A stretch of DNA of 64,000 nt from Owenia fusiformis (Eukaryota; Annelida; Polychaeta; Sabellida; Oweniidae): assembly GCA_903813345.2 (NCBI GenBank), contig CAIIXF020000004.1, forward strand, positions 5,911,525 to 5,975,524, read 5' to 3'. Under the pieces are notes generated by a model. The model was not told the DNA's origin, did not search any database, and saw nothing but the letters and a program-made list of their open reading frames with translations. Both the position numbers and the translations under genes were made by a program. Below, one piece after another: positions 1-64,000 of the stretch. The stretch's first letter is position 1, and every line of letters begins with the position of its first letter.

Positions 1-636
1 AGACTAATTTGGGGGCAAAATACCTAAAGTAAAAATAGGTCTTTTGCAAGTAGCATCGTAAGTCCTACAACTAAGATCGGTGCCCCCCTCCAAAACACAT
101 ACCTACATCACCTTCTTGAGGTAAGGAATGTATGGAGGGAAGGGGGGGGGGGGTCAATGCATCATCAATCTAGTATAGTCCTGCATCTAAGATATGTACC
201 CCCTCCCCCACATTTCACCTTCTTGAGGTGAAAAGTGTATGGGGGAGGGGGTGGAGAAGAATCACAGACTAAAGCATTCATTACAGCCTTCTATCATCCT
301 TGCTGCAAGGGTATTTTACATGGGAATTTAAGCATAAATGAAGTCCTCTGAAGAAGGTTGGCCCTCTATGGACTCCTTATTAGTTGCAGAACAGAAAAAT
401 GTGTTGAATACCACACTACAAACAAAGGTGGTTTAAATACAGCTGCTTGCAGTGATCATACTGTAACCTAAGCAGTTTATATCTACTATCACATTTTTAT
501 CATGCAAATAACATTCAGGTCAATGACCTTCACTTGGTATTGAAGTTCAAACACTGGAGATCAATACATTGTGAAAATAAATATTGATAAGGGGTGTATA
601 AAACATGTCCAAAGGACTCAGAAAAATTTATAACAA

Positions 637-785
637 GGCATTAACACACCAAATATCATCATCTGTCATTTATTGTTACAGACCCATGTCATTTGTTACA
701 GACACAGACTGCTGAACTCCAAATACCGAACTCCAAGTGCCATCCACAAAAAAGTTGGTGACTATAACAATATGGCCTGGTGGTT
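637..785 (+). repeat. Family C dispersed repeat (type copy)
   Basis: A ~140-bp unit starting AAGGCATTAACA, carrying runs of short CCAAATGCCGAAC-like words, and ending CATCCACAAAAAAGTTGG followed by GACTATAACAATATG. Six copies are visible, all on the plus strand. It may be the 3' part of a SINE or LINE. Confidence 0.7.
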
Positions 786-812
786 ACATAATAAACTGAA
801 ATCAGTTTTAAA

Positions 813-1100
813 ATGTTTCATGGAATGACTAAACCGATGTACATTTTGAGAAAATCTCACAAAATTTTCAAATTTTTAGAAGCATATTCACGCAATGTCT
901 GCGACAATGACTTCAAACGTCTCGCTGCTTCTAATCTGAGAAAAATGAGAGATAAAGTGGGGCTGGAAATGGAACAGTTTAAACTTTACGGAAATTATGA
1001 AAATTTTGCTTACCATAGCCTGTTCAATCTTGTTGTCAATAGCAACCGTGCTGGCCCCACTGAAAATACAGAAAAATACATTTCTTTAAAATATTGTTGA
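813..1100 (+). CDS. Unrecognised small ORF on the plus strand
   Basis: A 95-codon open frame, opposite to the TSC22 gene and directly after a family C repeat. The composition looks protein-like, with ILRKSHKIFKFLEAYSRN, then SNLRKMRDKVG, then NYENFAYHSLFNLVVNS. An in-frame TAA 15 bp upstream of the ATG closes the frame. I do not recognise a family and see no splice sites. It may be a single-exon gene, a retrocopy fragment or a transposon remnant. Confidence 0.3.
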   Translation: MFHGMTKPMYILRKSHKIFKFLEAYSRNVCDNDFKRLAASNLRKMRDKVGLEMEQFKLYGNYENFAYHSLFNLVVNSNRAGPTENTEKYISLKYC

Positions 1101-1196
1101 CAACTGATTTTAACAATCAAAACTCTAGATTCTAATAACTTAATGCTTTATAGAACACAACCAGATTTAACTCTAAGGGGTATTGTAAACGGTTGA

Positions 1197-1320
1197 CAGC
1201 AGTCTTGCATATAACCCCCTTGACCCCCCCCCCCCCCCCTTTCTGACCCTATCTACTTTCCCTCCTCATAGAGGTGGAAAAGTACTGGTAGGTATGGTCA
1301 CAAGGGCTTGAGGCAAGACT
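1197..1320. mobile_element. C/G-run foldback element
   Basis: ATATAACCCCCTTGACC plus a 13-base C-run on the left; GTCACAAGGGCTTGAGGC on the right. Confidence 0.5.
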
Positions 1321-1479
1321 AGAAATACAGTAATAAAAATAACCCTAAAACAGAAAACAGTACATAAAATCAAATGAAATAATATCATTCATTCAAACAC
1401 TCATTCAAATATAATACGTAGCATTCAAATTATTATGGCAAACAGAAAATTCCATTCTCACATTTCCCCATAAACTCAC

Positions 1480-1553
1480 CTTCCACCATGCTTCACACTG
1501 GCATCCCAAACCTCACAAAAATATGAAACCAACGAAGAGACTTCCATTGACAT
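1480..1553 (-). CDS. Possible first exon F, short TSC22 isoform
   Basis: A short open frame of 24 codons plus two bases (AG) ends at AAG|GTGAGT, phase 2. The predicted peptide is MSMEVSSLVSYFCEVWDASV then KHGG. Vertebrate short TSC22D1 and GILZ start with comparably short exons that are rich in Ser/Leu/Phe and carry A-S-V-R/K or V-S-V-K a few residues before the junction; here DASVKHGG occupies that place. It is also the first-exon candidate nearest the expected shared exons, as in vertebrates. Evidence is one donor, the phase and weak similarity, so chance remains possible. Confidence 0.38.
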
Positions 1554-2147
1554 ACACAATTTGATAAATAACTCCCGATTATTCCTTCAATTCCACAATT
1601 TTTACTCGCTAAACCAACAACTTCTCTGTTTTATAATTCAATGTCCTCAGCTAACCTAACTGTTAGAATCTAATTAGAACTGTCACAATGACAACACAAA
1701 TATGAATTGATTTTATGAGAGTTGTTAATAGATACATGCCAGTTAAATTATCAACAAGGCAGGTGACTGTAACATTTGCAAAACAATTGATTCTGGAAAA
1801 TTCCATTGCGACAAATTCACTCAATGCATATTAATGAGATATATTAACGATCCCCTATATATTATATTTGAATGTCATTGATGGAGATTGCCGATATATC
1901 CGCAATATCTTTGAGAAATACAAATATTTTGGACAAAGTTTGGAAATTTCTTGAAAGTCGTTCATCAATGTTTTGTTTATTTGGCTTTAATCTTCCTTTT
2001 AATCTGATCTATTCCTTATTATTTAAATATTGTGTTATTATAAATTTTATTGACAGGAATGCCCTTATGTTTCCCCTTTAATAACATCCTTTAAGATAAT
2101 GAATCATCTCTTATATTATTATTATTCATAGAGTCTCCGCTGGAATG

Positions 2148-2668
2148 TCACCCCCTCCCACATCAACCACTTTTCCAAATGTAAAGTAATGTGCCCCCTC
2201 CCACATCAACCACTTTTCCAAATGTAAAGTAATGTGCCCCCTCCCACATCAACCACTTTTCCAAATGTAAAGTAATGTGCCCCCTCCCACATCAACCACT
2301 TTTCCAAATGTAAAGCAATGGGCCCCCTCCCACATCAACCACCTTTCCAAATGTAAAGTAATGTGCCCCCTCCCACATCAACCACTTTTCCAAATGTAAA
2401 GTAATGTGCCCCCTCCCACATCAACCACTTTTCCAAATGTAAAGTAATGTGCCCCTCCCACATCAACCACTTTTCCAAATGTAAAGTAATGTGCCCCCTC
2501 ACACATCAACCACTTTTCCAAATGTAAAGTAATGTGCCCCCTCCCACATCAACCACTTTTCCAAATGTAAAGTAATGTGCCCCCTCCCACATCAACCACT
2601 TTTCCAAATGTAAAGTAATGTGCACCCTCCCACATCAACCACTTTTCCAAATGTAAAGTAATGTGCCT
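2148..2668 (+). repeat. 43-bp minisatellite, about 12 copies
   Basis: The unit runs CCCCCTCCCACATCAACCAC then TTTTCCAAATGTAAAGTAAT and GTG. Copies are nearly identical, with single-base changes and one short unit, which implies recent amplification. The open frame read through it on the minus strand is an artefact. Confidence 0.9.
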
Positions 2669-2734
2669 GTAAGTGTGTATATGTGAACGGAGGGGAGAAG
2701 GGAGAGTTAATTTGTTTGTTTCTTTCACAGAGGG

Positions 2735-3155
2735 GGAGAAAGGGGCAAAGAGGGAGAGAGGCATAGAGGGGAGAGGCAAAGAGGGAGAAAGCCACAGAGG
2801 GGGAGAGGCATAGAGGGGGAGAGCCACAGAGGGGGAGAGGCAAAGAGGGAGAGAGCCACAGAGGGGGAGAGGCAAAGAGGGGGAGAGGCAGAGAGGGGGA
2901 GAGGCAAAGAGGGGGAGAGGCAGAGGGGGAGAGGCAAAGATGGAGAGAGGCAAAGAGGGAGAGAGGCAAAGAGGGGGAGAGGCACAGAGGGGGAGAGGCA
3001 AAGAAGGGGAGAGGCAAAGAGGGGGAGAGGCAAAGAAGGGGATAGGCAAGGAGGGGGAGGCATGGAGGAGAGGCACAGAGGGACAGACGCAAAGACGGAG
3101 AGAGGCAAAAAGGGAGAGAGGCACAGAAGGAGAGAGGCACAGAAGGAGAGAAGTT
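2735..3155 (+). repeat. Polypurine tandem repeat (GGGGGAGAGGCAAAGA-type)
   Basis: About 420 bp of nearly pure A/G on the plus strand in 15-18-bp units with interspersed C. The TSC22 transcript would carry the pyrimidine-rich complement. Several overlapping long frames (Leu/Pro/Ser repeats) come from the repeat and are not genes. Confidence 0.9.
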
Positions 3156-3449
3156 AAGAATCAAATAGATGCACTCATTTAGGACATCAAAACTAATGCA
3201 ACAACAATAGCTATAGCACCAATACATGTCCTTTAAAAACACCCCCTACATTGTAACTTTCTATTGACCTTATAATTACTTCCTATCATGTTTATTTATT
3301 GATAGCTGCCATTGTTTCCTCCAGGGCTCTAATTGTATATTTGTGGTATTTGAGCAAGGTGCACAAATACCTTTTTTGTTGACTTTCGTATACTTTGCAT
3401 TGGTGATATAAGTTGAGTCTTATTCCAGGTTTTCTGCATCAACCTGATA

Positions 3450-3775
3450 TTTCAGGATCTGCTTTGCATTAAATTGAGCATTCAGGACATTGCTTTGCAT
3501 TGTTTTAAACATTTAGGATATGCTTTGCATTATCTTGAGCATTCAGGATATTGCTTTGCATTATTGCTTTGTATTGTTTTAAACATTTAGGATATGCTTT
3601 GCATTATTGCTTTGCATTGTTTTAAACATTTAGGATAATGCATCCTTTAGAACACTCAGAATATGCTTTGCCCATTCTGAATCTTTATGATTCAAATTAA
3701 TCTGAACTTTCAGGATATGCTTTGTATCATTGTGAATCTTCAAATAATGATTTGCATCATACTGAACCTTTAAGA
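3450..3775 (+). repeat. Degenerate ~30-bp tandem repeat (GATATGCTTTGCATT)
   Basis: GGATATGCTTTGCATTAT plus a TTTAAACATTTA-type spacer is repeated about ten times with growing divergence to the right. Confidence 0.75.
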
Positions 3776-5090
3776 TTCCTATGTATAACATTGGTTGATA
3801 ATGTCCCATTACATTAACAACATAGACGAACACATTAACTTTATACATAATATTCAATTTCATATATAGCAGAAGTATATCCAATAGCATACAACAATGA
3901 AAACAAATTATGTAACAACAAGTCATCACAAACTATGCACGAAGCAAACCCATAAGCATTTGTTCCCCTCCTATACTCCTCCCTGCTTGCCTAAGATGAG
4001 GTGAATAAAGACTCAATCCAGTCTGGTGCAAAGATGCAAAAAATAGCTCAAAACTGAGCAAAACAGCCATTAATATAAGCTGTACTTTTTCATGTGCCCA
4101 TGCATGAGATAATAAACTGAGTTTTATATAGACTTACTCTATATTGCACAGAACCCAAAAAAGTACAAACTGAGCAAATCATTTATCATAATATCTTTGA
4201 AGCTATGCATTTGACTGAGTTTTAAATATATACATATTATAAATGACCTACTCTAGAATATCCTGAGTGAGTTGCTGGCCAACACACGTCATGAGTCCCG
4301 TCGCAGTTTTTTCATCCAAATCTAACGATATTTTTGTGTTATCCCACATCATATTTAAGCATTACTCTGTATATCAATTCAATATACTGTTTTTATCTTG
4401 TTCAATGAATAACATCATAACAGTATAAATTATATCTAATGTTTTTCGTATATTCTGCTTTCTAGGTGCCATGTTTATTAAATGTTCCATTTTCAGAAGT
4501 CTAATATATTTTGCAGCTTCTTCATGTATATTTATTGCCTAACCCCGATTGAAGGTTATTTTATGTTAATACAGATATTATATTACAAGCGATTCTCGTG
4601 TCCTTGTTTGATTTCAGCATTCCTTTTTGGAATGAGTTACGAGCTTACTAACTCTTCTTGTTTGGTTTAATAAGGTATCTACCTGGGGTAGATTACGGCT
4701 AATATGCTCTGTTAAGAGGCAAAACCACTGATTTAACCGAATGTTTATATTTAGGTCAATGTTAAAGATAGATGATGAGTTCCTGCATTACTTTACAAGC
4801 TTCCGTTGCATTCAGTTGTTTTTACGTAATACTCTATGTAAAATGAAAGAATCATGGCAAAATTATTAACTGTTAAGCTTTTGTTTTATAACAGGAAATG
4901 AATGATTTTATAATCATAGAAGTGCAAATTTACAAACAATTAAAACAATGACGTCATTATATCTGAGAAATCATTGAGGAAAATATGCTAAAAATTCATG
5001 TGTTTTATATCTACTAGATGTGGTTGTTATGAAGAATAACATTGTTTATGCTCCAAATATGAAAATCTATCTCTTGAGAAAAATGTCAAG

Positions 5091-5235
5091 GTAGTCCTGT
5101 TTTAAAATGCAAAATAGAGTAGAAAAGAGAGGAATCAGCAAGGAATAAAGTAAACAGGCATGTAGTTAACACTCTAAATTGTATAGAAATGCAAGAAAAT
5201 GAAATACTTCAATCAAATTTTAGAGAGATGGAGTA
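5091..5235 (+). repeat. Family A dispersed repeat (type copy)
   Basis: A ~145-bp unit running from TTTAAAATGCAAAATAGAGT through GGAATCAGCAAGGAATAAAG and CACTCTAAATTGTATAG to a CATTCAAATTTTAGAG-type end. I count about 24 copies in the window, 18 on the plus strand. It contains AATAAA on its plus strand. No coding capacity or RNA polymerase III boxes were recognised. Confidence 0.85.
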
Positions 5236-5660
5236 GAAAATAAATTGACAGGAACGGAGAAAAATCAATTCTCGAGTACTACTACCAAAGCTTTCATCTC
5301 TTAATAACAAGTTCTAACTTCCAAGACAACTAAATAATGAGAGAAAACATGAATTTCCTCGTGATAATCAAGTTGAGTCCTTCCTTTGAATCTCAAGAAT
5401 ACAAGGCAGAGAGATGCAAGATATGATATAGTCTTACACCCTGATCTATTTCCTGTACCCCAAACCTTCCTTATTATTCCCTCTCGGGATGTAACAGAGA
5501 GGGGATGGGGAGAAGATAGGATACAAGACTAGATTTGCTGAGTATTAGAAATGAACATCAGATTCAAAGATATCAAAATCAAAACACAGTATTTTGTTAT
5601 TCATACTCAAATCTTTTTCTAAATCTGAACTAAATGTATTAATTTTCCGGAATCATTTAT

Positions 5661-5750
5661 AAAACAGAGTATCAACTACATGCTTGTTAACTATATTCCT
5701 TGCCGATTCCACTCCTTTTCATTCAATTTTCAAATTCTAAATTATGACCA
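5661..5750 (-). repeat. Family A repeat, inverted partner of 5,091-5,235
   Basis: A shortened reverse copy about 430 bp from the plus copy, so the pair could be the ends of one longer inverted-repeat element. Its AATAAA has mutated. Confidence 0.65.
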
Positions 5751-6374
5751 CAATATCATCATGACAGTGCATTTTCTAACATAATAACCTATGTGCAAAT
5801 ATTCTGAAATAATCAGGTCAATAACGTAATCCTTGCATATATCAACGCAACAACAACAACTCCCATGTCAACATCATACTTTTAATTAAATAACTCCCAT
5901 CTTCATGCATAATATATTTCAAGCACTGTCAGTAAATCCATTATTCAATTATACATATATCTATAACTAATATGCACTTTATATCTCTGTAAATCGTCAA
6001 GTTCAGTGATTATGAATTGTAATGCAGAATTTTAGCTACTTCGTTGTATTATAAGATCCAACATGGAGTACTGCACCGCACTGCATTGTAAACACAAAGC
6101 CCCTCCACACAATAATAACAGTTACAACATTATTGTTTTATAATTTCTTAAGACTATATTTCTTTATAGAAATATATGATCCGACATCATTTAAAATTCG
6201 AGATAATTGATTCGAAAACCAAAGAATAAGACAGCAGTCCTATGAACAAACATATACTTTCATTAAATTGCATTTATTATAATTTGTCGCAGAATTTTTT
6301 GAAGGGGTCTCATTGATTTTTTCTGAGAAAATTGCTTTTCTAGTTACTTTCATCTGGATGAGGGAATTACATTA

Positions 6375-7137
6375 AATTGTCAAGGTTGTGATGTTGTTCT
6401 CTCTTATTGTCAAGGTTGAAAATTTGTTCTATGTTATTGTAAAATTTTAAATGTTCTCTGTCATTGTCAAGGTTGTAATGTTGTTTTCTGTTATTGTCAC
6501 GGTTGTAATGTTGTTTTCTTTTATTGTAAAGGTTGAAATGTTGTTCTCTGTTATTGTTAAGGATGTAATATTGTGGTCTGTTATTGTCAAGGTTGAAATG
6601 TTGTTTTCTTTTATTGTCAAGGTTGTAATGTTGTTTTCTTTTATTGTCAAGGTTGAAATATTGTTCTATGTTATTGTCAAGTTGTAATGTTGTTTTCTTT
6701 TATTGTCGAGGTTGTAATGTTATTTTCTGTTCTTGTCAAGGTTGTAATGTTGTTTTCTTTTATTGTCAAGGTTGTAATGCTGTTTTCTGTTATTATCACC
6801 GTTGTAACATTGTTTTATTTTATTGTCAAGGTTGTCCTGCTATTTTCTGTTATTGTCAAGGTTGTAATGCTGTTTTCTGTTTTTGTCAAGGTTGTAACAT
6901 TGTTTTCTTTTATTGTCAAAGTCGAAATTTTGTTCTATGTTATTGTCAAGGTTGTAATGTTGTCTTTTGTTGTTATCAAGGTTGTAATGTTGTTTTATTT
7001 TATTGTCAAGGTTGTAATGTTATTTTCTGTTGTTGTCAAGGTTGAAATGTTGTTTTCTGTTATTGTCAAGGTTGAAATGTTGTCCTCTGTTACTGTCAAG
7101 GTTGAAATGTTCTTCTCTGTTATTGTCAAGGTTGTAT
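6375..7137 (+). repeat. 30-bp minisatellite, about 25 copies
   Basis: The unit is GTTGTAATGTTGTTTTCTGT then TATTGTCAAG. Because 30 is a multiple of three and the unit lacks stops in some frames, both strands show long decapeptide-repeat frames; these have no other sign of coding. Confidence 0.9.
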
Positions 7138-7530
7138 TTGTTCTGAATATCCCCTTGGCTATGTAATGGGCCTGAAACACCTCCTCAATAAAGAAAAGGA
7201 ATACTCAGATCATAAAAATTTGAAAGCCTGTCAGTCCTAGACAATCCCTGTTTTTTTCTCTGACATGTATGTGTAAGTAAAACAAAAATGTGGTTGACAA
7301 AGGCAATTGAAGAATGAAACATTAGCAATATTCTGGCATCAATAGACCCTACCCCCTAACCCCCCCCCCCCCATGCCTGCCCCATCTAACATTCTATTTG
7401 CCAAACTTGTGATTGAGAGAGAATATTACAGGGAGGATAAAACATGTATTATTCAGACAATTCGGCAGACTAATCAGATATTGGGTGTGTCATGTGTTCT
7501 TCTGAAAAGGAGGAGAGAAAGTCAACTTAC

Positions 7531-7733
7531 TGATCCACAACCTCAGCAATCACGCTATTCAAATGGCGCTTCTTTGAGGGCAATATCATATTATCGTTGC
7601 AATCCACGCATTGCATCATCTTGGTGTGGTGAATATCAGCAGTCGTCATATAGTTCTCAAACTCACTCAAGGCTCTGTTTATATTGATGTATTGACAAGA
7701 CACCGCAATTGATTTCTCCAAATATAGCGTCAA
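7531..7733 (-). CDS. Possible alternative first or internal exon E (phase-2 donor)
   Basis: An open frame of 67 codons plus two bases ends at CA|GTAAGT, again phase 2. The start is uncertain: ATG at 7,733, or the in-frame ATG at 7,649 giving MTTADIHHTKMMQ. The last 40 codons are GC-richer than the surroundings and look coding (a CVDC pair, then KKRHLNSVIAEVVD). An acceptor-like CAG at about 7,674 means it could be an internal exon, but its pyrimidine tract is poor. A shorter-quality plus-strand frame (7,373-7,687) covers the same DNA and is treated as its shadow. No protein family is recognised. Confidence 0.45.
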
Positions 7734-10133
7734 ACCTTTGACATATTCACCTTATCCAAGCATAACTAGTTCTGTTGTCATGCAATGATGCAATGTGTTC
7801 TTATATGCAATTGTTTTTTATCAATGCTGAATGTATAAAAGAATCGATTTCTCTAAATATAGCTGCTAATTCATTCCATTTAGTGAGAGCTGGTTGATCT
7901 GAACACCAGTTCTTTTACAATGTATTGCTTATGCTTTTTTCCATTTGGCATTTAAATGGCACAAATTATCAACTTACGGTAATTTTGTTCAACAACAATA
8001 CGTGCCTCAAAAAACGAATTCTTAAGAATCTTACAACAATTTGAAGAGGTTTTGTTGAAATGCTATTCTCTGTGGCTCTACAGAATAAATATGTTATTGT
8101 TTACTTTTCAGTTTTATGTATTTAAAATCCCTCAATGTAATGTCCTCATATGCCTCCATAGACATAATATCTTTAACAATGATTCAAATCATTTGTCCTC
8201 ATTCAAGATAAAATACATGATATTTTCCAATACCTATAATTTACCCTGACCTTATTGATTGTTCTATTGTATTAATGATTTTGATATATCTTGGACATCA
8301 GAAGATCATTTAATCCTTCTTTTTAACTTTTGTTTGAGATATCTAGAAATAATCCTGCCGCTTTCCAATCCACAATCCTACTATGTTGCACCAACTCATG
8401 TTTTAAAGATTTCTCCAAAATAAATTAACTTAGGATGTCTTTTATATATAGTCCCACAAAGAACCAGTTTCAACTAAATCCAAATTTTTTAATTTATTTG
8501 TTAGCTTTGAGTCATCGACAACCACATTTATATATAACCTACTCCTACTTTTTCCTAAAATCATAGTGGTGGTGTGATGCGATTTACCCTGATCCATATC
8601 AGTTATCTATATTTCCCTCTAACTACATCGAGTGATTTCATATTTCTGATGGTTATGATATCTTAATGATCTTAAATGGACTTTTTAATAAAAATGCACT
8701 ATAGTGGATTTCCGATTGTGTATTTTAATTGGATAAAGGCTTGATTAAATCATTACTTTTTATTTAGAGAGTCTAGATAGGGTCAATTTCTTAAACAGGG
8801 TAATGGCATTTCATCATATCGGGCAACCTAATTGTAACCCTCAGGTAAAAGTCAAACAACCCTTAAATTATTTCCCAAAAATCACAACTCTTAGAGAATT
8901 GGAAGTGTAATAAAATATTCACCAAAATATCATAAAAATCATAAAAATGAAAAATGGTCAAAATAAAAAGTAATGAAAAAGATGTTAACACTTAATCTTA
9001 TGAATTATTTGAAAGATCTACTCTAGAGATACATTATCGTCAAAGTTGTTAATTTCACAAAATGTAAAACATCATAGAATTGAGAATTACCAAAAAAATT
9101 AATAAATTTGACTCAATAATTTTTTAATTCTCTAATCTACATAGAAAAGATGATACTGCACTCAACTTTTTGTTTTTGAAGAGAAATGAGTGCAAAATGA
9201 GTGAGGAGAGAATAATTAGCAAGGGATGTGAAATTTTTGAGATATCACTTTGACCCTTTGAACATCATCCACCCATCATGAGTAAACATGTCAACATTTA
9301 CATAATTTATGAAAAACTTTATTAAAAAAATCCATTAAAACACAAAACATAATACATTATATTTTTCATTTTCAATTTTTAACAATAAGGAAGAAGAGTT
9401 TTCTGAACAGAAGTGTATTCATGGCAAAAAAAACCATTAAAACTTAAAGGTCGCAATGACCTTTTATACCCTTGAGCTGTTGATATCTGGGAGAACTCAA
9501 GATGAGCATGACATAGTCTAAATAAATAGATACACGTATGTATATAATATGTTTATACTCCAGGCACTTTGTCCTGTTTACGACAACAAATACAAAGGAA
9601 AAAGAGTACGTAACTAGTATATATTAGTAAAATAGGTGATACTATATCCGCAAGAAATTTTATGTAAAAATAATAAAATCTCTTCTCTTGAGAAGCATTC
9701 ATGCAAAACTTTTCGAACTGACCTTTGTATTTTAGTAAATGAAACAAACATTTAAGTCATGCATCGAGGCCTTAGGCAACCACCTACACACCTTACTATA
9801 ATACACAATAAAACTTCAATATCCGAACACCTGTCTTACATGACATTTTTCCAGTCCCATTTTTAAGAACCTTAAAGTGCGAACATCTGCCACTCTGAAC
9901 ATTTTGGCTGATAATGCCTTCAGCAAAGCCACTACAAGTGTATAATGTTTATATAAGTTATGTATTTGTAAAATAAATTCTATGAATAAAAAAAACAAAA
10001 AACATTTTGACTGGCTAAGAGGTGTTTGGATTAGACAGTTTCTAATTTAATAGAGGAATATTGAGACATAATGGACTACTAACATGAAAAACCCAATAAT
10101 CACGTTCAGAAAAACATTTTTATGCAAATGAAA

Positions 10134-10382
10134 TGGATGCAGTGGGGCGCATACAAATGAGATAGGAGATACTGAATAAATGGGGAGATGGCATTAAACT
10201 GGGTGGCTTCTCCTTTAAGAGACAATGGGATGTACATGTAGTTGACATGGCCTACTAACTAAAAAAAATCTGGCCGACGGTTTTTGAGTTATTGCCCGGA
10301 TGGATGGACAGACAGACAGACGGACAGAGGGACGGACGGAGGCATTCCCTATATCCCTCTGAACGATGGGATAATAACTGAT
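10134..10382 (+). repeat. SINE-like dispersed repeat with GACA/GACG microsatellite
   Basis: It contains GGCTTCTCCTTTAAGAGACA-ATGGGAT, then TTTTTGAGTTATTGCCCGGA, a (GACA/GACG)n tract, and an end AACGATGGGATAATAAC. The GAGACAATGGGAT segment matches the unit of the 29-bp minisatellite. Confidence 0.55.
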
Positions 10383-10978
10383 TCATCAAAAAAGCATAGA
10401 GTTACATGCCAGCATATTCCTATTTACCTGAAATAACCTTTGCCATTATATCATACATTTTATACCTATCAAAGTCTGAGTGAAATCTTCAGCCAAAACG
10501 CCTTGAAAAATTCCCAAGGGTAAACAACTGATTAAACCTCAAAAGCAAAATAAATCATTACCAAAATCCTCAATCAGCAGATAGGTAATCTGTAGATATC
10601 CAGAAATAATGAATTTGACATCATAATGATGTTAATATCATTCTGACATGTAAATCTATGTAGGGGTTCATCTCCATTACACCTGGTAACCATAGTAACA
10701 GAATAAATGGGGCTAGTTATGACATTGTGCCATAATTCCACAGGAAGTCAAAATGATATATTTTTCCTAATTGGAGAAATCTGTAATTCGTTTGATAACT
10801 GCTAATGTTAAACCACTGTGAACACTTCAACACGATTAACAACTCAAATTGTCAATGAAATGAACACCTATGAGCCAAAGAACACCTGTACATGATGTAA
10901 TGAACACCTTGCTTTGATATGGAACACATTTTTCATCACTTCAACTCTGATGCACCACAACTCACTATATACTCCCTG

Positions 10979-11096
10979 ATCCAGCTACAAGCTTCTGTGA
11001 CCCTCCCCCCTCTTCTTGACTCCTATTTACTCTTGTTGTAGTGGGGGGGGGGGGTCACAAGGGGGGGGGGGAGTCACAAGGGCTTGTAGCTAGACT
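10979..11096. mobile_element. C/G-run foldback element
   Basis: CCAGCTACAAGCTTCTGTGAC plus C-run on the left; the G-run/TCACAAG block is doubled on the right, ending GGGCTTGTAGCTAGACT. Confidence 0.7.
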
Positions 11097-11689
11097 TCCA
11101 ACAGTAACATTAACACATAAAAGACGCACACTGACATCAGTAAATACTTACGTCACTAAACACTGACATCCACTTATTAACACTGACATACACATTAATG
11201 AAGAATACCTGGCTAAACAAAACTGCTCTGACCTACTTACAGAAAAATAAACACTACGTAAATTCTAAAAATGTTCTCAGTAACTAAATCAGGTATATTA
11301 CTCATACTTGTATACTGAAACATCAGATCAAAAGCAAACCTGACCTCAAGCTTGCATCATATTGACCTTAGATTGATGGTTGCCAATAGTAATGCTCAAG
11401 GTAGAAAATAACAGGTTACCATGGCAACATTTTTCACATGAGCTCCCCTGGCAACAAATCATCTACCATTATATAATTTTGTGATTGTGAATATCTCAAC
11501 ATATGAAATGTAAGTTTACAAAACTATTAAAGCTTTCAAAAAAATCTTTTAATTAATGTAGATTATGAATCATAAAAAAATATAATACAAAAAACAAAAA
11601 AACAGGGAAAATATATTTTGGAAACACCTAGTCCCTTGTGGTTATTCCTGAGACCAAATTCCCTATCCAGTTATCCTTATTACATGATT

Positions 11690-11828
11690 TTCTTCTCTAA
11701 AATTTGAATAAAGTCTCTGATTTTCTTGCATTTCTATATGATTTAGAGTGTTAACTACATATCTGTTTACTTTATTCCTTGCTGATTCCACTCCTTTTCA
11801 CTCTATTTTGCATTTGAAAATGTGACTA
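11690..11828 (-). repeat. Family A repeat
   Basis: A full-length reverse copy; AATAAA is retained on the gene's sense strand. Confidence 0.8.
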
Positions 11829-12778
11829 CTATGACGATTTTTGCATGAGGATGAATGATTCATAAAATACCTAAAGCCAAGTTAGACCAAAATCAACAAG
11901 TTAGTGATACACACCACCCCCTCATAAATACCTAATTACAAATACACGGGAGAATTTCTAGAGAATTCTGTTTTAATATTCTTTGTTTGAAAAATTGATA
12001 TTTTATTAAAATATGATACACAGGAAGTTCTCTGTCTGGTAAATAACTATTGACTTAGTTTTTATCATAATTAAAAGTGCATATCAACTGATTTGGCATT
12101 TTGAGCAGCAATAAAAACATGAGACTTGTTTATTGCAGTAACAAAGCAATGTTCTATGAGATCAGTGATGTCTCTGTTTTTTTCTCTCAACATGATGCTA
12201 AATTCTAAATTTTTTCAAAATCATGCAGTATTTTACCATTCTGCTTTCCATGTGATTTTGGCCATTTTTACAAAGACCCCCCACAAAGGTTCTTTGTTCC
12301 TTATTGGGCTAAAGTTGTCAAAAGTGAACCCCCTTGATTTTTTAAAAAGTGAATCCGCGCTTGGCAAATCCTGGCTATAGGCCCGAAACATGTCAATATT
12401 CAATCGTTTTGATTTGATTTTCAATCGGGTGGCATGTAATTCTAAGACTCTAATTCTAAGCATCCAGTTGAGGTGATACTGAGAAGAGCACCTCACCGAT
12501 AAGATTTATAAAAAGAGAAAATTATCTTTCTCCAACAGAACAATCAAAATATTACCACACTGTCTTATTCCAAGCCTAATATCCCAAGATTCTACACAGG
12601 ATTTCTTTGAAAACAAGACCAACTGAATCCTAACTTTATACTACCATGATCAACATGCTGGCTTATGTACATCACTCAGTTCATTCACCCCTTTCCTGTA
12701 CAAAACTTTAAATTGTACATTTCCAAAACCTTTACCAAAAATGTGTGAGTTAAGGAATACTAAGCCCTATAATATGAG

Positions 12779-12914
12779 GTTATATAATGGTTCTTTCTGT
12801 ATATTGTGTTTATACTCGAGTGAGTATATGATATATTCACAAGTGAGCGTAGCGAACAAGTGAATTCTCACGAGAGTATAAAATGCATGATATACAGAAT
12901 GAACCATTATATAA
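12779..12914. repeat. 136-bp near-perfect palindrome (foldback)
   Basis: The left arm GTTATATAATGGTTCTTTCT...ATACTCGAGTGAG pairs with CTCACGAGAGTATAAAATGC...GAACCATTATATAA. The centre ATTCACAAGTGAGCGTAGCG AACAAGTGAATT is itself palindromic. Related TATACCACTC words continue to 13,140, so a larger decayed element is likely. Confidence 0.8.
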
Positions 12915-13340
12915 TCTTATTATGCCACCACTTGATTCTAGGAAATCATGAAAATTTTCATGATTTTTTTTATTCATTAGTTCCCAGAATGCACTTCTAC
13001 AGTGGTATACGCTGGAGTGTATACGGAGGAGTTGTATACGATGACGATATACCACTCTCCACTGTATATCGTTGTTATGGACCCATGTTATACAACTGTA
13101 ATTGGACTTAGAGTGGTATAATAAGTTATACACCATTATTATTTAATGAGAACAATTCATTCATTCTAAGAATCTACAAGACAAGTACTTCAGATGCGAA
13201 CTTGACTTTAAGTGCTTGTTTTTAGGAATATATATTTTGTGTTACAGATGTCTGCTTATTTTTATCTAACCACAAAGATAACACAAAACACAAGTCAGAC
13301 TTCCTCATATAAACAGAAAGAAAAGCAAAATGTCATGGGA

Positions 13341-13490
13341 CTCATATTTTGGAATGCAAAATGGAGTGAAAAAGAGTGGAATCAGCAAGGAATAAAGTAA
13401 ACAAGCATGTAATTAACACTCTAAATTGTATAGAAATGCAAGAAAATCTGGCAATTCATTCAAATTTTAGAGAGAAATAGAGTGAACTAG
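13341..13490 (+). repeat. Family A repeat
   Basis: A full-length plus copy. Confidence 0.8.
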
Positions 13491-14147
13491 ACAAGACAAG
13501 TCAGAAATCTTATGCAACAGTTTGAAGTTCTCAAAATAATCACATTACAACCATATGCAGAAAGATATAATTAGAAATCAACCTCAAACAAAAACACATC
13601 AAAATATGGAAAAATACAAATCAATATAAGCTGTAAATCAGTAGAGCAAGACAGAAATGTTCAAGTACACCTTTATTTTCAATTAGTTGTTTATTTTCCA
13701 TCAAGCCCTCAGGTGTCATTTAATCCATTGAACAAAGATAAATATTTGACTTCCATCCCTGATTAGTTAGATCAACTAAAACCTTGAGAATGATGTGAAT
13801 ATTGTTAAGTAGCAAATCATCAATGATATTCATCAGAGAAAAAAGTTGATAATATTTTCCCTAACATGCTAAAATTTATTACAAAAATCAATAGCATCAC
13901 CTGTAGTATTAACCTACTTAACAAACATTCCCCTTGTTGTTTACAAGTTACCATGCCAACATTGACTATTCCCTGAGTTACCACAGAGATACAAGACAAC
14001 AGACACACCTAGATAGAGTTAATCACCATGACTACAGATGCATTTATCAGGTGATATCTGGTTTCCAAGATGGGGGAGTTAAATTTGGAGATATTTCATC
14101 AGCAAGAGGGTGAGGTAAATTGTATTCAGGAGAACATCAAAAATTAG

Positions 14148-14223
14148 ATCAAATATTCAAAATTAGATCAAATACTCAAAATTAGATCAAATACTCAAAA
14201 TTAGATCAAATACTCAAAATTGA
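14148..14223 (+). repeat. 19-bp tandem repeat, four copies
   Basis: The unit is AAATTAGATCAAATACTCA. Confidence 0.85.
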
Positions 14224-16249
14224 GAAAACCAGTAGTAAGAGTGAAAACTACAAGAAATACAGACAGGCATAGATATTGTAGTTCACCTCAGATTTCTTTT
14301 GTATCCGACATTATTTTGGGAATAGTGCAATTTCCTAAGATTATGGCTTGGTGGTTGGTATTTTAGGTTAGCTATCTTGTACCACTGATGGATAGTTAGG
14401 TGGGGTGTTTTGAAAACAACTCATGCATGGCAAGAAATTGTGTATCAGGTGTTTTGAGATCTGCTCTTCTATAACTTATTAAACCTTATCTCGCTCAATT
14501 CCGCCCCCTCTATTTATCCAGTCACCCCTATCTCCTCATCAAGATACAGTCTCTGTCTTGAATCAACTCTGAGAATGGTAACAAACAACATTCTGATACT
14601 CATAGCATATTTCTGTTTCAGGGCTGAGAAGAAATGAGATGTCATGGTATATCATGATGAACAAACAAGGGTTTGATGCAATTCTAATCAATCAGGGGTT
14701 TCATTAGCAGCAGGCAACAGGCGATTTTCATCGGTCGTTTTCACAAAATAGCCGGTTGTTTTAGGGATATTTCAACTTTTCCATGTTAAATTTCCATTAA
14801 TTTTGCCTGTTGTGAGAAATTCTAGTCAACCCTCTTATATTTTTGTTACATACATTCCTCCTACAAGGCATTTCAAAATACAAACATCGTGACAATTTTC
14901 TTACATGAACCACGATCAATTAATCAATGAATACCTTTTCAAAAATATTATTATTTTGATTGCTCATATCATTTACATCATAATATTTTTAATTTTCACT
15001 TCTATACATACGGATCTGATAACAGGATTTCTGTCTTGCATGGTTAATTTTTTTGAAATAATCTTCAATCTTTTATTCCCCAGGTAAAATTCACAGTTAT
15101 GCTGATGTTTTTTTTTTATTTATAAACATAAACAACTATATTTAATAGGGTCGCCTTGATCTTTGGGTGAATATGTGGGAAAACACACGTTTTTTAATAT
15201 TTAATGTTTTGAGATTTCCACTCCAATAATCAAGAATTTGAAAAAAAGAATTTACAAATAAATTTTTATGACATAACCTTAGTTTGATTCTTAAAAATAA
15301 TAAAAAAAATGATAGCCATGTTTAATCTGAAGTTGGGGGAGGGGGCAGAAAATACTACCTTTCCAGTATTGTACATGGAAAAACCATTTTGGCCCGTTTT
15401 CTTAATAATGCACTACCCTTTATTTAATAGCCCAAATCTACAAAATTTAGGTCCACCCATGTAACAACCTACCTGCAAGTTGTCAACATCATATGCACCC
15501 CCTTCAAATGTTCATGGTGTGCCCTCTGCTCAAGGGACACTATCCCATTGTCTAATGTCCCATATAACATATTAGTGTCCTATACTAACCAATCACTTCT
15601 ATTTGTTCAATCCTCAAGATCAGCTTTATATATATTACGTTTATTAACTATGCAGATTATCTATATTATCACCCAATATCAAAAATTATGATTTTCTCAG
15701 TCAATTTCAATGAATAGTTAACTGTGTAGTCAATTTGTCTAGCTCCGTCAAGTTTTTATTTCAAGTTCATATTAAGATTGTGTTCTCAAACTGACTTTTG
15801 AGGATCAACACACAGTTCATGTAATGGCGTCGTAAACAAACTTTGTACAGTTTCGTTTTAATTTATTTATATAGTATCACTGTTATGTTCCCCCATCGTG
15901 CGCTTAAAGGTATTTTGACATGATTTTTAATATGCCTCCTTAAGTAACAATGGTTTTAGGTCATAGAGATAAATCAGAAATTTCAACTTCTTATCAACAT
16001 TAAGAATGCAATAGTTGGATCATGACGTCTTTTTGTTTTTCAAATTTCTCCAAAATATTACAATTTATCTTATCTTTGTCTTCATATCATTCTCTGTTTT
16101 GAACTGTTTTTGTCAATAATCCGGTTTCTATATTTAATTCTTCAAATTAATTTTGCATTTGTAACTCTTCATAATGCATTCGTAAATTGAATAACATTTT
16201 TACAATTTGGGCAATACACATGCAAGAATGCTTGCGTTGTTCATGTTCT

Positions 16250-16350
16250 GAAGTCAAGATATAGTGAAAAATAGTGAAATCAGAGAGGAATAGAATCTAC
16301 AGGCATGTTCTCAATATTAAGATCATACTCTATTAAAATTGCAGAGAAGA
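16250..16350 (+). repeat. Family A repeat, diverged
   Basis: Only the AATAGTGAAATCAG...GGCATGT core and the end segment are recognisable. Confidence 0.4.
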
Positions 16351-17180
16351 TCAAATTAGCGTAAACACGATGGCATTTTCTACAAGTCAAGTCAGATTTC
16401 ATGTACCTGTATTGAATTTAACCAAACCAATCTGTGAAATATTTACACCTGACAACTTTTCATATTGCTTCAAAGCCAGAAAGGGGATTTCCCTGGTTGA
16501 AGTTGACAATGTGATTGTTCTTTTCAGACGTACTATTTATTTTATATTCATCAAACCACATACATATAATATATATATAAATATAAGCAAATCCCTACAG
16601 CAGGCAAACTTACACAACAGAGTAGCATATTTTCTAAACATATTTAAGATTATTAACATTATTAAAACTTAAGTTGTTTTTGAACTATATATCACCGCAA
16701 TGTCAAAGTACTCTTTGTAGATGACCTAACTACTTAACTCTTAAGATAACAATTACCACACCCAGTTCAACATTTAAGTTTGTCGATACTCTGACATTAA
16801 GAACTCTAGTATACAACAGCCAATCGCAAGCAGAGATAATTTCAATTTACGTCATTGAATATTCAAAATTCAGTCAAAGTGATATCATATTTGAAATCTA
16901 CATGGAAAATTACATCTAGCAATGTGGTTTCAAAAATTGTTCATCAGCTTGCTTTGATAATTCAACTTTCTTTGAAAATGTGACTTCTAGGTCGGGTTGA
17001 TTTCCGATAGACCCCATGTTATGAAATCATATTTTCTTTTACTGGATGCAACTGAAATGACTAAAATAAAAATATTCTTAGATTCTTAATGGCCAATTAA
17101 GTCATCATTTATGACAACAAAAATCTACGGAGATATAGGCGAATAGATAAATGGCAGGGAATCAGCTGATAGGTTTCTCC

Positions 17181-17702
17181 TTAAGGAGACAATGGGATAT
17201 GGTTGATCCTTAAGGAGACAATGGGATATGGTTGATCCTTAAGGAGACAATGGGATATGGTTGATCCTTAAGGAGACAATGGGATATGGTTGATCCTTAA
17301 GGAGACAATGGGATATGGTTGATCCTTAAGGAGACAATGGGATATGGTTGATCCTTAAGGAGACAATGGGATATGGTTGATCCTTAAGGAGACAATGGGA
17401 TATGGTTGATCCTTAAGGAGACAATGGGATATGGTTGATCCTTAAGGAGACAATGGGATATGGTTGATCCTTAAGGAGACAATGGGATATGGTTGATCCT
17501 TAAGGAGGCAATGGGATATGGTTGATCCTTAAGGAGGCAATGGGATATGGTTGATCCTTAAGGAGGCAATGGGATATGGTTGATCCTTAAGGAGGCAATG
17601 GGATATGGTTGATCCTTAAGGAGGCAATGGGATATGGTTGATCCTTAAGGAGACAATGGGATATGGTTGATCCTTAAGGAGACAATGGAATATGGTTGAT
17701 GT
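17181..17702 (+). repeat. 29-bp minisatellite, 18 near-perfect copies
   Basis: The unit starts TTAAGGAGACAATGGGATAT and ends GGTTGATCC; each junction makes the palindrome CCTTAAGG. Units 1-11 read GGAGAC, units 12-16 read GGAGGC, and units 17-18 read GGAGAC again. The last unit has one further change and loses its end. Confidence 0.95.
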
Positions 17703-18017
17703 AGCAACTTAACAGTTGCAAGAAATTGATTATACAAGTATAATGATGCAAGATTATTTCTATCCAGGGGCTAAAAATATGATTTAGATCAATAAAACAG
17801 GATGCCTTAATGCACTTTAAGCATCAACTTAAAACTAAAATAGATTGTGTGAAGATTTTATATCTTCAAAGTAAACATATAAGTAAAAATATACATATTG
17901 TTGTTATTCCAATTTCACAAGTCTTAAAATGTGATACTTATATAAATGAACAGATGAACAAACAAACAAATCACTTGAGATACTATTGTTATCTCCCTGT
18001 AAAGAAACAACATGGGG

Positions 18018-18445
18018 GTCATCTTTTAAAACACAAAATAGAGTATAGAAGAGTGGAATAAACAAGGAACAAAGTAAACAGGCATGTAGCTTAGACTCTA
18101 AATTGTATAGAAATGGAAAAAATGAGATACTTCTTTCAAAATTTAGGGAGAAATTGAATGAAACAAGCATGAACGACATATATTTTACTCAAGTTGCAGA
18201 CATTTACTATTTACACACATGTTGCAATGTCACCATGACCTTGCCTTGTCTGCAATGTCTTTTCTGAATCCTGTTTGACCTTGCCATATTTCTTAAAATC
18301 ATGAATTTCTCTCTTAAATTTGAATGAAGTGTCTGATTTTCTTCCATTTCTATACAATTTAGAGTGTTAACTACATGTCTATTTACTTTATTACTTGCTT
18401 ATTCCACTCCTTTCCACTCTATTTTGCATTTTAAAACATGATAAT
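18018..18445. repeat. Inverted pair of family A repeats
   Basis: A plus copy at 18,018-18,160 and a reverse copy at about 18,305-18,445, separated by about 145 bp that mentions no other repeat. The arms could pair in the transcript or in single-stranded DNA. Confidence 0.75.
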
Positions 18446-19479
18446 TTTCTAATTTATAGACAATACCCTCAAGCATCCAGGGCATTAATTCCAGGGTTCA
18501 CCAATTATTTCTTTAACAAGCTTCTTAGTTCACTTAAGCAAAAGTAGTTTGATCTACTCATGAAATGTACCTAATATACTGATTCCACAACATAATATGA
18601 AAACAATTCATAAAGAAAGCGTTTTTTTAAGTGCAAAAATTAGCATGAAATATTTGTAGCTTGAGACATGAACAGCATACTCTAATCTAAAATAAGCTTA
18701 ATTCATCAATATTAACGAGACAGAAATAGAAAAACCTAACAATTTTAGAGTACCAAATCAAATAAATAATGAAAACAAAAGACACATTAATGAATCTAAC
18801 ACAGAGGTTCCTCTGACCTTTGAGATAAACTTTGCTATTTTAATGTTTTACAACACAATCTTATTCAAGGTTGCTTGACATATTATAAAACTATTGAAAT
18901 GTTTTTGTATCCAACAGCAAAGATATTCTGATCCATGCTATCTAAATACCAATTAAATTTATATCAAAATTATTCTTAAATATGAATGATTTAACAAAGA
19001 CATTAACATCATGATAAAATGGTCTGACCTGCCATCTATATAACTTACTAAACTTTTATTTCACATTCTAAAAACTGCAGATGTGAAAACAAATTCTTTA
19101 AATTCTTATTCACATTCTAAAAACTGCAGATGTGAAAACAAATTCTTTCAGAATCATGCAGTTTTTTACTGAGCACTTTTTAAGTAATTTTGGGTCAACT
19201 GTGAATCACCCCCCCCCCCCCAAATCATGACAGCCTTGTACTGTACTTGAACTAAGCACAAACAACATGGACTTCAAAGCCAGAAATATTACACATTCGT
19301 CAATGCTAGAGTACCTCATTGGAAATGTCATATTTTTTAAATTATATCATTTGATGTGAATATCTATGTATATAAACTATGGCTGGGTTCAAGTGTTCCT
19401 GATATTTGACAATTTAGTTATGATAGGATTATGAGATAACCTCTAAAAAATTCTTCTGGCATTATAAACATATAGTGAA

Positions 19480-19880
19480 ACCTGTATATAGTGAACACCT
19501 TACCACACTACTATACCTAACACCTAGAAATGCATAAGATACTTTGTTTGTCTAATTGAATTGTTTAATATATTTTTGAAAGTGCCTTACTAGCATCTAA
19601 TTTTCAACCGATAAACCATTCATAAGGAACAGACAAATAAAAACAAATACATAATCATTACTAATAAGCCAAATGGGTTGCTCATGAACACCTAATGCAA
19701 GGTATGGTAGTGTGTTACACCTCTGGAGCCACAAAAAAGTGTTCACTGAAGATAAGTGTTTGTTACAGAGAGAGGATTTCACAGGAGTCAATGTAAAATG
19801 CGTCTTGAAATGGTGTTCACTAAACACATGTGTTCTCTAGAGAGAGGTTTTCCCTAAACAGGTTTTACAGTATAAATGTA
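19480..19880. mobile_element. Family B element, expanded
   Basis: GTGAAACCTGTATATAGTG on the left and ACAGGTTTTACAGTA on the right enclose many GAACACC words and an interior insertion. Confidence 0.5.
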
Positions 19881-20244
19881 TGGGATGTTTCTCGAATTAA
19901 CATTGAACTGACTGATTCATGCATGAATAACTCAACAAGTATTAAGTATTTCCTATTTCTTGTAAAAGAAAATTAATCGAGTGACCAATCCAAATCAAGA
20001 GGGGGGTGTGCCGTATTTGCTCTAGGGTCTTATAATTCTCTGAGCTATAAAAGGACTAAAAATCGGGGTACCTGTTTTGGTACCCATTATCAAAACATAT
20101 TGAGACTTTAAGGAAAGTCGAACAGAATGACTATCCAAGCTATTTAACATACAAACAGGTCTAAAATGATCTGACATGTCCCACCTTAACACAAATTTTC
20201 CTTGATCAAGAATAACAAAACGAAAATTACCAAAAATCACTTAC

Positions 20245-20498
20245 ACCATAGCTTCCACCTGCGTTGACATACGCCTAAAACATCGGGCATTTTCTGACGG
20301 CCGTGGTGAGCTAGGTCCATAAAACCGATTAGGCGGTGACATCATCGATATTCCCTGGTAGTTATTATTGTTCAACGAATTAACGATTTTAGTTGCATTA
20401 TTGTTCCGATTTTGCCACCGAAGCATACGTTCATGTTCTTCATCTTCGGACATAACGTCATCTTCAAATTCATTTTCTGTTATTGTCTCAACATACAT
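20245..20498 (-). CDS. Probable alternative first exon D of the TSC22 gene (acidic N-terminus)
   Basis: The exon has 84 codons plus two bases and ends at GGT|GTAAGT, phase 2. The start codon has G at -3. Residues 1-24 are acidic (EFEDDVMSEDEEHE), followed by an Asn-rich stretch (30-46) and a Ser/Pro segment with SMMSPPNRFYGPSSPRPSE. The C-terminal part is basic (ARCFRR). No known domain is recognised. A TATA-like box lies about 50 bp upstream of the ATG and a CCAAT/E-box-like cluster about 220 bp upstream, consistent with a separate promoter. An internal exon is possible, because the sequence just before the ATG ends in CAG and could be an acceptor. Confidence 0.68.
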
Positions 20499-20542
20499 TT
20501 CTGCACTGTGGTATAATAATATTAATATCTTGCAGTTAATTT

Positions 20543-20556
20543 TCTTCTATATAATC
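20543..20556 (-). promoter_or_regulatory. TATA-like box for exon D
   Basis: The minus strand reads GGATTATATAGAAG about 50 bp upstream of the exon D ATG, which would give a leader of about 20 nt. Confidence 0.3.
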
Positions 20557-20717
20557 CAGGCTGGAATGTTTTGTGTCTTTTAAAGGTAACGGTTTTTAAT
20601 GATCCCTTTTCTCATACATTCTGACACTCAGGCTATTCATTTTACAGTTTTAGTAAAATTCTATATTGAAGTGTTTTTAAGTTCTCTGTTGATAAATGCT
20701 AATTTTATATGTCTATA

Positions 20718-20764
20718 CTCTGATTGGATATCCAGGTCATGTGAGTTGTGATGTCATAATATCT
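20718..20764 (+). promoter_or_regulatory. CCAAT / M-box / CRE-like cluster upstream of exon D
   Basis: Written on the plus strand: CTCTGATTGG (inverted CCAAT), then TCATGTGA (M-box/E-box type), then TGATGTCA (one mismatch from a CRE). It lies about 220 bp upstream of the exon D start. The first two parts recur in the same order and spacing at 51,296, upstream of exon B. Confidence 0.35.
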
Positions 20765-23700
20765 TACATCACGCTGTCATTTCATTAAAAATCTCTATCT
20801 GCGCCTAAAATATTTTTTAGAAAAGTTCCAATATTTTCGATTCATTCATAAATTGTATGAAAATATTCAGTTCTATGTCATCGTTGCATTTGATCAAACT
20901 GTCAAAAACAAATGACACATTTTCAACGACATCCTTCAAATGAACATGCAAACATTCCATTTGAGATAAAACATTAGAATTAAAGGTTATTTCAAAACAA
21001 TAAATATAAGAGAAATATCATAACATTGACCATCAAATAAAAAAATAAATGTCAGATATAGATTTCTAATTTCATGAGGCATTAATTTGATATAATTCTA
21101 TAAGCAGAAAATCTTATCCGTCAATCTACCTGTTTCCCCTCAGCTCAATCAATAAAAGAAAAAATGTAAATTGAACGATATTTTTTATCTTATTTTATGT
21201 AATTTATCCTTATTCGTTAATCGATATTAATCAAGATGAATGAGTATGCTATGTGTTTCTAATTGGAAATCAAATGAAAATGTAATCTAGTACTTTCCAA
21301 GTAAGAAATCTATTTGTGTTGAATCTATGAAGTTGGATACAATGTCACATGAATTCTAGCTTGTTGACAAACAAATGTAACCTTGATCTATATACCTTTT
21401 CTCTTCCAAAAAATACAAAATAAATAAAAATTATAGCAGTATTTGAATAGACATAAAAAATCGAAGAAAAATGCTTGTTGTATCTTACGTTTACATGCTA
21501 CGGAATACTTGCCAAAAATCTCTGATATTGAAATCATCAACATTGACCTATTGTTGACAGTTTCAAAACCTATGAATGAACATGAAAATATTTGAATTTT
21601 CAATTAATCTTAAATTGAATACCTTTAATGAACTTCTACCTGTAATTATCAAATTGTGACATCAAATTATGACATCAAATATCCATTGACTTTTAAACTG
21701 AATTAACTATCTGACTATAACACTTCCAAAATTTTGGATCATACGTGGTCCCAAATAGTATAAATAAATATACTGTAATAATTGTACTGCGTTTAATTTC
21801 AACCTTGATAGGTTAACAACATTTATCATAATTGTTTACTCTTATGTTGTGTAAAACTCGAGTAAATGCTTAAAGTTAGTGCAGATTCCGATAAAAATCT
21901 TACAACTTTTTCAAGATTATTCCAGCATCTACCTCAGATAATCTAAAATTTGAATTTGTTCTCGCATTTATTCAAACTTCCGTCAGCAATTTCATTGTGC
22001 GTAAAAATGTAATTTGTAGAATTCAATAAAACGCAGAAAATATGAACTTTTTTCAAAGGTCATGGTTAATATGTAATTTTCTTATCCTGATAAGGCCACC
22101 CCTTGTACTGCATGTAGGCAGTACTGAAGATACAATATCACTAAAATTCACATTTTAAAATGATAATTTGAGTAAAAGGGAAGAACTGGCATGAAATAAA
22201 GGGAAAAATCAGAAGCATTACAGTATCATAATTATCATAAAGAATATCAGATTGAAAACATGCTTACAATAAATAGAAAATGTCCATTGTAATATGTAGT
22301 ACTTTAAGTATAGAATTTTACAAACATGTAAGAGATGTATCTGTACACATGTGTGTATGTTATATATAGTACATGGATATATCTGTCAATTTTAGAGCTT
22401 CTTCAAGTACATTGTACGAAGAAGATATTTTAAGAATTGCCATTTATTCCTTTGGTGCATTTATTCTTATCAAGGCAATTTATTTTTAAAGATGCATTTA
22501 TGTAACATTTTTGATAAACAAAAATTCAGATTCTGATTCAGTTTTCAAATAAGCTTCTAAAATTTAGAATTCACGATCTGTTTAATAATTCATCTGTAAA
22601 ACTAATTAGAGGTTCAAGGTATCATCCGAATTATAAATTATATATAATTCCATATTTCTACATCTAAACCTCTGCTACGCCATTCAGTCGAATATATCAT
22701 TTCTCAGAGTAAGACAGCTTATTAGTTTTCATAATTTCATCCTTTTTATAACATTAACTTATATTAATAATGAAGCATATCTACAGAGCACGATTTCCTT
22801 GCTATCTTCAACAGTTGTTTACCAGTTCACAATATTCTTTGCTTATTCCTCACTTCTTTATGAAAAATCATAATCCCAGAGATGTCTAGCATAATATCCA
22901 GGTGTTACATCTAGAGTTTAAGACTAACAATGTAATAAGGGCAAACAATGACAGATCAATAAGGGGACTACTTATTTGTCTACAGTTAAACCTCAATTTG
23001 TAAACAGCAACTACAGTGACACCTGTAAGCACAGGGGTAAAGCAGACCCGATGATGCAATGAGCTTGCTCGGCGGTATCATGACTGTTTAACGTATAAGT
23101 GTATAAGTGAGCTCGGCGGTAGGTTCAAACAACGCGGATCCTCAAAGCATGTGCTCATGGTATAATCGTGGTTTAACACCCGTGTGTAAGTATCATTCTG
23201 ATTTTCAGAGCCATCTTTTATATACTGTACTTCAAGGGATAATAGAGGGTATTGAATGTAGGATGTGCTGTTATGATCTTATGTCAAGTCAAATGCTATA
23301 TATATTATTCTAAATAGTGCAAGGAAATAGAATGGATTTAAGTGTGTGTGTGGGGGGGGGGGGGGGTCAGAGACGGGGTGTCCCCTTATCAGTAGAATTT
23401 TTTATGTATAGTGTTTTTTGTTTTTGAGATGCTAAGTGAAAGCCAATCAACCATGGCCATATATAAATTCATGAAAAAAGTAAGGAGTGATAGAAAACTT
23501 TATGATTGATGCTCAACGCAGATATGGGCAAGGGGTCTGGATGTATGCGAGATAAGCAGAGACCTAAAAATATTATTTATGAAAAAAAGAAGAAACAGAA
23601 AATTAGACTTTATGCAAGGCTGTATAAGACTAGAGTATACTATTATTATTGATATTTGGGTCTAACCTGTATAATCAATGTTCTTAAACTAATCGATGAA

Positions 23701-23859
23701 CACTCAATGAAGGAAACTCCCTGTTTAGAAATATACAATAAAACAATAACTTTTACTTCAAAAACCTGTTGATGATAAAGCCTTACAGTTTAAGTTGCAA
23801 AACATAAAGGTTTTACTGTATGAAGCAATGGCAAGAACCCATAAAAAATGGTCAAGATT

Positions 23860-24232
23860 ACCAAGCTAATATCTCTAAGAGTTAACTACAAAATTTCCTG
23901 CCATTCCTATATTAATGTAGAGTTACTTTATTTCTTGCAAATTCCACTTTTTTAGTCTATGTTTTGTGCTTCAAAATGTGACCAATTTATGAAATTTCTC
24001 TTAAAGGGTTGTTTCTGGGTTACTAAATTATAGATAACTTACCATTATAGAAAATCAGATATAGCCTCTCAATTTTAATGATCACTTGTGTTATGTTTTG
24101 AAATACAATATTGAGTGGAAAAGAGTGGAATAAGCATGAAATGAAGTAAACAGGCATGTAGTTAACACCCTAAATTGTATAGAAATGCAAGTAAATCAGA
24201 CACTTCATTCAAATTTTAGAGAGAAAAATCAG
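23860..24232. repeat. Inverted pair of family A repeats, opposite order
   Basis: A diverged reverse copy (about 23,860-23,995) followed by a good plus copy (24,090-24,232). Confidence 0.7.
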
Positions 24233-25254
24233 AAAATAAGCATGAGCAGACGGATATTTTGAGCATTAAAAGGAAACAGCCTGGGAGAGCATTCAAACAA
24301 TTGAAGAAACTGAAAATGATTGCTGCTTAATGATGAAACAAAGAAATAATTCTGTCACTTATCTACATTGATTTTTGATCAAACCCTCAGAAAAGCATCC
24401 TTCCCTTTACTAATTATACTTGACAAGACGAATGCAATCTGTCAATTAGACAATCGATTAGGATCTTGTAAGGAAAGGTGTGTAAAAGTCATTAACTGTG
24501 GAATAATGAAGTTAAAGGTGGGGGGAATGATGATTTGGTCAAGTGAAAGGCAAAATAACGTGTTCAAAATTTGTTCTATGGGGAGAAGGGGAAGGGGGGG
24601 GGGGGAAGTTAAACCATCAGCACTGTTCCACAAATAATTACTTTGACGAAATGTCAATGAAACAAAATGGATGAACTTCCTAGATACGAGTTTTTTTTCT
24701 AGATTTAAACTTACGTATCAGTCATGATGCTGATTATCATTTGGCTCAACATTAGACAATATACAGTCGTGTTGTGGAACAGTGATTAGAAAATTAATTT
24801 TGTTACTGTTTTTCTGTCTCCATTAGGGCAAGCCTCTAAGCTCAAAGCTACCCCCCTGTCATTTACCTTATCTCCCCTGTCTCTTTACCTATACATGGCA
24901 CTCATTTCCTCCCTTTCATTCTTAACCACATTATCTGTTGAAACATTTTATAACCTTATGTTGTACAATTTACAAGAGGCCAGAGGTAATTATGGAACTA
25001 CAAGACATATGTTGGACTCTTCTATAACTTCCTAAATCGGTTCTGCCTTTCCTGCTTATAAGTACGTAGCAAGTCTACTTGAAAAGATTTCTCATGTCAA
25101 TCATGTCACTCATGTGTTAAATCTAACATTACGAGAAATAAACAAGGAATATAATAAACAGGAGTAAAGTAAAATAGTTTTAACTGAAAATACTAGCAAA
25201 TTGTATATTTCATTCAGAACTTAGAGAATAAACTAAGTAAAAAAATATGCACTT

Positions 25255-25395
25255 GGCATTAACATGCAAAATGTCATGTTACAGAAACTGAATACCAAAT
25301 GCTGAACTCCGAACACCAAATGCTGACCGATGAATACCATCACAAAAATTCGGAGACCATAACACTGTGTCACCCATGCGGTAATGACATAAAAA
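25255..25395 (+). repeat. Family C repeat
   Basis: Begins GGCATTAACATGCAAAATGT; the final segment reads CACAAAAATTCGGAGACC. Confidence 0.7.
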
Positions 25396-25895
25396 CAGAG
25401 ATTATTTTTTGATGCTAAGTTATAGCTTAAAATCTTGCTGAAAAACTGCTGTCTAAGAACTAAGTGCCATAATGCACCCCTTTCTCATTGACGGTACATC
25501 TCCATTTCAAATATAATCAAGCATCACATAATATAAGGACTGTTACTCAGATACAGACATAATCATATACTACCAAACATAGATCATATGTTTTTTCCAA
25601 ATGTAACTAAATATCCATCTTTTTGTATTAATTTCTTTGTTTATCATCCAAGGTTATCCTCTTATTTGCGCATATCATATTTTCTCTGTGAATATAATAT
25701 GTTTTTAAAACTGCCTATTATGAAGAAGTTATTTCGACCTCTAAACACTTATCAACAACAAAGCTCGTATCATGTTTCCTTGCTGTGTATACATTCTTGA
25801 TTATAGACCATCAAGTGAGGTCATGTTACATCTATTCTGTCATTTTCTACATGTTCATCTAATACCCAATAACAGTGTACGAGCAGGCCCATAGC

Positions 25896-26273
25896 TACCC
25901 TTTGCATTCGTTTGACTTCACTTCTTAAAAGAGAGCTTCGTCTTCACTCTTTTAAACTAAAATAAACCTGTGAACTCACCGCGCCAATCAGTGTTCGTCG
26001 GCCAAATTTGACCGACGTTCTATATATGGTCATTCCTTCTGATGTCATCGTTGAGCCCGGAATTGACCAATGACATGAGCATATTTAATTAGAACGCATT
26101 TGGCGTGTGTTTCTTCAAGCTCGCTGAATGGTGGAAGAAAGGTCAGCGCGTAGGTCAGAAGTGATTTATTACTCAAACTGTCACCGGTACCCGTCGTGGG
26201 GGCGGGGCTACTAAACTGTAATATGGTCTCTACTAGGCAGAGAGTAGTTTAACTAGACTCTGCACGCAGGGTA
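25896..26273 (+). mobile_element. 378-bp MITE, copy 1, with 9-bp target duplication
   Basis: The element begins TACCCTTTGC and ends GCAGGGTA; only about six terminal bases mirror perfectly in this copy. The flanks are a perfect 9-bp direct repeat GCCCATAGC (25,887-25,895 and 26,274-26,282). It is GC-richer than its surroundings, with no coding capacity. A 9-bp duplication fits Mutator-like elements, though other superfamilies are possible. It has landed inside an older TAGCCAGG-type repeat, whose remainder continues to about 26,420. Confidence 0.85.
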
Positions 26274-26514
26274 GCCCATAGCCAGCTTACACCAAGGGGG
26301 GGGTCACTTTTTAAAAATCCCAGACGAGGTTTACTTTTGGTCCAAAGATGGCCCAAATCACTTAAAATGTGCTCAGAATGGGCCTGTCAAGTGTCTTGTA
26401 TTTTTATACAATTGAGGTTATGTACTTTTTGTACTGATATATTTTGCACATGATTCAATGAACTCCCACTATTTTCAATTGTTATCTATAGACCATGTTT
26501 TAAATTGTAAAAAT

Positions 26515-26600
26515 ACAAAAGAGTGGAATCAGCAAGGAATAAAGTGAACAGGCATGAAGTCAATTCTCCAAACTGTGTAAATACAGAGGAAAAGAGTAAA
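26515..26600 (+). repeat. Family A repeat, partial
   Basis: The GAGTGGAATCAGCAAGGAAT segment is intact; the 3' part is diverged. Confidence 0.65.
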
Positions 26601-26895
26601 ATAGGCATTGGTAAATGTAATATAACAGTAAACACCACATATGACATTAATGATGACAGTGTAAATATCCTACTGTATACTTTTACTGAATTTGATGCTA
26701 CTGTACTTATTTTGGCGGGTTTGCTTTTTTGAACATTTTGCAACTACTTAATTTGGCGGAATATTGAATTTGGCGGCTACTTATTTGGCAGATTTTAACA
26801 ATTTGGCGGATCCATCAAATTAAAATGGCCACCAAATTAAGTAGAAGTACGGTATCTGAAAATATTCCTTGCAAATCTGAGAAACAAGATATAGT

Positions 26896-27265
26896 AGGCT
26901 TAAACCTGTATATCTGAACACCCCTCTAATTTGAACACCTCTCAATGTGAACACTTTTTCTCAGTCCTGAAATTGTTATTTCCCATTGACTTACATGTCA
27001 ATAAAACTTTGAAATATGAACACCTGCTAATTGTATTGTATTGTATTATATCCTTTATTACCACATTATTTCTATGTGAGTACATTACAATTTTCAATAT
27101 TTTTTTCAAACATATTTACATCAACAAGTAGCGTTTTTTATACCTAAAATAAATTGCCCTGGCCTTTAAAATCATATTAAAATCATCATCCTCTTTAAAA
27201 ATCAGGAGCTAATATGAACACTTTTGACCAGTCAAAGGGATGTTCTGATTAGACAGGTTTTACTG
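26896..27265. mobile_element. Family B element with internal insertion
   Basis: The left end TTAAACCTG and right end ACAGGTTTTACTG-TA are about 370 bp apart, twice the usual spacing, with AT-rich DNA between 27,020 and 27,200. Confidence 0.55.
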
Positions 27266-27824
27266 TATGTGATAAAAGAAAAAAGGATACGACAGACTGA
27301 CATTACTTCATCGAAGGAAATCAATTCGATTCAATATTTTTGATTTTCGATTTCTGAAAGGATATGTTTACAATATACGATTTTTCCAATAAAATTCTAT
27401 AAGAGTGTATAAAATGATTTTATTGGCAGGAAAATGCCTGTTGCTTTTCCTATAAATACCTTGAATTATTCAATACTTTCTATGCAATAATCAAAAATGT
27501 TCTCATTTGTATCGGGTGCGATTGTTCAACCTCTGTTAACTTGAAAAATAAGTAAAAGGTATGTGGGGGGGGGCATATTGATTTAATAAAATATTTTAAC
27601 TTATAACCCTGGACTTACGTAAAAACATTTAGAGTTTCAACATTTGGTGATTCACATATTAATCATTGTTAATCATCTACAAAGTCAAACAAAAAACAAA
27701 AATAGAATTGAATGTCATGTACCAGGGAGAACTTTCTAACATTTCAAACCAATTTTGATAAACACCATAAATTAGAAGTATATGATAAAACATACATACA
27801 ATGCTGTTAGAAAAGTGCTACAAT

Positions 27825-27970
27825 GGTCATGTTTTTAAAACATATAATAGAATAGAGTGGAAAGAGTGGAATCAGCAAGGAATAAAGTAAATGGACATGA
27901 AGTACACATTCTAAATTGTATAAAAATGCAAGAAAATATGACACTTCATCCAAGTTTAAGAAAGAAAAAC
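27825..27970 (+). repeat. Family A repeat
   Basis: A full-length plus copy. Confidence 0.75.
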
Positions 27971-28767
27971 AGGGAAAAGTATCACCACCAAGATAATTAT
28001 TTTCAACAAAAATGATGCATGAATGAACCTTTGTATTTTATCAGGTGTATACTTAATTCTAATAAGAGATAAGGAATTCTTCTTCATGAATCCAACCCTA
28101 GTTTGACTTCAATTTAATGACCCACTTTGACATACGCAGGCATATGTAATCAAAATTGTTGACCTCTAAATTAGTGTTGTGATAACTGTTTAAAAAACAT
28201 TTTTAAAGATAAATTTAATTTTTATTATTGTGTGTGTCATAATTAGATTGGCCGCTGTCTTCTATGTAGGCTACAGTCCACCCTAAATAGCTTGTGATAA
28301 ACACATCAAAGTTTTGAAATGTAAAAATAGAAAGCAAATTATTATAAAAGCATGTCTTGCATTGAGCCCTTGAATCCCACTTCGTATCTCTCTTACTCGG
28401 GGGCTTGATGCAAGACTTTCACACGAAAATAGCAGAAAGTGTTCATGACATTTATTACATAACATGGCCATGAAAGCTATATAACAACTTTTGATTGGTA
28501 ACAGTGAATCAACTTTTACTCTGCAGCCTTAATCTGTTGAGTCATAGATTTATTCCAGAATTCTTTATACAGACTAAAACTATCAACGAAAAAAAAAACG
28601 GAAAATGTAACTTGGATGAAAACAGAAATATATTCTGCACTGACACCTGTAAAATTAACAGCAATTAAGCTGAAAAATAATCAAGGCACTTTTGCCGATC
28701 TCACACTTTCACAGTCAAATAAACACTGCGTAATAATGATTCTCAGGCATTTCTTTATAATTGTAGT

Positions 28768-28836
28768 ATCAACTACATGTCTGTTTACTTTATTCCTTGC
28801 TGATTCCACTCTTTTATACTCTATTTGGATATCAAA
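28768..28836 (-). repeat. Family A repeat, partial
   Basis: A reverse half-copy, from CAACTACATGTCTGTTTACT to ACTCTATTTGGA. Confidence 0.65.
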
Positions 28837-28921
28837 AGATGGACACCAGGGCTTGTTTCTCATAGGTATGACCACCTGGTATTAGATAAGTAATAGGTAC
28901 AAACTTCTCTAAATAAATATA

Positions 28922-29060
28922 AGGCATTAACATGCAAAATGTCACTCCTACCATTTATTACAAACACCAAACTTCGAACACCAACCACCGAATGCCAGAC
29001 ACCAAACACCCTTCACAAAAAAGGTTAAGACCATTACAATTTGTTACCATTTGTGGTGAT
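28922..29060 (+). repeat. Family C repeat
   Basis: A full copy; it supplies the start of a spurious 141-codon open frame to 29,357. Confidence 0.7.
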
Positions 29061-30211
29061 GGCATAATTAAAACTGCCATTTATGTAAACCAATTCTCAT
29101 ATCTTATTTTCCATTTAAAGGGACTCCATACTCGAAATATATGTTTTCACCATTTTAGCTCTGAACACCAAGTTTACCTCCTCATATTGCACAACTTTAA
29201 ATATCTTGATAACCCAGATTCAAGAAGAAAAACACAAGAAATTCAAAACTACTTTAACCTCATGGGCAAAATGATCACCCACGAAGAGATTGGGAAAAGT
29301 GGGTGGGTGGTTGGGCAGGTGGTTGGAATTAATAATACTCATCAGTTTACTAATTAGTGAAAGGGCAAGTAAAATCTAATCTACTGCCTTACAATTGAGT
29401 AAAAACAGGTACTTCTCAAGCTGTATAAATGTCAACTATTTTTACCCAATACTCCAAAAATACAATGTTACAGGTTTACATGGTGGCAGCCCAGTATCAA
29501 TATTGAGGTAAATGGCAACCGCATATACACATTCTGGGATATCAGTGCAAGATGAAAACAATTAATTTAATCATAATAAATAAGCAATGAAATACATTGA
29601 CAGTACAAAACTGTTATTTGATTGAAGAGAAAAACATTTCAAATAAAAAATCTTTATTTGATTTTCACGATGTCAAGAATGAGACACGAGGGTTACAATG
29701 TCTAAATATTATAAAATGCTTTAGACATAATACTCGTAGATGATCAAATTATCATTCAAGTCTAGCGACCAAAAATTGTTAAATATTTCAAACAGATAAG
29801 TTTGGGCTTATCTGGTATCTACATGTACAGCATAGGATACCCAGGTGAGAATCTGAAAATTCCTTTTCACAATTCACTTGCTTAAAATAATTTTGTGCCA
29901 TGTTGAAAATTTGGAAATTCATAAATTTAAACTTCATACTAATTGTCTAATTGAAAAAGTATTTCTTGGGAAGGGTAAACACATAGCATTACTAATTAAG
30001 ATTGCCTCTATGTGCTCTAATGTGCTCTAAGTGCTCTAATGAAATCGATAAAAACATTATTTCATGATGTTACAAACATCTGACCAATCACAATTGAGAA
30101 AACTGACAAGGCCCCATTACTACAAGAGGCTACTTTTTATTTCAGCAAAACATTTTCACCACTTCAGATAAATTATTCTACGTCTACAGTAGTGACATCT
30201 TTATTAGATAA

Positions 30212-31216
30212 CAAAACCTTTTCTATCATGGGTTCAAGAATACCAAGAAGTTACCCGATCTCAGCAAAAAAACAGAAAACATACAACTGAAATGCTGTAG
30301 ATTTATCCTAAATGTTAGTCGCCAGTGCAGCAATTTAGGTATACTTGGAGAAACAGGCAGACTTCCCATGTCTCATCACATTCAAGTAAATGCAATCAAG
30401 TACTGGATGCACCTTAAAACCCAAACCAAAAATAGTCTAACCTCTGAGGTGTTCAACCACATAAAATCCCTCAAATACAGCAAATGGCTATCCTTTATTA
30501 AGAATATCTTACTTAGCATTAACATCAATATAGAAAATATTACATTTACAACCCAAAAATCAAAAAATGATTTTATAAAAGAAGTTAAAGATAAACTTAC
30601 AGCCTTAACTAAATCACAATGGAAAATCAAAACCCAGACTGGTCAGAGCAAAAACCAAAACAGTAAACTGAGAACCTACACTAGATTCAAACACGACTTG
30701 AATTTTGAAGAATATCTTATTAATGAAAAAAGACTGGCCAATCGAACACAATTTACTAAACTACGTCTGAGTGATCACAAACTAGAAATTGAAGCTGGTA
30801 GACATAAAAACATTAAACTCAAAAACAGACACTGTAAACAATGCAACAATCAGGAAAATCTAATTGAAGATGAAGAACATTTTATATTAAAATGTGCAAA
30901 ATTTAATCATGAAAGACAAACACTTTTTGATAAGATATCTAATAATATTCCTAACTTTAAACAAATGACTGATGAAAGTAAATTTTTACACATAATGAAC
31001 TACAAATCTAACCTCAGCGACATCTAACACTTCATAACTGTATGCCTCAGAAAAAGATCTATGTAACCAGTATTATAGATAATAGATGATAGATAGTTAT
31101 ATATATATATTTTTACATTATATAAACTGTACATTCATTTTCTTTTCATAGCATGACGATACCATGTATGTATTTAATGTAATATGTTACTAGGTTGTGT
31201 CAATAAATAAATAAAA
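30212..31216 (+). mobile_element. 5'-truncated non-LTR retrotransposon (LINE), 3' end of ORF2
   Basis: An open frame after a stop at 30,211 gives 271 residues. It contains FILNVSRQC, GILGETGRLPM and NAIKYWMHLK, the post-RT pattern of LINE ORF2 proteins, and ends with a C-X2-C-X11-H-X4-C zinc knuckle (about residues 198-219). After the stop at 31,025 come an AT-rich 3' UTR and a short AATAAATAAATAAAA-type tail at about 31,201-31,216. The RT core and the endonuclease are missing. It lies antisense to the host gene. The clade cannot be fixed by eye. Confidence 0.8.
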
Positions 31217-31261
31217 TCATCATGAACCATAAATCGTCCCATTTGAAAAATATCACTGTGA

Positions 31262-31395
31262 TGATGTTTTAAAATGCAAAATAGAGTATAAAAGAGTGAA
31301 ATTAGCAAGAAATAAAGTAAATAGACTTGTAGTTAACACTCTAAATTGTATGGAAATGCAAGAAAATCAGACACTTCATTCAAATTTTAAAGAGA
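31262..31395 (+). repeat. Family A repeat next to the LINE tail
   Basis: A good plus copy that starts about 45 bp after the LINE poly(A)-like tail. Confidence 0.75.
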
Positions 31396-31927
31396 AATGC
31401 ATGAATTTGTGATGACCATCACAATCTTTCTTCAAAACATGGGCGTTATATTTTCTTGTTGTGTAAGATAATTGCAGAGGTGTGCCAACTAAGGAAGATG
31501 AATGGCTGAATATCTATTCTTTAATTCTTGCTTTCCTGTTTATCTTAAGTAATTTATATGGCTTCCCCTGCAAAATACTATTTTCAATAGTTTGATTTTG
31601 CTACCTTAAAAGAGACCTTCATCTAAATGTTCCAGCCTCTAACACTCAGGGTATCTGTAAAAAACTTGTTTATGAATGATTTTAAGAATTGTAGTAATTG
31701 TAGTATGTTCTTTTAAACACATACCTTAATGTACAGAGCCTAGTACTAATTAGGGATGTCACTCTCTTAGAATTGAGCCAAACGGTATAGTAAACAAACA
31801 CATGCCCCATATCTAACTTTATTTAAAAATGTACATATACAACTGTTGATATAGAATTGTCCCAGCAACCTTACGTTTTCTATCAATATTAAGCGATAAA
31901 ACAATAAGACAAAACAAAAAATTAAAA

Positions 31928-32045
31928 AGGCATTAGCATGCAAAATGCAACCTACCATTTGTTAGACACTGAACGCCAAATGTCAAATACCATCCACAAA
32001 AAAGTTGGCGACTATAACAATATGTTACCATGAATCTCGTGGTGA
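31928..32045 (+). repeat. Family C repeat
   Basis: A slightly shortened copy ending AAAAAAGTTGGCGACTATAA. Confidence 0.7.
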
Positions 32046-33634
32046 AATAAAAGGGGGTTAGTGGGTCTCTAATGTATCTTTTATTTAAGGATGAATCTTT
32101 TCATTGGCACCTATAATCTAGAAACAGACCATTACAACCTGGAAGGCGGCCTAACCTTGACTTTGGTTTTCATGTACTAGAAATTATTTTGAGTCTAGCA
32201 TGGAGTTTCAGGTAACACATAGTATGATACAGGTGAAAAATTTCATCTTGCATTTAAAATATGTGATGTTTTTATTGAAAATCAATTTGAAATGAAACTA
32301 TTAGGTCTCCTAATTTTATGATCAATTTCTTATTTTTCAATAGTAGATTAAATATCACTCACATTAAATCCTCGACCCCATGGGAGAACCTGCGATACTT
32401 CACCCCATAAAGAGGCTCTGCCTTTAACCTATATGCTACTTCCATCCAAGTATTTCACGTAAGTTCAAAATCGAATGAGTTCTAAAACATATCCTATTAT
32501 ATTTAGTCCAAGCCCTCGTCATATGATATTTCCGTTCATGGAATCCGAAATAGCATTTTACGATGTTTCAATTAAATTTAATTTAAGTTTGAATAAATGT
32601 TTCATAATGTTTTTATATTAAATCACATATTGTTATATCTACTAAAATGATGCATCTTAGATTGATGTCAAATGTATCTTTAACTGATGTCATGTCATTA
32701 TAGTATGATGTCATATCATAACAATGTGATGTCATATGACAAAACATGTCTGCTGAACTAAACTTTTCCTTTCCTCAATTCCTGTTAACATATCCGGGCA
32801 AAAACCATAAATGCCAAATGCTTGTATCTACAGTTCAAATAATTACAAACTTCATTTCCTCAATTGTGGAGAACATTTCCAGACTGAATTCATATGTTTT
32901 GCTTTATAACCTTCGCCAGCGTACATAATTCAAAACGGCACTGCATTACCAAGTAGCTTGTAACCCAGCTTTGAGTCAAAATAACTTTTAGATAACTGAG
33001 CTTAAAGATGCTTATTTACCTATGTATGAATTATCTAGAAATGTCCCTCTTTTTCTCTCCTTTTCTCTATATAACCTGAATTAACATCACATTGTCTAGC
33101 ATGTGTATACTATTTAGAGCTATACTTATATCTACGATATTTCCGATCATGTCGTGTCTAGTGTAATTGCCATGGAAACGTACCATTCAGAGATTTTATT
33201 TATGAGAGCAAATGAACTTGAAAGTATCAGTTTCAATAACTCCATTTGGAACATACTTCAGAATGTATTTTTTAGACTTCTCAATTTATGAAACAAGATG
33301 TTTTTGTTATTGTGTTCCAGTAGTTTTACACACATATTTTGAAGCACTTTCCTGCTAACTTATTCAGGATTTCCGACATCTGGTAGAATGAATGAAAACA
33401 ACAGGCAAAACAATTCAAAATTTTAATTTTACCATGTAAACAGTTGCAAATTTCTTCAAAATGACAGGTTATTTTCATGAAAACAACCAGAGAAAATGCT
33501 CTATAGCCTGCTCCTGACTAAATCAATGGAAATGTTGACCTTGGTCAGAATTTGGAACAAAGTAAGCGGTGTAATAATAGATTAAGAGAAAGGCTATGGT
33601 AGTGATATTTATATACAAAATGAAGTATGAGAGA

Positions 33635-33684
33635 CAGGCCTGTAGCCAGGATTTGCCCATTGAACCCCCCTGGCTACAGGCCTG
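33635..33684. repeat. Perfect 16-bp inverted repeat with 18-bp loop
   Basis: CAGGCCTGTAGCCAGG and its exact complement CCTGGCTACAGGCCTG. It belongs to the TAGCCAGG/C-run family seen at about 12,190-12,395, 19,150-19,215, 26,283-26,420 and 36,836-36,955. A partial family A repeat follows directly. Confidence 0.75.
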
Positions 33685-36600
33685 AAAGAGTAAAATCAGC
33701 AAGGAATAAAGCAATCAATTTTAGCATTACAGAATCATTCATCTTAGAATACATAGTCAAGTTTGTCTCAAAGTCTAAATAATATTGTTGAAGGAAAATA
33801 CTAAATTTGTTTACTCTGGATTCAAAAAATATTTTGGAATGGTTAAACCACTTTATTTCTGGTTTTTCACATGTGTTAACCTTTTCAGGTAAACCATATG
33901 CTACAATATTGTTAAAAACAACCACCTTTATCTTTCTACTGCTTGTTTACTTGTGGAGAGGAACATGCTTTTATTTTCAAGAATCATTTATAGGGGGCAG
34001 CACGTGATAAGCACTCTAAGTTTTGCCAATGGAAGTGTCTGGAGGGAGTAAGTAAAATAACCTTTGAAAAGAATAAGATGTTTGATTTTAACAAAATATA
34101 TCACTGCTTCATCGAGAAATATCAGTATAAATCTGACCTGAAATAGAAACAAATGTATGACTTTTAAATAAAATAAAAAAAGACAAAAACATGACTTTTT
34201 GAAGCAAAACCAACATTCTTTTAGATCAATGCAACTTATTACACTTACTGTAATATCAGACATTCTGTATCTGGTTGCTGTGAAGTACAGGTACATATAT
34301 TCTGATAAATGTTTCCTTCCCTGGGTGACACACTATCCAAGAATACAAGATCCATGTTTATCAATGAGAAATTTCTCGATCAAAATTCTTCAAATATCAC
34401 CTAAATAATTCCCCAACTTCAACTAGTAAAAGATATAACTTATATTTCAATGTTTTTGTTAATGCAAATATTTTTTGATTTTTTGACTTCAATTTTTTAA
34501 AATGTTTTTCCTAATGTAAATATTTACGTTTCAACACCTCAACAGTATGACCTGATTTGATACGCTATATACAACAACTAGAAATTGCATAACCAATGCA
34601 TATAACCCCTAAGTGAAAACATTGAATTGTTTTGCAAAAAAACTCCTGTGTTTAAACCGAATAATTTTCTTCTTATGAGACCTTTCATATAGCATACAGT
34701 CAACGAATATTCTTTAAAACACCCCAGTTATTTATATATGTACCTTCAAAATTGGTATGAAATTTGAAAAAACCATATCATTTTGGAGGATTTCACACAA
34801 GAGCAGTCGGCGGGAAAGTAATAGTACAACAATAGTAGAAAATCAGCATTGTTTCCTTAAATAAGATCATATTTTCTTTTAGATGTTAAATACAGACTTC
34901 TAATACCCTTACCAAAAGCTAGACATCACTAATCTTTATTTAGAAAAAATCTGGTCTAGTCTCTACCCAATCAGAAAAGGGTACGTCAGAAATCACTTCA
35001 TTACATTTTCAGCCCCTAACCAGCTAACAATAATGACATTAACACTTCAATAAAAGATGAGCAAAATTATGAAATCATTCTGCATTTTCAGAGGGTAGTG
35101 TAGCTAGTTGGTAGATTACAGGGTAATCTCCTCAATGACTGGAAGGCTGTTGATAATCTAAGACTCAATACACATTGATTAACTTATCCTGGTCTAACCT
35201 TGAAAATAAAAAGATTTCACTTCCTTATTGGAAATCTCAAGATTGTGCCTGTACAATTAATAATTTGTGATACAGATGGATCAATAGATGGCAGCATGTG
35301 TGATGGCAGGGCTAGATGTACAGGAATTCTAATTGACTAGATGCGAGTAGAAATAATCTTGATTTACGTCATTTAATATTCAAAATTCAGTCAAAGTGTT
35401 GTCATATTTGAAATCTACATGTACTTATGTAAAAGTACATGAAAATTGTTTATCAACTTTGAAAATTTAATGTTTTTGAAAATGTGACTTCTAGTATAGG
35501 GAGATTCCCAATAAAATCACAAAAATTGAAATATCTTCTCTTGAACTGGCCAGATAACATTTTCTTTTACTGGACATATTATTTACATATCTATTAGATA
35601 CATAAGGGTGACATGAAAATTGAACCACAAAAACATGTAATTTAAGCCACCTGGTGGTGAAACTGATGACTACCTACTCACATCTGAGTTATTGGATGAG
35701 CTTAAAAATTAATCAATTAATTTTTTGAATATTTCAGAATAGATTAATGCCAAATTACATGGACATATAAGTGGATGATCTTGATGTGAGGATTAATAAT
35801 TAAGTTTAAGCGTGTCATCACATACTAAATGCGTCATAACATCTCTTAGATGTGTCATATATATAAGTGTTTGAATCAAAGTTACTTTCAATAATATTAA
35901 CACTATATTAGTATGATTTTTTGGACATTGTGATAATTTTCTACTTATGTTGCCAAGATATAAGTGTATAAACTCGAGATAATGACCAACTCATTGCAGG
36001 CCACTAGGTTCATATACAATCAAACCTATACATTTGAACACCTCTCGTATCAGAACACCTCACAATATGAACACTTTTAGCTGGTCCCATTGGTGTTTGG
36101 ATTAGATAAGTTTCACTCTGAATCCATAGTTTGAATAGACTTAAGTCCAATCCAAGAAATCCAAAATTATTTGCCATACTGGGATTCAGCTTGTTACAGT
36201 CTAAAACACTAGAACAATGCACTAAATGTAACCCCCTGGAAAAGTGTAACAACTGTTACAGATATATAGCTGTTGACTATTTCAATATGTTACCACCTTT
36301 TACATTGTAATTAAAATATTGGAAAGCAAATACAATTCATTCCCAACATTTTTCTAAGAGTCAATCGGCAAGCCATCAAGGCTTTTATATGACAAAATGA
36401 AAGCACCTGGAAAAGTGTGACTGTTGACAATTTCAATATGTTACCATTTTTAGGTTTTGAAATAAAGATATGGGAAAGCACATCCAATTATTTCTCAACA
36501 TTTCTTCAAGAGTCAATCAGCAAACTATCTTGACATTATCTTCAATACAAACAACAGATGACACTTCCCATCATGCAACTGTGATCACACAACTTCATAT

Positions 36601-36835
36601 AGGCCAATCAGCATTGAGAATAGAGATGTTTGATATATACTTTTTACCATATAAACAATGTATAACTTATTTATGTGTGACTGTTTCAAGTGATTGATAA
36701 ATAATCAAAAATGTCAAAAAATCAAAATATAGCTAAGACAGGTAAAAATCCCATTCGTAAATGAATACAAATTAGAGCCAAACAAGTGTTGACAAATGTA
36801 AGAATGAGTTGGGGGGGGGGGGGGGGCAAAAAATC

Positions 36836-36955
36836 TTTCAAAATCATGCAGTTTTTCGCCATTTTGAGCACTTTTCAAGTGATTTTGAACCCCCCCTTGA
36901 TTTTTAAATTGTGAAGCCCTTAGGCAAAAGCCAGCTATGGGTCTGAAAGCACCTT
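36836..36955 (+). repeat. TAGCCAGG-type dispersed repeat
   Basis: AAATCATGCAGTTTTTCGCC, then a C-run with TTGATTTTTAAA, then GCCAGCTATGGGTCTGAAAG. The same order occurs at 12,220-12,395; the small open frames there are not genes. Confidence 0.65.
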
Positions 36956-37147
36956 TTATGGGTGGGGAACAAACGTTCAGTTAGTATAAATTGGTTTAAG
37001 TATACATAAACTGAAAACAGATAACACTTCCCATCATGCAATTGTGATCACATGACAGCATATGGATCAATCAGCACTGATATATATTAATAAAAGACAA
37101 CAAATATATAGGCCTACAGATATTTTATAACAAAAATAATAACTTAC

Positions 37148-37752
37148 ATTTTTGCCAATGTAGCCGATTTAAGTTCATCACCGGGATCACTAGAATTTGA
37201 TTCAGCAGGAAAATGATGCATTATGGGATATTCCCCATTCGCATCTGGGAACCTCCATTCCGGTATTGATGATATCGTACTGTAGGGACTATAGGTAGAG
37301 CCACTAGTATCAGTTTCATAATCCAGAGAATCATAACGCGACCTCCGATTAAAATTCTGGTCAACAACAGAATCAAGATTTTTTAATTCATGGATCGTAC
37401 TATATGGATTATATCCAGTGTCCGAGTCACTGTGACTATTAGTTCGCACTCGGTTTAAAGTTAGATAATGGTTCACGGCAAGATTCGGGCCAGGATGAAA
37501 GGAGTGAATCGTATTGTACAAACTTGGATTAGATTCCGGGGGAGGCTCGGAGTATCCATGAGGCTCCAAGGATGAACTACGAGGTCGTAACAACTGTTGC
37601 TGAACTCGAACAGCATGAGATTGTGATGGATATCGACCATCATATTGGTCAAATAGATGGTGCTGACATGCCATTTTCTGAGATGTTGGTACGTGCGTGA
37701 CAATAACTGATGGCATGCTTTTCTGCCGATTAAGAGATTTTTGAGTCTGCAT
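37148..37752 (-). CDS. Probable alternative first exon C of the TSC22 gene (201 codons, PYSTI repeats)
   Basis: The exon has 201 codons plus two bases and ends at AT|GTAAGT, phase 2. An in-frame TAA lies directly before the ATG at 37,752, so the reading frame cannot extend further. If the TATA-like box at about 37,771-37,780 is used, transcription would start near this ATG and the in-frame Met at residue 13 (37,716) could be the true start. The protein is Ser/Pro/Asn-rich with three copies of a tyrosine motif: SLYNTI (77-82), NPYSTI (115-120) and SPYSTI (155-160), the last two each preceded by an acidic Ser/Thr stretch. No known domain is recognised. Codon-like GC content is higher than in the flanking intron. 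Assignment to the TSC22 gene is inferred from strand, donor phase and location. Confidence 0.75.
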
Positions 37753-37766
37753 TTAAAATGTGTGCA

Positions 37767-37784
37767 GATCCTTATATAAAGTAT
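37767..37784 (-). promoter_or_regulatory. TATA-like box for exon C
   Basis: On the minus strand the sequence reads CTTTATATAAGG about 20-30 bp before the exon C ATG. A start site about 30 nt downstream would fall at or just after that ATG, which favours the second Met. In AT-rich DNA a chance match is likely enough to keep confidence low. Confidence 0.3.
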
Positions 37785-38764
37785 CCCTTTCAGCTCCCAT
37801 AACCTTATTGAAAGAGCATCCAAAATCTGAAAACTGTATTGTACTGCACTAAGAATCTAAAAGAAGTTTCCCAGATTCTGAAATTTTTGTAACTCCTATC
37901 CGAAGTTTGTTCTCACTTTTAATGCTTTTAACCAAGAAATAAATTTATTGTTTTTTCTATTTATTTAGTTTTTCATAGAGCTTAGCGAAATTAGATTTTC
38001 GAAATTCTTAATCATATCAGTTTCCAAAATCCTTTCCAAAAACTGTTTTCTTCAATCCGTTTGGTAAACATTTTTCCTTGATGTACCAATGTTGATCAAC
38101 AAGTCAACAAGTTCAGAGTTGTGATTTATGTGATGTAACACATTTGTGGAACTTTAAACCAGGTCCTATGGGGTCTATAAATCAAGCCACATACTGGTTA
38201 GTTCACAATAACTTAAAATCCAACTCAACCCTGAGCAAGAGGCATTCTTCAGCTATCGTCTTCAAATCAGAGATGATTCTTGAGATCAAAAGTTCATCCA
38301 GAATTTAAGCAGTCAGTTTATAGTCCCATATAGAATTTATATTTCACATTCAAAACTTCACTTGAGATTGTTAAGATTGCATCTACATCAAAACTATAAA
38401 CATATCTGTAATTGTCGTCAGAGGGTTGAGTAGCTGAAATAAATCAAGGGTTTTCCAACTGTGTTAAACTAAGTCAAAACTTTTGCAGAACAGCATATGA
38501 AAATGGTATGTCCTCTTTAATAACCTTATTTTGTGTACTGTATATACTAACTATAATATTATGTCCTGGAGTTGGTCCATTAAAATCACACACTTCACCT
38601 GTGTTGTTAAATTCATTTCAACTTCTTCTATGTGTTAAACATGTAGTTCATTTTTTTGTGAAGTCCTAATTGATGGATTGATTCTTTTTCATTATTGACA
38701 ATATACAATGTCAATGCGATCAATTGTCATTCAATGAAACGAACCTAGAAATATCCTGCATAAT

Positions 38765-38862
38765 AGTCTTGCACCAAGCCTCTGCTCCTGCCGATTCCAA
38801 GAATCTATTTCCCTGACTGATGGGAATGATGCCTCAGAGACTTGATGTAAGACTATATCCAA
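38765..38862. mobile_element. Foldback element without long G-runs
   Basis: ATAGTCTTGCACCAAGCCTC pairs with GAGACTTGATGTAAGACTAT. Related arms occur at about 28,345-28,430, 44,865-44,970, 5,430-5,530, 49,378-49,535, 52,255-52,435 and in the first 280 bases. Confidence 0.6.
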
Positions 38863-39269
38863 ACTTGCACTTTTGTTGTTTTGAATTGCCCGTAGAAATC
38901 TGTCAATTTCTGAATAACTCTTGATTATCCTTTATGTTCAAATCCAGAGATCTCAAATTTGTTATCGTTTGTCCATATGTATCCAGCATATCCATAGATT
39001 AACAGCATGTATCCGTATGTAAATCAGAAATTATCCACATGTTTTATGTATGGATCCAAGTGTTGCAAGATGTCCTTCTTTAATCTCTAATTAATTCTTA
39101 TTTTGTACTCGTTGATTGAGCACATTTCACCACATGTACCTGGTATCTTGCTTTGTTTGGACCTTATCCGTCACTTGTTAAATTTCACAATACATCGTCA
39201 TAAAGATAATTCAATCCAGATACAACAAGTATTAAAATACCTTGCTCGAGACCCAGAAAATGCTCAAGA

Positions 39270-39405
39270 TGGTCATGTTTTCAAATCCAAAATAGAGTGG
39301 AAAAGAGTGGAATTAGCTAGGAATAAAGTAAACAGACATGTAGTGAACACTCTAAATTGTATAGAAATGCAAGAAAATCAGGTAGTTCATTCAAATTTTA
39401 AAGAG
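39270..39405 (+). repeat. Family A repeat
   Basis: A good plus copy. The open frame read across it (39,103-39,432) is not a gene. Confidence 0.75.
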
Positions 39406-39949
39406 AAAAAGTGTGCAAAAGACAAACCATAACGTCAACTTTCTCAAGGGCAATCGTGTTTTTTCCTAATTATCTGCTGAAACCATGTGGTGTTATTAAA
39501 TATCATAGATATACTTTTATCAAAAAATGTCTGATGTCATCATCATATATCTCATTATGACTAATTAAATAATTAATTATTTTGAAGCTATATTTGAAGC
39601 CAAACTTAGATATCTGATTGCCTTAATCAAGTATTATTACATGATGTTTGGGTATTAAATCTGATAAGGTTCATTGAAACAAATGAAAAATATATTTAAC
39701 TGCTTTTTGAAATGCATTAATAATTACATATCAAATTAGTTAATAACTTAGATTTCAACATCTCTCTTTAAAAAATACTTTTTGAAGCATCAAACCACTG
39801 TCCAATTTTATTCAAATTACAGAGAACATCGGGTCAATAAATATTTCCAAATCTGCACATGTTTTTATCACCTTTGCCTAGCATTATCAAGTCAAAAGTA
39901 TTTAACTTAATTTATCTAACTCATATGAAAACATGAAAACTTTCAAGAT

Positions 39950-40055
39950 GTTCACGTTTTACACACAAAATAGAGTATAAAATAGTAGAATCAGCAAGAA
40001 ATGAATAAATTATATAGAACTTCAAGACCAGTGAAAGTTGCCAAGAATTTAAGAG
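39950..40055 (+). repeat. Family A repeat, diverged
   Basis: A shortened plus copy about 550 bp after the previous one. Confidence 0.6.
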
Positions 40056-40924
40056 AAAAATCTTTTGAATATGCACATGTATTAAGTTTGACTTTACCTC
40101 TTAAAAAGAGCATTTTCTACATTACAAACTGTATTTTTGATGAAAGATTACTTTAAGTACTTCCCAATCATTTTTTACCTCAGAATCTATATTTCTGCAT
40201 GGAATTGAACCATTTTATTAATTGTTCTCTCCTTTTTGTACAGTACTGTTTTTGTCCTTTCATTTAGTCTATATCCAGTGAGCTTACAATTAAATTTGAA
40301 ATCCAATCACACTTATATGCAAACCTTTGATTGCATTTTTCGCAAATGTTCAACTAAAACTTGTTCTAGATCAATTCACTGTTGTTGTTTGGTGTAAAAA
40401 GTCAAAGTTATTTTTTACTGAAAGAGCCCTTGTTTCAAAATATCAACCAAAATCCTGCTTAAAATCGCAGCATTTCTTTCAAAATGTATCCAAAATGTCC
40501 AATTTTTAGATGTGTTTCTGGCAATAATAGTTTAATAAGATCTATTTTACTTCTTGTTAAATTCTCTCTTAAACCTGTCATATTCAAGTTCAATAAAAAC
40601 AAAAATATTGTGATATTTTACTTCAAGGTTGTAAATGCTAGTGGGTATAGGTACACCTAAATTATCTATATCATCTTCAAAATATGATCTTGAAAAATCA
40701 CATTTTCTAGATGCAAAATAATGTTGATTTTACACAATTTCTTCTCTTTCCACTTGTTTTCGTAATTTCATGATGATCATAGTTCAATAAAAGTCTTCAT
40801 TTCATTTTGAATACTTTGGCAAAAACACAGAATCTAAAAGATAACAATTGTTTTGTTTTGATACAAGGGCCATTTAACCTACAATTAGGCCTGAAGGTGG
40901 CCCTAAGAAAACTGTCAAAAATAT

Positions 40925-41060
40925 ATTTTAAAAAGCAGAATAGAGTGAAAAAGAGTGGAATTAGCAAGGAATAAACTATACAGACATGTAGTCAACAATC
41001 CAAATTCCATAAAAATATCAAAAATGGTGCAGTCCTTTCAATATACAGAGAGAAAAGCAC
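40925..41060 (+). repeat. Family A repeat
   Basis: A moderately diverged plus copy; the small frame at 40,955 is part of it. Confidence 0.7.
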
Positions 41061-41342
41061 GAAATAGACATAACCATTTTGAACATTTTCTTGTAGGTCA
41101 AGGTTTTTACTTATTTTGCATGTTAAATCCAAGGATGATGACTTTTCCCCGTTTCTGACATTATGTTCTTGTTTATCTGTTTATGATTGTACTTTCTGAC
41201 ATTTTCCAAGTACATTTATAATTTGTATGATTTTCCTTGAAACGTGGCAAGTCTCTGGTCACCACACCCCACTTGATATTTCAAACCAGTACATCTTGCA
41301 AGACATGGTTCACCTCATGCATCTCATATCAAATAAACAGAC

Positions 41343-41480
41343 AAGGCATTAACATCCAAAATGTCACCACCTGCCATTTGTTACAAATGCCAAACATCAC
41401 ACACCAACCGCTGAACACCAACCATCAAAAACCAACCACCAAACACTGTCCACAAAAAGGTTGTGGTGTTGTTATAAAAA
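41343..41480 (+). repeat. Family C repeat
   Basis: A full copy rich in CCAACCACC words. Confidence 0.7.
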
Positions 41481-41888
41481 AATTAATTTGAATTAAGAGT
41501 AGAATTCATTTAATGATATAAAGACTGAAAATGAATGATTTATACAAAGTCCTCTCCAAATGCTGACATCTATGAGGTGCAGATCTCCAATTTATTCATA
41601 ACATCAAAACAACTCCTTCAATAATGCAATGAACCTCCTAAATCACACTTAGGAAAACAAAAATAATGCATTAAAAACAATATGAAAACCTCCACAAAAG
41701 ATCCTTTGGAGAGAGAGCACTCACAGATACCTTTTTTCATTGAATCCTTCGGCCATTCAGTATTCAAAAAATTATATAACCAACTGACTAACCACAGTAA
41801 CCAGGTGCTGATTTATCACGCAAATTACTCATTTTTCACATGTCATGTCTGACCATGATTTTTAATAAAAACATGACAGACCAAGATA

Positions 41889-42054
41889 CAGTGAAACCTA
41901 TATATCTGAACACCTCTATATAATCTGAACATCTCTTATTATGAACACTTTTTCTCTGTCTTATATTTCCCACTGATTTACATATCAAATAACCTGCCAA
42001 TCTGAACACTTATTGGCTTGTTCCAATGGTGTTTGAATTAAACAGATTTTACTG
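41889..42054. mobile_element. Family B element
   Basis: 166 bp, ends CAGTGAAACC and GATTTTACTG, TA on both sides. A partial copy follows at about 42,140-42,220. Confidence 0.75.
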
Positions 42055-42294
42055 TAATTAAAACTTGTATTTTTCAGATATTTTTTTTGGTCCCAAATTT
42101 GTCATCTCCGATCTGCCCAGACTCACAAATTGAAAAAATCGTTAAACGTGAACACCTGTTCATCTGAACACTTTTTGGCTTGTCCGAATGGTGTTGAATA
42201 AGACAGATTTTACTGTAATTGGCATGGGTCTCATTGCAAAGAAATGACATATCATACCAAGTATCTACTCCCAAAAATAAAATCCTGATTCAAT

Positions 42295-42597
42295 CTCTCA
42301 AACCTCCATTGATACCCTGTAAAACTGATCCTAAATAAACCACCTGTTTTAATAGAAAGCTACCCTTTCCAATGGTATCTTCTGTAAAAGAGTGCTCAAC
42401 TCTGATATTCAGGGTAGTGGAAAGCCACACATCTTTTTTTTAATTTCTCAAAGTTCCATCGATACCCTGTAAAACTCATCCTAAATAAACCACCTGTTTT
42501 AATAGAAAGCAACCCTTTTCAATGGTATCTTCTTTAAAAGAGTACTAAACTCTGATGTTGAGGGTAGTAGAAAGCCACACATCTTTTTTTAATTAAG
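42295..42597 (+). repeat. Tandem duplication of ~145 bp
   Basis: CCATTGATACCCTGTAAAAC...ACCACCTGTTTTAATAGAAA and the following AAAAGAGTGC/ACT...AGGGTAGT block occur twice with about 10% difference. Each half contains a small TACCCT...AGGGTA inverted unit. Confidence 0.8.
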
Positions 42598-42722
42598 AGT
42601 TTCCATATTAATTTATCAGTGTAAAGTCTGGCTGGAAACACTTCCACTTTGTCTCATAAATAACTTAAGATCCTGCTTCAGTACAATTTCGAATATAAAT
42701 GTCTTTTACTATTTCCAATATA

Positions 42723-42898
42723 GTAAAGCCTGTCCTAGCGAACACCTCTCTATAGCGAACACTGTTTAGTGAACACCACTTCAAGACACATTTTACATTG
42801 ACTCGTCCTGTATATAATCCCTTCACTGTAATGCACATTTTCCTACAGTTAACACCTTTTGTCACTCCATAGGTGTTCACTGTATACAGGTTTTACTG
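42723..42898. mobile_element. Family B element
   Basis: TA on both sides; the left end has lost its first two bases. It contains AGCGAACACC words. Confidence 0.7.
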
Positions 42899-43021
42899 TA
42901 CTTTGATATTGCTTCTTATAAAAGAGACCTTCATCTACACTCTTTGAGTTAGACATAATCCTTTGATGTAGCCTTATCCAATCAGAATGGGTCACTCAAA
43001 TTCAAGTTATCCAATCAGCTG

Positions 43022-43169
43022 CCATCCGAACCCCTTTTAATACGAACACATTTTCCCCATCCCAATTTTGTTTTCTCCTGTAGATAAAGAAAACTTGAAA
43101 TATGAACACCTGTTAATTTGAACACTTGTGGCTGGTTCCAGTGGTTTTCAGCTTAAACAGGTTTTACTG
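43022..43169. mobile_element. Family B element, left end degraded
   Basis: The right end CAGGTTTTACTG plus TA is intact. Confidence 0.55.
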
Positions 43170-43604
43170 TATTTATTTGTTCCATTCAGAGTGTACCAAT
43201 TTGTACTACCTTGCTGGCCAAAGGGTAATGTGTATTCACTCTTTCACACCTAAATATGACTTATGTACATGTCTGGGGCACATTCGTAAAAAATTACTCC
43301 AACTGCATAAAATCATATTCCTTGCTAATTGCAGTTCACCATGTATTCCAGTTTTCAAAACATAACAACCAAAATGGTTTCCATGACACATTCTCTCCCA
43401 GGTAGTTTACAGTTGCTAGGCTGCAACAACACTGATATTTAGCATCACTTATCTGCAATTGCTCTATATATTATTACTCTAGTGTGTGTTTTATATACCT
43501 CTCACAAACTGCTCATTTTGTTTAACTGAGGGTTTAACAGTAGATCAAAATAATACTACATATTTTAGTTGGTCATGACACTGTATATTTCCTCACTGAT
43601 GAAG

Positions 43605-43850
43605 ATCACATCAAAGATGCCCCCATTTTGACCTTTTCCCTAGTCTACATGTTAGGATGAACAAAGGAGGACACTTATGAGATTTCCCCATTTTGACATT
43701 TTTCTTAGTCTACATGTTACCAGGAGAGGACACTTCCCAGATCTCCCCATTATGTCCCTTTCCCTCACCTACATGTTAGGATGACCAGGGGAGGACATAT
43801 CCCAGGTACCCCATTTTGTCCTCAAAATACATATATAACAACCAAGGCAG
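43605..43850 (+). repeat. ~70-bp tandem repeat, three to four copies
   Basis: A CCCCATTTTGACCTTTTCCC, TAGTCTACATGTTAGGATGA, GGAGGACACTT-type unit is repeated with divergence. A 22-bp unit TGATCTAACAGTTTTTGTTT-C is repeated about four times at 44,140-44,225. Confidence 0.75.
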
Positions 43851-44544
43851 GATGCATTCCAGAAGACATGACATCACTCTATCTCTGACCTCATCCATAA
43901 AAATATTATTGTGAATTAACTTTTAAGAACCCGATTAACTTTCGTATAGCCACTCTTCTCCAGATTTGTGACACTCCTTTTTAAAATTGTCCAATCCAAA
44001 CTGTCAGCTTAGATTTCCTCCTCTTTTAAGTGATCCTAAGATAAACTGACAGAAATTAACATACAATTATATTGAACTAAAGCTACCTATATTCTCCAAA
44101 GATGTCCCATCCAACCAGACAGTGTTCGTTATAATTTGACAGTTTTTGCTTCTTGTCTGACAGTTTTTGTTTCTGATCTAACAGTTTTTGTTTCTGATCT
44201 AACAGTTTTTGTTTCTAATCTGAGTATAGCTTATGCATGTTTTGTTGTTTTAAGGACTTGATAAATCTTTATTGTATTTCATGTCTCAGCACATCCCATC
44301 TACATCAGACCATCTACATCTAAATCTCCAGTACACCAACAAACGAGGTCATTTCACATAATGCTTTGCCTTATAATTTACAGCAAATCGAACTACTGAA
44401 TTTGAGGTTTTATTGTTAAGTAGCAGTGAATCATGGGATATAGTGATCAATTGCTTGTGAAATTGAGAAACTTCAAAACATTAAAATGTAGAATCTTGTG
44501 GTTACCATATCAATCAATCAAGCCTACTCACAATATACTTTTAA

Positions 44545-44690
44545 AGATGGTCATGTTTTTAAATACATCATATAATGAAAACGAGCAAAATCTACAAGAA
44601 ATAAAATAAACAGGCATGTAGTCAACACTCTAAATTGTATAGAAATGCAAGAAAATCAGACACTTCATTCAAATTTTACAGAGAAATGGA
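44545..44690 (+). repeat. Family A repeat
   Basis: A plus copy, well preserved in its second half. Confidence 0.7.
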
Positions 44691-45109
44691 GTGAAAACGG
44701 CAAGCCTGACAGAAATATCAAAAACATGTCTGCAACATGGCCTACATGCACGAACTAATGTCTGTCTTAACCACATATACAGGAAACAATTGGGTGTTTG
44801 TTGATATGTCAACAAAGCATGGGGAATAAGTGACCACATAGAGTGTATAGTCGCATATTTTTTTGTCTTACATCAAGTCTATGTGTCCCTCCCTCTTTTC
44901 TCATTTCATGTGTCTCTCAACCCAGCCTTCCCCCTCCCTAAAAGAGGAGTCACAAGTGTAGGGTAAACAGAGAGTAGAAATATGAACAAACATAAACATG
45001 AAAGAAATATGAACATGAAATATGATTGTAAAATTAAAAGAGGGAGACGATATACTCAATGCAAGTCTATATGAAGTCAATATTTACTTTTAAAAATGCG
45101 GTACATAAC

Positions 45110-45265
45110 TGAAACATTCGCATTAACTTGACCAATTGTAACCACCAGTTATTTGTAGTTGTAAGTATTCATTATAGATGCCAAACCCCAAATGCCGACC
45201 ATGGAACGCCAACTGCCAAACACCATCCACAAAAAGTTGGAAACTTTAACAATCACCATTTCTGG
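45110..45265 (+). repeat. Family C repeat
   Basis: A diverged left part; the CATCCACAAAAAGTTGG end is preserved. Confidence 0.6.
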
Positions 45266-46058
45266 CATTAAAATCAAGATACAATTTGATCTATTTGGAA
45301 CATATTCATTGTCTTGATCAAAATAGGTTCAAAGAGAATCTCTTGGTAAAACAAAAATTCTTTGAATATATTACCATCAATCGATTAAACTGTGTATGCT
45401 TTAAGAGTCTACTTGCTATTTACACAACCTTTTGATACAGGTGATATATGGTCAGTAAAAGTTTTGGCACATGACCTTAATATTTTACTTTATTACCAAT
45501 GAACTTTACATTTGAATGTACAATGTATTTATAGCCATTGCAGCTATTTTTAAGGGGCCATATTTTACTCAACCTTCAAACTGGTTGTAAAATTTGAAAA
45601 CTGAACGATCAAAACTTGATATGGTGACCTTGACCTTTAATTTGCAATATAGCTTTATATATGACAAACTGACTATAAGATATATTGGTTTATTATTGAA
45701 CGGTCATTTTGCCATTCTGTCAATAACCCTTTTAATACAGTACTAAATATATGAATGAATAAACTGAATCTGAAGTAAAAGCAAAGGCCACTTAATTAGG
45801 GTGTTTCATGTTTTGGGCTTTTTTCTAATCAAGCTCTTCTTTTGCCAAACTCGATAGTCCTAACCATGCACAAAAAAAATTATGGCCTCCAAATGGTTAC
45901 CGTAGATCAAATGTGACTGAGGTATAAGACAGACTATATGAATCTCATACTTATCGATCATCAAAGAAAATTATTTCTAATCTAATCACACTCTCACATA
46001 TTATCAAAATATTGAAAGCTCAAGAATTTGAATTTTCACTTTTAAAGGGACAAATATA

Positions 46059-46397
46059 TACAGTTCGACTTTGCCTCCAAAAGAGAGCTTCATCTTCAAT
46101 CTTTCAGTTTTCAATAAATCTCTGAACTCACTATGCTAATCAGAGTTCGTCGTCAAAATAAGGACGACTTTCTATATGATCATTTTCTCTGATGTAATCG
46201 CATAATTATTGTGCACGCATTTAGCACTTGTTCCTTCCAGCTCGCTGATTCGTTGAGAATAGGCCTGTGCGGTAGGTGTGAAATGATTTATGACCCGAGC
46301 TACCACGGGCATTGGTCGTATGGGCGGGGCTGATGAACTGTAATATAGTCTTTACTAGGTAGAGGGTAGTTTATAACTAGACTCTGCGCAAAGGGTA
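46059..46397 (+). mobile_element. MITE, copy 3, older and 339 bp
   Basis: Related to the 378-bp element but diverged and shorter. The left end reads TACAGTTCGAC; the right end GCAAAGGGTA is intact. Flanks ACAAATATA and ACAAATATT match at 8 of 9 positions. It sits about 900 bp from copy 2. Confidence 0.7.
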
Positions 46398-46944
46398 ACA
46401 AATATTATAAATGAAATTCTCTTCATTTTCATTTAATTTAATAAGATACTCATGTCTGATTTCTGTTACTTCTTATGATTTTAATTAAATATTTATTTCT
46501 TGAGATTTTAATTAAATATATCTAATAACTCTGGAGTGTACTCAAGATTCCCAAAATAGTCTAGGCAAATTCTAGAGTACCGCAAAATGTGAATGCCTCA
46601 TAATGTGAATACCGTAAAATATGAATGCTTCAAAATATGAATACCACAAATTGTGAAAACAATTTACCCCAAAATGTGAATACCATGAAATGTGAATTTG
46701 AATCTTAAAACAATCTTATTGTAAGGGATGGTGTACAAATAGAACAATTAATACAGACTAAGAGCAATCTTAACTTAATTGTTCAGATGAGTTTATTTAA
46801 AGATCAAATTCCCTTAATGAATATATAAATAAGTAAAATTAGATTCCTATTACACAGGAATATGCTAACATTACAATACTTTATGTACGGAAACATATCA
46901 AATGGTCACTATAAGGCAATGTTTTTAAATTCAACATTAACTAC

Positions 46945-47040
46945 AAAAGAGTGGAATCAGCAAGGAATAAAGTAAACATGCATGTAGTTAACACTCTAAA
47001 TTGTATAAAAATGCAAGGAAACCACCCAGTTCTTTCTAAC
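46945..47040 (+). repeat. Family A repeat, partial
   Basis: A plus copy lacking the first ~30 bp. Confidence 0.7.
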
Positions 47041-47296
47041 CTAGAGATAAACATTTTGGAATAACCACCACATTCTCTATTATTAAATTTGTTAACCCAT
47101 TAGGTTAATGTACCTCTTTACACAACATATAAGTCTTAAAGTACAAAAACACATGTTAATTTCTTAATAAAACCAATTATAGGTAATGACAAATATATGG
47201 CTCAAAGATGGTTTTATAAACATGTTTACATATAGCAACTGTAGCATCCCTGATTGGCTTTATCTCCATATATCAAAAAATGGTCCTAATCAGAAT

Positions 47297-47674
47297 TACC
47301 CTGCGTGCAGACTCTAGTTAAACTACACTCTGCCTAGTAGAGACCATATTACAGTTTAGTAGTCCCGCACCCACGATGGGTACCGGTGACAGTTTGGGTA
47401 ATAAATGACTTTTGACCTACACGCTGACCTTTCTTCCACCAATCAGCGAGCTTAAAGAAACATACGCCAAATGCATTCTAATTAAATATGCGCATGTCAT
47501 TGGTCAATTCTGGGCTCAACGATGACGTCAGAAGGAATGACCATATATAGAACGTCGATCAAATTTGGCCGACAAACACTGATTGGCGCGGTGAGTTCAC
47601 AGGTTTATTTTAGTTTGAAAGAGTGAAGATGGAGCTCTTTTTTAAGAAGTGAAGTTGAACGAATGCAAAGGGTA
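47297..47674 (-). mobile_element. 378-bp MITE, copy 2, opposite orientation
   Basis: Same length as copy 1 and closely similar throughout when reverse-complemented. It is flanked by the perfect 9-bp repeat AATCAGAAT (47,288-47,296 and 47,675-47,683). Ends are TACCCTGCG and GCAAAGGGTA. Equal length and intact duplications suggest recent movement. Confidence 0.85.
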
Positions 47675-47689
47675 AATCAGAATTAAGCA

Positions 47690-47850
47690 AATAGTGAACA
47701 CCCATGGAGCCACAAAAAGTTTTTCTGTAAGTGTTCACTAAAGAGAAGGGATTTTATAAAGGAGTCAATGGAAAATGCGTTGACGTGGTGTTCATTAAAC
47801 ACAGGTGTTTACTATAAAGGTGTTCACTTTAAGAAAAATTCTACTGTATT
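47690..47850. mobile_element. Family B element adjoining MITE copy 2
   Basis: AGTGAACACC words and a right end TTCTACTGTA. It abuts the target duplication of the 378-bp MITE, so that MITE may have inserted into its left end. Other diverged copies: about 9,815-10,040, 10,815-10,935, 36,018-36,115, 48,995-49,135; a lone right end is at 60,465-60,478. Confidence 0.5.
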
Positions 47851-48635
47851 TATATTGATAAACTCAGGGTATTGGCAGTGGTCCAGACTGTACTAATCTC
47901 TTAATTCTGATGGTCAAATAGAAATGATAAGGAGAAATGAAGAGATAAGCTAATGTATAGTCTACTATACAATAATAATAACAATCAAAATTTGATCAAA
48001 TTGATTTCTGTATTGTTCTTTTGTTTCTACATTTTGCCCAATTGACATTGACTTCAAATTAATAAAACACATGTTAGTTGTCTTAATAGAGTGTATCATT
48101 GATTGGTAATATGAAAAGTATATGAATATAGAATATGACACTACAAACTCAGCAAAAGTGAAGGGAGAATTTAATTGACGACTGGAAAATGTTGCACACT
48201 CGACTTCAAACCAAATGAGAGGTCATGAAAAAACTTGGCATATTTAAACCAGTTTGAAAACTCAGTTAGATATTAATGTTTAGAACTTTCTACATATAAA
48301 GAGAAAATCCTAGAGACTTTTTTGAATTCCGGAATACCACTTTTAGTTATCTTTTTAGTTGAATTTCAAATCTTTTTTTAATGGAAAGCTTCATGTTCAG
48401 GTTAATGTACTCTAGACTCTGACTCTTAGGGTCAGTGTTTATTTACAAGGTCCATGAAATAGACTAAAGTATAAATAAATATCAAAAATTGGGTTTTGGC
48501 CAAAGTTGACCTTCAATGTTATGTACTTAGTGAGTAAATTCTTCTACCTACAGGACACTTTAAGGTAATTTGTGAAATAATTTTGGAAATGTTTACTGGC
48601 CATGTGTTTCCAATAAGGTCATTTATGCCTTGTCT

Positions 48636-48705
48636 TGTTGTTATGACCGAGCCTCATGTTTATGACCGAGCCTCATGTTTATGACCGAGCCTCATGTTTA
48701 TATAG
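48636..48705 (+). repeat. 19-bp tandem repeat, three copies
   Basis: The unit is TTTATGACCGAGCCTCATG. Confidence 0.9.
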
Positions 48706-49768
48706 CCTCCAAGTCTAAAGCAAGTCTCATAGTCTCAAACTCAACTTTGATTTCCAATTTATGACATACCTTTTTTAAAAGTTTGAAAGGTTTAGTTCTT
48801 TAAGAGACCATCTACAATAAATACTGTCCTCTATAAATATCCTTTTAAGTAGTTTGAAATCATTTCTATACAAATTACTCACAAGAGTTGGTGAAAGACA
48901 TAAAGGGGGGGGGTCCAGTCTTTAAAAAAAGACAAGCGAGAATAAACAATGAAGTCACAATACAAGCGATGGCAATCTTTACAGATACATTAGATTTTGG
49001 TATAAGTAGAACACCACTGACATGACAAAATAGTGTTCTACTTAAGAAGGTGTTCTACTGTCTTAACTCAATAAGTAGGTATCAGAACTTTGAAAAGTAT
49101 TCCATTATAGAGGTGTTCCACTTAAAAGATTTAACGCTACTCATTTTTTATTTTCATCAAGATTTGAAATGCTGGCCTCATAAAATTAGTTAAGTGTATA
49201 AATATAAAGCATACAGTATAAAGTAATATAAAAGTAATTTTAATCTTAATGATCGATTTGATATTTAGATAAACTCAAGTCGTCTTAGTCATAACATCTA
49301 CATGTACGTCATCAAAAAGCTTTTCATGAATTTTAATTCAGAGATTGATTTAAACATTAGGTGTTTACAAATACATAGTCTGGTTTCAACCCCACCCCTC
49401 CCCCCACACATAAACACTCACACAGATAGGAATAGAGGGACGGAGGGGGGGGGGGTCAAGAGACCTGATGCAAGATATGACAGATAGGAATAAGGTGGGA
49501 GGAGAGGGGGGGAGTCAAGAGACTTGATGTAAGATAAGCAATAACTGTACTTTTTCAAATCTGTGAATGGTCATAGACCCAAGACCCAGAAGTAATATTT
49601 TAATGTTCTATTCTACCATAGCAGTGTAACAAGATTAGCACCATCCTTGTTCCAAGGGTATTTCACTTCTTTCCATACTGAATTGAGTAATAAATGAAGT
49701 CCTTTGAATGAAGGATGATTAGCACCTTTACAATGGGATAACAATTCTGGAGACTTTTGAATACTTAC

Positions 49769-50160
49769 TTTGCTTTCTGTAGGGTATATTCCAATTTTTT
49801 ACGCACATACGATCTTGGGGTCAATGGAGATTCTGGTGGCGTATGAACCATGTCTTCTTCGACCTCCTTTACTGGAGAGTAACAGAATCTCACTTCTACG
49901 AGCTTCCCATATGGAGCATGAGGCGTCATCGGAGTGTGTGGTGTCATCGGAGTATGCGGTGTCATCGGAGTATGTGGTGTCATTGGAGGCGTTGACATCA
50001 TAGGTGATGACGCAGATGACCCAGTTGACATCTGATGCGTATGAATCGGAGTGAATCCATACTGTGGAATTATTGGTTGATTTCCCGGAGTTGGCGACAT
50101 ATGTCCCGGTGACATATGTCCCGGCATTGATAACTGCATAAAACGATTGTGACGATTCAT
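49769..50160 (-). CDS. Probable alternative first exon B of the TSC22 gene (Thr-Pro-rich N-terminus)
   Basis: An open exon of 130 codons plus two bases ends at AA|GTAAGT, phase 2, like the long-isoform exon. The ATG at 50,160 (A at -3) is preferred over the in-frame ATG at 50,214 (T at -3). The product is intrinsically disordered-looking: two GHMSP repeats near residue 14, then MTPHTP three times and MTPHAP, made by an 18-bp DNA repeat. I count 17 Ser/Thr-Pro dipeptides in 130 residues, including a full CDK-type site SPVK. The last third is less repetitive (KLVEVRFCYSPVKEVEE, then RKKLEYTLQKA). I do not recognise a family. Strand, phase and position inside the TSC22 locus suggest a promoter-specific N-terminus; a separate nested gene is the alternative. 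Confidence 0.72.
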
Positions 50161-51295
50161 TTTCTCTGTTAAACTGAACCAATGTAAGCTAGATGCAGTC
50201 TTTAGAATTGACATTAAGATGTTGACTTTAATATCTGTTCAAACTTTCTCTATAGAACATTGGCTCAACACTAAATCCTTCTTGAGACTATCTACATATA
50301 TCCAGATATTACACAATCAAATTTACTTTCCTGTTCCTCTAATTCATTAATGAAGTTCACTTGTCATTATAATCCACTTGATAAAATCAACTCAAATTCA
50401 CTCATTTGAACTTGATTAAAGCTTATTTGGATTTGTTTAAGTCCATCTTTATTCGAATCAACTCAAAGTCAATTTTGAGCTCAATTTCAGCTTATTCCGA
50501 TTTATTAATGTATATTTATTAATATCAAGCTTTATCTAAATCAACTCAAATTAACCTTAATTTCAGCTTATTTTGATTTAACAAAGACTATTTTTATCTA
50601 AACAAACTCAAATTCACTTTTGAACTCAATTTCAACTCAATATGTCATAAAGCACAAAGCTGATAAATTAAGATTTATTTTGGTCGCAAATTAAAATATC
50701 TTTTCTGCTCGCTTATACCTAATTTGAACAAATGTTCGCCTCGTGACAACTCCTCATGACCTGACGATAATAACATTTTGCGACTAAATATTTCAATGAT
50801 ATTCTTGCCAGATTAAAAAAACTCCAAATGTTCCATCTGTTCTATTGTATTTTTTCTTATTTATACCCTGTCGTATCATCAAAGCTTTTCTAAATGACGA
50901 TATCTTTGTTTGATCGTATTTAAATTATCGTCATTGATATTTGTTTATATTGAGGAACTTCAAAAAGAGGCTCACTGAGACATTGTCCGTTTAATCAACA
51001 AAGATTTTCCCAGCGTCAACCTTTCGTCAGCCCTTTCTCTGATGGTCATACCTCATGCAGGCTACTTTTAAACTTCAATAAATAAATTGCAAATTGCGAA
51101 TACTTATTACTATGTTACTTTACCATTGTAGGTGTTTTTTGACGCAGCAAATCAAATCTTAAATATTGCATGCAGTGAAACTTGAACCTTCAATGAAGTG
51201 GTAAATTAAATTTTGTCAAAACAGCAACTTTACAGTTAATCATACGATATTTTATCCTAGTTATACAATCCCATAATTCTTATTAGAATTCTAAG

Positions 51296-51322
51296 CTCTG
51301 ATTGGTCAATCCATATCATGTG
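51296..51322 (+). promoter_or_regulatory. Second copy of the CTCTGATTGG...TCATGTG motif, upstream of exon B
   Basis: CTCTGATTGG is followed 8 bp later by TCATGTGG, about 1.1 kb upstream of exon B. It resembles the cluster at 20,718. It could be a shared promoter signal or the remnant of a dispersed repeat. Confidence 0.25.
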
Positions 51323-52954
51323 GTACAAACATTACCTAAACAAATAGCTAATTTAGTATTTTACTATTGACGACATTTCAAGACAACTTCCTAATAGTTT
51401 AAATACAAACAAGAAACGGGGATGGGTACATCAATGTAAATCAAACAAACCTAATCTACAAAAAACCTCCCTTGATCTTCAAAATGTATATGAATACCCC
51501 ATTTATTTAATTAATTGTCTTATGTTTGAAATCTACTGAATCAAGCTTAATTTATCTATTACTATATAGAATTTAAACAGTATTCGATCGTGTGGAGGAT
51601 TTATCATTTTCAAAGATTGAAATGTCCTATTTATCTTATATTGTCATTTTTTGTTTTGTTACGTGTTTGAAACTATGATCATTGTAAAATTTTATTTACT
51701 GACCTTTTTACAGGAAGAGTATTAGACAGTATTGTATGTTTAAATACAATATTGTATGTTTATCTCTATATCTTCTAAAATATAAAGACTCTCTGTATAA
51801 ACTTACCTCAAAAAATGAAAAATAAATATTACAGTGAGTACAAGCAAATATTCTTTTTTATAAACCTTTGTTTAAAATGTCAAGCCAGTAATGTCAAAAA
51901 TTTAAATTAAAAAATATAAAATGAAATCAGTACGGAATTAAATATACATGTATATTGTATCAGTATTAAAACATACAAAATGTTGAAGTTTCTTTGTGTT
52001 TATTTAAACGTTAGAGAAAAAATAGCGGAATATGTATAACGTGGGGTTATTTTCAGTCAGGGGTACCCCACTTTGATGTTATTTTACTACAAGCCCTTCA
52101 TGTGTGTTATATCACAGTGACCTCTAGGTTTAAACTTTTCACACTAGCAGTTGGGGCCTCCTGTCTCCTCATATCCTGTGTACTACCTCTCAATTTAGAT
52201 ATTGAGTATTATAATATCAAATTAATCAAAGTATACTCCTCAATTTCATTAAGAGCCACCTTGCATTAAACCTCTGAAACCACCCAAGCCTCCCTCGCCC
52301 CATTATAACACAGGCACTCATTTTCAGTGTCAGAATTAAAAGTCGTCTTCTATCAAGCCATACAGACAACCCCCCCCCCCAAGCTCACATCACACGATGT
52401 AGGGTTAGTTGGGATTGATGCAAGATTAGACTTACGCATAAGTGAATACAATGAAAAAAATATATAAATTCTATCTGTACCTCCCCCCCCCTTAAAATGA
52501 AATTGTTCAAAGAGATTCAGACATTTTATACAAAAACCAGTACTAAATTAATTCAGTCATGCTATGAATATATTCATGAAAATATATCAAAAATAATCAA
52601 TATTAAAAATCAAATATATTATAGCAAATTGCACTTTTTATGAGGTATGGTTTAGATTTATTGCTTTAATATACAAAGGGTAATATTTGTGTTTAAAATC
52701 ACTTTTTTAGTTTTTAAATGACACGCTTTTCAGACAGTGTTAAAAGTTCAAGCCTTCTGGTGAATTCAACTCTTGAATTTAAATCTAATGATGATGTACT
52801 TTTAAGACATTGATATATAAATCATTTTTTCCATTTCTGTATTATAAAAATAATGTTAATTTCAATTCGCCTGTATTCAAAGCTTCCTGTATTTTAAAGC
52901 CCTATCATCTGGCGTTCTATACAAAACTTCAGAAATGTTGAACTTCAAAAACAC

Positions 52955-53050
52955 ATAAGAAAAAAGAGTGAAATCAGCAAGGAATTAAAATATTTCATCA
53001 GCACTTCAAATTTAATCTTAAAATATCAGAAAACACTTCCTTTAAATATT
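52955..53050 (+). repeat. Family A repeat, diverged
   Basis: The AAAGAGTGAAATCAGCAAGG core is present. A weaker copy follows at 53,848-53,925 and a diverged reverse copy at 55,655-55,790. Confidence 0.5.
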
Positions 53051-53285
53051 TTTTTAAAAAAATTATAGAGCAGTCGATCTGAGTACTAAAGGCTCAACAG
53101 TACGTAGGCAATACTTATCTTTTTAAGTTTTTAAACAAGCCATTACTAGTAAAGTTTCATAATACACTTCCTTTATACCTGTGGTTATAATTTGTCAATC
53201 TACCAAGACAGACACTACAGTTAATAACTCTTTAAAAGAGCAATATTTTTATATACTCTTTAAACTAGGATGATTCTTTGCTATA

Positions 53286-53446
53286 CAGTAAAACCTTTCT
53301 TAGTGAACACCGCTCTAGTGAACACCTGTGTATAGTGAACACCCCATTTCCACTGACTTCTTAAATCACCTTTCTGTAGTAAACATGTAGACCAAAAGTG
53401 AACACATTTCTGTGGCTCTAGTGTTCACTATATACAGGTTTTACTA
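53286..53446. mobile_element. Family B inverted-repeat element (type copy), TA-flanked
   Basis: A 161-bp element with inverted ends CAGTAAAACC and GGTTTTACTA between TA dinucleotides. The interior carries several copies of an AGTGAACACC word and its complement. Short TIRs starting CAGT, TA flanks and internal echoes of the end sequence fit pogo/Tigger-like Tc1-mariner MITEs. No coding capacity. Confidence 0.75.
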
Positions 53447-54244
53447 TAGCCTATATCAAAAATAAAATATATACAGTGTAGTATAAAAAAATTGTTATAA
53501 GTATCTGAATGTTGAGTGCATATAAGTCAATGTTCAATTCACACTCAAACTACCCCAAAGCAATTAAAGATCCATTTGATATTATTAAGATCTTCTGAGC
53601 AGCAACTGTTATTGAATTGAAGGTTCCCATCATAAGAGACCATTGCTTTGCAAGCAGTGTAGGCCCTTAGGATCTGAAACCGGTTGGTCATAATGGCATA
53701 ACAGACCAGTTGTAATGTTATTTTCTTATACCAAGAGAAAAAATCAACTAGTCCATTTCTAGTTTTGCAAAGAGAAACTTCAAGTACTGTATATGAATGG
53801 AATATCTATTATCATGTTATTAAAATACAATTATTATCAAAATAGTTGAATCACTCGAGGAATAAAATAAACAAATATGAATAAACACTTAAAATAACAT
53901 AAAAATGCCAGGAAATCAAAAAATACAATTGAAGAAAAGGTGAACATACTCTTAAATGTCTCGTAATGACACATGTGGAAACCCAAACAAAGTCATAAAA
54001 AGAAGTCTTTAAAAAAGGTCATTTTAAATAAAATGGGATCATATAAAATAAAAGGTATATTGAATATCCTGTTTGCAAGACTTGTGGTCGATGACTAAAT
54101 CATTCCATTTATGAATTCTATACCAAGATGTTTTCATTTACTAGCATCAAGTATTTTATTGCTCATAATATCAACTGGCAAATGTATAAATAGCAATTAC
54201 TTAGAAAACTCCTAGAATTTAATTTAAGTCTTATTGCTTACTGG

Positions 54245-54330
54245 GAGATCTTGTAACCCCCCCTCTGTATAGAGAGGTATAATAAATTGGGGGGGGGGGG
54301 TGTTATAGAGACTTGTACAAGGCTAAATGT
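54245..54330. mobile_element. C/G-run foldback element
   Basis: ATCTTGTAACCCCCCC on the left; a 10-base G-run with GTTATAGAGACTTGTACAAG on the right. Confidence 0.5.
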
Positions 54331-56506
54331 TTGATAAAACTATACCAACTCAGGGATTTCATTAGAGTTTTAGGATAAAAACATTTGCAAAAAATCTCAA
54401 AACAATAAGAGATTCGGTAAAACAACAATATAAATTGCCTGTTATCTGTTGCTAATGAAATCCCTACCGATTTGTCAAAAATGACCAGTTTTTCACTCAG
54501 GTGTCAAGTTTTTTAAAACTCCTGCATATGGATATTTTCTACATTCTCAGTATAAAACGTTCTCAAAATACAGTAATATACACTTCGAACCCATCGACCA
54601 CCCCTCCAGCTACGGGCATGACCTGTTTATATGGAACACTCTCCTATTGCATTTCAAGTCAAACATCCAAAATACATCTACTCTGAATTTAAGCGTTATA
54701 TCAAGTCTATATAAACCCCCTCCCAATCTACTTCCTCCGCCTTTAGTCTTTAAGCAATATATGTGGGCTAGAACACTAAAACTCGAATTTCGCTCTGTTT
54801 TCTGTATTGCATCTGTGCATGTATCGACATATTCAAAATATACCAGACCACAGAATCATGCAATCGCCTCATAAGTCTAGTAGCAGCAAATTCATTATTT
54901 GATTAAGAAAATATAACATTACGCAATTTAGATTATCCGGATGCCTACACAGCGCAATTAATGTTATTGTCTCCAATGGGTCATGTTGTTTCATAGTAAA
55001 GTATTGATTGATCTTAGCTGAAAACAAAATTCTGAAGTCTGTTAAATTGGTAAAGACATATTTTAACAGGGTACAGGTAATTTATACATTATTTCAATGG
55101 GTCAGATTCTTCATGAAGCAAAATGGATGATTTGTGAAACTCTAAAATGGGCGCATAAGGAAGCAAAATGGATGATTTGTCAAGGGGGGGGGGTCAGACC
55201 ATTAGCACCCTTTTCAATAGTATGATTTTGCTTGGTGAAAAGAGAGCTTCATCCTATTTTACTAGACTCTGATACTTGAGCTAAGTGAGATCACTTTATT
55301 CAATGAGCAGCTGATACTGGGAGAGAATTGTAACCAGTGAGACTCCTGTACATAAAATGACCAAGTCATCATCTCTTAAAATATAAAAATAGGAAATTAG
55401 AGTTTTTTACAGAGAAATGACCTATGCAATAATAGACTAATTGTATGTTTAACATATGTGAATGCAAGGATCTTTATATATAAGGGAGGAATAGCATGAC
55501 ATAAACATGATACAAGTGTAATTTCATGGAATGGTATCTGGTGCTGGAATTCTTTGGAGACTGACTCAGCTAAGCTGAATAGTGCAAACAATCCATAGAT
55601 ATGATACAAACTCATGAAAAATATTCAAAATGATTATGCTATTTCTTGTTTCTTTCCTAAAAACATGAATGAACTGCTCAACTTTCTTTCATTAATATAT
55701 AATTTAGAGCTTTAATTACACGCCAGTCCACTTTTTTCTTTAAAAATACTACTCATTTCCATTCAAATACAGATTTCAAAACATGGCCATGTTATAACAT
55801 TCTTCCAGGAAATCCCCAAAATGATAAGGTTTCCTGTTAATACCAATTTCCCGTTTCAGTTTGATATAATATAGAAGAATGGCGATCATCCAGTGTTTCC
55901 TTATTCACATTTTATTTCGTTAAGATCAAGTTGACCAACTATAAGGACTTTGTCAATGAGTAAAATGCACCAAGGCCAAGTGCACCAATACCTTCGTAGA
56001 AAAATATCACTCGTGTGAAAAAAGAGTGCATGCTCAATATCAAATCAGTTCTAGATTTCCAACCCGAGCAACATCCCTGAAAATTTTAAATCAATCCGTT
56101 CAGGCAGTTTATCTGGAAATGTACTGACAGTGAGATACTACTCAGTTATGCCAAGCTCATGACAATTTTTTGGTATCTTTTAGGAACGATAAAAGATATA
56201 GAGAGAACTAGCACATACAAGAATCACGCATGACATTTTTAAGCAACGTTAAAGCCTCCCCAGAGAGTGTTTAGCACCATCATTAGCAGTTTCTATTTTT
56301 TAGATAAATTATTGATGATGGTGAACTTTATCCTTTCTCAAAGCTTTTCAAATGATTATCACTTTGTTTTCATTTGTAGAACTATAAATCATCATGACCT
56401 TATCTGCTATAAATGAGTGAGCATCATTTTACTAAATGAAATTTTTCTGGGAATTTTTATCAATTAACATGCAAAATTCCAATTTCATTTAAAAATTGTC
56501 TCTGTA

Positions 56507-56661
56507 GTAAAACCTGTCTTAGTGAACACCTGACTCTAAGAGACACCCTTCTTCCACACATACTCCACTGACTTCAGTACATTTCTTTCTCTGAAATTAA
56601 AACCTACCAATGCTGAACGTTTTTTCTCAAAAATGTTCATTTAAATACACAGGTTTTACTG
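56507..56661. mobile_element. Family B element
   Basis: Ends GTAAAACCTG and CAGGTTTTACTG; TA is visible only on the left. A further diverged copy lies at about 56,990-57,160. Confidence 0.65.
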
Positions 56662-57240
56662 TGCTGATATCTAAAGAAAAAAATTGTCAGAATCTTGACA
56701 ATTTGAAGAAAGGTAACAAAACTGAGAAAATGAGAATTACAGTTGAAAAAGTTAAGAAATAGATTTTTTTCAATAAGCTGTATTCTTTAGTACTTGCTAC
56801 AACCTGTGCCAATATTTCTGACTTTAATTGGCAGAAAATGAAACAACATTATTCAGACTGTCTGATATCTAGTTAAATACCAATCTATAAATATGGCATA
56901 TTTCATAGTTATATAGTCGACAATCCCACAATAAAATCTGAATTTATGTGATTTCATCGTCATGCATGTTATACTGCACTGTACATAAAAACACCTTTCC
57001 AAATAAAGACCTTAAAATGTGAACACTTTTAGTCAAATTTTAGATATTCTGCTTACATCACCAATATGACACACTAAAATAAAATTATGAAAATATATCT
57101 GTGTGAACACCTAAGGCTGGTCTTAACAGCAGTGTTCTATTTAAACAGTTTTAACTGTTATATTGACCTATTATCATCAATTGTAATCGTTTCTCTTTTT
57201 TTAAAAAAAAGTTGTAGTTCAAAGTAGCAGCATGCTGCAG

Positions 57241-57320
57241 CGGAGTGTATAATATTCAATAAGTCAGTGGTAGAGCACTCATCCAGAAAATGAGTGGTCA
57301 CGGGTCCCCCCACTGGGGTA
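57241..57320 (+). pseudogene. Degenerate tRNA-like sequence (tRNA-derived SINE remnant)
   Basis: CAGTGGTAGAGCACTC matches a tRNA D-arm/A-box. It is followed by an anticodon-arm-like hairpin CTCAT-CCAGAAA-ATGAG and GGTCACGGGTCCCCCCACTG where the T-arm should be. The T-loop is broken, base 33 is C rather than T, and no acceptor stem closes, so it is not a working tRNA. Confidence 0.45.
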
Positions 57321-58134
57321 GACTGACTTTTCACATCAGCCCTTTGTGCAGAATTTCATTCTGTGTTTTCATTAATGAAGTAATATTTTTAAAAAGCGAC
57401 CAAAGTTTCTGTTATAGTCCTAATTCTATTATCTGCAAAAAGAAGATATAACAAATCTTTTTCAAAACAGACATTTGTTGAGTGCTCAAATTTCTCACAC
57501 TGATAAGGATGAACCAAGTCATAACTTTTGGACCTTTTAGAACAAGCAAGACACAGTGGTAAGCAAAAATTGACTCTCAACAATGAGTTAAGAACCCATA
57601 GAGCTAATTACAAAGTTTGGGAATCCACATGGAATTATGGAATTTATTTATTTATTTGATCTATGAAAATAAGTATTAACAAAAATAAATCATGATATAA
57701 TACAGACACCAATTGCTTTACTTCTTGTACAATTGAGTTAAGTAAATTCATCATGCAAAGGTATACCCTGAATTGCCATCAGCCAAGCACTCCCTCTGAC
57801 TTTTACAAGTGATTTGATGTTGTCTGACTTCATGTGTTCTGATTGGATAGAGGCTAGATTAAACAATCTCCAATTCAAGAGTAAAGACTAGTCCAATCTC
57901 TTGGTAAGGATGTTAAAAGTACAATCAATTATCCAGTTCATATTTTATAACATAACACATGCCAGCGAGTGAAAATAGAAAAACTGCCAATATAAAATGG
58001 ATATTATTCTGCAGTATACATAATCCAAATTCCATAAACTGTACTTAAAAAACAAAGTATTGGAGGAAAATGTGAGAAATAAACATACTTTTGAGAGGCA
58101 TTATTGTGTATTCTATTGCAAAAATTATTTTTGA

Positions 58135-58420
58135 AATACCCTGGCACCTTGTACTTTTACCAAAATGAAAAGTAACATGTAAAAATGAAAAAAAGAAAGA
58201 GATTTGAAGAGAACGATTTTAGATACGTCAACAAGACAAACAATTTGTAAGGGTCTAAGGATTAACAGCAAGATGCCCTGGCACCTTGTACTTTTACCAA
58301 AATGAAAAATAACATGTAATTAAAATGAAAAAAAAAAAGAAAAAGATTTGAAGAGAATGATTTTCAGATATGTCAACAAGACAAACAATTTGTAAGGGTC
58401 TAAGGATTAAACAGCAAGTT
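58135..58420 (+). repeat. Tandem duplication of ~135 bp
   Basis: CCCTGGCACCTTGTACTTTT...AACAAGACAAACAATTTGTA and GGGTCTAAGGATTAACAGCA are repeated once, nearly identically. Confidence 0.85.
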
Positions 58421-58647
58421 CAAGATTTATGGATGTTTCAAGACCAAGACAATGTGTTAAATAATCTAGTCACGCTTATATGTGACCTTAGGGTAATATG
58501 AAATAAAGAGGAAAAGAAAGGAATCGGTTAAGGAATAGTGTAAAACAGATTTTAAAATTAAGATCAGCCTTAACATTTACATCTTAGATAAAGAGTAACA
58601 TAAAGATGGCCTTTTTCTGATGACCTTTTAGGTGCATTATATTAGTA

Positions 58648-58819
58648 CAGTAGAACCTGCCAAGTGGAACACCTCTGTAAGTGGAACACCTCACAAGTGG
58701 AAGTGTTTTTAAAGTCCCATGACCTATCTACTCCATGCTAATGAACCTCTATAAGTGGAACACCTCCCAAGTGGAACTTTTGTGTTCCCAAGGGTGTTTC
58801 ACTTACACAGGTTATACTG
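58648..58819. mobile_element. Family B element
   Basis: 172 bp, ends CAGTAGAACCTG and CAGGTTATACTG between TA dinucleotides; the internal word is AAGTGGAACACC. Confidence 0.75.
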
Positions 58820-59168
58820 TAGTTCACCCATCTTCAGAATTTAACTTTTATGGCTGTATATAAGCATAAAATCTTTATAAACTCCTTCACTTTGAAATGG
58901 TAAAATGTACTGCACTACCGACACAAACAGCAGTAGTCTACATCAGAAGAAAGACTCTTCTAAAGAATGTTGAGTTTTCTAACCTTGAAATTGTATCAAC
59001 ATGATGTCAGTTTGAAATTGTATTACTATGATGTCAGTTTCCAAGCCTCCATACCCAAGGTCTCATATAATTGGCCAAGGACTATACTAATGAAATGACA
59101 TTCCTTGACTCAATGTCATTGTAATCCAGCTAACTTGTAACTAACATATTACAGACTAGGCTAGTGTA

Positions 59169-59327
59169 CAGTAAAACCTGTCTTAGTGAACACCTGTCTC
59201 TAGTAGACACCCTTCCTCCACTCATACTCTACTGACTTCTCTATAAATTATTCTCTCTGTAGTGAACACCTACAAACACTGAACGTTTCTTCTTTGCAAA
59301 AAATGTTCAATATATACAGGTTTACTG
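59169..59327. mobile_element. Family B element
   Basis: Left end TA-CAGTAAAACCTG intact; the right end has a one-base loss. Confidence 0.7.
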
Positions 59328-60257
59328 AGTAAACTTTAGTCTAAATACAACATGTCTAAACAGTTCAAAAGATATCCCTATAGGTACACCTTAACTCACT
59401 TCACCTTCAACTTTTCACCTGCAAGGCCTACCTTAACTCAAAAATATTTATTATTGAGATGATAGTTAGTTCAGATTTTGATACTTAAACCAAAAAATGT
59501 TATTTTTGGAATAAAATTTATAATATATACTTTAAGATTGCATATTTCAATTTAACACATTCTCAAAATGAAAAGTTCAAAATATTTTGGCATCCTATCA
59601 GTTTAATAAATAAAATAACACAAATTTCAATGAAACACATCCTCAAAACATAGAAGTTAAGAATATTTTGGCACCCTATTTAGTAACTGTTATCTTCACA
59701 TCAACTGTATCTTTGCATATAGGGTTAGGCATTCTTTCAACTATCTGAAGGACGGTGTCTAATAGTAATTGTTATTGAAAAATAAATAAATTTTGTCATG
59801 GTTTAATACCCCCCCCCCCCCCCCCCACTCCCAATTAAGCAAACACTGAAAATAATGATTCGCTAACACTTGAAAAGTCAACATTTTTCACAAATGTGAT
59901 AAAATCATTGTTTACCCCTACCCCATAAAAAAAACTATGTCATTATCGAACAAATGTTGGCAATTTGACTCAATACATAACTTATTTATTTTATGTACAC
60001 TATTCTACTAATCCCAACCTGTTAGTCAGTTTATGATTCAATTAATCATGAGCAAACCTTGGAGCAAACATAACTGTGCTGATAAATTATTGTATTCTAA
60101 ATAATTACAATGTACCAAGTGATTTGCTGAAGAGGTTCATTTGGTAATAAGTAGAGTGCTGTGATCTGGTTGAAATAAACATACAATTACATATATCCTA
60201 TATGAGGTTCAGGATATTGGAATTATCCCAAGGCCATATCTTCCCACTCAGCAAGGA

Positions 60258-60353
60258 CTAGACTAGCTACAAGCCCTTGTTACGCTCCCCCCCCCCACTT
60301 CAACTGAGTGAGAAGGTGTTTAGTCACACTCACAGAGGCTTGTAGCTTGACTA
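60258..60353. mobile_element. C/G-run foldback element
   Basis: The left arm ACTAGCTACAAGCCCTTGT plus C-run pairs with GAGGCTTGTAGCTTGACT on the right. Confidence 0.65.
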
Positions 60354-60678
60354 AGCTGGGATGAAATGCTACATCTTGCCCACTGATGAAAATACAGCTT
60401 TGCAACCCTGTTTTATGAACTTCAAACATGTACGAGTTATGGGATATAACATTCATTATTGACAGGTTTTACTGTAATATATTTAGACATTTTCTTGTGG
60501 CCACTATCCCTAACATATATTTTCAAGCCACAAAGTTGAAGTATATGTCCTACAAGGTATACGAAACAAGTGATCTTTGTAGACCATCCAAGAAAGCTAA
60601 AATACAGAATTTTTGGGCTCTTTTTTGAATGTCACACTACTGTAATGAACAATCATGACCCCCTCTTTCAGCTGGTGA

Positions 60679-60797
60679 TAGTCTAGCTACAAGCCCCTGT
60701 AACCCCCCCCCCCATGTCCTTCTACTTCTACACATTATCTCCCACTTGTTTGAATGCGAAGTGAGGGGGGGGGTTACAAGGGCTTTTGGCTAGACTA
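60679..60797. mobile_element. C/G-run foldback element (type copy)
   Basis: A 119-bp inverted repeat. The left arm is TAGTCTAGCTACAAGCCC...TAAC followed by a run of C; the right arm is a run of G, TTACAAGGGCTTTTGGC, TAGACTA. The arms form a hairpin with a G:C-run stem. Confidence 0.75.
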
Positions 60798-61308
60798 AAT
60801 AGGTGAACTGATTGGGTTCTGTGGAGATTACATGTCTACAGTCTATATCCCTTTTGCTGGAGTTTATTGGAAGTGACGTGTACATGACAGAATAGATGTT
60901 TTCACATTGGAATTCTCATTTTTATCCCCTGACATCATTCACGCATCATTCATACATATATCGAACATTTTCCATGCAGAAAGTAAATAAACTAAAGCCT
61001 AAAGCTATACAGGATAAGACCATTCAGAATGTTGAATACATGATCTTCAATCATGTTCAACATTTATCCCTCTTTCACACTTTCAGATCGTAATTCACCA
61101 TCAACAAAACAAATATACACACACACATTGATTTTTTAATTGTTTTATGCAAACATTTCAGAATTTTCATTGAAATATTTTATGAAAAGGTACCCCGAAT
61201 AGCCCAAAATAATATATATCCAGACCACTTTTGAAGTGAATTTGAAAATGTGGCAAAATATGAGAATTAACTCTGAAATTTTTACACGGATAAAATCGGA
61301 TAACTTAC

Positions 61309-62963
61309 CCCTCAGCCCCTTCTTTTTCATCTAAACTTGAACCGCCGACGATTTCCAATAGAGGGGGCGTGAGTAGGGTCTGTGCGGTCCCACGACTGCT
61401 GCCTAGTGAGAGCAATACTGATGGTGTGTTCTGAGTTGTCGGAATATTTGTATCCACAGTGACAGGTTTTGCCGCCTTTTCCTGTTTTATATCCCTTGGC
61501 CCTGCCACTCCTGCTGGGGTAGGAGGGTCTGTCTCCTTTGTGAAGACGTCATCATCTGGACTAGTTGTGCTATTGCGGGGTGGTACCACTGTTCCTTGTT
61601 CAGTGACATCACTTGTGCTTACGGCTCCTCCTACGTTGCTATCTATAACTTGGTCAGTCACTGAAGCTGTGCTGAGTGTAACCGAGGGCTGGGTTGCCGG
61701 TGCAACGGTAGTCGAATCAGGAACACTCGTGGAACTATCTAGGGCTGCAGTTGATTCAGGCTGAGACTGGCTAACATTAAGGTCAGATGTCCCGTTTTTC
61801 GCTACATGGTCGTATCTTTGTTCTTGATCGCTAGATTGTTGAGCATTAGAAGGGGCTTGTGCTTGCGTTTGTATAGGAGGCGTGCTCTCCTGTCTTGGAG
61901 GGGTGGTTGTGGAGTGAACATTTTGTTTTGAAACAGATACACTTTGAGCTTGTTGTTCTGTTGAATGTGATAAATCAGCCTGTGGGGTAGGGGCTTGTAT
62001 AGTATAATCAATATTAGTGTACTCATTGTTACTAACATTAGCGGGGCTTTGACCTATATCATACGCAGATTGATTCAGCCCTATGTCATCATGTGGGCCA
62101 GGGGGCTGTGAAATATTGGGAGGCTGGGGTTGCACAATGTTTGTTGATTGCACTTCTTGGGTGTTGGATTGATAGTGTGAAGTAGACTGTGAATGCTGCT
62201 GAATAGACTGATTTGTGACTTGACCACCAGAGGTCTGTAAATCACTTTGTCCGTTAATACTTTGACTTGGGTATACTGGCTGGGGCTCCACCAGTGTTTG
62301 ACCATCAGATAGCTGCTTAGATATCGTAATCGGATTCTTCGCTGGGTCGTCAACTCCAGGGACATAATGGACAGAGCTAGCTGCACTTGAGTTTCCAGAG
62401 CCTCCCTCTTGCTCAACTTTGGAATCCGATCTTTCGACATTTGGTTCAAGATAATCGTGGCATTGCCATCGCCCTTTCCTGAATGGCTCCTTTGATTCTA
62501 ATTTTACAACTCTAAATCTAGAAACAGAATCATTGCGTAGTATGTGCTCGTTAAAACTATCACTGGGGTTGATCGGAAAGTTGTGAAGTGTATCCACAGA
62601 TGCAGCATCAGGCTCAACATCTGTATTGCGAGAATAATCCAACATATCAGAACTGACATCTTCAGTATGGGACTCCTCAAGGTCATCCATGCTATAACTG
62701 TCAGCGTCGACCTCTGACATATTTTTAACGCGCACACTTGTAATCTGGAAGGCAGTTTTCTTTTTCGTGATATCAAGTTTACTAACCCCAGACATTTCTG
62801 GGTCCTGTTTAGAGCCCTGATCATCATCAACATTTTGGTTTGAAACGTTCACCTCATTTGAATTGACAGCCATGTTTTCTGTAATCATTTGTACAGAACT
62901 TTTCTCGTCATTTGCCATCATATTTTGAGTCGACGAGGTCGATCCCAGAATATTTTTTGTCAT
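61309..62963 (-). CDS. TSC22D (bun): First coding exon of long TSC22-domain (bunched-like) isoform
   Basis: This exon encodes 551 complete codons plus two bases of the next, ending at the donor GG|GTAAGT. Two blocks diagnostic of long TSC22D1/D2/D4 and Drosophila BunA proteins are visible. Block 1 is KKKTAFQITSV (about residues 67-77), followed by DDLEESHTEDVSSDML and YSR (93-112). Block 2 is SRFRVVKLESKEPFRKGRW (148-166), then QCHDYLE. The rest (about 180-550) is low-complexity Gln/Ser/Thr/Pro-rich sequence, as is usual for this isoform. The first ATG has A at -3 and is preceded by non-coding sequence. Long TSC22 proteins are leucine-zipper regulators of growth, signalling and transcription; that role is family knowledge. 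The zipper and TSC box belong to later exons not seen here. TSC22D identity is strong; which vertebrate paralogue it matches cannot be decided. Confidence 0.93.
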
Positions 62964-64000
62964 CTTTCAACTGTCATTTTACAATGAAAACTCCACTCGA
63001 TTGCGTGAAGTGTGACCTGTTTCTGTAGCATTTTGACTCTTATATCATATCCAATGCAAACTTATGACGGTTTTGTTTAGTTATATCCATAAATCCATAA
63101 AAATAAGAGGATTTCCTGAAACTTTTTTGGTGGATGCAAGATGGCTTCAAAGCGCAAAGCACTGTGGGTAACACTGCACGAAAAGACTGTAGACGATATT
63201 AATTTCGTTCAGTGAAATAGATTTTCATAATCCACATTTGTTATGGACTTCAAGCCAAATGTTGTGCGCCGTTTACGGATATACAACCTACGATAAATGA
63301 ATATAATGCGACTTGATCCATACATAGAAAATTTTCTTCTTGGAAAATTGGCTTTATTCATTGAACTTAACCCGGGAAGTGACAGTGAGTTAAAATGTTT
63401 CCGTCCTTTTGTTTGATTAATTAGGCTAGGGGAGAAAGCGAAAGTGTATTTGTTGCATTCAATTGATGAAAATGAAACTATGATATGTTCCAAAAACTAA
63501 TTTTTATTGTTTTCTAAGGCATCGATAGTTATATACATCCTTTAACCAGACTGTGGCAGTGAGTCAGTGACAAATCCCCGGGTATCCACCTCTCAGTACT
63601 TTTTTCTCACATGATACTCGGTACTAACCTAGGTACTAACGTTTAAATTGATTATCAATGACAAACATCAGTTGTTCCCGGGTATCCACTATCCATCTTT
63701 CAGTACGCTAATAAAAGTTCATGACACTAGGTACGTCATCTATAGTTTACACTTAAAATCGTGTAAGCCACGCATACGATTGTAAAAGACACGCGTTCCG
63801 CCTGTCACGGCCAGACTATTTTGTTCAGCCAACCAATAATCTCATATACTTCTTAAATGAATCATATTTAGTTGTGTAGTTAGTAGTGGTGTAAAAGGGT
63901 AGGTGGTTCTATCAAATTTTGGTCCTACTCTCTATTTATTTACATGATGACCTAATTACAATTATTTTCCTTATTAGGCTTATTTATACACAGTCAGGGC
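62964..64000 (-). promoter_or_regulatory. 5' region and presumed promoter of the long TSC22 isoform
   Basis: This is the stretch upstream of the long-isoform start. At 63,130-63,180 it carries a GC-richer segment with AAGATGGCTTC, close to a YY1 site, followed by ACTGTGGGTAACA. The plus strand there has a 24-codon frame beginning at that ATG (63,139-63,213) that could begin a divergent transcript, but nothing supports it further. Between 63,570 and 63,740 an imperfect duplication repeats CCCGGGTATCCAC followed by a CAGTAC motif about 100 bp apart. No TATA box was identified. The minus-strand open frame at 63,209-63,493 has no recognisable content. Confidence 0.35.

Follow-up and report, generated by a model that had tools for sequence, protein, structure and literature searches.

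A single TSC22/bunched-like gene with several candidate first coding exons sharing one splice phase

TSC22 zippers joined to alternative 5′ exons have been published for Drosophila bunched (PMC2253523) and for GILZ (PMC6445858). The bunched locus is described with six transcripts that carry distinct 5′ exons and a common C-terminus; BunC is described as the one form without the conserved region that precedes the TSC box, and BunB and BunC are reported to oppose BunA in Drosophila (PMC2253523). L-GILZ is described as using an alternative upstream exon 1 (PMC6445858). The available accounts confine R-phi motifs to the long TSC22 isoforms, which the short isoforms oppose (PMC12266109, PMC12266122). 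Through motifs of the RFRV/RWxC type, long TSC22 proteins are reported to contact the CCT domains of NRBP1 and WNK (PMC12266122, PMC12266109), and TSC22D3.1 is reported to inhibit SPAK phosphorylation (PMC12266109).

Here we analyzed a window of 64,000 nt (contig CAIIXF020000004.1, C4:5911525-5975524), within which exon coordinates are counted. With a probability of about four in five, we read the locus from its sequence as the one TSC22/bunched gene in an animal genome of invertebrate-like character, in which first coding exon A and at least three more, B, C and D, would join a shared 46-nt exon in one phase and continue into exon 3.

A single TSC22 domain and the exons around it

The genome (498.3 Mb) was searched for the TSC22 domain and for relatives of the exons, and 110 kb of sequence was used for acceptor, CpG and open reading frame (ORF) statistics. 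From 34 scored candidates, one TSC22 (PF01166) match was obtained, on the minus strand of the window's contig (90.8 bits, cut-off 30), and the PF01166 search for paralogues across the genome returned none beyond this match. Reading the minus strand for words of the TSC box located GASTVAIDNKIEQAM at 1059-1014. The features read directly from the DNA are as follows; coordinates beginning with C4 are those of the contig.

Exon A, 62963-61309, minus strand: long-isoform first coding exon, 551 codons plus 2 bases, with RFRV and RWQC
Exon B, 50214-49769, minus strand: candidate first coding exon, 148 codons plus 2 bases, with 17 Ser/Thr-Pro sites
Exon C, 37752-37148, minus strand: candidate first coding exon, 201 codons plus 2 bases
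Exon D, 20498-20245, minus strand: candidate first coding exon, 84 codons plus 2 bases
Exon E, 7649-7531, minus strand: weak candidate, 39 codons plus 2 bases, GTAAGT, phase 2
Exon F, 1553-1480, minus strand: weak candidate for a short-isoform first exon, 24 codons plus 2 bases, donor AAG/GTGAGT
Exon 2, 1059-1014, minus strand: shared exon of 46 nt, one base plus GASTVAIDNKIEQAM, acceptor ..tgtattttcag/, donor atg/gtaagc, phase 2 at its start and phase 0 at its end
Candidate G, C4:5884584-5884435, minus strand: between exons 2 and 3, 50 ATG-open codons, donor GTTAGT, phase 0
Exon 3, starting at C4:5883727, minus strand: second half of the TSC box, leucine zipper and stop, DLVKSHLMFAVKEEV...TSTS and then the stop, phase 0 at its start

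Exon 2 codes for the first half of the TSC box and opens with one base of a split codon, which is the phase required by exons A–F. Judged by a simple pyrimidine-and-CAG score with hand-chosen weights, its acceptor (3.85) ranks in the top 0.65% of the 6014 minus-strand AG sites in the 110 kb and that of exon 3 (5.40) in the top 0.08%. The two exons lie on the same strand, separated by an intron of 28,810 bases. Exon 3 alone scored 91.9 bits against PF01166 (curated cut-off 30) and matched one solved chain, 1dip (E 7.9e-18); a search for its relatives in bacterial and archaeal contigs, a collection not meant for animals, gave 176 pattern stretches, none of which was confirmed. Members of the family carry a conserved VAIDNKIEQAM-type stretch ahead of DLVKSH, and here the in-frame join of exons 2 and 3 (phase 0 to phase 0) yields this arrangement with the joint frame open. 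All seven joins tried, A–F through exon 2 and G directly to exon 3, gave a single open frame and a common stop. Skipping the 46-nt exon 2 would throw a phase-2 first exon out of frame, and so the phase ties such first exons to exon 2.

An earlier note on this DNA had read the locus as alternative first exons with one splice phase, and the phase 2 shared by A–D and the acceptor agrees with that interpretation. It had supposed the shared exon to lie outside the window and had proposed looking for a TSC box within reach to the left. The supposition was mistaken, as the exon lies inside; the proposed check located the first half of the TSC box there in the required phase, with exon 3 and the zipper beyond the 28.8-kb intron, and did not refute the interpretation.

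Open length, phase and coding signal of the candidate first exons

Exons A, B, C and D are each open from an ATG and end at GTAAGT with two bases left over; all four are present as the earlier note had described them, over 42.7 kb (43 kb had been claimed). When the 20 minus-strand GTAAGT sites in the window were ranked by ATG-open length with phase ignored, the top five (551, 201, 148, 84 and 39 codons) were all in phase 2; those ranked sixth to ninth (38, 35, 30 and 27 codons) were in phases 1, 2, 1 and 2, respectively. When the strand was simulated 200 times with an order-3 Markov model, sites reaching 84 codons or more occurred 0.02 times on average and sites reaching 148 or more never; on the real plus strand, the longest open length at any of ten GTAAGT sites was 27 codons. 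GTAAGT itself is not enriched (30 sites on both strands versus 32.6 expected), so the evidence comes from open lengths and phase. The open lengths of A–D are not expected by chance. The odds of 1 in 27 that had been given for three further exons sharing the phase of the first are correct and, with the acceptor now known, become 1 in 81 for four matching exons.

Exons E, F and G are weak as genuine starts. Two weaker candidates had been proposed at 7,531 and 1,480: E fits its description, but its length is near that of chance, as sites of at least 39 codons were expected 0.94 times in the simulations; F, with its 24 codons, ends in GTGAGT and not in GTAAGT.

Coding signal was assessed with whole-codon log-odds, for which the longest open frames of 22 kinase loci in this genome, one per locus, served as the training set. 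Of the six frames, the predicted one scored highest for A, B, C and D and did not do so for E and G. Among 279 ATG ORFs of at least 39 codons in the 110 kb, a set in which repeats and remnants of mobile elements are counted along with the frames of the exons themselves, sense and antisense, those outscoring the exons numbered 3 for A, 5 for D, 7 for B, 13 for C, 9 for E and 9 for G. By a synonymous-codon score, A–D stood above all 140 chance ORFs, and F gave no codon signal. One or more of the other frames outscored the predicted one for A, B and C (exon A scored 4.48 in frame against 7.33 and 6.67 off frame; D gave 3.38 against 3.46). Because off-frame values are as high as in-frame ones, the score reflects base composition and not frame, and the synonymous-codon z-scores were dropped as proof of frame.

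Repeats within the exons are a weak coding test. In exon B, changes between units of an 18-nt array fall at codon position 3 in five of six cases and those of a 9-nt array in none of two (together 5/8), while a 15-nt array has no change. Single repeat pairs gave two of three changes at position 3 in exon C and one of one, not synonymous, in exon A, as read by hand.

These data bear on a reading modeled on vertebrate TSC22D1, in which exon A, perhaps together with a short form like F, is the sole genuine start and the open frames of B, C and D arose by chance. It has a precedent in TSC22D1, which is described with two transcripts (PMC2253523) or three proteins (PMC12838652). The simulated expectations for long open sites on a strand and the third-position changes in the 18-nt array of B (against the 0/2 of its 9-nt array) make it hardly credible for this locus.

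N-terminal content and the choice between first and internal exons

RFRV and RWQC occur in exon A only, one of the seven N-termini (A–G). Exon A thus has the R-phi motifs (RFRV and RWxC) in the N-terminus that mark long isoforms such as TSC22D1.1, D2, D4 and BunA, its disorder being judged from composition alone. Exon B packs its 17 Ser/Thr-Pro sites into 148 residues. The genome holds two matches to OSR1_C (PF12202), a CCT domain, indicating that CCT-type partners are present.

No exon from A to E had a Pfam match above cut-off; D had one sub-threshold match (E 0.064). Exons B, C and D each have one protein-level match in the genome, namely themselves, and match only themselves at the DNA level in the 110 kb. 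A search for relatives of exon C in a viral collection, not meant for animals, gave three pattern stretches, none confirmed. Some of B–D might instead be exons of unrelated genes nested in TSC22, or mobile-element relics, sharing their phase by chance. The lack of Pfam matches for B, C and D would fit that origin, as would the ORFs in the region that by eye resemble mobile-element remnants, but exons that match only themselves and that all stand in the phase of the sole downstream TSC22 acceptor make it very improbable.

The likeness of exon F to human short isoforms such as TSC22D1.2 and GILZ looked good by eye and was dropped as not significant: against human short N-termini, local alignment gave p 0.51–0.63 and junction-anchored alignment p 0.022–0.61 in 12 trials. 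For B–E against two human short N-termini, no comparison was significant, the lowest local p being 0.054 for C with GILZ. Candidate G ends in phase 0, the phase that exon 3 needs; its donor GTTAGT is unusual and its length is also reached by chance frames, leaving thin support for G as an exon feeding exon 3.

Exons B, C and D could also be cassette exons, coding and internal to one or several long transcripts with starts further upstream, as a phase 2-2 exon keeps the frame whether included or skipped. Acceptors were therefore sought within the open frame ahead of each ATG, up to the in-frame stop. Exon A has an in-frame stop just upstream, with one open codon before its ATG. Exon B showed no acceptor above 0.5 in its eight open codons, and exon C has a stop directly before the ATG, leaving no open codons to scan. 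Exon D has a weak acceptor AG 7 bases before its ATG that would leave one leading base and make the exon symmetric (2-2), so that an internal exon is an open reading of the sequence at D; this site (0.85) ranks in the top 5.4% of the 6014 AGs, well below the ranks of the acceptors of exons 2 and 3. The scan reached only to the in-frame stops, which favors the cassette reading to that extent, and B, C or D may be preceded by a non-coding exon.

The CpG asymmetry of the flanks points the other way. The observed/expected CpG ratio in 600-bp windows over the 110 kb has a median of 0.39 (depleted), and the exons themselves have ratios of 0.57 (A), 0.92 (B), 0.91 (C), 1.44 (D), 0.89 (E) and 1.06 (G). 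The 22 kinase frames of the same genome span 0.28–1.11, five of them at 0.9 or above, so coding exons with high CpG are nothing unusual in this genome. The flanks were compared as well: CpG was higher upstream than downstream for all seven candidates with flanks of 500 and 600 bp and for six of seven at 300, 800, 1000 and 1500 bp (permutation p 0.0025–0.043). The asymmetry persisted without exon A (p 0.015–0.041) and varied with flank size for B–E alone (p 0.011–0.22); upstream CpG of exon C is low (0.33). Exon 3, an internal exon, also has an upstream excess at all six flank sizes, perhaps from candidate G nearby upstream, and exon 2 has none at flanks of 300–600 bp. The asymmetry fits separate upstream promoters and is not proof of them. 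Taken with the acceptor results at B, C and D, it makes cassette exons improbable, and first coding exons are the reading that we carry forward. The three rival readings are not mutually exclusive, and for single exons neither do they exclude the main reading.

A possible N-terminus exchange and its relation to known TSC22 genes

From this arrangement we infer a scheme in which promoter choice would decide which N-terminus is carried on one common dimerization module. Exons A, B, C and D would each probably have their own promoter and be spliced in the same phase to the 46-nt exon, and then across the 28.8-kb intron to exon 3, which supplies the second half of the TSC box, the leucine zipper and the stop. 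The A form would be the WNK/NRBP1-coupled form, with RFRV and RWQC binding CCT domains. As these motifs are confined to A, the B–D forms (and those of E, F and G, if real) should dimerize with A without adding an NRBP1/WNK contact and could thereby dilute, redirect, tune or oppose it. Antagonism toward A would be by analogy with BunB and BunC versus BunA and with TSC22D3.1.

A more speculative extension, which we think unlikely to hold in full, is an N-terminus exchanger with two docking ports, in which six phase-2 first exons would enter at the 46-nt exon and the phase-0 candidate G would enter at exon 3, replacing half of the TSC box. The lineage might then have gained its diversity through new promoters on a single gene, where vertebrates use four genes; B–D might bring new partners to WNK/NRBP1 dimers.

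In growth and in osmotic WNK signaling, long and short TSC22 forms are antagonists. One gene with several well-separated N-termini would allow the effect of each form to be tested free of paralogue redundancy, and B, C and D are unstudied candidate N-termini on a known zipper. No report of alternative TSC22 first exons in a lophotrochozoan was found in the literature searched; the number and content of B, C and D may be new.

Vertebrate TSC22D genes, GILZ in particular, had been offered as the known parallel. The alternative exon 1 of L-GILZ bears this out, but Drosophila bunched is as close a published parallel. As in the description of bunched, a single locus would join a common TSC box and zipper to several different N-termini encoded by separate 5′ exons; the long forms there are described with two conserved N-terminal domains, to which exon A is likened, and candidate G, like BunC, would lack the region ahead of the TSC box (PMC2253523). 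This likeness is drawn from the published description of the locus. Human TSC22 proteins carry the stretch GAS-VAIDNKIEQAM followed by DLVK-HL, and this common stretch links the locus to vertebrate TSC22D1–TSC22D4, including GILZ (TSC22D3). The RFRV and RWQC of exon A resemble the RFRV and RWTC described for TSC22D2/4 (PMC12266122). Vertebrates differ in having four TSC22D genes, as against the one found here.

Repeated peptide in exon C

Within the candidate first coding exon C (37148-37752, minus strand), a peptide is present twice, as YSPYSTI and YNPYSTI (37274-37293 and 37394-37413; spacing 120 nt), possibly representing a short binding motif that was duplicated.

Tandem arrays and coincident open frames

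The window contains the following tandem arrays:

2151-2667: period 43, 12 copies
2744-3151: 16-nt unit
6376-7136: period 30, 25.5 copies
17178-17700: period 29, 18 copies

Long open frames coincide with the 16-nt and 30-nt arrays, and these frames look like repeats rather than genes.

Open frames resembling mobile elements

30212-31027, plus strand: open frame, 271 codons
G000:C4:5893508-5893927, minus strand: open stretch
G000:C4:5895037-5895307, minus strand: open stretch
G000:C4:5899366-5899667, plus strand: open stretch

A Pfam search with the 271-codon frame returned zero matches at E 0.01; judged by eye, this frame resembles a non-LTR retrotransposon protein in its terminal part. The three open stretches, located within the 28.8-kb intron between exons 2 and 3 (G000:C4, contig CAIIXF020000004.1), look by eye like mobile-element remnants.
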